DNA from: Prorocentrum cordatum
Taxonomy: Eukaryota > Sar > Dinophyceae > Prorocentrales > Prorocentraceae
NCBI GenBank assembly: GCA_963575745.1
Contig: CAUYUJ010015687.1
Span: forward strand, 123,372-187,371
Direction: 5' to 3'
Length of the DNA stretch: 64,000 bases
Every line of letters starts with the position of its first letter. Within the stretch, counting starts at the first letter, position 1. Positions 1 to 64,000 of the stretch are shown here, in pieces. The notes under the pieces were generated by a model, which saw nothing but the letters and a program-made list of their open reading frames with translations, was not told where the DNA came from and did no database searches. Made by a program: the position numbers and the translations under genes.

Positions 1-40
1 AGGGAGGAGGAGGAGTAGGATGAGGAAACTTCATCCTCGT

Positions 41-1735
41 TCACCCGAATTCGCGAGCCTGCAGATCGCGGGAGGACTGCGTGTTGCCCAGGCCTCCGAG
101 AGACTCAGCATCCATCATCCGCCAAATAGCTTCGAGGACCACGAACCCCATTACCCCCAACTGGACAGTGTGCAACGAATCCACGCCATACGCAGACTGT
201 ATTCCCAAACCGAGCTCCACTGAAAATAACGGGTTTCGGGCAGACGTGATCGTAGCATCCTTCGGCCTCCAGAAAACAAGTTCAGTTGGACACGTCACCG
301 ACGCGAATAAAGCGATGTCGGGGAGGCCAGGTTGAGGGCGCAAGACATCTCCTGGGAACAAACGAGCACTATCAGGATTCAGCGGGGCCACTTCCTTGGA
401 CACCGTGAGACCCCTTCCAGTTTTTCCCTTAACCCATTTGAATCCAGCTGCCGCAATGAGACTCTTCAACTCGCCGTCGTCGCTAAGCAGAACGCGTTTC
501 TCTGCAATCCTCGCTGCCACCTCGTGAGCATCAGGGCCATGTGATGTCCAGGGCTTCTCCAGCGATGTCAATGACCTTGTGTTTGTGCGTGTGTGTGTGC
601 GTGTTGGATATTCCTCCTCCTCCTCATCCTCCTCCTCCTCCTCTTCCTTATCATCCTTCTCCTCATCCTCCTCCACCTCCTCTTCCTCTGCATCCTCCTC
701 CTCATCCTCATCCTCTTCCGTCTCCTCATCCTCCTCGTCCTCCTCCTCGAGCTTGATTCACTCGATCGTTTTAATCCCAATGCCTGTAGTCGTGCAGCGA
801 TTCGGCGCTCGCGTTGCACAACGGGCACGGGAAGCACGCGTGGCTCCAGGACGGGACCTTCAAGTAGGACGTGACGGCCTCCCAATCGGTCATGATGTAT
901 ACGACCGACCCCTTGAACCCGAGAGGCTGACCAGCCAGCTGATGTCGGCGACCGTCGGCTGCAGTCCAAGGGGAGCCGTCGACGTTGAATTCTGGCCATC
1001 GCCCCGCTGCCGGGGAGTCTATAGACCACCTCGCCATGTTAAATAAGGGTTGATTGCTACACCACCCTTTGCAACCGCATTGGCAACTGAGTTGTTTCCT
1101 ATACATGACGCCCAAATGGCGTTCGGCAGAGATCAAGTTTACGATCGTCATCTGCACGAAACTTCTCTGCCTGCCCGCGGAAGCGTGCCCTCCGTACCTC
1201 GCTCCGTCTAAGTAAAACCCCAAAGGCACGACCAATTCATCTGGGCGGGCTTCCAAGAATACAGGATGCGTCGTCCAGGCAGGTGGTTTGTCCATGCTGT
1301 CGAGGTCCATTTTCATCGAGGCGATGCCGTGCGCAGCACCAGCCACCTCGTCGTGCAGCAGCTCGTGGAACGGTCTGGCGCCGAGGCGCATCGTCACCCT
1401 TCGACTCCCAATTTGGCATGGCATCTTCATGTTCAGCGCTGGAGCTCGGTGACCGCCGCACGTATTGTCAATCATTTTGTAGATGTGATCTTGAAATGCT
1501 CCTGTCTGAGGTCGGGCGACAAGCCCCACGATTTACACGGCCCCGTTGCGCCAGCTTCGGCGGCTAGATATGACAGAGAACACATCGCTTTTGCCGACAT
1601 AGGCGTTCCAGCCGTGTACATGGATTGCAGCTCTTTGAGGAAAGCATTGCCTGCTTCCTGCTGCTGCCTCTGGGCTTGGTCTACGTCTAAAACAGGTGTG
1701 ATGCGCCTTCGCTTGCGTCTTGGACCTTCCGCCAT
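41..1735 (-). pseudogene. DDE transposase of a CACTA/KDZ-like dinoflagellate family, frameshifted
   Basis: A cut-and-paste transposase read in three minus-strand blocks. The N-terminal block starts at ATG 1735 with a basic RKRRR stretch. The second block (about 1530-780) holds VPLGFYLDGARY, whose Asp codon at 1206-1208 is the likely first catalytic residue, then a Cys-rich CQCGCKGWC motif and LVARPQTGAFQDH. The third block (about 560-100) holds VDSLHTVQLG, with the likely second catalytic Asp at 179-181. The order and motifs match transposon proteins I remember from dinoflagellate gene sets (unverified). The first two blocks are in different frames with no convincing intron; a GGGG run near 1536 is one base short of keeping the frame, so this copy is broken or misassembled. 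The second and third blocks are separated by a (GAG)n tract that may be an intron. The third catalytic acidic residue would lie beyond the left edge of the window. Confidence 0.65.
612..757. repeat. (CTC)n microsatellite
   Basis: Imperfect CTC/TCC trinucleotide tract between two coding blocks of the minus-strand transposase, where it reads (GAG)n on the coding strand. The long Ser-, Leu- or Glu-rich reading frames across it are artefacts. Confidence 0.9.
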
Positions 1736-1759
1736 GGCGGTTAAATGGCTATGGTGCGC

Positions 1760-1850
1760 CTCCTCCTCCTCCTCCTCCTCCTCCTCCTCCTCCTCCTCCT
1801 CCCCCTCAGCCCCTCGATCCTCGTCCTCATCCTCGTCCTCCTCATCCTGC
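1760..1850. repeat. (CTC)n microsatellite
   Basis: About fifteen uninterrupted CTC units, then an imperfect CTC/CTCGTC tail, just upstream of the start codon of the minus-strand transposase. Confidence 0.9.
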
Positions 1851-2117
1851 TCTCTCCTTATCCGCCTATCTCTGCGCCAGATGTCCAATCCCCCGAGGCG
1901 AGTTCGTCGTCCCGCGCTGGCTCTCGATCGCGGACGGGCAGGGGCGGGCTCTCTCTGCTGATTCGAAGTTTTTTTTGTATTTCCTTTGGTTTTCCTGAGC
2001 TGATCCTGGATCCGTAATGGTTTTCATGGTCTCCATTGAAGTTTTTCTGATTTTTCCCTGGAACGTTAGGACCTCGTCGAGCCCCTCTCGGCCTCCCCGC
2101 GGTCGCAGCGACTCGAG

Positions 2118-2293
2118 TGATGGTGCAGTGATGGTGCAGTGATGGAGCAGTGATGGAGCAGCGATGGTGCAGCGATGGGGGGGTGCACCAAACCCTGTAT
2201 TTTATCAGGTGAAGTGCCTCCCTGCAGTGATGGAGCAGTGATGGGTGCAGTGATGGAGCAGTGATGGAGCAGTGATGGAGCAGTGATGGAATC
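2118..2293. repeat. 11-bp minisatellite, unit TGATGGTGCAG
   Basis: Imperfect tandem copies of an 11-bp unit (TGATGGTGCAG, TGATGGAGCAG or CGATGGTGCAG), interrupted at about 2180-2225. The same unit makes a second array at 6130-6236. Confidence 0.85.
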
Positions 2294-2337
2294 GGGCTTC
2301 GGATGGCAAAAAATCGCCAGAAATTAGTACACCCCGC

Positions 2338-2503
2338 GGATCCGCCGGACTTTTTCATCCCACCGCCGGACTTTTGTATAAATCCGCCGGACTTTTGTAT
2401 CAGATCGCCGGACTTTTGTATCAGACCGCCGGACTTTTGTATAACACCGCCGGACTTTTGTATAACACCGCCGGACTGTTGTATAAAACCGCCGGACATG
2501 TCA
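2338..2503. repeat. 21-bp tandem repeat around CGCCGGACTTTTGTAT
   Basis: About seven copies of a 21-22-bp unit containing CGCCGGACTTTTGTAT. Because 21 is divisible by three, all frames stay open (for example a minus-strand IQKSGGV heptad), but I saw no independent sign that it is translated. Confidence 0.85.
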
Positions 2504-2818
2504 GCGCAGCTGTTGTATATGTGATTTTTTGCCTTCGAAACTTCCTACAGAAACGTTTCAACCCTGATCCCCGAGCTGGCAACTGCGCCCCGAGCATATG
2601 CCAACGGTAAATTGATGTGAGCCTCAGCATAAGGGCGAGGTCAAGAGGGAAATAGATATCGACGGGATCTCCGATCGGTTTGATCCCATTGACGTCGCTT
2701 CCTTCTTCACTTCCCCCCTGTGTTGAGGCTCTGGCGTTCTGGGCTGGCCGCCAGCCACCCAGCTCTCTGAGCCGCGAGCCGTGCAGCTCGAGGCCCTGCA
2801 CCTCTGCTGCCTGCCAGC

Positions 2819-5800
2819 TCACTGGCCCCGACCCCTCTTACGGCCCCTCTGGGCTGCGTCGGCCTTGTTCGGGCTCGCATTGGACGTGGCCATCAGGATC
2901 CCGCCAGCCTTCACGTTCTTCGCCACGCTCTGCGTGAGGAGGTCGGCGGGTTTCTGTGAGCAGGAGACATGCGAAGGAGCACGAAAAGGAGAAAGAGAAT
3001 CCTGAGAATGAGAAGTAGGAAGGTCCTTCAGACCGTGGAGCAGCCCCGATTGCGCCATGATGTCCTCCGATGCCATGTCCTTCTTGACCTGGGGAGGGAG
3101 GCTATCGATCGACGGCGAGTTCGGCATTGACATCGTGTCTGGCTTTCGAGGCCCCCTCCCTCCTTCTGTGTTCTGCCGCTCTTCCTCAAATCCCCTCTCA
3201 ACCCTGATCCTCCCCCCTCCTTTCCTTCCCCCTCCTCGCCTCCCTTCCTCTCCTCTCCACTCCTCTTCTCCTCCCCTCTCCTCTCCTCTCCTCTCCTCTC
3301 CTCTCCTCTCCTCTATTCGCCTCCTCCCGCCCCCCTTCCCCCTCTCAATCCTCCTCGCCTCTTTTGGCTACGGCATGATCGACCTGCTGAATCGACGATC
3401 CCGACTTGAGCTTCTGGCCGAGCTCGGTCTCGTCGATCTTGTCGCTCAGCGCGTCCATGGAGGCCTTAATGGCACCGCCGACGTTGGGGTTGTTCGCCCA
3501 GGCCCACTCGTCAAGGTTCTCGATCTTCTCGATGTGCCCGCTCGTCTTCTCGATCACCCGCTTGGCCATATCGACAATCCGCTTCGAAGCGGCGATGGCC
3601 TTCGAGACGGGATCTGCTGGAGCAGGTTCCTTGCGACCAGGCGCGGGGCCGCCAGCGCGGGCCTGCGGGGTGCCAGACTCTTTACCCTCCTCCTCCTCCT
3701 CCTCCTCCTCCTCCTCCTCCTCATCCTTCTCCTCCCCCTCTCCTCCTCATCCTCCTCCTCTCCTCCTCATCCTCCTCCTCCTCCCCATCCTCCTCCTCCT
3801 CCTCCGCCTCCTCCTCCTCCTCCTCCTCCTCCTCCTCCTCCTCCCCATCCTCCTCCTGCGCCCGCCCGCGCAGAGCGCCAAAATGCAACTCCTCCACCTC
3901 CTCCTCATCCTCCTCCTTTTTCTCTCCTCCTTCTCCCCCTCCTCCTCCTCCTCCTCCTCCTCCTCCTCCTCCTCCTCCCTCTCTCAGGAGTCCTCGTCGC
4001 CCTGCTGCGTGACCTCCTCGTACTTCTTGCGGAAGCTGTCGCGGAACTGCAGTTCGAAGTAGAGGAACTTCAGCCCGCCGTGGCTGGGGTCCTTCTGGAC
4101 GAAGGGGAAGCCCAGCTCGATGCACTTCAGCGCGTGCACCTTCATGTTGGCCACCGTGGCGTGGTCCAAGTGGCCCGACGGGCCGCCCTCCTCGTAGCAC
4201 ATCTTCAGGAAGCTGATCACCTTCCCGCGCTTGGACCAATCTTCCTCGTGCGTCTCGCTGAAGGTGCGGTACTTGGCCTTGATCTTGCCGTACTTGCTGT
4301 TGGCCCACTTGGCTTTGAAGGCCTCCTTGTCCTCGGCCTCCGCGAGCTGCTTCTTCAAGAGTTCGCCCGCGTCGACCGCTCGATCGAATCGCCAGCCAAG
4401 GGCGCTGCGGTCCTCGAAGTGGCCGCCGTTCTCCTCGACGGCCTTGAGGAGCTGCAAGTCCCCCGTCATGTTGCGCTTCCCCCGCTTGCGCTCCGCCGTG
4501 TTCTCCTCCAGGATCGTCATCTTGCGGTCATCGGGCTTGACGGCGTGCTCGGGAGGGGCCTCGCTCAGCTTCTCGTGCAGCATGGCTTCCGCCGTCTGAA
4601 AAGCCAAGGTCTTGTCGGGCGTGGCCTCGGCGATCGGATGGCTCGACGTCTGCGGCGTCGACGGCGGCGCCTCCTGCAGCTCGACGTCCACCCTCGACGG
4701 AGCTGCTGCCGCTGCATTCCGCAGCTCGGCATCCACCCTCGTCGACGGAGCAGCAGCCGCAGGTGCTGCGCGCAGCTGCGGAGCCACGCTCGGCCTCGGC
4801 CTCGGCCGCGCAGGCGCCGGCGTAGGCGCAGCAGCCGTAGGCGCAGCAGCCGCGGGCGCAGCAGCTGTAGGCGCAGCAGCTGCAGGCGCAGAAGCTCCAG
4901 CGCCGATCGCACGGGATCCTGGAGCAGCAGCCTTACCGCGGCGGAGCGCAGGACATCCAGGAATATCCGCAGGCACCAGAGAGTCCAAGTCAGCCTCCGA
5001 CTCGCTCGAGAACTCCTCCTCGGGGTACTCCTCCAGGTCTGCACCTGCCAACTCGCCTCGCATGCCCTTCGCCCAGAACGGGCACGGCTGCTCGGTAGCG
5101 ATGTCGCCCTCGCAGTCAGAACCGTCGGCGGGCGGCTCCTCTGGCGCGCGCTGCTCCTCGGGCTTGCTGTCGGCAGGTGCCAGCGGCTCGCTGTCGGGGA
5201 CGTCGATGTGCGACCTCAGCTCGCGGCGAACGAGCGGGCTGGCTTCCTCATCAGCTTTCTGACGCCATTGCTCGTACTCGCCACGATCGTGAACATCCTG
5301 CATGCTGGCGTCGATGGCCGCGTTGAAGTGCCTGCGCTCCTCCTCCGCGGACTTCGGGGCGTCCTCCTCGCCAACGAAAGCGCCTGGCGGCTCCCCACTC
5401 TCCTCCTCCCCCTCCTCATCCTCCTCCTCCTCCATACCATCCTTCTCCACCCTCCTCCTCCTCCTCCTCCTCCTCCTTCTCCTCCTCCTCCTCTTCCTCC
5501 CATCTTCCTCATCCTGAGCCTCTCCTCCCTCATGTCCCCTTCTGTCGTCCTGCTTCCGATCCACCTGCTCCCTTCTCCTCCCCCTCCTTCGCTTCTCCAT
5601 CTCTCATCCGTCGATCCCCCCCTGCCATCGCCTGGGGGCTGGTCGTCGAGCGTGCAGCACCATGGCTTCTGGGGGCCCGTCTGCGAGGAGTTGTAGGAGA
5701 ACTCACAGGTGTTGTTGGGCTTCGCCTCATCCGCCGACCCCTTCTCCTTCTCGCTGCTGCTGTCGACCGCGATCGGGCTCGGTTCGAACCGCTCGAGGTT

Positions 5801-5929
5801 CTCGACGCCCTGGCTGTCGTGCTGGGTCGCGTGCTGGCGCTCGGCGATCGGCGTGGGCGACAGCGTGCGACGGCGGCGAGCGCGAGGCCCAGGCTCTGGG
5901 CTGGCGGTGGGGCTGCGCGTCGACGCCAT
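2819..5929 (-). CDS. Multi-exon acidic/Ala-Pro-rich protein, unknown function
   Basis: Candidate gene in at least four minus-strand exons. Exon 1 starts at ATG 5929 (MASTRSPTASPEPGP) and runs to about 5632, where CCCCCAG|GCGATG resembles an AG|GC donor. The largest exon, about 5400-3988, has an acidic N-terminal part, an Ala/Pro-rich centre with AAAAPTAAAP repeats, and a charged globular-looking C-terminal part (WANSKYGKIKAKYRTFSE). A third block, about 3682-3345, contains IEKIENLDEWAWANNPNVGG, a motif I remember from dinoflagellate predicted proteins (unverified). A fourth block is 3133-2819. The intervals are (GAG)n on the coding strand and look like introns. Exon edges are approximate, no enzyme motif was found, and blocks 3-4 could belong to a second gene. 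Likely nuclear or cytosolic, as no signal peptide or membrane segment is visible. Confidence 0.55.
3280..3315. repeat. Pentanucleotide (CTCTC)n tract
   Basis: Seven or so perfect TCCTC units, inside an apparent intron of the minus-strand gene. Confidence 0.85.
3672..3983. repeat. (CTC)n microsatellite cluster
   Basis: Three long CTC tracts (about 3672-3725, 3755-3860 and 3895-3983) with short interruptions. They fill an apparent intron, reading (GAG)n on the coding strand. Confidence 0.9.
5400..5516. repeat. (CTC)n microsatellite
   Basis: Imperfect CTC tract between the first and second exons of the minus-strand gene. Confidence 0.9.
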
Positions 5930-6129
5930 CGAACCGGCCGACCCTCGAAGCCTTTTCAAACCGTTCGAGCTGAAACGGCGGCGGCCCCAAAACAAGTCCG
6001 ACTGAATTCCACCATGTGTGGTCGATTGGCTACCGTCTAGCTGGAAGTCGGGGCCTCGCTGAGGCCCCGATGGGATTTTGCGCGTCGAAATGCCGTTCGA
6101 ATCTACAGAGGGACCCCGCAGCAGGCATC

Positions 6130-6236
6130 GATGGAGCAGCGATGGTGCAGCCAGGAGCAGCGATGGTGCAGCGATGGTGCAGCGATGGTGCAGCGATGGT
6201 GCAGCGATGGAGCAGCGATGGAGCAGCGATGTAGCA
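6130..6236. repeat. 11-bp minisatellite, unit CGATGGTGCAG
   Basis: Nine or so copies of CGATGGTGCAG or CGATGGAGCAG, the same unit as at 2118-2293. It lies upstream of the minus-strand gene starting at 5929. The stretch 6237-6580 that follows shows no convincing gene. Confidence 0.85.
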
Positions 6237-6589
6237 AACAACGGTTGACAACATCTATCGAGGAAACTTGCGAGGGCCTCGAAGAGGAGGGTTGGATGAG
6301 AACTGACTGACTGACGAGGCGCGCGGAGACCAGGTCTAGCCTGGGCGCAGAAACAAAAGCAGACAAGCGGGGAGCAACGGTGCGAGGGTCACTAACGGCG
6401 CAACGCCGGGCAGTCCCCACTCGCACCGCGCCCCCCGCAAAATCAGACATGCGGGAACTTACCTCCGCTCTTGGGGGGCAATCCCCTGGACAGCCGTGAC
6501 AGAGATCAATCTGGCCCCTCGGACTCAGGGATGCCCAGTCTATGTTTTGAGCCTCACTGGGTCGAAAACAACTTCGAGTACAGACTGCC

Positions 6590-9388
6590 TACGCTGGGCG
6601 CGGGCATGCTGCCCTGCTCCGCGGGCTCCGCGGTCTCCGCCTCCGCGGTCTCCGCGGCGTCCTCGTCGCCAGCTCCGTCGTCCGCGGCAGCGGCGGGTCT
6701 CTTGGCCGCGGGCTTCTTAAGCACGATGTCCTTCGGGGCACGGGGGGGCCTCCTGCTCCACCTCCTCCTCCTCCTCCTCCTCTTCCTCCTCCTCCTCCTC
6801 CTCCTCCTAATCCTTCACCTCCCTGCTGTGGTGGACTTCCAAGATAGAGCGTTTTCAATTTTTGTTTGTGTTATACTGTGACTTGGGTGTACGATGTTTT
6901 GTCGCTCAATTGTCTGCCTTTCTGTCAGCCGTTTTCACCTCCCGTCACACTCTGATTCATGATCCTCTGTCAGACCAGGTTCAGCTCCAGCATTTGCTGC
7001 TACCCAAGCCCTTCCGCTTCAGCAGGGGGTCCCAAGCCAGCGCGGCTGCCCAGTACCCGAGAGGTCATCGAGGGGGGGGGCTCCACCAACTTTAAGACAG
7101 AGTCAAAAGCACTACCTGTCTTTCAGAAACCTCCAACCCAACCCACCCCCGCACAATCCACCTCCTATTTTTTTCGCGCCTCCCTACTTTCCTTCCTTTC
7201 TCCTACTCCTCCTACTCCATTTTTATCTATGTTACTTCCTTCCTCCTCATCCTCCTTCCTTCCTCCTCCTCCTCCACTCCTCCTCCGCCCCTCCTCCTCC
7301 TCCTCCTCCTCCTCCTCCTCCTTCTCCTCCTCCTTCTCCTCCTCCTCCTCCTCACCCTCTCGATCCTCCTTCACCCCTGATCCTCCTCATTCTCATTCTT
7401 CTCCTCCTCCTCCTCCTCCTTCTCCTCCTCATCCCTTTCCTCCTCTTCGTCCCCCTCCTTCTCCTGGGTGAGTCGCTCGGGCTTCTCGATCCCTCTGGAT
7501 GAGATCTGAACGACTCACCCAGGAGGAGGAGGAGGAGGAGGAGGAGGAGGAGGGGCCCAACCGACTGACCCAGGAGGAGGACGAGGAGGAGGGGGAGGAG
7601 GAGGAGGAGAAGGCAGATGAGGAGGAGGAGGACGACGACGACGACGACGAGTCAGAGTCGGAAGAGGAGGGAAGGGGAAGAGAGGGAAGGAAGTTGAGGA
7701 CAAGGAGGAGGAGGAGGAGGAGGATCTAGGTAGAGGATCCGAGGAGGGTGGAGGAGCCGAAAATGGAGCGTCAAAAATCGTTACAAAATTGACGCTCGAT
7801 TTTGGAGCCACCTCAGGAGGAGGACCCCCCCCCCACCCCCCCCCCCCCCCCCCCCCCCCTTTTTTTGACACAACACGGGGGGGGGGGTGGGAGGAGGAGG
7901 AGGAGGAGGAGGAGGAGGAGGGGCCTCGATCAAGACGAGGATGAGTGGAAACCACTCCCTGAACATTCGCGTCAGATTGAACGCGAGGCTCGAATGAGAG
8001 GGAGGAGGAGGAGGAAGAGGAGGAGGAGGAGGAGGAGGAGGAGGGGGAGGAGGAGGACGAGGACGAGGAGAAGGAGGAGGAGGAGGAAGGTGAGGAGGAG
8101 GAGGAGAAGGAGGAGGAGGAGGAGGAGAAGGAGGAGGAGGAGGAGGAGGGGGAGGAGGAGGAGTAAGGGGGAGGAGGGCGGAATGTGCGTTTATAGCTCG
8201 CCTCCTGCTGGCCCTCGGCAGCGCCGCGAACCTCGAGGCCGTCGACCTCGACCGTGTCGATCTCGAGCATGGCCTCGTCCTCCTGGCTCATGGCCTCGTC
8301 CTCCTCGGGATCCTCCTGCGCGCCCTCGCCGCCCTCGAACTCATCGTCGTCGACCCTGGAGGGCTTCTTCGCGACGGCTGCAGGACGCTTGAATACCGCA
8401 GGGCCATCTGCTGGCGCATCGCTTGCCGCTGGCCGTTTCATCGGCTGGTGTTCGTGATCAAGTTTTTTTTTTTTTGGAGCTGCTCGATGGTTTTGCCCTT
8501 CTTGTAGGCGGCCAAGAACCGTCTCATGATCTCGAGCGCCTCATCCTTGTCGTACCTGTAGTACGATAGTTGCAACTTCTGGGCGCCGTCGACCGCCAAA
8601 ATGATGCCCCAGTGCACATCGAGCTTCTTCTCTTTGATCTCCTGCTGCGCGCCCTTGTGATTCTCGCTCACCAACGTCCTCTTCGGCTTGACCACCTCCG
8701 CGCCTCGGTTCCTGTACTCCTCGACCGTAAGCGTCGACAGCTCATACTCGGCGTCGTCGCCGAACTTCGCCCACATGAACTCCGAGCCCTCTTTCTCGAA
8801 GACGTTCTCACTCAGCTCCGTCGCGCCGTGGCGAAATTTGCGCCATGCCTTGGCCTGGGGGCGGTCGTAGCCGATCTCTGGTACCGGAGGAACTTCTGGA
8901 ACGGGACTCGGCGCCGCCGACTTCGGCGCAGGGACGGGAGAGACTGCAGGCTGCGAATCTTCTTCAATTGGGCCTTCCACGCCTTGCTTTTTCCTCAGAT
9001 CCGAAAACCACTTGGGAACTTTTTGGCCAAGTTTGAACTGTCGCTGAGGATTGTAGAGGTGCCTCATCATGGAGGTGATCTTCAACGAAGTATCCGATGC
9101 CCACGACGCGCCTGCAGCCTCAGTGAAACCCCATTCCTCAGCCTTTTCACGGACAACGTTCGCACGCGCCTTCTTGGCAACTTCCGCCGTCATACTCATG
9201 TTGGGAGATACATCCTCCAAGTCTTTCACAAAGTCGTGAAGGTCCAAAACTACCTGCGCACATTCGTTGGTAAACTTGTCTTCCCCAGGGGCTGTGCCGT
9301 ACCTCAAAAAATTCGGCCTCGTAGCATGCTTGGCAATCGCGGCGGTGAGCTTCTCAATATCGTTGAATCTCTCCCGAGAGCCCGCCAT
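6590..9388 (-). CDS. Multi-exon protein with KRPAA repeats, unknown function
   Basis: The minus-strand gene starts at ATG 9388 (MAGSRERFNDIEKL). An uninterrupted frame of 316 codons runs to 8438, with a mixed alpha/beta-looking C-terminal part (WGIILAVDGAQKLQLSYYRY). After a 13-T run (8463-8475; 13 A on the coding strand) the reading continues in another frame as MKRPAASDAPADGP and an acidic tail to about 8198, where GGAG|GCGAGC could be a GC donor. A further exon at about 6760-6590 reads KDIVLKKPAAKRPAAAADDG. It shares the Lys-Arg-Pro-Ala-Ala motif, so I place it in the same gene. Between them lie (GAG)n and (CTC)n tracts. The shift at the A run is either an indel or an intron boundary. No known enzyme motif was found; the basic KRPAA stretches could be nuclear targeting signals. 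Confidence 0.55.
6757..6810. repeat. (CTC)n microsatellite
   Basis: CTC tract next to the KKPAAKRPAA exon. From about 6811 to 7225 I see no gene that I can support. Confidence 0.85.
7226..7470. repeat. (CTC)n microsatellite, left half of a convergent pair
   Basis: CTC/TCC tract on the plus strand, followed from 7520 by GAG tracts on the same strand, so the two halves are reverse complements. Confidence 0.9.
7520..7725. repeat. (GAG)n/(GAC)n microsatellite
   Basis: GAG tracts with a short GAC run (about 7631-7650), the right half of the convergent CTC/GAG pair. Confidence 0.9.
7826..7890. repeat. Poly-C then poly-G homopolymer foldback
   Basis: More than thirty C, one run broken by a single A, then a T run, a short spacer with ACAACACG, and a run of ten G. 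The two runs can pair. This is a weak point for sequencing and assembly. Confidence 0.85.
7891..8165. repeat. (GAG)n microsatellite
   Basis: Long imperfect GAG/GGA tract, interrupted at 7921-8000, inside an apparent intron of the minus-strand KRPAA gene. Confidence 0.9.
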
Positions 9389-9507
9389 ATTGAAATGGCG
9401 GGCAATTCACCGCGCCTTGGGCCAGAACGGCTGCAGAGGGCGAGAACGCAGGGCAAAAGGCAGTCGCAGTGGAGCGGTGGAGGAGGTGGAGGAGAACGCC
9501 GAAAGGA

Positions 9508-9670
9508 TGTCTCGAGCGAGCGCCCGCTATTCGCAAAGATATCTCGAGCGATTGCCCTCCCTCTCTGGGGAAGTCTCGAGCGACGGCCCACGCGCGATAA
9601 ATCCCTATGACGAGAGCCCGTAACTCGCCAGGAAGTCTCGAGCGACAAATTGCAAGGACATCTCGAACGA
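9508..9670. repeat. Spaced TCTCGAGCGA motif ladder
   Basis: Five copies of TCTCGAGCGA (last one TCTCGAACGA) at about 9510, 9541, 9575, 9637 and 9660, separated by unrelated sequence. They lie upstream of the minus-strand start codon at 9388 and next to the satellite border. They could be promoter elements or the subterminal repeats of a transposon end. Confidence 0.7.
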
Positions 9671-9714
9671 CACAACCGCTAACAAACCAACGCAGCCACC
9701 CGCAAAGAGGGGAA

Positions 9715-9730
9715 ATACGTTATAACGTAT
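9715..9730. other. 16-bp perfect palindrome ATACGTTATAACGTAT
   Basis: Perfectly self-complementary sequence between the TCTCGAGCGA ladder and the 20-bp tandem array. It may be a protein-binding site or a transposon-end remnant; no further evidence. Confidence 0.6.
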
Positions 9731-9780
9731 GTTTAGTGCTAGCACATATAACTTTAAGGCCTGCTCAGTAGACTTAACTT

Positions 9781-9860
9781 GAAGTTAAGACTTAAGACTT
9801 GAAGTTAAGACTTAAGACTCGAAGTTAAGACTTAAGACTTGAAGTTAAGACTTAAGACTT
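9781..9860. repeat. 20-bp tandem repeat, four copies
   Basis: Four near-identical head-to-tail copies of GAAGTTAAGACTTAAGACTT. Each contains the palindrome AAGTCTTAAGACTT across the unit junction. From 9861 to about 10,010 nothing is recognised. Confidence 0.95.
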
Positions 9861-10165
9861 GAATGGCTATGTCTGGTAGACATACCCACTCTACGACCTC
9901 TGGGAAGTTAAGTACGGAAAACCATGAACGCGCGTCAAGATGACCGGCAATGGCCGACGGTTCCGTAAAGACTTCAGATAGTAATATTGCAGCTACGGCC
10001 TGAGAATTGTCTAGCAGACGCAGGATGAACAGGTTTCAAATTTTGCACGACAATTGCAACACTGATCCAAGGTTACCACATTGTCTCTTAAGGACGGGTC
10101 CGCAAACTAGCTCCATCCTGCGCCCTAATTTCTTTAGCTCATCGTTCGAAGAGCTCTACAAGGTA

Positions 10166-10203
10166 CTGGGCGCCGGCGGTAAATCGACCTTTCTTACCGC
10201 CGG
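10166..10203 (-). repeat. Hairpin repeat CCGGCGG...CCGCCGG, reverse copy
   Basis: Inverted-repeat hairpin of the kind used as the LINE target at 49.0 and 56.8 kb, here on the minus strand and followed by the usual CTCGTAGAGCTTCC flank. Confidence 0.8.
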
Positions 10204-11787
10204 GGGACTCGTAGAGCTTCCTGACAATATTTTATGTCCAAAGAATTAGCAGAGAACGAATAGTTTTTCAGCAGCGTGTAGAAAATACCATTAGGGAGAA
10301 AATAACAGAGTACAAATCCGTGTTTGGCGTTTGCACTCACAACGGACCCGAAGCAAGCGTCTAGATGCTTCCCGCCTCATAATGTCCTTCGAATTTTTCA
10401 GCCGAAGAGCTCTCGAGTTGATCGAGTTCAGTGAAGAAATTCAGCTCATTTGAAAAAAGATTTCTCGGTCGAATAGGAATAGTTGTGTGAACCTATAGCT
10501 CGGGTAGCAGACCAAGTCAGACCTCTCGGTGCAGCAGACAAACGCTATTATTCTGCATCGGGTTCTCTGCGTACCAGCTCTCTAGCTACCCTACAGCCCC
10601 AATTCGACACAGAAAATGGACAACATCTGTCAAGATGACTCGAAGCATACGAATACTTTTGCGGACCTGCCCGAGTAGCAGACCCAGTTCAGACCTCTGG
10701 ATGCAACAGACGAACAGGCCTGATATTTCGAAATGAATGTCTCTGCAGATGAGCTCACTAGCTCTCCTCAAGCCCGAGGTACGTGCGAAAACGGACAGCA
10801 TCTCTCAGAATAACTCGAACGATACGAATAGCTTCGCGGACCTAGCTAGAGTAGCAGACCGAGTTAAGAGCTCTGGATGCAACAGACGAACGCGCCTGAT
10901 TATTGTCCATCCTTTTCTGTGCGCACGAGCTTTCTAGAGTCCCTCGAGCTCGAGTTAAGTACAAAAACCGACAGTTCCTCTCGAGATGATCCGAGCGATA
11001 CGAATAGTTTTTCGGACCTAGCGCGAGTAGCAGACCGATTTCAGACCTTTATACAACAGAAAGGCGCGCCTGTCTCCGAATCCGTCTCTGTCCTTGCATC
11101 GAATCCGTTTTTGCCCTACAGACCGAGTTAAGTACAGAAAAACTGACAGCGCCTTTCAAGATCACTCGAACAATGCGAATAGTTTCGCGGACCTAGCTCG
11201 GGCAGCAAACCGAGTTCAGACCTCTAGATGCAACTGACGAACGCGCCTGATTATTCTCAATCGATTTCTGTCAATATGAGCTCTGTAGCTGCCCTAGAGC
11301 TCGTGTTAAGTACAAAGTACCAAGAATTAGTATCAAGAAGACTCGAAAAGGCCTATCCCGCCCGTGTGCTTTTTGGCAGTAAAAGGTACCCGATCGAGTT
11401 GAGACAAAGATGGCGAGCGGGAATGAGATCGAATATCACGGGAAAAAATACTAGAGCTGAGAACAATTTTTTCACCCGACCAAAAGTCAGCAAAAGGTCC
11501 GTCGAGATTTTTCTTGCAAACTAGCTCTCCGGCTCCCCGGAATTACTCTTAAACTTCCAGCAACAGCTTGCTAAAGGAAGCTTTACGAGTTATGTGTACA
11601 GCTCTCTAGCTTCTCTGAATCTTGAGTTCAGTACATCAAACCGTCATCACTGGTCAGAATGACATGAAACATATACATAGTTTGACGGACCTAGCTCGAG
11701 TAGCAGACCGAGTCCAGGGTTTTAGATGCAACAGAGAAACGCGCCGCAAGACTGAAACAACTCCTGAAAATCAATTGTCAAACAATA

Positions 11788-11834
11788 CGTATATATACTA
11801 ATATATATATATATATATATTATATTATATTTAA
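11788..11834. repeat. (AT)n tract
   Basis: Almost pure AT dinucleotide stretch inside the satellite; easily unwound DNA. Confidence 0.9.
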
Positions 11835-11947
11835 ATCTAGCAAAAGCCAATCAAAGTTGTCACATTGTCTCTTTTGGTCGGCTCGGCCAACTAGCTCCAC
11901 CCCGCACTGGAATTCCTCTAGCTTAACGAAGAGCCCAAAGTTGTGAT

Positions 11948-12564
11948 TTTGTAGCGTCCAAGACCCAGAGAGCAAAGAGAACAGACACCAGAAAGTATTC
12001 CTGGCGAGCCCTCGATCAGACGCTCTCGTGAAGCGCTTCCGGGGCTCTGGGGGGCTCCCTCGCAGCGCTTCTGAGGCGCTGCCAGGAACGCTTCCACGCG
12101 TGCCGGCACGCGTTCAGGCGCGCGTGGACGCTTGCCGGAAGCTCTCCCGGACCCGCTGCCGGGACGGGCGAGGCGCTGCGGGGATCGTGGAGCGGCGGAG
12201 ATGGGTTGCGGGCGGGCGCCACCACCGTCCGGCTTGTAATCTAAAAACCTTCTAGCTCTCAGAGAGCTCTCCGGGAAAAACCAGGAGAGCAAAGAGAACG
12301 CACACCTGAAAGCTTCCCTGGCGAGCCCTCGGACGCTCTCGTGAAGCGCTTCCGGGGCTCTGGAGGGCTCCCCTGCTGCGCTTCTGAGGCGCTGCCAGGA
12401 ACGCTTCCACGCATGCCTGCGCGCGTTCAGGCACGCGTGGACGCTTGCCGGAAGCTCTCCCAGACCCGCTGCCGGGACGGGCGAGGCGCTGCGGGGATCG
12501 TGGAGCGGCGGAGATGGGCTGCGGGCGGGCACCACCACCGTCCGGCTTCTAATCTAAAACCCTC
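11948..12564. repeat. Two tandem GC-rich satellite units with internal palindrome
   Basis: Units of about 308 bp beginning TAGCTCTCAGAGAGC and ending CCGGCTTCTAATCTAAAACC. Each carries the dyad around CACGCGTGCCTGCACGCGTG. The second unit is cut at ...AAACCCTC by the TIR element. Confidence 0.85.
12563..12564. other. Left 2-bp target site duplication (TC)
   Basis: The satellite reads AAACCCTC before the left TIR and TCTAGCTCTC after the right TIR. Uninterrupted copies (for example 40,840) read CCCTCTAGCTCTC, so TC is duplicated. Confidence 0.75.
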
Positions 12565-12601
12565 CCCAGATGATGCGCTACCGAAAATTTTCGGTAGCGA
12601 G
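12565..12601 (+). repeat. Left terminal inverted repeat (37 bp)
   Basis: Begins CCCAGATGATGCG and continues into a perfect palindrome centred on CCGAAAATTTTCGG. It matches 40,495-40,531 in reverse complement at 36 of 37 positions (C/A difference at position 14). Confidence 0.9.
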
Positions 12602-12830
12602 TTTGCATGATGGGGAGCGACCGAAAATCAAAACGAGTGGTCCAATCCCGGTATTGCAAGACGAAGTGCGCGTGATGCCGATACTGGGATTCAGATTCGG
12701 GATGTCGGTATTTCGCGACCGATTCTTCGGCATGTTCGCTCCCGAAAACCGACGACGCGAGCGTCCTCCAATCCCGGTATTTCACGACCGATTCTTGCGC
12801 CCCTCGATCGTGTGTAAATCGCGCTTCGAA
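12602..12830. repeat. Left subterminal region with CGACCGAAA/CGACCGATTC motifs
   Basis: Contains CGACCGAAAA at about 12,618 and CGACCGATTCTT at about 12,716 and 12,786, motifs also dense near the right end (40,318-40,480). Subterminal repeats of this sort usually bind the transposase. Confidence 0.6.
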
Positions 12831-12842
12831 CACGCATGCGCG

Positions 12843-12876
12843 TCAAACGTTTGCTTGCCAATCGCTGCAAACGTTT
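12843..12876. repeat. Two CAAACGTTTGC copies
   Basis: Two spaced copies of CAAACGTTTGC just inside the left subterminal region, mirroring the larger array near the right end (40,196-40,296). Confidence 0.6.
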
Positions 12877-13660
12877 GCTGCGTACGTGTGCTTGTAGGTG
12901 TAAACGACTAACCCAGGAACTGAACCATTAACCAAACTACACTAGATTCCGAAACTACTTACATAAAGTACCCACTGCACTCAGCTAAGCTACTGACTAC
13001 TTACTAAACTATTACTAGCAGCACTGCGCATGCAGATTCTAAACTATTAACCTACGGCTGCGACTTCAATTCGGCCGCGGCTTCAATGCACAACCCGCCT
13101 TACTAACTAGCCACCACCACCCCCACCATCACAACCATCGCCATGATCATCGGCATCGGCAGACACACCAGCGTCACCATCATCTGCGTCAACATCGGTA
13201 TCATCGTGGGCGCCATCGTAAGATCAGTACTGCCACCATCACCACCTGAGCCATCGCCAACACGATCACTACCACACTCACACCAGGCACAATAATGTCG
13301 TTGTAGTGGTGCACGTGTAAAGTTCAGTGATGACCGTGTGCATTCTAGTTCGCTGTGTTGGGCCTCCGACGTGCAACTTCTTGGGAGTTTTCAGGACGCC
13401 TCTTAGAGCACCCTAGGGGCCATCTCGAAGGATGATTGGCTGCCCCATCCATCTCCTCCGCCTCGTCCACCCACCCTCCTCCATGACTGGGCAGCATGGT
13501 TGTGCTTGGGCATATTGTCTAAGTTGTGCCAATTTTTTGGGGGGGTGGCGGTGGTCTGTGTTGTCGTGATCTTTGATGGGTGCCGCATGTTGTGTAGCAT
13601 GGTTGCAAGCACTGTTTGGGGCAGCGCGATGAGATTACACGTATGGCATATGGGGCATGC
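12877..13660. other. Non-coding, degenerate (CAT)n/(ATC)n
   Basis: About 13,105-13,290 is a degenerate ACC/ATC trinucleotide stretch. No gene is supported in the rest of this interval. Confidence 0.6.
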
Positions 13661-13669
13661 ATAGGCGCC

Positions 13670-13870
13670 GCTGGGGCCGTATGGGGCCACTGCGGACTGC
13701 GCCGTCCGCAACCATGCGGACGGCGCCGCTGGGGCCGTAGGTGGAGCTCCCTTTGGGGTCACGAACCGTGTGAGGGGTGTGTCAAAGTAGGGCGGCGCCG
13801 CCGTGCGGACGGCGCCACTGGTGCCTTTGGTGGGGCTCCCTATGGGGCCACGGCACGTGTGAAAGGGTGT
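13670..13870. repeat. GC-rich repeat around GCGGACGGCGC, two copies
   Basis: Two diverged copies of a unit reading GCGGACGGCGC...GGTGG.GCTCCCT.TGGGG.CACG..ACGTGTG. Further copies lie at 14,620-14,825. Confidence 0.75.
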
Positions 13871-13914
13871 GCCAAAATGGCCGTCGATGATGGTGACGAT
13901 AACGGCGATAATGG

Positions 13915-13921
13915 CGATGAC

Positions 13922-13960
<39 letters not shown>

Positions 13961-14040
13961 GGTGATGGCGACGGCCATGATGATGTTGATGATGCTGATG
14001 ATGACGGCGGTGACGATGACGATGGTGAGTGATGGTGGTG
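13915..14040. repeat. (GAT)n microsatellite
   Basis: Fourteen or so GAT units, then an imperfect GATGAC tail. It yields Met- or Asp-only frames that are not genes. The stretch 14,050-14,600 contains only short ATC tracts and no supported gene. Confidence 0.9.
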
Positions 14041-14619
14041 GGTCGGTGGGGAATGCTGACGATTTTGATTGGTGGTGATCTTCATCATTGTAGCGCTTCG
14101 CTATGCAAGTATCGTGCTCACCAGTATCAGGTTCACAATCGTATTCGTCAGCGTATCATCATCAACATCATCATCAGCAGCAACATCATCATATAAATCG
14201 CCTTTGCAGCATGCACGATTTCGATTATCATTGCCACATTCGTTACTGCACGTCACAGCCATCATTTGAAATTCCATGTTACCCACCATCATGGCCCATA
14301 ACGTCAACCATCAGTCACTGGCATCATCAACATCATCCTCCTATACAGTGTGCTCCTCCTCTGGCTGATCATCCTCATCCACGTGGTGCTCGCCCTCCTG
14401 CTGAGAATCCTACATCCTCCTTTTCTCCCTCCTCTACCATATCTGATTTCCGTTCTACCATTCCTCGTAATATTGATTATGAGCAGCCCTTTATCCAGTT
14501 CAAGCTTCGGTTTGTAAGGACCCGAGGAAGTCTCCAGCGGGATCCCCGAGTCCGAGGGGCCCAACGCGGTCCCGAGAGGGCCCAAACAGGGCATCAAATG
14601 TGCGAAGGGGTGCGCCAAC

Positions 14620-14825
14620 GTGGGGCGGCGCCGTCATGCGGACGGCGCTACTGGGACCTTGGGTGGCGCTCCCTATAGGGCCACGAAACGTGAGTGGTGT
14701 GCTACGAAACGTGAGTGGCGCTCGCCGTCATGCGGACGGCGCTACTGGGACCTTGGGTGGCGCTCCCTATAGGGCCACGAAACGTGAGTGGTGTGCTACG
14801 AAACGTGAGTGGCGCTCCCTATAGG
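14620..14825. repeat. Tandem copies of the GCGGACGGCGC repeat
   Basis: Two near-identical copies of about 95 bp, containing CTACTGGGACCTTGGGTGGC and two ACGAAACGTGAGTGG motifs each. They lie directly upstream of the proline-rich gene and end about 100 bp before its start codon. Confidence 0.85.
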
Positions 14826-14927
14826 TGCCACGAAAGCGCAGCCGTCGCGCCAATCCTGCTGCCCTCCTCCTCACCCTTGTTTTTGGGCTGCAAGCTCGCG
14901 GCGGTAGCCACGCGCAGCGCGGCCGCG

Positions 14928-15794
14928 ATGGAGCAGCAGCCTCTCGTGGAGGAGCAGCCCAGGCGCGATGGAGCGGCGCGCCCCGCGGCGCCGTCGCCAC
15001 CTGCAGGTCCGCCCCCAGCCCACTTGCTGGCGGACCGTGTGCCCGAACCGCCAGCGGCGCGCCCCACCGTGCCGTCGCCACCAGCAGGTCCGCCCCCAAG
15101 CCACCTGCTGGCGGACAGTGCGGCCGAACCGCCAGCGGCGTGCCCCGCAGGGCCGTCGCCGCCTGCAGGTCCGCCCCCAGCCCACCTGCTGGCGAGGCGT
15201 GATGCCGAACCGCCAGCGGGGCCGTCGCCGCCTGCAGGTCCGCCCCCAGCCCACCTGCTGGCGTTGCATGATGCCGAACCGCCAGCGGCGCGCCCCACAA
15301 CGCCGTCGCCGCCTGCAGGTCCGCCCCCAGAACACTTGCTGGCGGACAGTGCGGCTGGACAGCCAGCGGCGCGCCCCGCCGTGCCGTCGCCACCTCCGCC
15401 CCCAGCCCGCTTGCGCTTGCTGGGGGACGACGCGTTCGTGGCGTCCGACGTCTTCGATGCAGAGACGTTGCAGGCGGCCGTCGACGCGGCGTGGCGCTTC
15501 TGGGCCCGCGCCCGCACCCAGTGGGAGAATGCCGTGTCGGTCCTCGCGGCCGCCGTGGCGGCGCGCGACGCAGCGGAGGCGCGGGCCCGTGCTCAGGCCC
15601 AGGCGCCCGTGGATGGGCGGGCGCATTACCACTTGCGCGCGCGCGCCGATCATCAGCCCAGGACGCGTTCGCAGGCGCGCCCTGGGCTGAAGATCGGCGC
15701 GCCCGCGCGGGCGATTCTGCGCCCACCCCGGCGGGCCGAGGCTGACCAGCAGTTCTGCAGCCGCAGCCGCAGCCCTGCAGGTCGAGATCGCTGA
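14928..15794 (+). CDS. Proline-rich tandem-repeat protein (288 aa)
   Basis: Continuous frame from ATG 14,928 (MEQQPLVEEQPRRDGAA) to TGA at 15,792-15,794. Residues about 22-170 are five and a half copies of a 27-residue unit PSPPAGPPPAHLLAD..AEPPAAR. The DNA period is 81 bp (starts at 14,991, 15,072, 15,153, 15,222, 15,303 and 15,384), with one copy shortened in frame by 12 bp, which suggests selection for the reading frame. The last part is an alpha-helical, Ala/Arg-rich region (DAETLQAAVDAAWRFWARAR) ending in an Arg-Ser-rich tail. No family was recognised. A structural or scaffold role is a guess; no signal peptide is visible. The antisense frames are also open because of the GC-rich repeats, so the strand call rests on the repeat composition and the in-frame deletion. 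Confidence 0.6.
   Translation: MEQQPLVEEQPRRDGAARPAAPSPPAGPPPAHLLADRVPEPPAARPTVPSPPAGPPPSHLLADSAAEPPAACPAGPSPPAGPPPAHLLARRDAEPPAGPSPPAGPPPAHLLALHDAEPPAARPTTPSPPAGPPPEHLLADSAAGQPAARPAVPSPPPPPARLRLLGDDAFVASDVFDAETLQAAVDAAWRFWARARTQWENAVSVLAAAVAARDAAEARARAQAQAPVDGRAHYHLRARADHQPRTRSQARPGLKIGAPARAILRPPRRAEADQQFCSRSRSPAGRDR
15643..15700. repeat. Inverted repeat, 20-bp arms
   Basis: The arms 15,643-15,662 (GCGCCGATCATCAGCCCAGG) and 15,681-15,700 are reverse complements with one mismatch, loop 18 bp, inside the 3' part of the proline-rich reading frame. Nothing recognised from 15,795 to 16,010. Confidence 0.8.
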
Positions 15795-16011
15795 GACGCC
15801 CGTGCCCGAGGCCCCGCATGGGGTAAATGGGGGAGGCGGAGGAGGTCCCCCCCCCTCTCCCCCCTCTTTCCTTCCCCCCTCCGTGCTCCGCCCTCCTGTC
15901 TTGCAGCGCCCTTGCGGGCCCCATCGGGGCTATCTGGGCGCCTCCGCGGGGCGTCGGCGCTCGGGGGCAATGGTGTCGCGAGGGGCCCCCAGAGGGCCCC
16001 GACCTCCGCCG

Positions 16012-16303
16012 TAATCATCACCATCATCCGCATCAACGTCCGCATTCTCAGCATCGCCCCAACAATCATCATCACCATCATCACCACCATCATCAGCACC
16101 ATCATTATCGTCGTCATCGTGGCCGTCACCTCAACCGTTCGCACTGATGATGATGATGCTGCTGATGATGAGAAGGATGATGATGATGATGATGATGATG
16201 AGGAGGAGGAGGATGATGAGGATGATGAGGATGATGATGGTGATGATGATGATGGCGATGATGACGATGAGGATGATGATGGTGATGGCGATGAAGATGG
16301 AGG
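16012..16303. repeat. Inverted microsatellite pair (ATC)n then (GAT)n
   Basis: About 110 bp of ATC units, a 20-bp spacer, then about 155 bp of GAT units on the same strand, so the two halves are complementary and could fold back. The interval 16,304-16,560 has no supported gene. Confidence 0.85.
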
Positions 16304-16567
16304 GGTGAGGGGAGGAGTGGAAACAGGGAGGAGGGGGAGAAGGAATAATTTAGGAGTGAGTGAGCACGACAAGTATGTTCCCAGCTGCTCTTATTATCTT
16401 ACTCGCGCTCCCCCCCCCGCTACTCTTGCACCCAGTGGTGCGTCCACTCCTGCTCCTTGCGATACCCCAACCTCCATTACCCCACTTCATTCTAAACTCC
16501 GTTTCCAGTGCGCATTATTATCTTCTCCCACTCCCACTCTCAATACTGGGAGTTCCGTTCCCACTAT

Positions 16568-16660
16568 CGCCAGAAGGAGTGGGGGCCAGAATCAGAAGTA
16601 TGGTCACCCCTGATCAGGGTTGAGCATGCTTCTGATTCTGACTCCCACTCTTTCTGGTGA
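16568..16660. repeat. Foldback sequence upstream of an exon
   Basis: Arms 16,568-16,602 and 16,625-16,660 are roughly 85 percent complementary by eye (CCAGAATCAGAAG pairs with CTTCTGATTCTG). The loop contains the palindrome CCCTGATCAGGG. It lies 50 bp before the start codon at 16,712 and may be a small foldback/MITE-like insertion or a leader hairpin. Confidence 0.7.
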
Positions 16661-16711
16661 GAGCGCGCGCACACGCAGCGCATTTGGCTGAGTTCCAGCA
16701 TTTCTGGCACC

Positions 16712-18801
16712 ATGAGTGCCCCACCTGTCCGTCGCCCTGTTCCGGCCGTCAATGCGGCCGACCTCTCCAAGGCTTTCGTGAGCTACGTGGAGGAAGTTGG
16801 CTCGAAGAAATCGTTCGTTTTAGGGCACTACGAGTTTTTGAGGCGGGACTGCGCGGTGCATGCGCGGTCCTTGCACCAGATGGCCGAGCTGGTGGCTGGA
16901 ACGCAGAAATGCGGGGCGGAGGGGAAGAGGTGAAGGGAAACGACAATGCGTTGGAGGATGGAATCTGGGAAAGACGAGGGATGGCGATGATGCGCACGAG
17001 GATTTATAGGAGAAGGAATGAGAGGATGAGGAGGAGGAGGAGGAGGAGGAGGAGGAGGAGGAGGGAATACAGGATGGTGGCGATGAGGAGGAGGGCACCT
17101 AGGATAACGACGAAGTGGGTGATAGCAAGGAGAAGGTGAGGATCGACAGGAAGGAGCAGGAAGAATTGGAGCTGCAGGTGGAGGTCTTGCTCAAGAACGT
17201 TCCCGAGGTCGACGCCACGTTCTCCGTGCTCCGCACAGCCTGCCACGCTGCGATCGTGGCGTGCCTCGGGTGTAGAAAACGACTTCGGGTTAGCGCGCGG
17301 GGGCGGTGGTGTCAGAGGGGGACTGGACTCGGCGATGAAGGGATGGAGGAGGAAGCTCGGGGGTGGGAATTGAGAGGGTGGGAGGTGAGAGGGGATGGGA
17401 GGAGGGGGGCAGGAAGATGGCCATAGTAAAAAGGGAAATGCGGAGAGTCAGGGTTGCGAGGAGGATCAGAGCAAGTGAGACGATAATGATAATGAGGAGG
17501 AGGAGGATAATGATGATGCGGATGATGCTGCTGAAGATGATCATGCTGTGTTTGATGATGATGAGGATGATGTTGATAAAGGTTATGGTGGCGGTGATGG
17601 TGATTGCGGTGATGCTGATGGTGATGATGATGATGCTGCTGATGATGATGGTGACGATTAGGATGATGGCGAAGACGATGACGATACTGATGAAACGAAT
17701 GATCAGTGTGATGATGGTGGTGATGATGATTATGATGATTCTGCTGATGATGGTGATAATGATCGTGCTTCTCCCTCTCCTGCTTTCTCTGGTACCCCCA
17801 TCCAAGGTACCCCAAGTGCACCTCGGAGAAGTCCACCGCCTCGGCGGTGGACAAGGCCGCCTCCCTCGCCGACAAGATCGGCGTCACCCTCAAACATCTC
17901 CGTCGACTACGGGATTGTCAGACGCGGCTCCGCCAGGAAGCCGCGAGAGGGGGGGGAGGATTTCGCAGCAGGGGTATTTGGATGAGGAAGTACCCTCATC
18001 AAAATCCTCTTCCTCCTCCTCCTCCTCCTCTGCCCTCTCTTCCTACTTCTCCCCCCCTCCTCCTTCTCCTCCTCCTTCTCATCCTTCTCCTCCCCCTTCT
18101 ACTACGGCTGCATGTCCTCCCTCAGTAGTCCGTGTGTTTCCCCTCCCTGCTCATCGAATCCCTGTTGCGGCTACCGCGCGCTCAGATCCCAAGTGTTACT
18201 GTTCTTGATTCTAACCGTGCTTGGAAATCCCCCTAACTTTTGCGCCGATGACTCGGAATTGTTGCTGCCCGCCCATGTCGGTTCACCCTCATTCTAACTC
18301 TGCAATCGCCGCCGCCCGCGGTCCCTCTCCGACGGCGCCCCCCGCCGAGTAGCCTCCTGCTGGCACCCGACATCGAGGCCAAACCGACCCTTCGCAAACC
18401 ATCCCCTTCCATGACGTCATCCTCCCCTTTCGACCTCCCCATCGGGCCGCGCGCATGCATCTCGGGCGTCGCGGAAAGGGATGTCATGCTAGGGGTCGGT
18501 TAGGCCGCCCCTAATCTACCCACGCGCCCGAGAGGCCCTGGCGACGTGCAATGAGAAGGAGGTGAGCTCGATCAACTATTTTTTGCACCTCATGGGCCGC
18601 CCGCCTACTGTAGCCCCTTCCCCGAGTGCAGCACCGTCCCCGTTGCCATCCCCGAGGGCGCCGTCGTCGAGAGCGTCGTCGGTAGGGGCCGCTGCCCGAC
18701 GGTCTCGGTTTGATCCGGTAGCTGGGGTTTCGATCCTTGTCTCTCCTACCCTGATGCTGATGCTCATGATGATGATGGGAAGTGTGATGATGCTGATGAT
18801 G

Positions 18802-18833
<32 letters not shown>

Positions 18834-20170
18834 GGTGATAATGATGATGCTGATGCTGGTGATGATGGTGGTGGTGATGACCATGAGCATGCACATGATG
18901 ATGATGTTGATGATTGCGATGATGATGAGTCTGGTGAGTATGATTGTGTTTATGCTGGTGATGGTGATGATGTCGATGATGATGCTGATGCTGATGATGC
19001 TGGTGATGATGATGGTGATGATGATGAACATGATGCTGATGAGGATGATGATGTGGATGAGGATGAGGATGATGGCCACGCATCCTCACCTCGAGGTGCC
19101 GATCGCGGCCCTCCAGACGGAGGTCGACGCCGATCTCGACGGCTCGGGCCCAGACGGCTCGGAGCACCCCGACTGCTCGGTCGACGGCTCCGTGTGCGAC
19201 GAGGTCCACGACGAGGACCGCTTTGCGTCTTTATCCAACGGGTGAGGGGGAACGAGGAAGAGAGACGAGGACTCAGGCTGGATGGAGAGAGGGGGAGTAG
19301 GGAAGGGAAAGTACGGGGGCAGGGAGGGCAGGAAGAGGACCAGACGACACGCGGAGGGTCAGAAAGATGAGGAGGGATCAGAATGATGACGGTGGTGGTG
19401 ATGATGATGATAATGATGATGATGAGGAGGAGGAGGAGGAGGAGCTGGAGGAGAATGAGGAGGGTGGTGGTAGTAATGATGATGCTGGTGGTGGGGGTGG
19501 GGGTGGAGGTGGTGTTGATGATGATGGTGGTGTTGCGGGTGATGGGGGAGACGAGAGTGATGACGATGATGATGATGATGCTTTTGAGTATGATTATGAT
19601 GCTGATGATACTGACGAGGATTATGCATGTGATTGTGATGATGATGATGAGGAGGATGATGATGAGGAGGATGGTACTGCTGATGCTGATGGTGATGATG
19701 ATGATGATGCTGCTGAAGATGATAAAGCTGGTAATGATCATGTTGGTGGTGATGCTGCTGACGCTGCTGATGGGTGTAATGATGAGGATGAGGATAAGGA
19801 GTATGACGAGGACGAGGACGAGGACGATGATAGTGGCGATGATGCTGATGACGATGTTGATTATGATGATGTGATGCTGATGATGATTGCAAGGGTAATG
19901 ACGATGATGACGATGATGCTGGTAGTGTTGGCAAGGATGATGAGTATGATGACGACGATGAGGATGGTCAGTGTGTTGATGGTGAGTATGATGATGGTGG
20001 TTTTGCTGAAAATGATGGCTCTGCTTCTCGGTGGCGACGATGATGATGCTGGAGACCGACGGGGGGGGGGGTATTGCGCCCCCAACCGAAACGGCCCGAG
20101 GACTCGAGCGACGAGTACAACGCGAAGCTCGAGGAGCTGGGCGTGCCGAGGGACGACCTCCAGGACTGTC
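16712..20170 (+). CDS. Multi-exon dinoflagellate-type protein, unknown function
   Basis: Exon 1 is 16,712-16,929 from ATG (MSAPPVRRPVPAVN), donor AG|GTGAAG. Exon 2 is 17,150-17,269 (acceptor GACAG|G; LELQVEVLLKNVPEVDATFS), donor GG|GTGTAG. Exon 3 starts at 17,807 (acceptor CCAAG|G; YPKCTSEKSTASAVDKAASL) and ends near 17,945. The phases of these three exons agree, which supports the model. Less certain later exons are about 18,535-18,735 (ALATCNEKEVSSINYFLHLM), 19,080-19,245 (acidic, LQTEVDADLDGSGPDG) and 20,078-20,170 (PQPKRPEDSSDEYNAKLEEL). The introns are (GAT)n microsatellites. No catalytic motif was seen; helical, charged sequences suggest a soluble protein. The open stretch 20,400-20,610 might be a terminal Pro-rich exon. 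Later exons could belong to a separate gene. Confidence 0.55.
17480..17770. repeat. (GAT)n microsatellite in an intron
   Basis: Imperfect GAT tract between exons 2 and 3 of the plus-strand gene starting at 16,712. Confidence 0.9.
18750..19078. repeat. (GAT)n microsatellite in an apparent intron
   Basis: Imperfect GAT/GCTGAT tract, about 330 bp, on the coding strand. Confidence 0.9.
19385..20050. repeat. Long (GAT)n microsatellite
   Basis: About 660 bp of diverged GAT units, the longest GAT tract in the window. The nearly all-Asp, all-Met and all-His frames through it are artefacts. Confidence 0.9.
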
Positions 20171-20221
20171 GCGGCCACGGGGGGTGGGGGGTGGGGGTGC
20201 TACGTCGCCCTCCTCCCATCC

Positions 20222-20375
20222 TCCCCTCCATCGCCCTCCTCCCCCTCCTCCTCCTCCTCCTAATCCTCCTCCTCCTCCTCCTCCTCCTCTTCGCCCCCCC
20301 CCTCCTCCTCCACCTCCTCGTCCTCCTCCTCGTCCTCCTCCTCCTCCTCCTCCTCCTCATCATCAGCATCATCAT
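20222..20375. repeat. (CTC)n microsatellite
   Basis: CTC tract on the plus strand, changing to ATC/CAT units at 20,360-20,398. The following 20,400-20,770 is open in one Pro-rich frame but otherwise unrecognised. Confidence 0.9.
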
Positions 20376-20774
20376 CACCATCACCATCAGCAGCATCATG
20401 TCTCGCCGCCCGCTGTCAACCCACCTCCTATTTCGCCAGGCCCCGATCCACCCTGCCGACGCCAACCCCTCCAAACTACCCCATGGGGCCTAAGCCGCAA
20501 CAGCCCCCCCCCCCCCCAGCGGACATCGGGGGGCAAACGAGCCTCACCCCGACCCCGCTCGAAACACCTTGCGGCCCCTAAACCCCTACGCTCCCAGACA
20601 CGGAAATGAGGGAAGGGAATGGGGCAAAGTGCGGGAGGAATACGCGGTGGCTGGCGAGGACGGGCAAAGGAGAGCGGATGGGAGTGGATGCGAGAACATA
20701 CAGAAATCGGATGGTAACGCATAGGACAATAGAAGGTGAATGAAGGATGCAACGGAAAATGTTGGTTGTATTCC

Positions 20775-20925
20775 GTCTGTAGCGTCGACTAGCGTCGAGT
20801 AGCGTCTGGGAGTCGATGAGATAGCGCCGACGTTGTGTCGGCTAGCCTCGAATAGCGTCGAGTTAGCGTCGAGTTCGCGTCGACTAGCGTTGACTAGCGC
20901 TGACTGGCGTCGATTCGCAAGAGCC
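20775..20925. repeat. TAGCGTCGA minisatellite
   Basis: A dozen or so variants of TAGCGTCGA(G/C) in irregular tandem order, 140-290 bp upstream of the start codon at 21,064. The position fits a 5' regulatory or promoter region, but no known element was recognised. Confidence 0.65.
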
Positions 20926-21063
20926 GACAATATGGCATGAGAGGCTCCCATGAGTTGCCGCCGAAAGATGCGCATTTTCCGTGGATCACTTTTGGCTCGC
21001 AGTGCCAGGCAGAGCCCTGGCCAGGCGCCAGGCGGCGCCCTCTGGGGCCCTTGAGGCCCCAGC

Positions 21064-23231
21064 ATGTCCGCCGATGGCCAGCAGGGCGACGAGCCTGGGT
21101 TGGACGACGTTGCCCAGCAGATTTTCTTGGCCGACCGCTGGGCGCAGCTGAAGGCGAGCAAGGACAAGCTCCTCCTCTTCATCCTCCAGGCGTGCGCCCC
21201 GTTCCTGGCCGCGCTCCAGCCCGATCGGCGCGACCTTGTGTGCCTGGAGGTGATTGGGTCCACGTCTATCTCCGAGGAGTGCAGCTTGTTCGGCCCGAGC
21301 ATACCCTACAACGACCTCTACGGCCGCCAGCGCGACGTCTTGGGGGACGAGGGCTTCGCGCACCTCCTCGAGCTGAGCCTGCGCGTCCAGCAGGGGGGCA
21401 CCGTGTTCTTTACGCCCTTGACTGCGACATGGCTCCCCTCGGACGCAGCCGCGCAGTCGAGGACCAAAGAGAACCCAGGGGGGGACATTAGCCAGCAGCT
21501 CATACACGACGCGAACCTCCAGGTCGAGCGGTGCACCATTGTCGGGCTCATTTGTTGGCTTCGGGGGGAGCCTGAGATCTAAATTCAATGCCCACCCAGG
21601 GCGAAATCAACGAGGAGGGGGGGAGAAAGGAGGAACGGAAGATCAGGGGGGGAGGTGGACGTCGACATCAGGATCACTGAGGATATGTTCCGATTTTCGG
21701 CTTCAGGTGCATCAAGCGTGGGTGCACCCGAAGCCGTCGATCCTGTGGGTGCACAAGCCAGTGCATTGCTTGCGGACCTTGGTTGCCAACGTCACGAGTC
21801 TCACGTGCCTCGGTGGTTTTGGAGGCGATACACTCGGGGAGATTCACATTATTTCTGATGATGCGGCGTTCAGGGGTCTGGAGAAGGCCGCTGGGGGGAA
21901 CAGAAATACTCGGTGGCACACCCAATACCCCCCCCCCCCCCCCGTCGAACCCTACATGGGTGCCCGCGTCCCCGTTGCGCCACCCCCATTGCAAACTTCC
22001 GCTGTGATTTCTGTTGCCCTCCGAGGCAAAACCATCAAGCTACGAGTTCCAAGCTGCGCCCGCGATCAGAGGCGCATTCATGCCAGAGTTTCCGATTCAG
22101 TTCGTTCAGAAGTGCGCCGAGATCATTCGCGGCCTCTACATGGCAGATCCAGCCAACCAGGCCCCGAAGGAGTCTCCGATGCCAGCGTCCAGTCGCCCTG
22201 TTGAGAACAGCGGATCGTGCGAGACCATTTCTTCGGAGGAGCGGCACCGCAATCGATGGCCTGTACCACCCTCCCTCTTCATTTTTATCGGTGCCTTCAT
22301 CCTCCTTCTCGCCCTCGCACTCGGACTCTTATTCCTCCTGCCCTTGGCGCACCTCCGCCTGTGATAGCCCCTCCCCTTCTCGCCTTCAAAGCTCCCGCCC
22401 CATTCTCGTACTCGCACTCCTCATCGTCGACACCCCCCTCGGCCTATCTTTGTCGAACGCTAGGACGCGTCGGCTACCCCCAAGAGACGGCGCCTGAGGG
22501 AGAAGACGAGCCCGCCCGAGCAGGTCAGCCAGAAGCCAGCCGACGAGGCGCAGTCCGATCTTCTGCCGAGCTGGGCGCCAGCACCATGCAGCACGGCAGA
22601 CGACTGGGCCATGGAGTACGCTCGGCGTCAGGCGAAGCGCGAGAGTTCGACGCGCCCCCCGCGCAGCAGCAGTTCTTCCTGGACGTCGAGGCCCGACGTG
22701 CCCTGGGCGGAGGTGTGCCCATCGCCCGCCGAGCGGATCATGGCGCGCCAGCTTGGCTTCAAAGTTGGCACCCAGCCAGCCGAGGCCGCCAGCAGTCCAG
22801 AACCCCAGCCTCTCGAGCTCGGGGCCTGGGTCAAGGGCCAGACTCCGCGTGGCGACATGGGCTCGGACACGCAGCCCCCCGTGGAGCAGCCAGAGCCACC
22901 AAGTCCCGAGGCTGGACAGGAGAGTAGTGGCCAGAATGACACAGAGCAGGAGACGAAGCTCGCGCAGCACCTCGAGGAGCCGTCGGCCGACACCCCGAAG
23001 CCGCTGGAGGACCGGTCGAAGGGCCCAGAACACATGGCTGCGCCATCGTGCACGCAGCAGCCAAACCCGCCGAAGAACCACGAGCCGACGATCCCGAAGA
23101 TGCCAGAGCAGCAGCGCGAGCAAACATCGATGTTGACGCAGGGTGGAGCAACGGCCGAGACACCCGAGCTCAGCGATCATGAGATGATTAACTTGGCGTT
23201 CTGGCTGAAATTTGATCGCTTCAGGGACTGA
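21064..23231 (+). CDS. Dinoflagellate-restricted gene family member (VCLEVIGST...GGFGGDT)
   Basis: Exon 1 starts at ATG 21,064 and contains VCLEVIGSTSISEECSLFG, DLYGRQRDVLGDEGFAHLLE and GGTVFFTPLTATWL. Exon 2 begins at 21,707 after CTTCAG| and contains ILWVHKPVHC and LTCLGGFGGDTLGEIHIISD. Exon 3 is about 22,020-22,240 (FMPEFPIQFVQKCAEIIRGL). The last exon starts near 22,470 with a basic PKRRRLREKTSPP stretch and runs as a Pro/Glu-rich tail to TGA 23,229-23,231. The motif series matches a large protein family I remember from dinoflagellate gene sets (unverified). The layout in exon 1 recalls the start of a Rossmann-type methyltransferase fold, but I do not claim that activity. The donor of exon 1 was not resolved (likely near 21,560). 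Confidence 0.6.
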
Positions 23232-23486
23232 AGCGCTGCCCGTGCACGCAGGTGCAACAAGTTCCTCCACTGCGGTCGGGCAGCGTCATCATTTTTAACC
23301 AGATACCCCAGCGCTATGACATGGAGGGGGGCGAGTTGTGATTCAAATCAACATAATACCAGCTCTGACTGCATTGGAGGAACTTTCATTCATTTTCTTA
23401 TTCGTGGGGAGCCAACGCAATGCACTCGCAGTGGACGGAGTGCACGTTGACGGGAAGTTAAGCATCATGTTGTGCTTGTGAATTTC

Positions 23487-23622
23487 GCATCATCATCATC
23501 ATCAGCAGCATCACCAACAACATCATCAGCGTCATCTCGGTAATCATCACCAGCATCATCAGTCTGGGCATCAACATCATCATCTGCATCGTCATCATCT
23601 CCAACCCTGTCACCACCATGTG
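23487..23622. repeat. (ATC)n microsatellite
   Basis: Imperfect ATC tract. The rest of 23,232-23,930 shows no supported gene. Confidence 0.85.
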
Positions 23623-23929
23623 TAATCGTACTCGGTTTTAAGTTGTCAGGGCAGCTGCCTTTCGGAATGATGACGTGCGTACGCATCATATTTCTGGGGC
23701 TGTCCGAATCGCGGTGGCCCTGGACCGTGTCGAATGGAGGCTTGACGATGTGCGCCTGACTTGCGGAGTGAGAGGGCGGACATATGACGGGGGACGGCGG
23801 AATCGGGGGATGAATACGAAGAGGGACGTTGACATAAGATGATGGACTGACTAGGAAAAAGGGAGGGGGGCGAAGGACAATGACCGAAGGAGGCAAGAGG
23901 GCTGAGGAGCCAGTGGGAGAGTGAGGATG

Positions 23930-25176
23930 AGGCAACCTCCCGTCAGACGGGGCCCCCTCCCGCCACCGCGCCAGGACGTCTGCCAGTGGCTGATGAAGAC
24001 CCCCGCCACGGTCAAGAGCACCGCGAAGAAGAACGTGCATGATCAAGACACCACGCCGCCCAAGAATGGCGCCAAGGACCCGTCCCGTCTCCTGGCCATG
24101 GCAAAGATGGCAGACCAGATGCCGACGAGGAAGGCGCGGGGCATGTTCTTTGAATGGGACAGCAACTGTGGTCATGGGATGTTGTTGCTATCCGTGTCTG
24201 CTCGTTCGGTCGTGGGCCCAGCTCAAGTGCGCTGCTGGTTCGTTCGGAGAGCGTAGGTAGGGTGGCGAACTGGTACGTGCAATGGCTGATTGGATTGGCC
24301 GATGGGCGTTCCAGATTGGGTTAGTTGCGCCCGTGGGGCCCCAGCTCATTCGGAGACCGTTTCAGATTCGACCGACGATGCAGACCAGTGATAGGATAGC
24401 AGCGGTGGGGAGGGCGATGATGAGGAGGATGATACTGCTGAGTATAGTGGTGGTTATGAAGATGATGCTGATGATGATGATGATGATGCTGCTGCTGATG
24501 ATGATGATGGCGATGATAAGGATGATGATAATGCTGATGATGATGATGTTGACGATGATTATGATGATGGTGATGATGGTGATGATGATGGTGATGATGA
24601 TACTGAGGAGGATAAGGAGGATGAGGAGGAGGACGAAGAGGAGGTAACAGCTGCGGCGCCTCGCCCCCAACCCGCCGCTGTCTCTGAGAGGCCGTCATAC
24701 AGAAGCTGAAGAAGGAGAAGGCCACCATCAAGAAGGAGAAGGCCACCATCCAGAAGGAGAATGCCACCATCCGGATGACGAAGAAGGAGAAGGCCGTCAT
24801 CCAGAAGACGCTCAAGCAGACGGCCGTCATCCAGAAGACGCCCACTGGGAAGGTCGCCATCCAGAGGACGCCCAAGACGGGCAGCTCCAAGAAGTTGATC
24901 GAGGACAATGTTGCCGTGGACAGCGAGCCCCTGGTCAGGAGTTGGAAGCACCCGATCATGGGGGACATCGTTGCTGTTTATGGGACCCACAAGAGTTACT
25001 CTCTTTTTTTCGATGCTGAGCAGAAGCGTCGTCTTTTCGTAGAATGCAGCGCGTCGCATACCCCAGAGCACGCCGAGCTTCTCATGAAAATAATGAAGCA
25101 GTCTTGCTCGAAGAAGCTGAGCAAATCTTCCACTGTGCTGCTCCGTGCTCAGATGCTGGCAGCCGGTCGGGATTGA
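23930..25176 (+). CDS. Two-exon (or more) Lys-rich protein with KKEKATI repeats
   Basis: Candidate upstream exon about 23,945-24,160 (DTTPPKNGAKDPSRLLAMAK and PTRKARGMFFEW). After a (GAT)n intron, the last exon begins after CTGAGAG| near 24,691 and runs to TGA 25,174-25,176. It opens with a 7-residue repeat KKEKATI/KKEKAVI encoded by a 21-bp DNA repeat, probably a charged helix or coiled coil, then a compact domain with SWKHPIMGDIVAVYGTHKSY and SHTPEHAELLMKIMKQSC. The upstream start is not fixed. No catalytic motif was seen and no function is assigned. Confidence 0.5.
24415..24625. repeat. (GAT)n microsatellite in an apparent intron
   Basis: Imperfect GAT tract between the two candidate exons at 24.1 and 24.7 kb. 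Confidence 0.9.
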
Positions 25177-26444
25177 TCTATCAGTCGCAGCTTTTGAGTG
25201 TACAGTATCTGTGCTGTCAGCGTCTTTGCAGCGACGTGGCATGACATGTGTCGCGATTGGGGGCTGCGCAGGGATGCACGCTGCAGGCTCGGCAGACAAT
25301 GCGCTTCGATTGCGAGTTGTCTGTGCTGTGCACGTTCGGTGACATTTTGCATGTACGTATACGACTCTCAGAGTCTGAACATGCTATGCCTGAAGAGTAG
25401 GAGAGCTCTCAGAATGGATGTGGCGTGTACCACGATGCGCTCGGACTCATCGCCCGATGTCGAACAAGTCCCAGGATCGTCGTACTGAGCCAGGAACTCC
25501 GATGTGCACCCTGCTAGCCTCAGGGTCGAGGAGGTATGGGTTCCAGATTTCTTGTAGAACTGGCAGTCGGGGCGCTGAAGAAGGAACGAATGTCGTTGGG
25601 AGGGCGATTTGTGTTCCTTACGTGTGTCACAGTCTCCTTAAGGTGTTCAGTAAGCTTTCGATTGAACGCCGAAGTTTAACGCATGGGAAAAGGGCCCCCG
25701 CTCCTTAATTAGGAATCCTTAGGTCAGCGCCCCGACTGCAGGAGATACGGATAGCAAGGTGGCGACACCACAAGCCAAGACAACGTCGATCGGTTTGGTA
25801 GCCCGTGCACCCTGTTCATGCCACACCCTCCCACCCCCCCACCCCTATAGAGCTCTCGTTCCAAAACGCGGGGGCATCGCAATTATATCAGCGTTCCTTT
25901 CCCGTGCTCATCATCATCATTCCTCTATTGAGCATGTCCTCCCTGCTCCTCCTCGCAGTCATCCGCGTCGCCATTGGGCACCCGCGGGGCCACGCCTTGT
26001 AATGTCAACGTGCCAGCCATGATACCAGCTGGCACCATATTGCAACGTTGTGGGGTCGAATAACTAGGCGTCCACTTGCCGTGCATAGTAATGCATAACA
26101 TATGCGGTCGCACACCGAGGGGGGAATCAATATAAGGTGCAGGTGAGACATGGGGGCAACAATACAAACTGTGGGCGTCAAGTAACTACAGGAACTCTGG
26201 CAATTTACTAACAATCGCCGAATCAAACAATATGCATGCATGAATCGCCCATTCATACCGACAATTATAAGCATATTGTCACGCATGGGCGATACATACG
26301 CAATGGGTTATGCAGGTTGTGAGTCCATAAATAGATATGCACATGCGTCGCAAATATTCGGAATGCAAGCACCTAATAATAAGTTTTGTGGATAGTTCAG
26401 CACCACGTCGCACATCACATGTGCATGTGAAATGTCGGCGACAA
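25177..26444. other. Intergenic, no gene recognised
   Basis: Mixed-composition sequence with only short unsupported frames; probably the 3' region of the preceding gene and spacer. Confidence 0.5.
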
Positions 26445-26577
26445 GCGTTTGTCAAACGTTTGTCAAACGTTTGTCAAACGTTTGTCACAAACGACAAACG
26501 TTTGTCGTTTTTGACAAACGTTTGTCGTTCGAGACAAACGTTTGACACACGTTTGACAAACGTTTGTCAAACGTTTG
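26445..26577. repeat. AAACGTTTGTC 11-bp minisatellite
   Basis: About ten copies or variants of AAACGTTTGTC. Most include the perfect 14-bp palindrome GACAAACGTTTGTC. The same unit recurs at 38.7-39.1 and 40.2-40.3 kb. The stretch 26,578-26,917 has no recognised gene. Confidence 0.9.
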
Positions 26578-26917
26578 GTGCCTATTTTTCAATACTAAAC
26601 TTATTGTTCAGACCTGGTAATTAGTTTTGCACGAACTAGCTAAAATACGTGTCCATGTGTTATGAATTGAGTGGTTTGGCTATGCCCTAGTACCTACAAT
26701 TAGGATTGTATTGTTAGGTCAGTGCGGCACACGTGCACGTATTTGTATCGTTGTGGCGTGAACCTCGCACACAACCCACTGCAACATATTCCCTCGACAC
26801 GCTCGGGAAATATCACCTCGCACATTTCAGTGGCGGTGTGTTCGAGTTGATTTGGCTCCAGGCGGGGTCGCCGAGCATATCCTAGATTATACTCTCGGTG
26901 CGCTGGCAGATTCCGCC

Positions 26918-27276
26918 ATGCCTCCAAAGGGCTCGAAACGGGGTGCTCCAGTGATCAAGGTTCGCTTTGGGTTTAGTTGTGACCAGTTGGATTGTGCGGC
27001 AGGCGTTGCGAGTTGTCCCTTTAATGTTGCAAACTGGCGCAGCGGTTTGTGCGCCGCGTCAATTCGCAACTTGAAAAGGGGCTGCTCGCAGCGGCTGCCG
27101 CGCACATGATTTTGCAAAGCGTGCATCCTCCTTGCCAGGCCAACTTGAAGAAGACCGCCAAGACGCAAGCGCAGCCGAAGAAGCGGGGCGTCGCGCAGTC
27201 GAAGCAGAAGGGCAAGAGCAAGGGCAAGGGCGAGCTCACCTTGGCCGTGTACGGTGACAAGGGGACGTCTGGATAG
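26918..27276 (+). CDS. Small Lys-rich protein, two exons (59 aa), or 5' end of the next gene
   Basis: Exon 1 is 26,918-26,959 (MPPKGSKRGAPVIK), donor AAG|GTTCGC. Exon 2 starts at 27,139 after CTTGCCAG| and runs to TAG 27,274-27,276. Both junctions are phase 0. Exon 2 is very basic (KKTAKTQAQPKKRGVAQSKQ), suggesting nucleic-acid binding or nuclear location. The product could stand alone as a 59-residue basic protein. Alternatively, a donor near GTGTAC or GGTGAC within exon 2 may link it to the exons from 27,697 onward, but I could not find a phase-compatible junction. Confidence 0.5.
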
Positions 27277-27696
27277 TATTGAAGCGGCTCGTAGAAGCAC
27301 ATTGAATAGAGAGCGGAGGGTGCACGCGGTTTTGAACAGTGTTATTGTTCCAGAGTTTCGTTCGAAGTAGATGAGTTGGGTCACCCAAGCCTCGTCACGA
27401 TAACAGCCGTTCCATGCGATGCCCCGAAACCTCTCCGTCCAATAGTGCAGGTCGTCCCCCCCCCCCCTTCCTCGACGAATCTAATTTGCTGGACTGGGGG
27501 CCCGAACGGGCATCGGCGGCCCCGATGCCCTGCGCGCTAAGTCGTGCGCCACTCCATGCAATGATTATTTATGGTAACTCGTTAGCCCACCCCCCCTGTG
27601 CCCTGTCCACCTCTCCCGCCTCGTCGTCGCCTCATCGCGGTCATCCCGTCGTGCGCTTACATGCGAGATAACGTGAAACAAGCACCCATCGAGCAG

Positions 27697-30301
27697 GAAG
27701 TCCACCGCCGAGCTGGTCCGCAAGGCGGAGGGCAAGTCGTTCAACCAGAGGAAGGAGCTCTTCAGGCTTGCGTTTTGAATGTTCGCACCGTCGCGAGAGC
27801 GAGCGCGCGCTTGTGATCGGGCCACACGTGGGGATGATATCAGGGGCGCATGTAACGACGTGGATACTTAGCAGGTCGACGCGAACGAGGATGCGATGAC
27901 TGCGATGTCTGCGATCGTCTTCGCCACCCTGTTGATGCCGTGGGGCATCAGCAGGGTGGCGAAGAAGATGTCCAACACAAGTGCCGATTAAACGACATCT
28001 AACGTATCCCCATCGTCCTCGTCGCCGCCCGTGTTGGCCCGACCGCAAGCGCGCGCTCGCGTGCGCTCGCGACGGTGCACCATCAAAGCGTCTTGTCAGG
28101 CAATATGGCGACGGGGCCGATCCGAATCAGCTGCGCGCCATCTTTACAGCCGAGGAAGTGAAGCTCCTGCACAACCAATTCAGGACGGCCCGCAAAGACA
28201 ACGATCGTGTCTCCACGGCCTTCGAGGAGGCCGACAAGTTGGGCGTGCGGGAGGGGAAGAACAAGGCGAAGCTCGGGTACGTGATGGCATGGCTCAAGGA
28301 CGCATCCGGTGTTTGTTTGTAGGTTCCTCCCTGCCCCACCCATATCAACATCTTCCCATCCAACCATCTATCTGTGACACCTCACACACCCGTCCAGCTG
28401 CCCCACCGAACCAACTCATCGAACCTATTATATCGATGTCTGCCTCAAGCGCATCCCTAAACCACACGCCACCACGACTGACCACTTGCATCTACTTACC
28501 CAACCTCGCTTACTCTACGTCGGCCAATATCGTGCCACGGCATGCTCGCCTACCAAGCCAAGTGCAATCGCCTTCCATGTCCAAGGGCATCCGTGCACAC
28601 TCGCACGTAGCGTCGCAGTTGAACATCCCCTTGACGTGCAACTGTCTCCTTCCCCTGCGCGCCCCCCTCCTCTTCCTGGTCCGCGGGGGAACGCGATCCT
28701 GACTGCTAAACCCCTCGGAACCGTATCAGCTTGACAGCTCTAGCGGTTGCCCCCTGGGTGTCCCATCACGTCCTCATCCTTCTCTCGCCCCGCCCCAAAT
28801 TGAATGGGCACGAGGGCCCTGGCAGATCTAGACCCGCGCGTGATCTCCGAAGCGCCCAGTTTAAACATCGCAGTTCTGCAGGACCCATCGATGCAGGAGA
28901 CGTTCTGGGAGCTCTCGGTCAGCACCACGACCAGCGAGGGCATCAAGCGCAAGTCGGTCTGGAAGCCGTGGAAGCAGATGCTGGACAAATACGGCGAGGA
29001 GGAGGCGGAGGAGCGGCTGGAGGCTGGATCCATCAAGGTCGCACTGGATGCCAACTAACAAGAAGTTGCAAAACGAGGGGGGGGGGGCGGATGGGGGGGG
29101 CAAGACGGAGGAGGATGGACCACCTTCCACCCAACATCGTTCTAATGCACCCCCTCCTTCCATCGAGAGGGGGTGCCATTTCCCGTTGGCCAGTAGCGCG
29201 GGCTAAGTGCGACCCAGGCCATCCCGAGAGGAATCCGCGACGAAGGGGGGGGGGCAAAGGAGGAGAAGGAGGAGGAGGGGGAGGGAAAGGAGGAGAGACG
29301 AGTCAGAGGAGGATGGACCATCTTCCTCCTCCAAATCCTTTCCGTCAACCCCACCCTCCTTCCATTTGGACGGGTTGGAGTCCTCGCTGACCTACAGCCC
29401 AGGCCCCAGGAGGGACCAGTGACGAGGGGGGGTGCGGAGGAGGAGGAGGAGGACGACGAGGAGGAGGAGGAGAGACAAGAAGGATGAGGATGGACACCTT
29501 TCTCCTCCTCATCCTTTTTTGTCAGCCCCCCTCCTCCTTCCAGGGGGGGTAATTCTGGCTGGCCTACAGCCCAGGTCAGGCGCGACCCAGCCCATCCCAA
29601 GAGGAGGCAGTACCTCGACGTGGAGGACGAGCACGAGAAGTCGTTCAGGCGTGACAAGGTCGGCACCGCGCGCGGCCGGAAGGCAATTGACAACGACGAG
29701 TTCCACAACCTGTCGTCTGGCCTGGGGTCCGCCAAGATGGTCGAGGACATCCGCAGAGGATTGACTTGTTTAGTTGTTTCAGAATGCTTAGCGAGAGGTA
29801 TGGCAACTGGTAGTGTCTGGCAGTACCCGAGGTAGTGTAACGAGCCCCACTGCAGCTGGCAGTGTCTGGGGTGCATGGAGAGGAGGGGCCAGCGCGATGC
29901 GTTGTTAGTAGCTGTTGGTAATGCACTGCCAGTTGCAGCGGGGCTATTGCTGCCACGCGTGCGCGAAGAGGGTAGGGGGTGTCGGGCATTGTGTATGTAT
30001 ATAAGTATACAGATATACACATGTACCGACATCTACGGCACATGTGTTCACACACATCGTACATATTGTTTGTGTGTGGTGGTTGCACGCATGTGCAATG
30101 TGATGTATATGCACAGGTAGAAGTACATGCGCGCGCTTGCAACGATATTTGGGAGCCACAACCCGATCGGAAACAGAGAGAGATAGAGATATTGATAATA
30201 TGAATCTAGCTAGACATAGATATGTAAACATAATTGCATGCATGCGTATATGTAGGTGTAACTTGATACGTGCACATGGGGGGGGGGGCGGAGGGCGATA
30301 C

Positions 30302-30342
<41 letters not shown>

Positions 30343-32789
30343 GGGGAGGTGGTCGGGCGAGAGAGAGAGAGAGAGAACGCGAGAGAGGGCAAGATGGGAG
30401 AGTATTGAGAAGACCGCGACAGAGCTTAGCGTTGACGAAGGCGTAGCTGCGTTGTTTTGCTGCTGGGCTGGGGGAACTGCCCGCCCATCGTTCGCAAACC
30501 GATCGGTCCCTGTAAACCATGGTGCGCCATGTTGCACCACCTGAGAAAATTGCGCCAGGAGCTACGTTGCTGCTTGGACCGATGACGACATATAGAACAT
30601 CTGGAGGCGATTTCCAGAACATGGGCTACGAGAGCAACGACGAGCAGGATGATGAGCCCGAGGAGACAGGCAGTCAAAATCGCGGCCGCGGTCGTGGTCG
30701 CGGTCGCGGAGTTGCAGCGAAGCCGAAGGCGCGGATGGTTGTTTCCCGCCGTCGTTGTCATCATCTTTCTCCACCTTCGCATCCTCCGATTATTTCCTCC
30801 TGCTTCTCCGACTCGCCCCAACCCGCTTCCTCGCCCCCACCTCCTCGTACTCTCAACTCCCCCGCGCCAACGCGCGTGAACCCGCGCGCCCCCCTCTTCG
30901 TCCTGACTCCCCGTCGCCCCGCGCGTCCCCCCACCCCCCCATGCCGCCATCGCCCGCCGCCCTCCCTCCAACGCGTGTGTTCGTCCTGCTTCCTCCGCGC
31001 CCGCCCCCCGCGCACCCCCTCCACCTCCCCCCCCGCTTGTTCGCCCCCTCCTTCACTGGGTTGGGCCTTCTGGACGGGCCACGGAGCCGTTTGCCACCGC
31101 TTTCCAGTGAGGCCAAGTCGGTCAAGATCTCCGACTGGCAGGACGTGCTTGCGATGGGCAAGCCGCAGATGATGAACTACCAGGTCGCCGTCGACACCAT
31201 GTCGAACATGTACCTCGCCTCAACGGCGCCATGGCAGTTGCAAACATGTCGCATCCTGGCTGGCAGTCGTTCAGGGAATGCGCGTGTCCGTGGATGTTTT
31301 TTTTTTTTCGCATGCGGTCTAAGCTGACCGTCGCGCGCCTCCTCGGGATTCCCGCCACGAATGCAACGGGCGCCCTCGTCGCCCATTTCGGCATTCCCCA
31401 CGTGGCGGCCACGTGTTGCCCCGTGTTCCTTTTTTCCCAGCGTTTCGCCTAGGGGGTCAACAACATAGTTGGTGTACCCCAATGACGCGCCCTTCGGATC
31501 TACAAAAAAAGCGTGGAATGCCCCGCAGTTGTGCGGACCAGCCGATTTAGTTTTTGTAGTTTCGAAGGGCGCGTCAATTTCGGTGCGCATCAATTGTGTA
31601 ATCGATCCCCTACTCGAGCTTTCACGTGGGTGGGCCCTCTCGCTCGCAGTGCGTTTCGCCTTCGCCCCAGGGCCTCGTGGAGAAGCTTCAGCAGGACATC
31701 AAGAAGGCTGCGAACAAGGTCAAGAAGGACCAGCTCGAGAAGGCCAAGAAGGCGCCAGTGCATCCTCGTCCTGCTCTGCCCCCCCCCCCCCCCCCTCCCT
31801 TGCATCGTTCAGACGAGCCCCCCCCCCCAAACCCCTCCAACTCCGCCTCGCCCTCCACGAGCGCAGGTAGAAATATGGATATGACATGGGCAAGTGGGGT
31901 GCGTATACCCATCCTCTACCCACTTCCCACCGCTCCCCGTCCTCCCCCACGCCCTCCAACCCCAACCAGTACATGAACAGAAGGGACACGCATAGAAGGA
32001 GGAGCAAGCGTAGGGCAAGTACTGGTCACACACCCAACAACCTACACCCTACGATCTAAGCCCTACGCCCTAAACGTTAGACTCTAAACCATTGTGCGTC
32101 GGCCCTGCAATTCGCAATTCGATGTCGTCTAATGCTCGAGCAGAGGGATCGCCCCATGGATTCTCGCGACCCCCTGGGGGTAGGAGCGCACGAACTGGGG
32201 GCTATCCTTGCCGATGCCAGGTGCTCACGGACGTTCGCAAGAACCGCGACGTGCTCGGGGACTTGCAGACAGAGGAGAGCCCGTCGCTGGTGGGGATGCA
32301 GAAGGCCTGCAACAACATGTACAATGCGTTCGCCGCCGTGAAGCAGCTGAAGATCGTTTCGTAGATGGTTGCAGGGAGATCAGGTTTCTGCACCCGTGAG
32401 TCGCTGCCGCTTGAGGGTCGTCATACGGATCTGGGCTCTGCTCGACATTGAGGTGATCATGACTGGGTAATACGTGCAATGCACGTGTATGTATATGTGT
32501 AGATGGTTACACACGTGTGGTGGTGTGTACGCTTCTCTGTGCACACGCACATGTATATCGCATACGAGTATACGTATGTGTAGTACATACACATACATAC
32601 GCGTTTACATATACTGATATATGTACACCTATATGTATGCATACATCTGTATGTGTGTACGTACGTATGCATTCATGGTTATGTGTCTGTCTGCCAGTCA
32701 TGTTACTGCTTGTTGCACAGATCCGTGCGCGCTTTGCCCGTGAAATGCACGAGCATTTCAATTTCAAGTTAGCCTGGCGAACTGATTAG
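27697..32789 (+). CDS. Multi-exon charged protein with RG repeats, unknown function
   Basis: Exons with agreeing phases: 27,697-27,765 (KSTAELVRKAEGKSFNQRKE), ending AG|GC, a non-canonical GC donor; 28,100-28,308 (QYGDGADPNQLRAIFTAEEV), donor G|GTGTTT; and 28,875 to about 29,037 (VLQDPSMQETFWELSVSTTT), donor AAG|GTCGCA. Further exons: about 29,611-29,755 (YLDVEDEHEKSFRRDKVG); about 30,621-30,740, with an RGRGRGRGRG stretch typical of RNA-binding tails; about 31,113-31,230 (AKSVKISDWQDVLAMGKPQM); about 31,670-31,757 (LVEKLQQDIKKAANKVKKDQ); 32,221-32,355; and a short last exon 32,721-32,789 (IRARFAREMHEHFNFKL) ending in TAG. The sequence resembles a charged, helical protein family I remember from dinoflagellates (unverified). 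The 5' end may include the exons at 26.9-27.3 kb. No enzyme motif was found. Confidence 0.55.
27918..27965 (+). ncRNA. Strong intronic hairpin, 22-bp arms
   Basis: Arms 27,918-27,939 and 27,944-27,965 are complementary at 21 of 22 positions, the exception being a possible G-U pair, with a 4-nt loop GTGG. It lies in the intron between the exons at 27,697 and 28,100. It could be a small-RNA precursor, a foldback-element remnant, or a splicing structure; labelled ncRNA only as a candidate. Confidence 0.4.
30303..30386. repeat. (GA)n microsatellite
   Basis: Two GA runs in an intron, preceded at about 29,985-30,260 by purine-pyrimidine alternating TATG/TACA-rich sequence. Confidence 0.9.
32478..32690. 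repeat. Alternating (TATG/TACG)n-rich stretch
   Basis: About 200 bp of alternating purine-pyrimidine sequence (ATGTATATGTGTAG, ACATACACATACATACG) in the last intron of the plus-strand gene; prone to Z-DNA or slippage. Confidence 0.7.
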
Positions 32790-32806
32790 CAGCGACGCTC
32801 ATTGAA

Positions 32807-32908
32807 GCTCACTGGTTCCAGCGAGCGTCCGATGAGCGGTCATCGAAGCTCACTGTTTCCAGTGAGCGTTAGATGATCGTTCATCGAGGCTCATTGTTTC
32901 CAGCGAGC
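32807..32908 (+). repeat. Three hairpins in a 41-bp ladder
   Basis: GCTCACTG-TTTC-CAGTGAGC-type hairpins at 32,807-32,826, 32,848-32,867 and 32,889-32,908, exactly 41 bp apart. Base changes leave the stems pairable. A fourth degenerate copy lies at about 32,951-32,980. They begin 18 bp after the stop codon at 32,789 and could be 3' end structures. Confidence 0.75.
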
Positions 32909-32989
32909 ATTCGATGAGCACGCGCAGTACCCTACTGAAAGCGATGCCAGGCTCACTGGTGCTCACTGTGTGCAGTGAGGTTCAATGAC

Positions 32990-33560
32990 GGTCGCTGCGG
33001 CAGAGCTCGTGGCAGCAAATAGCGATGCCAGGAGTCTAGTTCCAGGCCCAGGATAGGACCAACTTACCTGGTTCCAGGATACGACCAAATTTTACCAGGT
33101 TCCAGAATACGTTCGGGTCATGTGCTCAGTTCGAATATGTAATTTGTCACAAAAGACGCGTAAACGAGACAGTGAACAATAAGTAAATTAAGTTAAGTAG
33201 GAAAAGGGTCACTATCGCAAAAACACATATGCGTTAAAGGGGGATATGACACGGGATATGGGGTTACACTTTGGGCGCGCAGGCGCGAGGCGCGTGGTGC
33301 ATTGAGTGGCGCCTCTGACACATTTGATTGTCAGGGTGGCCAGCTCGGGGGAAACACCCCTAAACAGCTTGTCGCCTCCTGAGTCCTGGGACCGTGCGGC
33401 GCCCTTGTGGGCCAGTCGGGGTGTTGGCTTCGGGGTCTTCTGGTACTGTGGCATCGCAGTGGCAGTTAGGTTTAGAGTGAGGGTGCAATAATGTGGAGAG
33501 AGCTCACAAGTAATCAAGTATTCTTTCCAAATAATCCGTTCAGGGAATCCTTCCAGGTAG
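32990..33560. other. Intergenic, short CAGGTTCCAG repeats, no gene recognised
   Basis: About 33,030-33,115 has three diverged copies of ACCTGGTTCCAGGATACGACC. No coding signal could be supported in the rest. Confidence 0.5.
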
Positions 33561-33582
33561 TCCCGCATCTCTCCATATTGTC

Positions 33583-33632
33583 CTCCTCCTCCTCCTCCCC
33601 CTCCTCCTCCTCCTCCTCCTCCTCCTTCCTGG
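33583..33632. repeat. (CTC)n microsatellite
   Basis: CTC tract between a possible upstream exon ending FRESFQ|GTAGTC (33,556) and the main reading frame at 33,806. Confidence 0.85.
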
Positions 33633-33805
33633 AAACAACGGTCAGGATCACGGGGCGCGATGCTACTGAGGAAACGACGGCTAAGGCAACGACGCAGGCA
33701 CATAGGCACCCGTCTTCATACGTAGCCATTTCCATAGGTTCAACTGTGCCAGCAGTCACGACCTACCCCTCAGGAGGTTACCGACACCAGTGCAGTGTAC
33801 CAGCC

Positions 33806-34444
33806 ATGGCAACATCACCGATCAGCTGCGGCGAGATCGCACTGATCACGACCAACAGCTTCGCCGGCGAAATGGAAACGCAGGCCACCAAGATCACGGA
33901 GCTGGTCAAGGCGATGCACGCCCAGAAGATGAAAGTCACCAAGGCCATCGCTCACACCAAGCACGTGACGCTCAGCCCTGGCAGCTCAGAGGAGCAGCGA
34001 ACGGCCAACTTGCTGACCCTCCAGTATCACGACTCGAGGATCGACCTGGTCACGATGGAGCTGCAGAAGATCAAGGGCCTCCTGCTCGACAACTCCAACG
34101 TGAAGATGGACAGCGCGAAGGAGAATACCGCAACAAAGTGCGATTCGCTCAACAAGATTGTGCAGCTCACCCAGCAGTACGACAAGCAGCTCACGAAGCA
34201 GAACATCGATCACGGTGGCCAGCTGCCGTGGGATGCAAATGCCGAAGCCATGTGGGTTCAGTACGGCTGGAAGCCAAAAGACGAATCTAAGTGGATCTCG
34301 CCGACGGTCTGGAACGCGTTCGACGTCAATGATCCCGCTACGTGGGTGCCATTCGGCTGGACCGACTACAGCGCCACCTCCGACACTGATGATCCGATTG
34401 AGGTGTTTGAAGTCATCGAGCGTGCCGATGTTGAGTCCAAGTGA
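33806..34444 (+). CDS. Coiled-coil protein with WxxYGW/WxPFGW repeats (212 aa), unknown
   Basis: Frame from ATG 33,806 (MATSPISCGEIALITTNSFA) to TGA 34,442-34,444. The frame is also open upstream to 33,491 across a CTC tract. Residues about 15-135 are amphipathic and Gln/Lys/Glu-rich (TKITELVKAMHAQKMKVTKA), likely a coiled coil. The C-terminal part has two similar short motifs, AMWVQYGWKPKDES and ATWVPFGWTDYSAT, then an acidic tail. No family was recognised. The stop overlaps a donor-like sequence AA|GTGAGT, but no phase-compatible next exon was found. Lies 0.6 kb before the transposase gene on the same strand. Confidence 0.6.
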   Translation: MATSPISCGEIALITTNSFAGEMETQATKITELVKAMHAQKMKVTKAIAHTKHVTLSPGSSEEQRTANLLTLQYHDSRIDLVTMELQKIKGLLLDNSNVKMDSAKENTATKCDSLNKIVQLTQQYDKQLTKQNIDHGGQLPWDANAEAMWVQYGWKPKDESKWISPTVWNAFDVNDPATWVPFGWTDYSATSDTDDPIEVFEVIERADVESK

Positions 34445-34559
34445 GTTCCTGCCACTCCCGCTGGCACGCAGCCAGCCAGCCAGTGCAGCCAGCCAGCCAA
34501 TTCTTTCACTGCCCAGCCAGTGCGGCCAGCCCGCCAGTTCTTCCCGACTTTCTCGGCCT

Positions 34560-34680
34560 CCTACTCCTCCTCGAGATTCTCGATCCTCCTCCTTATCCTC
34601 CTCCTCCTCCTCCGTCTCCTCCTCCATCTTCTCCTCCTCCTCCTCCTCCTCTTCCTTCTCCTCCTCCGCCTCCTCTCATC
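34560..34680. repeat. (CTC)n microsatellite
   Basis: Imperfect CTC tract. The stretch 34,690-35,050 between it and the transposase has no supported gene. Confidence 0.9.
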
Positions 34681-35055
34681 CTCCCCCCTGGCAGACAGAC
34701 ATGCGTCCGCTGATCGCTCGCTTGGCTAGCGGTGCAAACGCGGGTTCGTAGGAGGACAAGGAGTTGTCGCTGCGTCTGGAAGGGGTGCGGGGGGTGAACG
34801 CGACCAAGATTCAGATTGGAATGGCGCTGCCCGCGGGAGCAATTCAACGCGTGGAGGGGTGCGCCGCATGGAGGGGCGGGGGGAACGGAGGAAGGTAATT
34901 GATTTTTGGGGGGGCTGGATATAGGAAGGGGAGGAAGGATGATGGTCTGGGGAAGGGCGCTCTCGACGGGTGTTGTTGGACACCGCCACAGTGGTCGCCA
35001 ATCGCACAGCCTAGTGTGTTTCCGAGCCCGTTTGGGCTCGAGTTCGTGCGCTGCC

Positions 35056-37809
35056 ATGCGGCGGTGCACGAAGAGACGCCTCGATCCCGATCCGCCCCCT
35101 GACTCCGAGGAGTCTGAAACTAGCGCCCGCGAGGATGTCGATGGGCGGGGCCGCCCTGAATTTTCAGTGTTCGCTTCTATGCTGTTGAGGGAATGGTCGT
35201 GGGGCAAACTCTACGGCGCAGAAGTTCAGAGATGTGCCCTCGCGGCGTATAAGGACGGCCTGGCATCTTACAGCGAGGTGAGGGAGCTAGCATCAATGGG
35301 ATCCTGGGGGAGGTGTCCTTCAAACGTGCATCAACAATTAACTAAGAAATACCTACGCGGGAACCCGTTTCCAGAACCTGAAGAGTTTGACGTTCATTGC
35401 CGCCGCCCGAAAACATTACAGATAATTGAATCACCGTGCTGCATTTTACTTCCGCACGAGATGTTCTCTGCTCTGTTTCGATCGCATCCTGACGAGTTTA
35501 GGGAGATGATGGGCCTTGATTCAATGGAAGAGTTTTGGGGTGGCGCTTCAAGGGACGACCCTAGGATGAAGAATCACCCCGTTTGGCGGGTTCCAAACTA
35601 CTCTCGGTGTTGCATCCCGCTTCGGATACACGGAGATGGTGCAGAAATGCAGAACAACGATTCCCTCATGACTGTCTCGTTCACAAGCTTGTTGGCTCTA
35701 GGGTCGACTCGGGCATTAAGTTTCCTCATCGCGGGCTGGCCCTACTCAACTACCTTGAAGCAGCAGCATGATGGTTTCGACACATGGCTCGAAATATGGC
35801 GCGTCATAGCATGGTCTCTGAATTCTTTGGCAAGCGGGAAATTCCCGACCAGAGATGCAGGGGCTCCGCCATTCCGCATGCTCGAAGGGGTATTGAGACT
35901 TTTTGACGAAAGTCCGAATGGAGGGGGGATTGCGGGGCACTGGAAAGAGCGGCGAATCAAGCGGGGGCGAGGGGGATGCAATGTGGGGAACCACATGCGG
36001 GAACATCATATCAGAGCATGGGGCAGCGAACAGCGGCTGCAGCGGACTGGCTCGGCCGACCGTTTCCAGAGGGTTCTCGCCATCGGGATCAGGCTGGTCA
36101 GTATTTGTGCAGCCGAGACCTCCCATATCGCGCGTTCCTGTACGCGATTTTAGGCTGTGGTCGCAGTTCGAAACGCTCCGGTTTACCAATGCAGCTTTGT
36201 TAAAGCCAGTTAAAACCTAGGGGCAGTGAGTGCGTGTGCGTTCCGGACTGCGACCAACGCCGCCAGGCGACATGGAGTTTTTTAGCCAGCATCTCGGCAG
36301 CCCTCACCCGAATGCGCATGAGATGTGTTTCCTCTGCGAAGCCAACCGCACGACGCTGCCGTGGAACAATTTCGTCAAGGAAATGTGCGTGTAAGACGTT
36401 CGAGGCATTACCGCGCGCGCCCAGTGAGCAACGTCTATATCTAAGCCCACTCACCCCCCTAATCCCCTAGCCCTGACCCCGCGCAGGGATGCCCCACTGA
36501 GCCTGTTCATACTGCCACTCCCCCTGCTTCTGCCCCCCCCATTCCACTCCTCCCCTTCTTTTCTCTTGCCTCGCTTCCTATCCACACTCCTCCCCCTAAT
36601 CCTGTTCCCCCCCGCTCTCCATACCTTCGTTTCCCGCATTGTTGTCGCGCTCCTGCCCCGCCCATTCCGCCCGCCCCGCCCACCGTCTGTTCTGGAACAG
36701 ACCACCTACCACTCCCCCGCCCTTCCACCCTCTGACTCCCCCCACCGTCCCCTACGGAGCATCGATGTCCATGCTATTCTCGCCCTCTCCTTGTGCTCGT
36801 CCCCGCCCTGTCCGCCCCCCTACACATGCATGCCCTCTGGGCCGCGCGGCAACGCCCCAGCCAGGATCGATGCTCCTCAGGACATGCGTTAGCCCAATGT
36901 GTGTTTACACCACTCAGCTCCACACGTAGATCATTACATCGCCTGCGTCGTGTTGGAGGGCTGCATAAGGCAAAAACACGTTGGTGCCAACGCGCGTTTT
37001 GAGGGTCATCGGCAGGACAGCTACCCCAGGCATTGGATGCGCTTCCGACGTCGCGAGCCCTTCCCGTTCACGCATCCCGTCTTTTCAGTTTTTGGAGTTA
37101 CGGTCGACTCCATCAGTTTAGACAGTATGCATTGTGTAGATCTCGGGATCACGAGCCATATGTTAGGTAACGTCTTGAAGGAGATCATATATGAGCAGCT
37201 CCCCCCGCCCGCCACGAAAGCCTGTGAGATAATATGGCGGCGAATTGTCGAATTGTACGATGAACTCAAGATTCCACACAGGATCACGCACTTCGGGCTG
37301 AAATTCTTTATCGCCGACACCAAAAGCCCGCACGCAGACTACCCCGTGATGAAAAAATCCGTTAAAGCTGCAGAACAAAGATGGCTCGCGCCCGTTCTTT
37401 ACAAGCTCTGCCTCGAATATGAGGATGACAGCGATCGCAAGGCGATGCGCTCATTGATGGTAGAGAATTTGTGCAAATACTACGACTACATGGATTCTTC
37501 TGGAATGTACATGAGCAGGGAAACAGCAGATCATCTCAAAACATCAGTTGAGTCAGCATTGATTTGGTATCATTTTCATTCCTCCTACGCAGTTAAAACA
37601 GAGAACAAGAAGACATGGATCATTGTGAACAAACACCACATGTGGTGGCACATCGCTGAGGGCGCATCACACATGAACCCGCGCTGGTTCTGGTGCTACA
37701 TGTGCGAGGATTTTATGCGCCAGATTACAAAGATCGCTTCTACAACGATGATGGGATCCCCGATGCTAGGCCTGTCGCGAAAACTTTGCGAACGGTGGCG
37801 CATAGGAAG
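35056..37809 (+). CDS. DDE transposase, CACTA/KDZ-like dinoflagellate family, apparently intact
   Basis: Catalyses cut-and-paste DNA transposition in the nucleus. Exon 1 starts at ATG 35,056 and runs to about 35,889. It holds CCIPLRIHGDGAEM, with the first likely catalytic Asp at 35,635-35,637, and SFLIAGWPYSTTL. Exon 2, 36,266 to 36,390 (donor GT|GTAAGA), reads GDMEFFSQHLGSPHPNAHEM then CFLCEAN. Exon 3 begins between about 36,970 and 37,030 and ends at 37,809 (AAG|GTATGC). It holds SISLDSMHCVDLGITSHMLG (second Asp, 37,121-37,123) and HHMWWHIAEGASHMNPRWFW, followed by CED (candidate third acidic residue, 37,706-37,708). No stop or frameshift interrupts the exons. It sits 2.7 kb from the right TIR of the 28-kb element and is the obvious candidate to mobilise it. 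It is a different subfamily from the broken copy at 41-1735. The junction of exons 1 and 2 is not phase-resolved, so a small exon may be missing. Confidence 0.7.
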
Positions 37810-38727
37810 GTATGCCGCTGGCTCCGCCGACTGTCCGCTCGCGCCTTGTGGCCCCCTCGTGGCCCGTTGCGGGGGGGGGGGCTTTCAGGGCACCGTTCGA
37901 ATGGTCTGGCGTCGTTGCCCACTCCCCATTCCACTACCTCCCCCCTTGTCTGTCGCGATCTGCTTTCCCATCGTGGCCCGCAAGGACATCATGGCAGTTC
38001 CTGGCGACCTACCAGGCAACCCCAACCTAACACGAAGACCCAAAAATATGGTTGGAGGGGGGGGTACAGGGTCCACATGCGGTTGTTTTTCAATGTGCCC
38101 CGACGCCCACCCCCCTCCCCCAACTGGGTGGCGAACTGTGACCTTCGGGGTGGGGGTTGGGTGGTCTTGGTGGGCGGTGAGTTTCGCACAGGGGCGTTGG
38201 CTATGACCGTGGTTTGGGACGAAACGGGGTCAGAATGGAAACGGAGGAGGAAGAGCTATAGCATGAGAGTAGTGATGAGGAGGACGGGCGCGCGCTTTGC
38301 TTGAGACTGGATGGGGAGGCATGCGAACAGTAGGGGGGCACGGGGAGCATGGGTACGGAGGATGAAGAGAGAAGAATACGAAGGAGGTTATGCCAGTCAA
38401 CAGCCTACGAGATCCTGGCCCTCCTAGCATGAGGGGAAGGCGGATTTCGAGATTGTGCGCCCTGCGCACTAGGTTGCAAGCAACGTGCCATTCGCCTTTG
38501 TCGGCGATGGAGTTCGCCCGTCCTTCGCCCTCCTTTTCCCCGTCCCCGTCATCACCAATCTTATCAGCATTGGCATCGTTCTACATCGCGTGCCTTGTTC
38601 CCTCTTCGCCGACAGGTTCCACGAGTTGCGACGGGATGTCGCATTCAGGCGCACTGTTCGCCCCTGCGCTGTCAGATGCGAGTGGAAAACATGTCAGCGC
38701 AATCATCGCCTTCGCCCGTTGTTATAG
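37810..38727. other. Non-coding, end of transposase gene and spacer
   Basis: GC-rich sequence with long G and C runs (37,871 and 38,061). It may contain the transposase 3' end, but no further exon could be supported. Confidence 0.4.
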
Positions 38728-39101
38728 GTCAAACGTTTGTTTTCGCAATCTGGGGAACCCAACTATACCAACACGATATACAGACAAAACGTTCGACAAA
38801 CGTTTGTCAACCATTTGCCAAACATTTGTCAAGCGTTTGCAAAAACGTGTGCCAAACGGTTGCCAAACATTTGTCAAATGTTTGCCAAACCGTGTGCCAA
38901 ACGTTTGTCAAACATTTGTCAAACGTTTGCAAAAACGCGTGTCAAACGTTTGTCAAACGTTTGTCAAACGTTTGTCAAACGTTTGCAGAATCAGTTGTCA
39001 AACGTTTGTCAAACGTTTGTCAAACGTTTGCAAAAACGTTTGTCACACGCTTGCCAAACGCGTGCCAAACGTTTGCCAAACGTTTGTCAAACGTTTGTTT
39101 G
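38728..39101. repeat. AAACGTTTGTC 11-bp minisatellite
   Basis: About thirty units, dense from 38,782, alternating with 22-bp higher-order variants (AAACGTTTGC, AAACCGTGTGCC). All three frames stay open for part of it, producing repeats such as FVKRLSNVCQT that I treat as an artefact. Confidence 0.9.
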
Positions 39102-39129
39102 GCGAGTTCTCGCCATGCTCGCCGTTGCC

Positions 39130-39430
39130 TTACCATCATCATCATCATCATCATCAGCATCATCATCATCCTCAGCATCATCATCATCATCGTCGTCATC
39201 TTCTTCATCTTCATCAGCATCATCATCAGCAGCATAATCAACCACCATCATCAACCCCGCCACCCTCACCATCCAAACCAGCAGCATCAACGTGATCACC
39301 AACATCATGCTAATCATCGGCACCGTCAACCTCATCATCACCATCATCATCGTCACCATCATCAATATAATCATCATAGTTGGCATCGGCATCACCACCC
39401 CCGTAGTCGCCATCCCCATAATCGCCTTCA
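39130..39430. repeat. (ATC)n microsatellite, left half of an inverted pair
   Basis: ATC tract complementary to the GAT tract at 39,690-40,135. The 250-bp spacer (39,431-39,689) has no recognised gene. Confidence 0.9.
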
Positions 39431-39689
39431 GCATCGGAGGGGGAGAGAGGACACATAGGAGGGGGGCAAGCTCAACGCTGGAACAACCAGGTTTTGCCGA
39501 GTGCGGGCAAGTCAGACCATCTGCTAGACAAACTCCTCGGGAGGTACCCATTCACGACAATGTCTGGGAGAGGATGGGGAGAATGAGGAGAAAGAGGGGA
39601 TGAGCAACGAGGCAGACGAGACGTAGGAGGGCGACGAGGAATTTCCCCCAAGGTGCTCATGATGGTTAGCGCGATTCTGACGACGATGG

Positions 39690-40088
39690 TAGGGGATGGC
39701 GACGACGTTGATGATGGCATCGATGCCGACTACGATGAAGAATGCGAATGATGATAACGATGCAAATGATATTGATGAAACTGGTGATGGTGACACTGAT
39801 GATGATGCTGGGGTGATGAAGGTGATGGTGATGAAGATGATTATGTCCATGATGACGTTGGTGATGATGATACTGATGATGACGATGATGGTTTTGATAA
39901 TGCCGATGATGATGTTAATGATTATGATGGTTGTGGTAATGACGGTGATGGTGATGATGAGTGGTATGATGATGACGGTGTCGACAACGACGACGGCGAC
40001 GACGGAGACGATGATGATGGCGATGATGATGGTATTAATGCTGGTTACCTTGAACATTCTGATGATGATGATGAGATGATGATGATGC

Positions 40089-40124
<36 letters not shown>

Positions 40125-40135
40125 CGAGGATGCTG
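39690..40135. repeat. (GAT)n microsatellite, right half of an inverted pair
   Basis: About 440 bp of diverged GAT units, ending in eleven or more perfect copies at about 40,090-40,125. Confidence 0.9.
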
Positions 40136-40195
40136 TGAACGATGATGCTGGTGATCGTGATGATGGCGGTGGCGCGGATGGCACAACCCGCCCGA

Positions 40196-40296
40196 CAAAC
40201 GTTTGACAAACGTTTGTCCGTGGATAGTGTCATGATTACCTCATGTCTAAGATTGTGGGGAACAAACGTTTGACAAACGTTTGTCAAACGTTTGTC
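40196..40296. repeat. AAACGTTTGTC copies near the right end
   Basis: Two clusters (40,196-40,220 and 40,264-40,296), just inside the right subterminal region of the 28-kb element. Confidence 0.85.
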
Positions 40297-40309
40297 GCGG
40301 CGTGCGTGT

Positions 40310-40494
40310 TGCGTTTCGGTCGCGACCGAAATTTGGCGACCGAAATTTGCATAGGAAACGCGCGTGCGCGCGCGTGAGATTCACCCGCCTGGCGCAGCGA
40401 AATCTCGCGACCGATTCCTATGTGAGGCGAACGTGCGTCTGCGACCGAAAATACCGGCTCTTTCCGGTACGACCGAAATTGCATCGTGTATGTT
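40310..40494. repeat. Right subterminal region with CGACCGAAA motifs
   Basis: At least four CGACCGAAA and one CGACCGATTC, in the same sense as near the left end, plus alternating GCGC and a small CCGGAAAGAGCCGG dyad on the minus strand. Confidence 0.65.
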
Positions 40495-40531
40495 CTCGCT
40501 ACCGAAAATTTTCGGTATCGCATCATCTGGG
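40495..40531 (-). repeat. Right terminal inverted repeat (37 bp)
   Basis: Reverse complement of 12,565-12,601 with one mismatch. It ends CGCATCATCTGGG, directly followed by satellite TCTAGCTCTCAGAGAGC. Confidence 0.9.
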
Positions 40532-43500
40532 TCTAGCTCTCAGAGAGCCCCCTGGGAAAAACCAAGAGAGCAAAGAGAACACACACCGGAAAGCTTTCCT
40601 GGCGAGCCCTCGGGCACACTTGTGAAGCGCTTCCGGGGCTCCGGGGGGCTCCCCTGCAGCGCTTCTGAAGCGCTGCCAGGAACGCTTCCACGCGTGCCTG
40701 CACGCGTGCAGGCACGCGTTCGCGCTTGCCGGAAGCTCTCCCGGACCCGCTGCCGGGGCGGGCGAGGCGCTGCGGGGTCGTGGAGCGGCGGAGATGGGCT
40801 GCGGGCGGGCACCACCACCGTCCGGCTTCTGATCTAAAGCCCTCTAGCTCTCAGAGAGCTCTCCGGGAACATTGTCCTTTCTGGCCGGGTCGATCAACTA
40901 GCTCCGCCCAGCGCCGCAATTCCTCTAGCTCATCGATGCCGAAGAGCTCTACAAGGTATTGGCTCCACTCCGCGCCGGAATTCCTCTAGCTCATCGATGC
41001 CGAAGAGCTCTACACGGTACTAGCTCCACCCTGCGCCGGAATTCCCGTACCTCATCGTTGCCGACGAGCTCTACAAGGTATTAGAAGACGGTGGTGGCGC
41101 CCGCCAGCAGCCCATCTTCCCCGCTCCGGAATCCCCGCAGCGCCTCGTTTGAGTCAGCAGCAGGTCCGGGATCGTTTCCGGCACGCGTCCACGCGTGCCT
41201 GCGCGCGCGCAGGCACGCATGGAAGCGAGCCTGGCAGCGCTTCAGAAGCGCGTCAGGAGAGCCCCCCAGAGCTCCACAGTATTTTTTTTCCGTTTCCGGG
41301 GGTCTCTTCGCTCTCCGGGTTTTGGGCGCTACCAGTAACTCGTAGAGCTTCCCTCAGCTAGTTGCTGGAAGCTTAAGAGTAATACCTCGTAGAGCTCCTC
41401 GGCGAAAAGAGCTAAGAGGACTTCGGGCGCAGGGTGGAGCTAGTTAGCCGACCCGACCTTAGGAGACAATACGATGATTTGGGGTCGGTTTTGCTGAGAT
41501 TTATAAGATATACCCGGAGAGCTCTCTGAGAGCTAGAGGGTTTTAGATTAGAAGCCGGACAATGGTGGTGCCCGCCAGCAGCCCATCTCAGCCGGTCCAC
41601 GATCCCCGCAGCGACTTGTAAAACGTCGCAGCGGGTCTGGGAGAGCTTCCGGCAAGCGCGAACGCGTGCCTGCACGCGTGCAGGCACGCGTGGAAGCGTG
41701 CCTGGCAGCGCTTCAGAGGCGCTGCACGGGGGCCCCCCAGAGCTCCAGAAGCGCTTCGCGGGAGCGTCGGACGGCTCGCCAGGAAAGCTTTCCGGTGTGT
41801 GTTCTCTTTGCTCTCCGAGTTTTTCCCGGAGAGCTCTCTGAGAGCTAGAGGGTTTTTGATTGGAAGCCGGACGGACGCGGTGCCCGCCAGCAGCCCATCT
41901 CCGCCGCTCCACGACCCCCGGAGAAATTTGCCCGCCCCGGCAGCCCGTCCGGGAGAGCTTCCTGCAAGCTTCCACGCGTGCCTGCACGCGTGCAGGCACA
42001 CGTGGAAGCGTTCCTTGCAGCGCTTCAGAAGTGCTGCAGGGGGGCCCCCCAGAGCCCCAGAAGCGCTTCACGAGAGCGTCCGGGAGCTCGCCAGGATCTG
42101 GTGTGCGTTCTCTTTGCTCTCCGGGTTTTTCCCGGAGAGCTCCCTGAGAGCTATGTGGTTTTAGATTGCAAGCCGGGCGGTGGTGGTGCCCGCCAGCAGC
42201 CCACCTCCGCCGCTCCACGATCCCCGCAGCAACTCGCCGGTCCCGGCAGCCCGTCCGGGAGCGGTTCCGGCACGCGTCCGCGCGTGCCTGCACGCGTGCG
42301 GGCACGCGTGGAAGCGTGCCTGGTAGCGCTTGAGAAGCGCTTCAGAGGAGTGCTCTCTTCGCTCTCCGGGTTTTGGATGCTACCATGAACGCTACCAAGT
42401 ACCTTGTAGAGCTCTTCGGCATCGATGAGCTAGAGATATTCCGGCGCGGGGTGCAGCTAGTTGCTCCAGCCAGCCTGGGCGGACAATGTGTGAATTTTGG
42501 ATCGGTTGGTCGAACTTTCTGAGGGATTTGAACATTCGTTTTCAGAACCCTGTTTTCCGCACATGTAGTAACTCGTAGAGCTTCCCATAGCTAGCTGCTG
42601 GAAACTTCGGGGAGCTATAAGGTTTTAGATTAGAAGCAGGACCGTGGTGGTGCCCGCCAGCAGCCTATCTTCGCTGGTCCACGATTCCCGCAGCGCCTCG
42701 CCCGTCCCGGCAGCGGGTCCGGGAGAGCTTCCGGCAAGCGTCCACGCGTGCCTGATCGCGTGCAGGCACGCGTGGAAGCGTTCCTGGCAGGGCTTCAGAA
42801 GCGCTCCAGGGAAGCCCCCGAGAGCCCCAGAAAGGCTTCACGAGAGCGTCCGAGAGCGCGCCAGGAAAGCTTTCGGGCGCGTGTTCCCTTACCTCGTATA
42901 GTCTTCGGCATCGATGAGGTAGAGGAATTCCGGCGCGGGGTGGAACTAGTAACTCGTAGAGCTTCCCTCACCAGGTTTTTGCTGGACGCTTAAAAGTAAT
43001 GCCTCGTAGAGCTGTAACTCGCGGAGCTTCCCTTGGCAAGTTGTTGCTGGAAGCTTAAGAGTAATTCCCGGAAAGCTCGCTGAGAGCTAGAGGGTTTAAG
43101 ATTAAAAGCCAGACGGTCGTTGTGCCCGCCAGGAGCTCCTTTCCGTCGCTCCACGTTCCCCGCAGCGACTCGCCTGACCCGGCAACTGGACCGGGGGAAG
43201 CTTCCACGCGCGCCTGCACGCGTGCGGGCGCGCATGAAAGCGTTTCTGGCAGCGCTTCAGCAGCGTTGCAGGGCGGCGTCCCAGAGCTCTCCAGGAAAGA
43301 CTGGGTGCCGGCGGTAAACCGTCAACCTTGGTTACCGCCGGGAGACTCGTAGAGCTTCCTAGCTCGACTTAAGTTGAGAAAACCGACAGCACCTACCAAC
43401 ATCCCGACTCATAGTGAATATTTTGTGACCTCTCAATGCGACAGGCGGACGCGTAGCTGTGCTTACCAGCTCTGTAGCTGTCCGAAAGCTCGAGTTATGT

Positions 43501-45000
43501 TCAGAAAACCGTCAGCGCGTATCAAGATGACTCGAAACGGCCGATCCCGCCACAGTGCTTTTCGATAGTAATATTCACCCGATCGAGCTGAGATCAACAT
43601 GGCGAGCGGGAATAAGTTCGAATATCACGGGGGAAAAAAAAGAGCTCAAACGAATGGTTGAATTTCGAGAACCAAATTTTCAACCGACCAAAAGTCACCA
43701 AAAGTTCCGTCGAGATTTTTCGAGCCAACTAGCCTGTCAGTGCGTCCGAATTACTCTTAAGCTTCCAGCTGCTAGCTTAGGGAAGCTCTACGAGTCATTC
43801 CCGGAGAGCTCGCTGAGAGCTAGAGGGTTTAAGATTAGAAGCCGGACGGTGGTGGTGCCCGCCAGCAGCCCATCTTCGCCGCTCCAGAATCCCCGCAGCA
43901 GTTCGTTCGTCCCGGCAGCTGGTCCGGGAGAGCGTCCGGCAAGCTTCCACGCGTGCCTGCACGCGTGCAGGCACGCATGGAAGCGTGTCTGGCAGCGCTT
44001 CCGCAGCGCTCCAGGGAGGCCCCCAAGGCACTTAAGAAAAGATTTCCCGTTCCCGAGATTTCCCCGCGATTCCCGGAGAGCTCGCGGAGAGCTAAAGGGT
44101 TTACGATTAGAAGCCGGACGGTGGTGGTGCCCGCCAGCAGCCCATCTCCGCCGCTCCACGATCCTCGCAGCAGCGCGCCTGAGCCGGCAGCGTGTCCAGA
44201 AGAGCTTCCGGCAAGCTTCCACGCGAGCCTGCGCGCGCCCAGGCACGCATGGAAACGTTTCTGGCAGCGCTTCAGCAGCGCGGCAGGGAAGCTTCCGAAA
44301 GTGCCAGAAGAGCTCTCCGAGAGCATTGGAGGGCCCGCCAGAGAAGCCTTCTGGTACCTCGTAGAGCTCTTCGTTATCGATGAGCAAGAGGAATTCTGGC
44401 GCGGGGTGGAGCTAATACCTCGAAGAGCTCTTCGGCATCGATGAGCTAGAAGAATTCCGGCGCGGGGTGGAGCTAGTAACTCGTAGAGCTTCTCTTAGCA
44501 AGTTGTTGCTGGAAGCGTGAGATTTCCGGAGAGCTCTCTGAGAGCTCGAGGGTTTGAGAGTAGAAGCCAGACGGTGGTGGTGCCCGCCAGCAGCCCATCT
44601 TCGCCGGTCCAAAATCCCCGCAGCGAGCTGTAAAACGTCGCAGCGGGTCCGGGAGAGCGCAAGCTTCCACGCGCGCCTGCGCGCGTGCAGGCACGCGTGG
44701 ATGTCTTCCTGGCAGCGCTTCAGAAGCGCTGCGGGGGAACCCCCCAGAGCACCAGTAGCGCTTCAAGAGAGCGCCGGGCAGTCCGCCATGGCAGACTTCT
44801 GGTGCGTTTGCCCTTTCCTCTCCTACCAAGTTTCCCGGAGAGCTCTCTGAGGGCTAAAGGGTTTAAGATTAGAAGCCGGACGGTGGTGGTGCCCGCCAGG
44901 AGCTCTTTTCCGGCGGTCCACGTTCCCCGCAGCAGGTCGTAACTCGTAGAGCTTCCCTTAGCAAGTTTTTGCTGGAAGCTTAAGAGTAATTCCGGGAAGC
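40532..45000. repeat. Satellite island 2a: GC-rich units of about 270-312 bp
   Basis: Units at about 40,532-40,840 (same sense as island 1), then mostly reversed units at 41,070-41,340, 41,514-41,825, 41,826-42,131, 42,132-42,350, 42,600-42,890, 43,065-43,300, 43,799-44,074, 44,075-44,360, 44,527-44,830 and part of one at 44,836-44,940. Each has CCGGAGAGCTC.CTGAGAGCTA at one end and a central dyad ACGCGTGCCTGCACGCGTGC. Short CTCGTAGAGCT.../GAATTCCGGCGCGGGG modules separate them. The long frames (up to 297 codons) that run across units are repeat artefacts. Confidence 0.85.
43309..43344 (-). repeat. Hairpin repeat, reverse copy
   Basis: GCCGGCGGTAAACC...GGTTACCGCCGG, the minus-strand form of the LINE target hairpin. 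Confidence 0.85.
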
Positions 45001-46186
45001 TGGAGAGCTAGTTGGCAACAAAAATCTCGACGGACCTTTTGGTGACTTTTGGTCGGTTGAAAATTTTGTTCGCGAAATTTGACAATTCGTTTGAGCTCTA
45101 GTATTTTTTCCCATGATATTCGATCTTATTGCCGCTCGCCATCTTGATCTCAGCTCGATCGGGTAACTTTGAAGGCCAAAAAGCAGGCAGGCGGGAACGG
45201 CCGTTTCGAGTAATCTTGATACGCGCTGTCGGTAGTTTGTTCTCAACTCGAGCTGTAGGGCAGCTAGAGAGCTGGTCAGCACACCTATCGCATTCAGAAT
45301 TATCAGGCGCGTTCGTCGGTCGAATCCAGAGGTCTGAACTCGGTCTGCTAGCCGAGCTAGGTCCGCAAACTTATTCGTATTATTCGAGTCATCTTGACAG
45401 ACGCTCTCGGTTTTATGTACTTAACTCGAGCTGTAAGGCAGCTAGAGAGCCGGTAAGCACATCTATCGCATTCAGAATTATCAGGCGCGTTCGCCTGTTG
45501 AATCCAGAGGTCTGAACTCGGTCTGCTAGCCGAGCTAGGTCCGCAAACCTATTCGTATTATTCGAGTCGTCTTGACAGACGCTCTCGGTTTTCTGTACTT
45601 CACTCGAGCTGTAGGGCAGCTGCAGGGCTCATTGTCACAGACATCGATGAAGAATCATCAGTCGCGTTCGTCTATTGAACCGAGAGCTCTGAACTCGGCC
45701 TGCTGCCCGAGCTAGGTCCGCGAAACTATTCGTATTGTCCGAATCATCTTGAAAAGTGCTTTGAATTTTCTGCACTCAACTCGTGCTGTGGGAGGGCTGC
45801 AGTGCTGCGGTTCACAGATATCGATTTGCACACATCAGGCGCGTCTGTTGGTCGATTCCAGAGCTCGGAACTCGGTCTGCTGCTCGAACTAGGTCCGCGA
45901 AGCTATTCTATTATTCGAGTCGATACTGTCGGTTTTCTGCACTTAACTCGGGCTGTAGGGGATCTGCAGGGCTCGGAATTACACGAGTGGATTCACAGAC
46001 ATGAGACGCGCCCGCCTGTCGCATTGAGAGGTCTGAACTCGGTTCGATACTCGAGCTGGATTGCGAAACTGTTTGTTTTTTGGTTAGAGTCATCTTGAGA
46101 GGTCTGAAATCGCTTGGGCTGAAAACTAGTCGTTCTTTGGAGTTTTTTTCCACACTATATACTGTTAGGAAGCTCTACGAGTCCCC

Positions 46187-46220
46187 CGGCGGTAAGAAAG
46201 GTTGACGGTTTACCGCCGGC
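46187..46220 (+). repeat. Hairpin repeat, intact copy
   Basis: CCGGCGGTAAGAAAGGTTGA then CGGTTTACCGCCGG, an unoccupied LINE target. Confidence 0.9.
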
Positions 46221-47637
46221 GCCCAGTGCTCGCAGGCTCCCAGGCAGAGGTGTCGTGATAGGTTCCACAGAGCCCGCGCGTCGTAAAAGACGCCCTCGCA
46301 GGCGTCTGCGAGGTTTCCAGCGCCCCACGCTTCGTTCCAGGCGGCCTGGCAGAGGTCGCCGTGCGGCGCTTTGGAGCGCTCTGCGCTTCGCACCTTGCCT
46401 CGCTATCCGGGTTTGACTCGTAGAGCTTCCCTAAGCTAGTTGCTGGAAGCTTAAGAGTAATTCCGGCGCGCTGGAGAGCTAGTTGGCAAGAAAAATCTCG
46501 ACGGAACTTTTGGTGACTTTTGCTCGATTGAAAATTTTCTTCTCGAAATTTGACCATTCGTTAGAGCTCTAGTATTTTTTTCCCGTGATATTCGATCTCA
46601 TTCTCGCTCGCCATCCTGATCTCAGCTCGATCGGGTAACTTTGAAGGCCAAAAAGCACTCTGGCGGGATCGGCCGTTTCAAGTCATCTTGATATGCGCTG
46701 ACGGTTTTATGAACATAACTCGAGCTCTAGCGCAGCTACAGAGCGGGTAAGCACAGCTAGTGCATGCAGAATGAACAGGCGCGTTCGCCTGTTGAACCCA
46801 GAGGTCTGAACTCGGTTTGTGAGCCGAGCTAGGTCCGCAAACCTGTTCGGCCGTTTCGAGTCATCTTGATATGCGCTGACGGTTTTACGAACATAATTCG
46901 AGCTCTAGGGCAGCTACAGAGCTGGTGAGCACAGCTAATGCATGCAGAATGATCAGACGCGTTCGCCTGTTGAACCCAGAGGTCTGAACTCGGCCTGTGA
47001 GCCGAGCTAGGTCTGCAAACCTGTTTGTATTATTCGAGTCATCTTGACAGAAACTCTCGGTTTTCTGTACTTAACTCGAGCTGTAAGACAGCTAGAGAGC
47101 TGATATTTGCAGAAACTGCTTCAGAATCGTCAGTTGCGTTTGTCTGTCGAATCCAGAGCTCTGAACTCGATCTTCTGCTCGATCTAGAATCACGAAATTA
47201 TTCGTATTGGTCGAGTCATCTTGAGAAGTGCTCTCGGTTTTTACTGAACTTGCGCTGAGAGGGGGCTACGGTGCTGGTTGTCATATGAATCGATTTAAAG
47301 AGATTATGCGCGTCCGCCTGTCGAATCCAGAGCTCGGAACTCGGTCTGCTGCCCAAGCTAGGTTCGCGAAACTATTCGTATTGTTATCCTGAGAGATGCT
47401 GTCGGTGTTCTGCACTTAACTCGGGCTGTAGGGGGGCTGCAGGGCTGGTAATCACACGAGTCGATTCGCAGACATCAGACGCGTCCGCCTGTCGCATTGA
47501 GAGGTCTGAACTCGGTTTGATCAGACGCGTCCGCTTGTCGCATTCAGAGGTCAAAAATTTTTCACTATGAGTCAGAATGTTGGTAGGTGCTGTCGGTTTT
47601 CTCAACTTAAGTCGAGCTTAGAAGCTCTACGAGTTCC

Positions 47638-47672
47638 CCGGCGGTAACCAAGGTTGACGGTTTATCGCCGGC
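47638..47672 (+). repeat. Hairpin repeat, intact copy
   Basis: CCGGCGGTAACCAAGGTTGA then CGGTTTATCGCCGG, an unoccupied LINE target with one stem mismatch. Confidence 0.9.
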
Positions 47673-49017
47673 GCCCAGTTGGACGCTTACACAGTGGAGC
47701 GCTTCGCGCTCCGCGCCTGGCTTCGCTATCCGGGTTTTGGACGCTTTCAAGTAACTCGTAGAGCTTCCCTTAGCAAGTTATTGCTGGAAGCTTTAGAGTA
47801 ATTCCGGAGCGCTGGAGAGCTAGTTGGCAAGAACAATCTCGACGGAACTTTTGGTAACTTTTGCTCGGTTGCAAATTTGGTTCTCGAAATTCAACCTTTC
47901 GTTTGAGCTGTAGTATTTTTTCCCGTGATAATGGATCTTATTCCCGCTCGTTATCTTGATCTCAGCTCGATCGGGTAGCTTTTACTGCCAAAAAGCACTG
48001 TGGCGGGAACGATCGTTTCGAGTCATCTTGATACGCGTTGTCGGTATTTTGTGCTTAACTCGAGCTGTAGACCAGCAACAGAGCTGGTTAGCACACCTAT
48101 CGCACTCAGAATCATTAACCGCGTTCGCCTGTTGAATCTAGAGGTCTGCTAGCCGAGCTAGGTCTGCAAACCTATTGGTATTATTTCGGTAATCTTGATA
48201 GACGCCCTCGATTCTCTGTACTTAACTCGAGCTACAGGACAACTACAGAGCTGGTACGCACATCTATCGCATTTAGAATCATTGATCGCATTCGCTTGTC
48301 AGGTCTAGAGGTCCGAACTCGGTCTGCTAGCCGAGCTAGGTCCGAAAACCTATTGGTATTATTTGGGTCATCTTGATAGACGCCCTCGGCTCTCTGTACT
48401 TAACTCGAGCTAGAGGACAGCTACAGAGCTGGTAAGCACGCCTATCGCATCCAGAATGATTAGGCGCGTTCGCCTGTTGAATCTAGACGTCTGAACTCGT
48501 TCTGCTAGCCGAGCTAGGTCCGCAAACATATTCGTATCATTTTGGTCATCCTCGTAGACGCCCTCGGTTTTCTGTACTTAACTCGAGCTCAAGTGCAGCT
48601 ACAGAGCTCATAGTCACAGAAATCGATTGGAAATCATCAGGCGCGTTCGTGCGTCGACTCGAGAGCTCTGGCCTCGGCCTGCTGCCTGAGCTAGGTCCGC
48701 AACACTATTCGTATTGTTCGAGTTATTCTAAGAAGTGCCCTCGGTATTTCGCACTTAACTCGTACTGGGGAGGGCTATAGTACTGCTGGTCACGGAAATC
48801 GATTCTGGGACATACGACGCGTCTGTCTGTCGAAGCCAGAGCTCGGAACTCGGTCTGCTGCTCGAACTAGGTCCGCGAAACTATTGTACTATTGGAGTTG
48901 TTCGTTTTTTTTGTTAGTGTCATCTTTAGAGATCTGAAATCGCTTGGGCTGAAAAACTAGTCGTTCTTTGGGTTTTTTTTTTCCAAATCCCTACGAGTCA
49001 GGAAGCTCTACTTTCTC

Positions 49018-49053
49018 GGCTCAAGTCCCCCGGCTCAAGTCCCCCGGCTCAAG
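49018..49053 (+). repeat. Three GGCTCAAG repeats at the LINE-1 5' end
   Basis: GGCTCAAG at 49,018-49,025, 49,032-49,039 and 49,046-49,053, in 14-bp units GGCTCAAGTCCCCC. GGCTCAAG is the 3' end of the dinoflagellate spliced leader. Confidence 0.7.
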
Positions 49054-49147
49054 TTCACGGAGCCGCTGACTTTGTCCTGCCTGGGCTACCTCCGCCAAGG
49101 CCAGCGGTAGTGATCAGCAGAGCCTGAGGAGCATATCGTAATTCTTC

Positions 49148-50551
49148 GTGCAAGTATTTGGGACCACGTCGTACGACACACCCGAGTCGAGACAAGCTTT
49201 GTTGGAAGCAATTGGATTGGGGCGTTGGAACGAAACAGTTGCTCAGTGGCATCAGAATACAAGTCAAGATCTTGACTGCCCACTGACACCTCGAGAGGAC
49301 CGTGTGGATCATTTCGACTACTTGGATCAATTTGAACCTTGGGACGCCGCTGATTTAAGATCCTTGGAGCGTGCATCAGGGAAACGACAGCGTGAAGACG
49401 ACAAATCATTTCTAAACAAGTGGGGTATTCCATCACAGATTTCAGAAGCAATAATGTTGGGTGCATCCTCTTCGGTTGATGCAAATATGAACGCTGCTGT
49501 GGACACAAATAAAGAAAACAAGAGACCGAGGAATGGAGGTGATATTCAAAAACAACGTGAGGAGATGATGAAAATTGCCACCACTGGGTTTGAGCGGTTC
49601 GTCATGGACCATTTCTCCAAAGCAGAGGATAGTAAGGAGGAGATTTTACAGACCATTCAGAACACGAACAATCATATCAAAGCCGTGGAGAGTACATTGC
49701 AGAAGCACGATGACAGAGCTAATAAGATGGAGGAGAGGATGAATAAATTTGAAGAGGCCCTGCGTCAAGTACATAATGGAAGTGGTGCTGGATCAGATGT
49801 TTCTCGTACTACGGCTGGTGGAGGTATTGGAGGCGGCGGGCCGCCTGGCTTATCTCCCAGCTCGCGTTTCCAGGATTTCAGACCGACATACATTGAGTTG
49901 AAGGGGTGGGTGACGAATTGGTCAGATCATGGCGCGCGGGCGGAGCAACTCCTAACGTGGAGTGATTGCCAAAAACTTATCGACAATTGCTTGGAGCGAT
50001 GCAATCAACTCGAGAAGGATGCAGTAGATCGTGAAACAACTGAGCGTATCAATTCGGGCAGGTATATGTTTGGCAGTGTCAAGATCAGTTTCAAACCCAA
50101 TACGAGTAGGGACCTGCTCTGGACGATTAAAAAGAAGTGGGATGCAATCATTAAGAATACTGTTGATGGGCACAATGGTCTGCCCTTACCTGCAGTCTTG
50201 ACTGAGGGCCTTGCGATTCAGTTCCCAGGATCAAATTTACGTGTCCAAATCGAGTGCGCACCTTGGAAAAGGGATCACGTTAAAGCTGTGGCGAGGTTTT
50301 GCGGAGCGTTCAGAACGATGACGCAACAGCACGCCCAGATCGAAGTGAGAGGAGAAATTGGACCACCGCGATCGTTGATATGGACCGTCGCCAAGGGTGC
50401 TTTGCGTCCCATCAATATTGCCACATTCACTTCAGCTCGTAATACTTGGGAGGTGCACGAGCCGCAGTGGCAGCAGGTTGTCAGCGCATTTCCTGCGGTG
50501 GCGGCTGTCACTAAGCAGATGTTAGAGAGTGAGGTCAACAGACGCCAATGA
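49148..50551 (+). CDS. LINE-1 ORF1: coiled-coil nucleic-acid chaperone-like protein
   Basis: Frame of about 467 codons, open from 49,142 to TGA at 50,549-50,551. The first in-frame ATG is only at 49,454, so either translation starts there (about 365 codons) or the 5' part is reached some other way. The order is: an acidic/polar N-terminal part; a basic NKENKRPRNGGD stretch; a long heptad-like region (HIKAVESTLQKHDDRANKME) likely to form a coiled coil; a Gly-rich linker (GGGIGGGGPPGLSP); and a C-terminal alpha/beta domain (SGRYMFGSVKISFKPNTSRD). This layout is that of LINE ORF1 RNA-binding proteins. ORF2 follows in the same frame after the TGA. Confidence 0.8.
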   Translation: MQVFGTTSYDTPESRQALLEAIGLGRWNETVAQWHQNTSQDLDCPLTPREDRVDHFDYLDQFEPWDAADLRSLERASGKRQREDDKSFLNKWGIPSQISEAIMLGASSSVDANMNAAVDTNKENKRPRNGGDIQKQREEMMKIATTGFERFVMDHFSKAEDSKEEILQTIQNTNNHIKAVESTLQKHDDRANKMEERMNKFEEALRQVHNGSGAGSDVSRTTAGGGIGGGGPPGLSPSSRFQDFRPTYIELKGWVTNWSDHGARAEQLLTWSDCQKLIDNCLERCNQLEKDAVDRETTERINSGRYMFGSVKISFKPNTSRDLLWTIKKKWDAIIKNTVDGHNGLPLPAVLTEGLAIQFPGSNLRVQIECAPWKRDHVKAVARFCGAFRTMTQQHAQIEVRGEIGPPRSLIWTVAKGALRPINIATFTSARNTWEVHEPQWQQVVSAFPAVAAVTKQMLESEVNRRQ

Positions 50552-53500
50552 CAAAAACGATATTGGAGCAAGGGACTTCGTATCGGAACATGGAATGTAG
50601 GTAATTCGGGTGTTTCCAACTCACGTGGGACCGAGGTTCTAACATCTCTGAGGAAGATAGGAGCCTCTTCAATTTTCGGTTTGCAAGAGTGTGAGTTCTT
50701 TGACTCAGCTGAATTAGATAGACTCGGTTGGCATTTTAAACCTTCCAGGGATAGACGTGCAGGCTTGTTGTATGCCCATGGGTGGGCCCAACTCCTGCGC
50801 GAATGTGTCACAGACTGCGATAGATTTGTCTTGGGTGTGTTTGGAACGGAGGCGTCTCAGGTGATCATATGTTCGGCTTATTTTCCACATCATGATCGTG
50901 ATCAGTGTGATCTTGAATCGGCGGAAATGCTGGGGGAGTTGGAGGGTCAGATCCGTCTCTTGAAGCAGAAATATCGTCAGGCCAGCTTTTGTTTGCTTGC
51001 GGATGCCAATGTTGAGTTGCCACCACTTGTTCAGCTTGAGGTTGCAGGTCAGGGTTATGCTGCCACTGGGACAGGTACGAAATCATGGAGGAGGACGGGA
51101 TCTGAGGGGAAGGCGGAGAGGGAGAGGAAGGATAGGAGGCAGATATTGACGGATAACTTGCTGACCTTTATGCAGACTTGGGGTTTGTTAGCTGCCAACA
51201 CCTTCGACCGTCGTCGCCCGACCTGGGAGCCCTGGGGACAAGAGCGAAATCGTTCTCGGACTAGATCGATGAGGAGAGTCTTAGACTATGTGATGGTTCC
51301 GATGGGGTGGGAGGTGCAGGAGTGTAAGATCGATTTCAAGTATCGCAGCGGAGGAACTCATAATCGTAGTAGACTTGCTGATCATGCTCTAGTTATGTGC
51401 ACAGTACGACAGCCCAGTCCTGGCAGGACTGATTGGACAGTCGAGCGTGTGCATAGGGAACCTTCTTTGGTGGGATGGCGGGCTCAGACGTATGCGGACG
51501 AGATGATAGGGAGGGAAAGGGTTGACCTCGAGTTTTGCGGTGCCGTGTTTGCTGGATGTGGTTCCCCTCCAGCTGCGTCGACACGACCACAGGACGTGAC
51601 AGAGACCGCTCCTGTCATTTTGAAAGCATTTACGCAGGAGGATGTGGATTACTCCACGGCCTCAGCTGCCCGGCCTCCAGCGCCTACTCGCCCGCCCGAG
51701 CTCACACGTCTCGAAGAGCGGATTCGGTCCCTTCAGAATGGTCCAGAGAAAAAGAGACTCAGAGCAGCTGCCAATGTTTGGAGGAGACAGTATCGGCGTC
51801 ATCTTCTTGAATGGGCTGTACCCCCGACTCGTCGTAAGATTCGACATCGTATCAAACATGTGGTGGTTGATGGATGGGAGACGGAGGATAGATATATCTT
51901 GAAGGAGAAGTTGGAGGAGCATGTTGAGGGGAAGGTGACATCACAGCGTAGGAGGGAGGAGAACAGCAACTTGATGGAGGAAATCAGGAGGAAGGCGGAG
52001 GAGGAGATCAAGGGTGGCCAGATCATTCGAAGTATTACGATGTCGATATGTTGTGCAGCGAGGGCTCGTCTTCGAACGCGACGGGCAACAGGACCGGATC
52101 GCGTGCCTTGTGAAATGCTCAAGCTTCTCCCATGGTGCACAGTTCGGCACATCCAACAGATCTTCGACTCTCTTTTGAGGCTGGCTGTCCAGTACCCTGT
52201 TCGATGGAGGGACATTCTCATTGCATACATGCCTAAACTAAAGGGGATCACGAACTTGGCGGATGCTCGACTCTTGTGCTTACAGAATAGCATAACTCGC
52301 TGGTTCTCGGCGTGCGTAGTTATCCTGGTTGAGCAGCATGTGGAAGAGTCTAAGCTATTTCATCCTCTGGGCCTCTATGGGTTCCGTCAGGGTCACAGCA
52401 CATCCCATATCACGAGTAGCCTTACTAACATGTGTATGCACGGGGACAAGTGGGGGAAGCGTGAGTGTCTGTACGTTGCGGACATGGACATATACCAGGC
52501 CTTTGACAACTGCACGATACAGAACGTTCATAAGGGTCTTGAGCATGCACGTGTCCCTGCGTATTTACAGCACGCGTTTCTGGATCCGTTATCGCACAGC
52601 ACGGGCTGCCTCTACTATGACGGGTTGGAGATTGATAACATCCAGTGGGACACCTGTATTAGGACTGGAGGCCCAGAAGGGCCCTTGGGCTTTAACCTCA
52701 TTATTGCTGCCATGTGGGGTGACGTTATTCATAATTGGGACGTTCAGGGCATGGGGTATGCGGTAGATTTCGGTACGGAGCATCGGTCGGTGGTGAATCA
52801 TTTTATCTGGGCAGATAACGTGTACCTCGTCAGTCGTAGCCGTGAGGAGCTTACTCGTATGGTAAGAGACTTGACACTTCCACTTTACAACTTCTCGATG
52901 CGATGGAAACCCACATCGCTGAAGTACATGGTGTGCGGAGCTCCTGCTGTCTTGGATGAGGACGGGAATATCCCGCGTTCGATGGATCTTAAAATACCGA
53001 TCTTCTCAGATGCATGTGACGGGAGGAATGCAGTGCAGCAGATTGATGAGTTATGTTACCGTCGAGTTGTTTCTATGGACGTACTGGGCACGCAGCTGCA
53101 TAGTGAATATAACTGTTCTGTACATCGTGATGTTTCTTTTCGCCTAGACTGTGCTCGTCGCGCATTTTACTCTCAGGCAGGGTATTTCAGGTCGCACTGT
53201 ATTCCTCTCAAGGATAAGCTGCGGAGATACCAGGACAGAGTCCAGAGCCTGGCTCTGTATGGTATGGAGACCACCACTGCAGATTCTTATACTCTCTCGT
53301 TTCTCCATTCCTTCGAAGGGAAATGCCTGAAGATGATGATCTCTTCTCGAAAAGGCCCGACGGAAACGGAGCAAGCTTATCAGCAGAGGAGATATCATGT
53401 CGCACGGGAACGTTTCTTGAAGGCTGGGTACTCCTCTCTTGTCCAGCGTTATCTGATATTGCACTGGAATTTCGCAAAAGACATTGCAAGTTTCGCAAAT

Positions 53501-54541
53501 GGCATGATTGTTGAGAAAGTGATTGACTTGAAGGCGGCGGAGAGGACATGGCGCGATTCCCGTATGGCGAGTTTATGTTTTGGACCGTACACTGACCGCA
53601 CTCGTACACTTATGAGCGAGACGATGAGACACTTTGGCAACTGGTCGGAGGCCTCTTCTTACAAACGTCGCTGTCGAGGTACGGAGAGTATTGGACAGAG
53701 ATCATGGCAATATACATTAGCTGAGTTTTTCGGAGATGATTGGTGGATTCATTTCACAGGCTCCCAGCTTGGATTTATGCAATACGCCACGCACCTTTGT
53801 ACTCATAGCATGCTTCAATGTTTCCAGGAGGTGTCGACGTGCGGACCTGTGAGTTCGCCCGCATATTTGGCGCCCTCCGAGCATGGTGAAATCCAGGTGA
53901 GCACGGATGATAGTCCGATGGCTGCTGAGAAACTTGCAAAGCGCATCGCTCTTCATAATATGAAAGCAACCCGTTGGAACCTGGAGGCCCCTGGAATCCC
54001 TCTGGAGGTGGTGGGTGACTCGCTTCTCGTGGTTAGCTGGGCTACGGGACGGTGGCGTGCAGATAATAGATCATATGCGGATAGAATATCAAAAATTATC
54101 AATACGCTTGATGGGCTTTGTTGCAGCTATAATATACGACCTCCAGCGCCGGGTATGGATCTTATTCGTCATGATTTCCGGGAGTGGAACACTCGTGCCG
54201 ACGTTCTAACACACCAGGCCCGAGAGGGCCAGATTTCTAGTTCAGAATGTAGTCCGTATACACATGATTATGAGACAGAATTTTACGTTGCTGCTGCTAT
54301 TCGGGCTGGTTTCGATGGCGGCGTGTCGTCTGAGGGATGTGGGTGCGGTTGCTGGATAGACATAGGCCTCAAACCTCGGTATTGGGATCGACGGGACCCC
54401 GCTCAGCTGATATGGAAGTCAGTTTTTGAGAGGGCTTGGCTTATTTCTCCGACCACAACTGTTACTGATACAGAACTCAGTGCTTTGGAGTGCATCGTGA
54501 CTGCGCTCCCACAGGCAGTTCTATGGTTATCACAGACTTGA
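50552..54541 (+). CDS. LINE-1 ORF2: APE endonuclease, reverse transcriptase, RNase H
   Basis: Copies the element's RNA into DNA at a nicked target. The frame is continuous with ORF1 except for TGA 50,549-50,551 and has no ATG before the endonuclease motifs. Endonuclease: GTWNVGN (50,585-50,605), LQE (50,681-50,689), ADAN (50,999-51,010), LDYVMV (from 51,281) and ADH (His at 51,383-51,385), all present. RT: PDRVPCEMLKLLPW, YGFRQGHSTSHITSS, motif A DMDIYQAFDN (Asp at 52,487-52,489), motif B-like TGGPEGPLGFNL, and motif C WADNVYLVS (Asp 52,814-52,816, then Asn instead of the usual second Asp). C-terminal RNase H-like pieces in permuted order: GDSLLVVSW, TRADVLTHQA, FDGGVSSEGCGC, TDTELSALE. About 1,329 codons, a usual size for LINE ORF2. 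Ends TAG... in fact TGA at 54,539-54,541. Confidence 0.85.
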   Translation, partial: QKRYWSKGLRIGTWNVGNSGVSNSRGTEVLTSLRKIGASSIFGLQECEFFDSAELDRLGWHFKPSRDRRAGLLYAHGWAQLLRECVTDCDRFVLGVFGTEASQVIICSAYFPHHDRDQCDLESAEMLGELEGQIRLLKQKYRQASFCLLADANVELPPLVQLEVAGQGYAATGTGTKSWRRTGSEGKAERERKDRRQILTDNLLTFMQTWGLLAANTFDRRRPTWEPWGQERNRSRTRSMRRVLDYVMVPMGWEVQECKIDFKYRSGGTHNRSRLADHALVMCTVRQPSPGRTDWTVERVHREPSLVGWRAQTYADEMIGRERVDLEFCGAVFAGCGSPPAASTRPQDVTETAPVILKAFTQEDVDYSTASAARPPAPTRPPELTRLEERIRSLQNGPEKKRLRAAANVWRRQYRRHLLEWAVPPTRRKIRHRIKHVVVDGWETEDRYILKEKLEEHVEGKVTSQRRREENSNLMEEIRRKAEEEIKGGQIIRSITMSICCAARARLRTRRATGPDRVPCEMLKLLPWCTVRHIQQIFDSLLRLAVQYPVRWRDILIAYMPKLKGITNLADARLLCLQNSITRWFSACVVILVEQHVEESKLFHPLGLYGFRQGHSTSHITSSLTNMCMHGDKWGKRECLYVADMDIYQAFDNCTIQNVHKGLEHARVPAYLQHAFLDPLSHSTGCLYYDGLEIDNIQWDTCIRTGGPEGPLGFNLIIAAMWGDVIHNWDVQGMGYAVDFGTEHRSVVNHFIWADNVYLVSRSREELTRMVRDLTLPLYNFSMRWKPTSLKYMVCGAPAVLDEDGNIPRSMDLKIPIFSDACDGRNAVQQIDELCYRRVVSMDVLGTQLHSEYNCSVHRDVSFRLDCARRAFYSQAGYFRSHCIPLKDKLRRYQDRVQSLALYGMETTTADSYTLSFLHSFEGKCLKMMISSRKGPTETEQAYQQRRYHVARERFLKAGYSSLVQRYLILHWNFAKDIASFANGMIVEKVIDLKAAERTWRDSRMASLCFGPYTDRTRTLMSETMRHFGNWSEASSYKRRCRGTESIGQRSWQYTLAEFFGDDWWIHFTGSQLGFMQYATHLCTHSMLQCFQEVSTCGPVSSPAYLAPSEHGEIQVSTDDSPMAAEKLAKRIALHNMKATRWNLEAPGIPLEVVGDSLLVVSWATGRWRADNRSYADRISKIINTLDGLCCSYNIRPPAPGMDLIRHDFREWNTRADVLTHQAREGQISSSECSPYTHDYETEFYVAAAIRAGFDGGVSSEGCGCGCWIDIGLKPRYWDRRDPAQLIWKSVFERAWLISPTTTVTDTELSALECIVTALPQAVLWLSQT

Positions 54542-54825
54542 TAGTTGCAGTTTTTCTTATTTCATTGTTCTTCCTCATACTATGATTTACTCAGCTTCGC
54601 TGGGACTTCTCTTTTCTCTTGCATGTTTAGTTGACTGCACTTTGATTCATTTCTGTGTGCGTTTGCTCGTTCGCTCATATTTGTGATTGATGATTCATCG
54701 CAGCTTCGCTGCTCTGGGTTGTCTTGACTTTAGGTTCGAATAAGAGCTTTCGCTTCCTGATGACACCTGACCTCATGCTTGCTCGTGGCCCTAGGGCCAG
54801 TAGGAGCCTCGCAAAGCCGCAAAAA
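54542..54825 (+). other. LINE-1 3' UTR with two CAGCTTCGCTG hairpins
   Basis: CAGC-TTC-GCTG at 54,592-54,602 and 54,701-54,711; then a GTGGCCCTAGGGCCAGTAGG dyad and GCAAAGCCGCAAAAA at the end. The end is shared with LINE-2. Confidence 0.8.
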
Positions 54826-55281
54826 CAAAGGTTGACGGTTTACCGCCGGCGCCCAGTGGGCTTGACAGGAGGGTTTTCCGGTGTGTGCTCTCTTTGCTCT
54901 CCGGGTTTTGGACGCTACCAACTACCTCGTAGAGCTCTTCGGCAACGATGAGCTAGAAGAATTCCGGCGCTGGGTGGAGCTAGTTGCTCGCCTCGGCCAG
55001 AAAGGACAGAGTTATAACTTTTGGGTGATTTTGCAACTTTTGAAAGATATTTGACAATTCATTTTGAGAAAACAGATTTTTACTCCCAGCATTAGTATCT
55101 TAGCTTCATCCTGTGAGCCGATCAGCTCTGTAGGCGCACTTTCACTATCGAATCACTTGGAGGAACCATCTTTAAGTCGACACGAAAAAACAACAATTTT
55201 TCGCTTTTTCGAGAAATGCTTCCAGAAGCTCTCTCTTTGGACTCTAAGCACTCTTACGCGTGAAAGGAGCTCTACGAGAAT

Positions 55282-55315
55282 CCCGGTGGTGACCAGGTTG
55301 ACGGCTCACCGCCGG
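55282..55315 (+). repeat. Hairpin repeat, variant
   Basis: CCCGGTGGTGACCAGGTTGA then CGGCTCACCGCCGG; the ACCAGG variant matches the right flank of LINE-2. Confidence 0.8.
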
Positions 55316-56071
55316 CGCCAGTATGCTGAGGAAGCTCTACGAGTCGTAACAAAGGTTCACGATACCGCGTCGAGCTCTTCGTCATCGATGAGCTAGAGGA
55401 ATCACTCGTAGAGCTTCCCTAAGCTAGTTGCTGGAAGCTTAAGAGTAATTTCGGCGCGCTGGAGAGCTAGTTGTCTCGAAAAAACTTTTCACAACTTTTC
55501 GTCGGTTCAAAATTTTGTTCTCGAAATTCAACAATTTTTTTTGCTCTAGCATTATTTCCCGTGATATTTGATCTTATTCCCGCTCGCCATCTTGATCTCA
55601 GCTCGATCGGGAATCTTCTACTGCCAAAAGCACACTGGCGGGATCGGTCGCATCTTCATACGCGTTGTCGGTATTATGTACTTAACTCGAGCTCTAGGAC
55701 AGCTACAGAGCTGATAAGCACAGCTAATCGATGTAGAATGATTAGGCACGTTCGTCTGTTGAACCGAGCTAGGTCCGCAAACCTATTCGTATTATTCGAG
55801 TCATCTTGATTCGCACTGTTTGTATTCTGACCTTGACTCGAGATATAGGACAGCTACAGAGCTGGTAAGTACGCCTCCTCGACTCAGAATGATCAGGCGC
55901 GTAGAGGCTGCAGGGCAGGTAATCACAGGAATCGATTCGGAGACATCAGACGCGTCCGTCTGTCGCATTCAGAGGTCTGAACTCGGTCTGATACTCGAGT
56001 TGGGCTGAAAACTATTCGTTCTCTGCAATTTTTTTTCGACATTGTATGTTGTCAGGAAGCTCTACGAGCCC

Positions 56072-56106
56072 CCCGGCGGTAACAAAGGTTCACGGTTTAC
56101 CGCCGG
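56072..56106 (+). repeat. Hairpin repeat, intact copy
   Basis: CCGGCGGTAACAAAGGTTCA then CGGTTTACCGCCGG; the ACAAAGG variant matches the right flank of LINE-1. Confidence 0.9.
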
Positions 56107-56425
56107 CGCCCGGCGCGGGGTGGAGCTAGTTGGTCAACCCAGCGAGAAAGGACAAAGTGTTAACTGTTGGTCGGTTTCGCTAAGATTTGAAAGATATTTG
56201 ACAATTCATTTTAAGAAAGCAGATTTTTACTCCGAGCATTGAAACATAAACTTTGTTAGTTGAGCAGCTCAGCTCTGTAGAGCAGTTTTACTATCAAAAA
56301 AATTGGGAGCAACCGACATTAAGTTCACACCGAAAAATGTAAATTCGATGTATCCTTAGAAATCTCCGATAAGCTGTCTGTTTGAATCCAGGCACTCTTA
56401 CGCGTGCAAGGAGCTCTACGAGGTT

Positions 56426-56465
56426 CTCGGCGGTGACCAGGTTGACGGTTCACCGCCGCCGGCGC
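56426..56465 (+). repeat. Hairpin repeat, variant
   Basis: CTCGGCGGTGACCAGGTTGA then CGGTTCACCGCCGCCGG, an unoccupied target variant. Confidence 0.8.
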
Positions 56466-56768
56466 CAGTGGCGAACCCGACCTTAAGAGACAGTGTGACG
56501 ACTTGGGCTTGATTTTTCGATCTTTGTGCAAATTTTGAAAATTCGTTTTGAGAATTGGTATTTTACCCACCTGTAGTGGCTTATGCCGCGCCTTCCAGTA
56601 AAATTTTCAGGTCTGTAGGTGCAGTATTACTATCAAAACACTTGGGGGAACCGACGTTGAATAGAAACAGAAAATCGTGATTTTCCGAGTTCTTTGATCC
56701 TCGCTCCAGAAGCTTTCTTCATGTATTCCGACGATCGCCGTGCAAGGAAAGAGCTCTACGAGGTTCCC

Positions 56769-56790
56769 GGCTCAAGGCTCAAGGCTCAAG
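56769..56790 (+). repeat. GGCTCAAG tandem copies at the LINE-2 5' end
   Basis: GGCTCAAG at 56,769-56,776, followed by GCTCAAG at 56,777-56,783 and 56,784-56,790, comparable to the three copies at the LINE-1 5' end. Confidence 0.75.
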
Positions 56791-56871
56791 GCGCTCGACA
56801 TTTGATCCCCTCTGCCTGGGTAACCTCCAGTGGGATCGAGTGCGCGTCAGGGAGTCACACGCCTGCCGCCT

Positions 56872-57027
56872 AGAGTAATCTTGCACTGTCATTCATTTGA
56901 CACGTTTGATCGCCTTGAGTGGTCGTCAATTGATTTGTTTCACACGTTTGTCGCCTAGAGTGATATTGCACTGCCATTCATTTGACACGTTTGATCGCCT
57001 TGAGTGTTCTTCAATTGATTTGTTTTG
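56872..57027 (+). repeat. 85-bp tandem duplication in the LINE-2 leader
   Basis: Two copies of a unit starting TAGAGT.AT.TTGCACTG at 56,872 and 56,957, containing CATTTGACACGTTTGATCGC. Confidence 0.85.
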
Positions 57028-57064
57028 TTGGGTGCTTCCGAGGCAGTCTTTGCAATCTTTCGCT

Positions 57065-58117
57065 ATGCCACACGTACGGAGTGCGAGTGCTCGCATTATG
57101 CGTCGGGCGCTGGCTGTTAAAAATGGATACTGTGTGTATTTACCTATTCGTTTGCCTCTGGATGGTTTGGTGCCACCTACGTGTCTCCCACCACCAGGGC
57201 TGGAGCGGGCGATTGCCGATTTGGTTCTAGATTATCTCTTGTTGCGCGATCCACCTGTTGTTAAACGCAGTTTGGAGGAGGAGGAGAAGGAGGCTGACAT
57301 TATGACTGTTTCGGAGAATCTTTCTTGCCGTATGCAGGCGTCTGAATCGCTGGTTGCTGTAGATATTGGTGTGCAGGCTTCTGAATCGCTGGTTGATGTT
57401 GGAGTGCAGACGGTTGATATTGGAGTGCAGGCTTCGGTAGATATTGGAGTGCAGGCTTCTTCTAGTACGGATGTTGCGGACTTTCATTGTGAAGTCGGCT
57501 GTCAGACAGAGAGTGTCGTTGGGATGGAGGGAGGAGCTTCAGGAGTTCTTTTTGGGAAAGTGACTGTGGCGGCGGAGGAGGAGCTGGAGGCACCCTCGTG
57601 TGCGGAGTCTTCTCCGAACGTGCAGTCTGTTTCTGATAGCCGCGCCTTGTCAGGAGCGTCCCAGGGGTGTCTGAATCGCCCCGTCACGCTCAATGAAGCA
57701 TCGAAGGAGTCGCGCCAGAGGACTCGAGGGAGAGATCGTGACCAGGTCATTGGGACATCGACGTGCTCTCAGGCCACCATTGCCGATGTCAAAGCGTGGA
57801 TTGGCGATGTTGCCAGCATCAACGAGTTGAATGCGATCCAGTATTTAAAGAACGGAATGGATTTGTTTGATAAGCTGGTGACAGAACGTGGGTTCTCTAC
57901 AAAGAGGGCCCAAACAGATTATGCTCGGAAACTGTATGAGATGCTCCAGAATGTGCAAGCGACACTGGAGGATCTTTTGGGATTCTTCGAGGTGCACAGG
58001 TTCTTGACAGGACAAATGAACCGCGCCGAGACTGCCAAGTTTCTGGAGGTTTCCAAGTGCAGCGATTACCGAATAATATTCTTCGGACGCCCGAGGAGTT
58101 TCGACAAGTTGGGATGA
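57065..58117 (+). CDS. LINE-2 protein with VDIGVQAS repeats (350 aa)
   Basis: From ATG 57,065 (MPHVRSASARIMRRALAVKN) to TGA at 58,115-58,117; the frame is open further upstream to about 56,897. An Arg-rich N-terminal start is followed by an acidic segment (KRSLEEEEKEADIM), four or five imperfect copies of VDIGVQASESLV (about residues 100-140), a Ser-rich middle, a basic stretch (KESRQRTRGRDRDQ), and a helical C-terminal domain (YLKNGMDLFDKLVTERGFST). No zinc knuckle or RT motif was seen. By position it corresponds to an ORF1-type protein of the retroelement; RNA binding is an inference from the basic stretch. Confidence 0.65.
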   Translation: MPHVRSASARIMRRALAVKNGYCVYLPIRLPLDGLVPPTCLPPPGLERAIADLVLDYLLLRDPPVVKRSLEEEEKEADIMTVSENLSCRMQASESLVAVDIGVQASESLVDVGVQTVDIGVQASVDIGVQASSSTDVADFHCEVGCQTESVVGMEGGASGVLFGKVTVAAEEELEAPSCAESSPNVQSVSDSRALSGASQGCLNRPVTLNEASKESRQRTRGRDRDQVIGTSTCSQATIADVKAWIGDVASINELNAIQYLKNGMDLFDKLVTERGFSTKRAQTDYARKLYEMLQNVQATLEDLLGFFEVHRFLTGQMNRAETAKFLEVSKCSDYRIIFFGRPRSFDKLG

Positions 58118-58251
58118 AGCTATTCGTGCGCAAGTGGAGTGTTGACTGTGATTGCATAGTCTCGTTTGTTTGTGCTCTAAGAATTCAGTGTGTGCATGTT
58201 CAGTTCTTGGCCAGGTCTCCTGGCTCTCACGTCGTATCATTATCCTTGCCT

Positions 58252-58500
58252 TATCAAAGCCAGCTTTGATGGGGGTGTTTGTAGCCGCGGAAGTGCCTGT
58301 GGTGTGTGTGGATACAGATTGGTCTGCGAAACAAATATATCTTCTCGCGGACCGACATCATTTTCAAGGATGTGTATCTTGAGGCTTGGTGTCTGCCACC
58401 AAGCGCCACTGTTACAGATACGGAACTATCAGCGGCGGAGCGCGTATGCGATGTGCTCCCACAGGTAGTGCAGACCTTCTTTGATCATTCGCAGGGATAA
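58252..58500 (+). pseudogene. RNase H-like C-terminal fragment, frameshifted
   Basis: KASFDGGVCSRGSACGVCGY in one frame, then WIQIGLRNKYIFSRTDIIFK and SATVTDTELSAAERVCDVLP in another, ending TAA 58,498-58,500. It aligns with FDGGVSSEGCGCGC...TVTDTELSALECIVTALP at the C-terminus of LINE-1 ORF2. One frameshift near 58,300 separates the halves. Confidence 0.75.
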
Positions 58501-58756
58501 GCCACACATTGTTTCTTCTTTATCTGTGTTCTTGTTTATTCCAACAGCTTCGCTGTTCACTGACTCATTCGTTTTTATCTTTGTGTGCTTTGCGTTTGAT
58601 TGTGTCATTGCGGCATGCGTTTCTCTTCATTCCTTCAGCTTCGCTGTGTGGTATAAGAGCTGACTGCTTGCGTGATAAATAAGAGGCTCTGTTTCGCCTG
58701 ATACTTTGTTGGACCTGGCCTTAGTGGCCAAGACGGTCCCAGCAAAGACGCAAAAA
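58501..58756 (+). other. LINE-2 3' UTR with two CAGCTTCGCTG hairpins
   Basis: Hairpins at 58,545-58,555 (AACAGC-TTC-GCTGTT, six pairs) and 58,636-58,646; a CTGGCCTTAGTGGCCAAG dyad and the GCAAAGACGCAAAAA end parallel LINE-1. Confidence 0.8.
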
Positions 58757-59098
58757 TCAGGTTGACGGTTTACCGCCGGCTTCCAGTAATTCCAGCGCGT
58801 CCCAGAGCTAGTTGGCTCGAAAAATCTCGACTGAACTTTTGACAACTTTTGCTCAGTTGAAAATTTTGTTCTCGAAATTTGACAATTCGTTTGTGCTCTA
58901 GTATTTTTTCCCGTGATATCCGATCTTATTTCCGCTCGCAATCTTGATCTCAGCTCGATCGGGTGAATATTACTATCGAAAAGCGTCATGGCGGGATCGG
59001 CTGTTTTGAGTCATCTTGATACGTGCTGACGGTTTTCTGAACATAACTCGAGCTTTAGGACAGCTACAAAGCTCGTAAGCACAGCTAATCGATGTAGA

Positions 59099-59520
59099 AC
59101 TTGTAAGCGTCCAAAACCCGGATAGCGAAGCCAGGCGCGGAGCGCGAAGCGCTCCAAAACGCCGCACGGGGACCTCTGCCGCGCCGCTTGAAACGATGCG
59201 CGGGACGCTGGAAACCTCGCAGGAGACGCTTGCAGGGGCGCCGTTTACGATGCGTGGGGCCCTGCAAAGCGCACAAGGAAGATCTGCCTAGGAACCTGGA
59301 AGAACTGCCGAAGCTCTTCCGAAGCTCTGCCGAAGCGCTTTGCGCACCCTGGAGCCACGCGTATTGGGAAACGCTAGGAAGCCACGCTCCCGGACCCGCT
59401 GCAAGCTCCGGCAACCTGCTGCGAGAATCGTGGACCGGCGGAGGTGGGCGTGTCTCCCTCACCACCCACCTCCGGCTTCTTATCTGAAACCCTCAGCTCT
59501 CCAAGGAGCTATCCGGGAAT
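59099..59520. repeat. GC-rich insert in the satellite
   Basis: About 420 bp of GC-rich sequence ending CTCCGGCTTCTTATCTGAAA, a distant relative of the GC-rich units at 40.5-45 kb. Its left part (GCGCGAAGCGCTCCAAAACG) matches 46,217-46,420 in reverse. Confidence 0.75.
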
Positions 59521-60156
59521 GATTATGCGCGTTCGCCTGTTGAATCCAGAGGTCTGAACTCGGTCTGTTAGCCGAGCTAGGTCCGCAAACCTGTTCGTAT
59601 TATTCGAGTCATCTTGACAGGAACTCTCGGTTTTCTACACTTAACTCGAGCTGTAGGACAGCTACAGAGCTGATATTCACAGAAACCGATTCAGAATCCT
59701 CAGTTGCGTTTTTCTGTCGAATCCAGAGCTCTGAACTCGGTCTGCTGCCCGATCTAGAATTTGTATTGGTCGAGTCATCTTGAGAAGTGCTCTCGGTTTT
59801 CTTCACTCAACTCGCGCTGAGGGGGCTGCAGTGCTGGTGGTCACAGGAATCGAATTGAAGAGATCAGGCGCGTCCGCTGTTGAATCCAGAGCTCGGAACT
59901 CGGTCTGCTGCCCAAATTAGATCTGCAAAACTTCTATATTGTTCGAGTCATTCTCAGAAGTGCTGTCGGTTTTCTGCACCCAACTCGGGTCTGTAGGGGG
60001 GCTGCAGGGCTGGTAATGACAGAAGTCGATTCGCAGACATCAGACGCGTCCGCCTGTCGCATTCAGAGGTCAACAAATATTCACTATAAGTCGGAGGAAT
60101 GTTGGATGCTGTCGGTTTTCTCAACTTAAGTCGAGATAGGAAGCTCTACGAGTTCC

Positions 60157-60190
60157 CCGGCGGTATCCAAGGTTGACGGTTTACCGCCGG
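60157..60190 (+). repeat. Hairpin repeat, intact copy
   Basis: CCGGCGGTATCCAAGGTTGA then CGGTTTACCGCCGG. Confidence 0.9.
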
Positions 60191-61328
60191 CGCCCAGTAA
60201 TTCGAAAACGCTGGCAGGCTAGTTGGCTCGAAAAACCTCGACTGAACTTTTCACAACTTTGGCTCGGTTGAAAATTATGTTCTCGAAATTCAACAATTCG
60301 TTTGAGCTCTAGTATTTTTTCCCGTGATATTCGATCTTATTCCCGCTCGCCATCTTGATCTCAGCTCGATCAGGTGGGTATTACTATCGAAAAGCGCCAT
60401 GGCGGGATCGGCCGTTTCGAGTCATCTTGATACGCGCTGTCGGTTTTATTTACATAACTCGAGCTTCAGGACAGCTACAGAGCTGGTGAGCACAGCTAAT
60501 CGATGCAGAATGATCAGGCGCGTTCGCCTGTTGAAACCAGAGGTCTGAACTCGGTCTGCTGGCCGAGCTAGGTCCGCAAACCTATTCTTATTATTCGAGT
60601 CATCTTGACAGACGCTCTTGGTTTTCTGTACTTAACTCGAGCTGCAGGACAGCTACGTAGCTGATACGTACAGAATCCGATTCCGAATCATCAGTGGCCG
60701 TTGTCTGTTGAATCCAGAGCTCTGAACTCGGTCTGCTGCCCCATCTAGAATCGCGAAACTATTCGTATTGTTTGAGTCGCTTGCGAGATGCTGTCGGTTC
60801 TCTGCACTTAACTCGGGCTGTAGGGGGGCTGCATGGCTGGTAATCACTGGAATCGATTCGGAGACATCAGGCGCGTTCGCCTGCGGAATCTAGAGCTCCG
60901 AACTCGGTCTGTTGCCCGAACTAGGTCCGCGAAACTATTCGTATTGTTCGAGTCATCCTGAGAGGTGCTGTCGGTTTCCTGCACTTAACTCGGCAGCAGG
61001 GGGGCTGCAGGGCTGGTAATCACAGGGATCGATTCAGAGACATCAGACGCGTCCGACTGTCGCATGCAGAGATCTGAACTCGGTCTGATACTCGAACTAG
61101 GTTTGCCAAACTATTCGTATTGTTCGAGTCATCTTGAGAGGTGCTGTCGATTTACGCACGTATCTCGGGCTATAGGAGAGCTACAGAGCTCGTACAGAAG
61201 ACAATCTAGAAGCATCGGGGGCGTTCGGCTGTTGCATCCGAGAGGTCTCAAATTGCCTGGGCTGAAAAACTATTTTTTCTGTGTAATTTCTTTCGACATT
61301 ATATGTTGTCAGGAAGCTCTACGAGTCC

Positions 61329-61362
61329 CCCGGCGGTAAGAAAGGTTGACGGTTTACCGCCG
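61329..61362 (+). repeat. Hairpin repeat, intact copy
   Basis: CCGGCGGTAAGAAAGGTTGA then CGGTTTACCGCCGG, identical to the copies at 46,187 and 62,498. Confidence 0.9.
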
Positions 61363-62497
61363 GCGCCCAGTAATTCGAAAACGCTGGCAGGCTAGTTGGC
61401 TCGAAAAATCTCGACTGAACTTTTCACAACTTTGGCTCGGTTGAAAATTATGTTCTCGAAATCTGACCATTCGCTAGAGCTCTAGTATTTTTTCCCGTGA
61501 TCTATGATCTGATTTCCGCTCGCCATCTTGATATCAGCTCGATCGGGTGGGTATTACTATCGAAAAGCGTCATGGCGGGATCGGTCGTTTCGAGTCATCT
61601 TGATACGCGCTGACGGTTTTCTCGAGATAATTCGAGCTTCAGGGCAGCTACAGAGCTGGTCAGCACAGCTCATGGATTCAGAATGATCAGGCGCGTTCGC
61701 CTGTTGAACCCAGAAGTCTGAACTCGGTTTGCTAGCCGAGCTAGGTCCGCAAATCTATTCGTATTATTCGAGTCATCTTGACAGACGCTCTCGGTTTTCT
61801 GTACTTAACTCGAGCTACAGCACAGCTACAGAGCTGATGCGTACAGAATCCGATTCAGAATCATCAGTGGCCGTTGTCTATTGAATCGAGGGCTCTGAAC
61901 TCGGTATGCTGCCCAATCTAGAATCGCAAAACTATTCGTATTGTTCGAGTCATCTTGAGGGATGCTGTCGGTTCTCTGCACTTAACTCGGGCTGTAGGGG
62001 GGCTGCATGGCTGCGAATCACTGGAATCGATTCGGAACATCAGGCGCGTCCGCCTTCCGAATCCAGAGCTCCGAACTCTGTCCGCTGCACGAACTAGGTC
62101 CGCAAAACTATTCGTATTGCTCAAATCATGTTGAGAGGTGCTGTCGGTTTCCTGCACTTAACTCGGGCTGTAGGGGGGCTGCAGGGCTGGTAGTCACAGG
62201 AATCGATTCAGAGAGATCAGACGCCTCCGCCTGTGGCATGCAGAGGTCTGATCTCGGTGTGATACTCGAGCTAGGTTTGCGAAACTATTCGTATTGTTCG
62301 AGTCATCTTGAGAGGTGCAGTCGATTTACGCACGAAACTCGGGCTGTAGGGGAGCTACAGAGCTCGTACAGAAGACAATCCAGAATAATAGGAGGCGTTC
62401 GGCTGTTGCATCCGAGAGGTCTGAAATTGCTTGGGCTGAAAAAACTATTTTTTCAGTGTATTTACATTATATATTGTCAGGAAGCTCTACGAGTCCC

Positions 62498-62532
62498 CCG
62501 GCGGTAAGAAAGGTTGACGGTTTACCGCCGGC
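62498..62532 (+). repeat. Hairpin repeat, intact copy
   Basis: CCGGCGGTAAGAAAGGTTGA then CGGTTTACCGCCGG. Confidence 0.9.
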
Positions 62533-63447
62533 TCCCAGTTGGCAAGAAAATTCTCGACAGAACTTTTGGTGACTTTTGCTCAGTTGAAAATTTTGTTCTC
62601 GAAATTCAACAATTCGTTAGAGCTCTAGTATTTTTTCCCGTGATATTCGATCTTATTCCCGCTCGCCATCTTGATCTCAGCTCGATCGGGTGAATATTAC
62701 TATCGAAAAGCACTTTGGCGGGATCGCCCGTTTTGAGTCATCTTGATACGCGCTGACGGTTTTCTGAACATAACTCGAGCTTTAGAACAGCTACAGAGCT
62801 GGTAAGCACAGCTAATCGATGTAGAATGCTTAGGCGCGTTCGCCTGTTGAATCCAGAGGTCTGAACTCGGTCTGTTAGCCGAGCTAGGTCCGCAAACCTA
62901 TTCGTATTATTCGAGTCATCTTGACAGGTACTCTCGGTTTTCTGTACTTAAATCGAGCTGTAGGACAGCTAATGAGCTGATATTCACAGAAACCGATTCA
63001 GAATCCATAGCTCTGAACTCGGTCTGCTGCCCGATCTAGAATCGCGAAACTATTCGTATTGGTCGAGTCATCTTGAGAAGTGCTCTCGGTTTTCTTCACT
63101 CAACTCGCGCTGAGGGGGGCTACAGTGCTGGTGGTCAGAGGAATCGATTTAAAGACATCATGCGTGTCCGCCTGTCGAATCCAGAGCTCCGAACTCGGTC
63201 TGCTGCCGAATTAGGTCTGCGAAACACTGTATTGTTCGAGTCATCCTGAGAGGTGCTGTCGGTTTCCTGCACTTAACTCGGGCTGTAAGGGGCTGCAGGG
63301 CTAGTAATGACAGAAGTCGATTCGCAGACATGAGACGCGTCCGCCTGTCGCATTGAGAGGTCAAAACATATGCACTATATGTCGGAATGTTGGTAGGTGC
63401 TGTCGGTTTTCTCAACTTAAGTCGAGCTAGGAAGCTCTACGAGTCTC

Positions 63448-63482
63448 CCGGCGGTAACCAAGGTTGACGGTTTACCGCCGGC
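63448..63482 (+). repeat. Hairpin repeat, intact copy
   Basis: CCGGCGGTAACCAAGGTTGA then CGGTTTACCGCCGG. Confidence 0.9.
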
Positions 63483-64000
63483 GCCCAGTTTGGTCGGTTT
63501 TGTGATTATTTGGAAGATATTTGACAATAACTCGTAGAGCTTCCTTAGCAAGCTATTGCTGGAAGCTTAAGAGTAATTTCAGGGCGCTGGAGAGCTGGTT
63601 GGCAAGAAAAATCTCGACGGACCTTTTGGTGACTTTTGGTCGGTTGAAAATTTTGTTCTTTCACAATTCGTTTGAGCTCTTATATTTTTCCCGTGATATT
63701 CGATCTTATTCCCGCTCGCCATCTTGATCTCAGCTCGATCGGGTACCTTTCACTGCCAAAAAGCACTCCGGCGGGATCGGCCGTTTCGAGTCATCTTACT
63801 ATGCGCTGTCGGTTTTCTCGAGGTAACTCGCTTCAGGACAGCTACAGAGCTGGTGTGCACAGCTAATCGATTCAGAATGATTAGGCGCGTTCGCCTGTTG
63901 AATCCAGAGGTCTGAACTCGGTCTGCTAGCCGAGCTAGGTCCTCAAACCTATTCGTATTCGAGTCATCGAGGCGCTCTCGGTTTTTTGTACTGAACTCGA

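Follow-up and report, generated by a model that had tools for sequence, protein, structure and literature searches.

A giant gene-carrying DNA transposon, probably of the CMCT clade, inserted in satellite DNA of the dinoflagellate Prorocentrum cordatum

Results

A 28-kb element between inverted termini

We describe here a 28-kb gene-carrying element of Prorocentrum cordatum that lies within a 64,000-nucleotide stretch of DNA, referred to below as the window (Table 1). Direct comparison of 12565-12601 with 40495-40531 bears out a preliminary description of 37-bp inverted repeats, identical at 36 of 37 positions with their outer ends 27,967 bp apart, and the 13-mer CCCAGATGATGCG is restricted to the two termini within the window. 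The insertion site is a 312-bp satellite. The flank 5' of the element finishes with ...AAACCCTC and the 3' flank begins with TCTAGCTC..., and when the two are fused without the second TC they give AAACCCTC joined to TAGCTCTC, an exact match to one satellite copy out of four, while the remaining three differ by a few bases at this site. The fused flank matches 11960-12564 at 91% over 605 aligned columns and 42238-41513 at 87% over 733 aligned columns, so that the rejoined satellite unit and the 2-bp TC duplication proposed earlier are both upheld. The left junction, which is the only one read there, recurs on contig C3452 with 99.3% identity over 3.0 kb, and this is probably a duplicate or allelic contig of the window locus. 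The short motif CGN[TG]ACCG is enriched towards the ends, with 3 and 5 occurrences in the two terminal 300-bp zones of the window element versus 2 in the interior; the counts in two further copies are 12 and 14 versus 1 (C8802), and 13 and 9 versus 1 (C14292).

Table 1. Features of the element and its insertion site (window coordinates)
Feature	Positions	Strand	Remarks
Left target-site duplication TC	12563..12564	.	Junction comparison with satellite
Left 37-bp terminal inverted repeat	12565..12601	+	Includes perfect palindrome TACCGAAAATTTTCGGTA
Left subterminal zone	12565..12864	.	3 CGN[TG]ACCG motifs per 300 bp, terminus included in count
Two AAACGTTTG sites near left end	12844..12877	.	CAAACGTTTG-type palindrome
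Gene G0, core, multi-exon	16645..18744	+	Codon-position signal 16645-16914, 17065-17334, 17755-17994, 18535-18744; exon limits rough
Gene A exon, part of the core in many lineages	21064..21577	+	At least 143 genome loci
Open frame B	22467..23228	+	dN/dS 0.55-0.56, weakest of gene set
Gene C, core, last exon	24688..25173	+	Genome linkage to transposase
Internal AAACGTTTG palindrome array	26442..26577	.	Period about 11 bp
Gene D, core, multi-exon	26918..29766	+	Pieces 26918-26959, 28089-28316, 28867-29049, 29572-29766; limits approximate
Gene F-bearing segment	32886..34523	+	DNA 83-87% identical to two loci without a detected element part; left limit further out
Gene F, probable cargo	33806..34441	+	212-aa open frame from ATG
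DDE transposase	35056..37810	+	Exons ~35056-35877, ~35991-36158, ~36266-36382, 36935-37810; splice points approximate
Large AAACGTTTG palindrome array	38730..39098	.	
AAACGTTTG sites near right end	40196..40296	.	
Right subterminal zone	40232..40531	.	5 CGN[TG]ACCG motifs in last 300 bp
Right 37-bp terminal inverted repeat	40495..40531	-	Inverted match to left terminus
Right target-site duplication TC	40532..40533	.	Junction comparison with satellite

The transposase and its co-resident genes

The transposase carries the motifs HGDG (D1), GDME (D2), CFLC, HMWWH and CED (E), and HGDG, GDME/RGDW and (D/C)E(D/S/T) align with homologues to give a predicted DDD/E catalytic triad in which D2 is assigned by comparison. 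The C(2)C motif, CFLC, lies 19 residues past D2, and HMWWH precedes E; among homologues, C(2)C is found 19-20 residues past D2 in all ten that span the region, and H(3)H lies ahead of E in six of the nine that reach it, the second H being missing in the other three. The residue preceding the catalytic E is C in the window transposase and D in the homologues. At E up to 1, no Pfam transposase family matches the two main exons or 11 homologues, and a solved-structure search with the transposase profile returned only three weak and unrelated matches. The transposase has four exons with approximate splice points, one more exon being likely downstream, and its dN/dS values are 0.19-0.28 (window versus two B copies).

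The six gene regions backed by homology or by comparison between elements all lie on the plus strand, as had been proposed, and two search patterns for spliced-leader relics gave no match in the window. In the same comparison with two B copies, dN/dS is below 0.6 for every gene measured, at 0.03-0.36 for D, 0.11-0.21 for G0, 0.33-0.34 for F, 0.40-0.41 for A and 0.50 for C; open frame B, which may form the 3' portion of gene A, and gene C show weaker constraint than the rest of the set. The G0 protein is similar to that of a 21-kb element in the open frames 16661-16930, 17763-18125 and 18493-19242, and to that of an 18-kb element in 17763-18125. A solved-structure search with gene C gave no match. 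Six-frame Pfam scans of the element (E up to 0.5 on the plus strand and 0.01 on the minus strand) gave five weak matches, all below the curated cut-offs, and within the limits set on such scans by remote folds and by introns, which may hide domains, there was no match to a protein-primed polymerase B, capsid, protease, packaging ATPase or tyrosine recombinase.

A family of large elements in the host genome

We searched the 4.13-Gb assembly with a 32-position terminus pattern allowing up to three mismatches, and with the reversed pattern as a control. There are 118 matches (57 forward and 61 reverse) versus none in either orientation with the control, which excludes a chance origin of the terminus. 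Among the 100 of these matches that were listed, 25 of the 27 same-contig pairs less than 60 kb apart face inward, and the sizes of 23 elements fall between 18.4 and 29.0 kb. The preliminary description, which had suggested a genome search of this kind, held that it would fail if the termini proved to be parts of separate short elements; none of the 24 convergent pairs found from these 100 matches is shorter than 18.4 kb. A transposase match reading towards the nearby end is present in 19 of the 23 elements, with its low coordinate 1.8-3.7 kb from one end. In a 49%-identical relative (C15766) the right end was found, and the left end was not found in the stretch examined.

Seven full 28-kb copies, the window element and six others, are colinear end to end, the window being 99.2% identical to three of them and 87.6-88.0% identical to the other three. 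The elements whose ends were read begin with CCC and finish with GGG. A 2-bp target duplication is present at ten of the eleven terminus pairs checked: TC (window, C6138 and C8802), GA (C13884 and C14292), AT (C14405), CC (C16579), TA (C19834 and C3512) and TT (C614); none was found at C5081. Comparison of the flanks, also suggested earlier, shows that they are mostly unalike. C5081 and C6138 have one flank in common (495 bp, 100%), and apart from this pair and C3452 the flanks of the copies read have no match to one another.

A conserved core and one probably captured gene

The order and strand of G0, C, D and the transposase are kept in elements of 18,435 and 21,376 bp, which have almost no DNA in common yet share the same ends and gene order. 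Across the genome, gene C precedes the transposase by 8.3-14.5 kb on the same strand at 65 of the 132 listed transposase loci, versus a single case of any other arrangement within 20 kb, and it follows gene A by 2.8-4.9 kb on the same strand at 76 of the 143 listed A loci. The order A-C-transposase occurs at least 34 times, and A and C are found near transposases diverged down to about 36-50% identity; the linkage of D and G0 was observed in three families only. Because order and strand are conserved, the A and C distances upstream of dozens of diverged transposases are narrow and dN/dS is below 0.6, G0, A, C and D do not look like random cargo, and most of the internal genes look like a conserved core travelling with diverged transposases. 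At 79 of the 145 listed C loci no listed transposase lies 3-20 kb downstream. Nothing else from the set of A, C, transposase and terminus lies within 30 kb, among the matches listed, at 49 of 132 transposase loci, 55 of 143 A loci and 32 of 145 C loci; some of these could be relics, parts of other types of element or genes of the host.

Gene F has a different history. It has 12 copies, 78-88% identical, and no element parts were found near them, which makes it probable that F was acquired later from another part of the genome. The preliminary view of a giant, cargo-bearing element therefore holds as to size and gene content, but the term cargo suits only F and not G0, A, C and D.

Discussion

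The family has inverted termini, target duplications, several full-length copies at unrelated sites, a conserved gene order and dN/dS below 1, and we consider it highly probable (roughly 0.9) that the window holds a giant DNA transposon in full length, which probably moved recently and has a CMCT-clade DDE transposase and a 2-bp target duplication. The transposase encoded near the right end would bind the palindromic 37-bp termini and the adjoining short repeats, excise the 28-kb element and insert it at a new site, where 2 bp of variable sequence are duplicated, by cut-and-paste rather than copy-out, and the element may still be active today. G0, A, C and D could act as helpers in the movement or persistence of such a large element, with gene F probably picked up later.

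Three other readings were considered. In the first, a host gene cluster was captured a single time by the ends of an ordinary short CMCT element, and the 28-kb copies all trace back to that event; gene F looks like just such a passenger, but we regard this as very unlikely for the set as a whole, since no short relative with these ends is present among the 24 pairs (from 100 of the 118 terminus matches), two other families also contain C, D and G0, and A and C are found near transposases with identities down to about 36-50%. An integrated Polinton-like virus, or another viral genome with a DDE enzyme, would fit the size of 18-29 kb, the several conserved genes and the protist host, and Polinton-like viruses are described as common in protists in the available text of PMC7805220 and PMC12220804; the CMCT-type transposase with its 2-bp duplication and the absence of viral Pfam matches, within the limits of those scans, make it very unlikely. 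That the copies are segmental duplications or assembly repeats of an ordinary gene cluster, bounded by inverted repeats by chance, is most improbable, for although the C3452 locus and the flank common to C5081 and C6138 indicate that some copies are duplicate contigs or duplications, the other flanks do not match, most copies read combine unrelated flanks with 2-bp duplications, the empty satellite site can be reconstituted, and elements that share almost no DNA agree in their ends and in the order of their genes.

The giant transposon preferred here resembles several known systems without coinciding with any of them. The CMCT clade, in the accessible part of PMC12730594, is defined by features that include a DDD/E triad, a 2-5 bp target duplication and 5'-CA..TG-3' termini "in most cases"; the duplication here is 2 bp, the triad is predicted, and the ends read CCC...GGG. 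CACTA/EnSpm elements share the DDE transposase with C(2)C and H(3)H, its multi-exon structure, subterminal direct and inverted short repeats and extra genes of unknown function, and enlarged families of 16-20 kb with 4-5 ORFs are reported from the red alga Chondrus crispus (PMC6431247, available text). However, the excerpts consulted give CACTA/EnSpm a 3-bp duplication (PMC8978399) and CAC termini (PMC12730594), whereas the termini here are CCCAGAT...ATCTGGG, the duplication is 2 bp, the only size found is 18-29 kb with at least five conserved genes, and there is no Pfam transposase match. The suggestion that the element is CACTA-related thus survives at the level of the CMCT clade (C(2)C, H(3)H and 2-bp duplication) and not for CACTA proper. 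Plavaka elements of fungi, with 2-bp or 2-3-bp duplications, extra genes in some families and TGT or CATCA termini in the same excerpt of PMC12730594, share the clade motifs, the 2-bp duplication and the extra genes, but not the termini, and no Plavaka Pfam match was found here. Zisupton (KDZ) differs in its 8-bp duplication. Polintons/Mavericks (15-25 kb, up to 40 kb, in the available text of PMC6431247) have a similar size range and a conserved multi-gene core, but a different transposase and not the 2-bp duplication. Fungal Starships, as far as the consulted excerpts describe them, are likewise giant and cargo-carrying, but are classified by a tyrosine recombinase, whereas this element has inverted termini and a DDE transposase, and most of its genes are conserved instead of variable.

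We lean modestly towards a broader proposal, in which these elements would form a CMCT lineage of superfamily rank in dinoflagellates that consists of giants only. Its conserved core would comprise five or more genes (the transposase together with G0, A, C and D) and would be needed to move 18-29 kb, modules would be swapped between subfamilies, and genes such as F would be picked up and carried; such a lineage would parallel Starships with a DDE enzyme, shaping genome size and dispersing genes in dinoflagellates. Most DNA transposons are small and hold just one or two genes, and dinoflagellates have very large genomes with many unexplained genes. Transposition efficacy is said to fall above about 6 kb of cargo (PMC6431247, available text), and an apparently young family whose units measure 18-29 kb and share a multi-gene core under selection suggests that this limit has been overcome, perhaps through helper genes. 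Dinoflagellates would gain a concrete vehicle for gene movement, and several 'dark' genes of the host can now be interpreted as belonging to a transposon. No report of a giant DDE element in dinoflagellates was found in the titles and abstract openings searched, with most subscription papers outside the search, or in the accessible parts of PMC11453091 and PMC11071213.

Some copies carry lesions. Stops are present in 18 of the 136 transposase matches listed, including those of the 28-kb copies C182, C15299 and C19834; C19834 also has 1-bp indels in both main transposase exons, and C14405 has a 94-bp deletion.

Members of the lineage across the genome

The preliminary description was of one giant gene-carrying transposon, and its termini, 27,967-bp length, satellite flanks and 2-bp TC duplication are all borne out by the window sequence; beyond that single element, we find that such giant elements form a lineage built around a conserved gene core. 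The genome searched (4,128,499,153 bases, 21,875 contigs; the published Prorocentrum cordatum CCMP1329 assembly, PMC10666404, has 22,724 scaffolds totalling 4.15 Gb, an N50 of 349 kb and 59.7% G+C; G+C in the window is 55%) contains 57 + 61 matches to CCCAGATGATGCGNTACCGAAAATTTTCGGTA at three mismatches or fewer, and the control 0 + 0. Among the 100 listed of these 118 sites, 27 same-contig pairs lie less than 60 kb apart, 25 of them convergent, one ++ and one --. Nearest convergent pairs number 24; one, of 41.7 kb on contig C16004, encloses another, and the other 23 are elements of 18.4-29.0 kb (two of ~18.4 kb, seven of 20.9-21.7, two of ~23.3, one of 23.8 and eleven of 28.0-29.0). The 23.8-kb pair is at a complex locus on C15632; this locus and that on C16004 have three termini each, which suggests nested or tandem elements. 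Among the 100 listed sites no pair was shorter than 18.4 kb, so that small non-autonomous derivatives are not evident at the stringency used. A transposase match is present inside 19 of the 23, its low coordinate 1.8-3.7 kb from one element end, and in every one of the 19 it reads toward that end.

Six more 28-kb copies were read, each colinear with the window element. Identity to it is 99.2% for those on C5081, C6138 and C13884 and 87.6-88.0% for those on C14405, C16579 and C19834, with 98.9-99.6% among the latter three, a pattern that defines two young subfamilies, A (with the window element) and B. The flanks read are mutually unmatched, except that the left flank of C5081 is found again to the right of C6138. 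A 2-bp duplication is present at ten of eleven terminus pairs with no target sequence common to them: TC (window, C6138), GA (C13884), AT (C14405), CC (C16579) and TA (C19834) among the 28-kb copies, and TT (C614), TA (C3512), GA (C14292) and TC (C8802) among further elements. The exception is C5081 (GA/AG), which may be rearranged on its right side. Its left flank also borders C6138 (495 bp, 100%) and their other flanks differ; rearrangement, inter-copy recombination or misassembly could account for the shared flank and missing duplication. C3452 is probably a contig duplicate of, or allelic to, the element's locus in the window (99.3% around the left junction), and on it genes A, C and F occur once more ~48 kb away.

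Features of the window, with strand; one-codon-position substitution bias (window against subfamily B copy C16579, overlapping 180-bp segments, chi-square p <0.002, uncorrected for many segments; those inside 18805-19194, trinucleotide repeats, set aside); dN/dS (window against two B copies); and protein identity in the C14292 and C8802 elements
Feature	Position	Strand	Codon-position bias	dN/dS	Protein identity
Transposase relic or exon	753-1283	minus
176-bp satellite array	10496-11316
Element	12565-40531
AAACGTTTG array	12844-12877
G0	16645-18744	plus	16645-16914, 17065-17334, 17755-17994, 18535-18744	0.11-0.21	C8802 39-48%, C14292 48%
A	21064-21577	plus		0.40-0.41	no match
Open frame B	22467-23228	plus		0.55-0.56	no match
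C	24688-25173	plus	24925-25104	0.50	C8802 39%, C14292 33%
AAACGTTTG array	26442-26577
D	26918-29766	plus	29605-29784	0.03-0.36 (pieces)	32-38%, 24-residue piece 46%
F	33806-34441	plus	34255-34434	0.33-0.34	no match
Transposase	35056-37810	plus	37165-37374, 37615-37794	0.19-0.28	35-51% by exon
AAACGTTTG array	38730-39098
AAACGTTTG array	40196-40296
173-178-bp satellite, several arrays	45205-63350
LINE-type open frame	50552-54538	plus

A conserved gene core

Two further families with like ends were read, on C14292 (18,435 bp) and C8802 (21,376 bp). The 28-kb element has no DNA match to C8802 (masked blastn, 1e-10), and among the matches listed from an unmasked search those to C14292 sit in repeat-like stretches; proteins in both nevertheless match element genes with order and strand kept. 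Genome-wide there are at least 136 matches to transposase exon 3 (36-100% identity), at least 154 to C and at least 150 to A. Among the matches listed, 65 of 132 transposase loci have a same-strand C 8.3-14.5 kb upstream and one has C in any other arrangement within 20 kb; at the density with which the listed C loci occur, chance would give ~0.0003 per transposase locus. By contrast, 79 of 145 C loci are without a listed transposase 3-20 kb downstream. At the 143 listed A loci, C is 2.8-4.9 kb downstream in 76 and the transposase 12.4-30 kb downstream in 44, with one other arrangement for each, and all three are in order at 34. A thus also seems to be a core gene in many lineages, even if C8802 and C14292 gave no match to it. 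Against this, such neighbors within 30 kb are lacking, among the matches listed, at 49 transposase loci (of 132), 55 A loci (of 143) and 32 C loci (of 145), and some of these may be relics or host genes. From conservation alone, we infer putative roles for G0, A, C and D.

Transposase class and element ends

The transposase has eleven homologues (best, 25% identity over 96%), including one from Durusdinium trenchii. The set has D1 as HGDG, D2 mostly as RGDW (GDME in the window), a DxMHxxxLG-like motif and E; C(2)C follows D2 by 19-20 residues in all ten homologues spanning that region, and H(3)H is present in six of nine reaching it. Such D1/D2/E, C(2)C and H(3)H-type marks are given in PMC12730594 for the CACTA/Mirage/Chapaev/Transib (CMCT) clade, where target duplications are 2-5 bp long. 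The proposed CACTA relationship stands at the level of this clade, but the termini are unlike those of CACTA, PlavakaA and PlavakaB, and neither the transposase exons nor the eleven homologues match a Pfam transposase model. We place the lineage among the DDE transposons of the CMCT clade, where it may have the rank of a superfamily, and the best supported mechanism is one in which the whole unit would be moved by DDE cut-and-paste with a 2-bp stagger. On C15766, with a transposase 49% identical, the end CCCAGATCATACGTTACCGAAAA lies 1.5 kb past the transposase match.

The 37-bp terminus contains the perfect palindrome TACCGAAAATTTTCGGTA. A repeat type confined to the element was also correctly noted, with four AAACGTTTG clusters inside vs none in 36 kb of window outside; these arrays are in all seven 28-kb copies read and not in the 18- and 21-kb elements. 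In each of the nine elements read, the motif CGN[TG]ACCG is crowded into both 300-bp end zones (3+5 vs 1-4 in the interior in the seven 28-kb copies; 12+14 vs 1 in C8802; 13+9 vs 1 in C14292), as would be expected if the transposase or a helper binds there.

Gene F

F encodes a product with two WxxYGW/WxxFGW repeats and has no Pfam match. Among the first 36 of 91 F matches, 22 have another listed element part within 35 kb and 14 have none, and 12 of these 14 have 78-88% identity, similar to that between subfamily A and B copies (84-87%). Two outside loci align with element DNA over 32886-34523 (83-87%) and with each other (89%) over almost all of the 2.6 kb read, such that the shared F unit is longer outside than within the element, where its right limit is ~34.5 kb. 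The simplest reading of these alignments is that F was captured into the 28-kb lineage, and it is conceivable that F instead moved in the opposite direction or belongs to another mobile element.

Constraint, integrity and mosaic structure

Pieces of A, B, C, D, F and the transposase are free of stops in all seven copies (window's frame, insertions dropped). Not every copy is intact, however: the C19834 transposase lacks 1 bp in exon 1 and has 1 bp inserted in exon 3, and in C14405 transposase exon 3 has lost 94 bp and gene A carries a 1-bp insertion. G0 pieces, whose limits are rough, have indels in some of the seven copies and stops in 16646-16915 (four subfamily A copies) and 18526-18744 (three B copies). 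Stops are found in 18 of 136 listed transposase matches genome-wide, including C182, C15299 and C19834.

The dS of G0 is 0.57-0.75 vs 0.08-0.26 elsewhere (window against B copies). Across the initial 500 bp and over most of the stretch at 14.5-16 kb the subfamilies diverge by just 2-3%, and divergence rises from ~2-14% in 12565-16065 to 18-38% in 16565-21065. The G0 excess and low-divergence stretches indicate that subfamilies A and B are mosaics, as if by module swapping or conversion.

Relatives and neighbors

An ENA contig of 695 bp matches gene A at 99%, and two other matches to it are at 60-65%, showing that relatives exist in public sequence data. A 200-aa EukProt entry labelled Pyramimonas (P0012) is 93-97% identical to 29115-29766 and runs partly into a presumed intron of the element; it may be another element copy in a possibly contaminated data set, or else reflect transfer. 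Outside the element, the relic or exon of another like transposase shows ~32% identity over 825-1244 to P0006 and has an in-frame stop beyond that stretch. The LINE-type frame encodes 1329 aa and matches Pfam RVT_1 (E 2e-8) and, weakly, an endonuclease (E 0.09).
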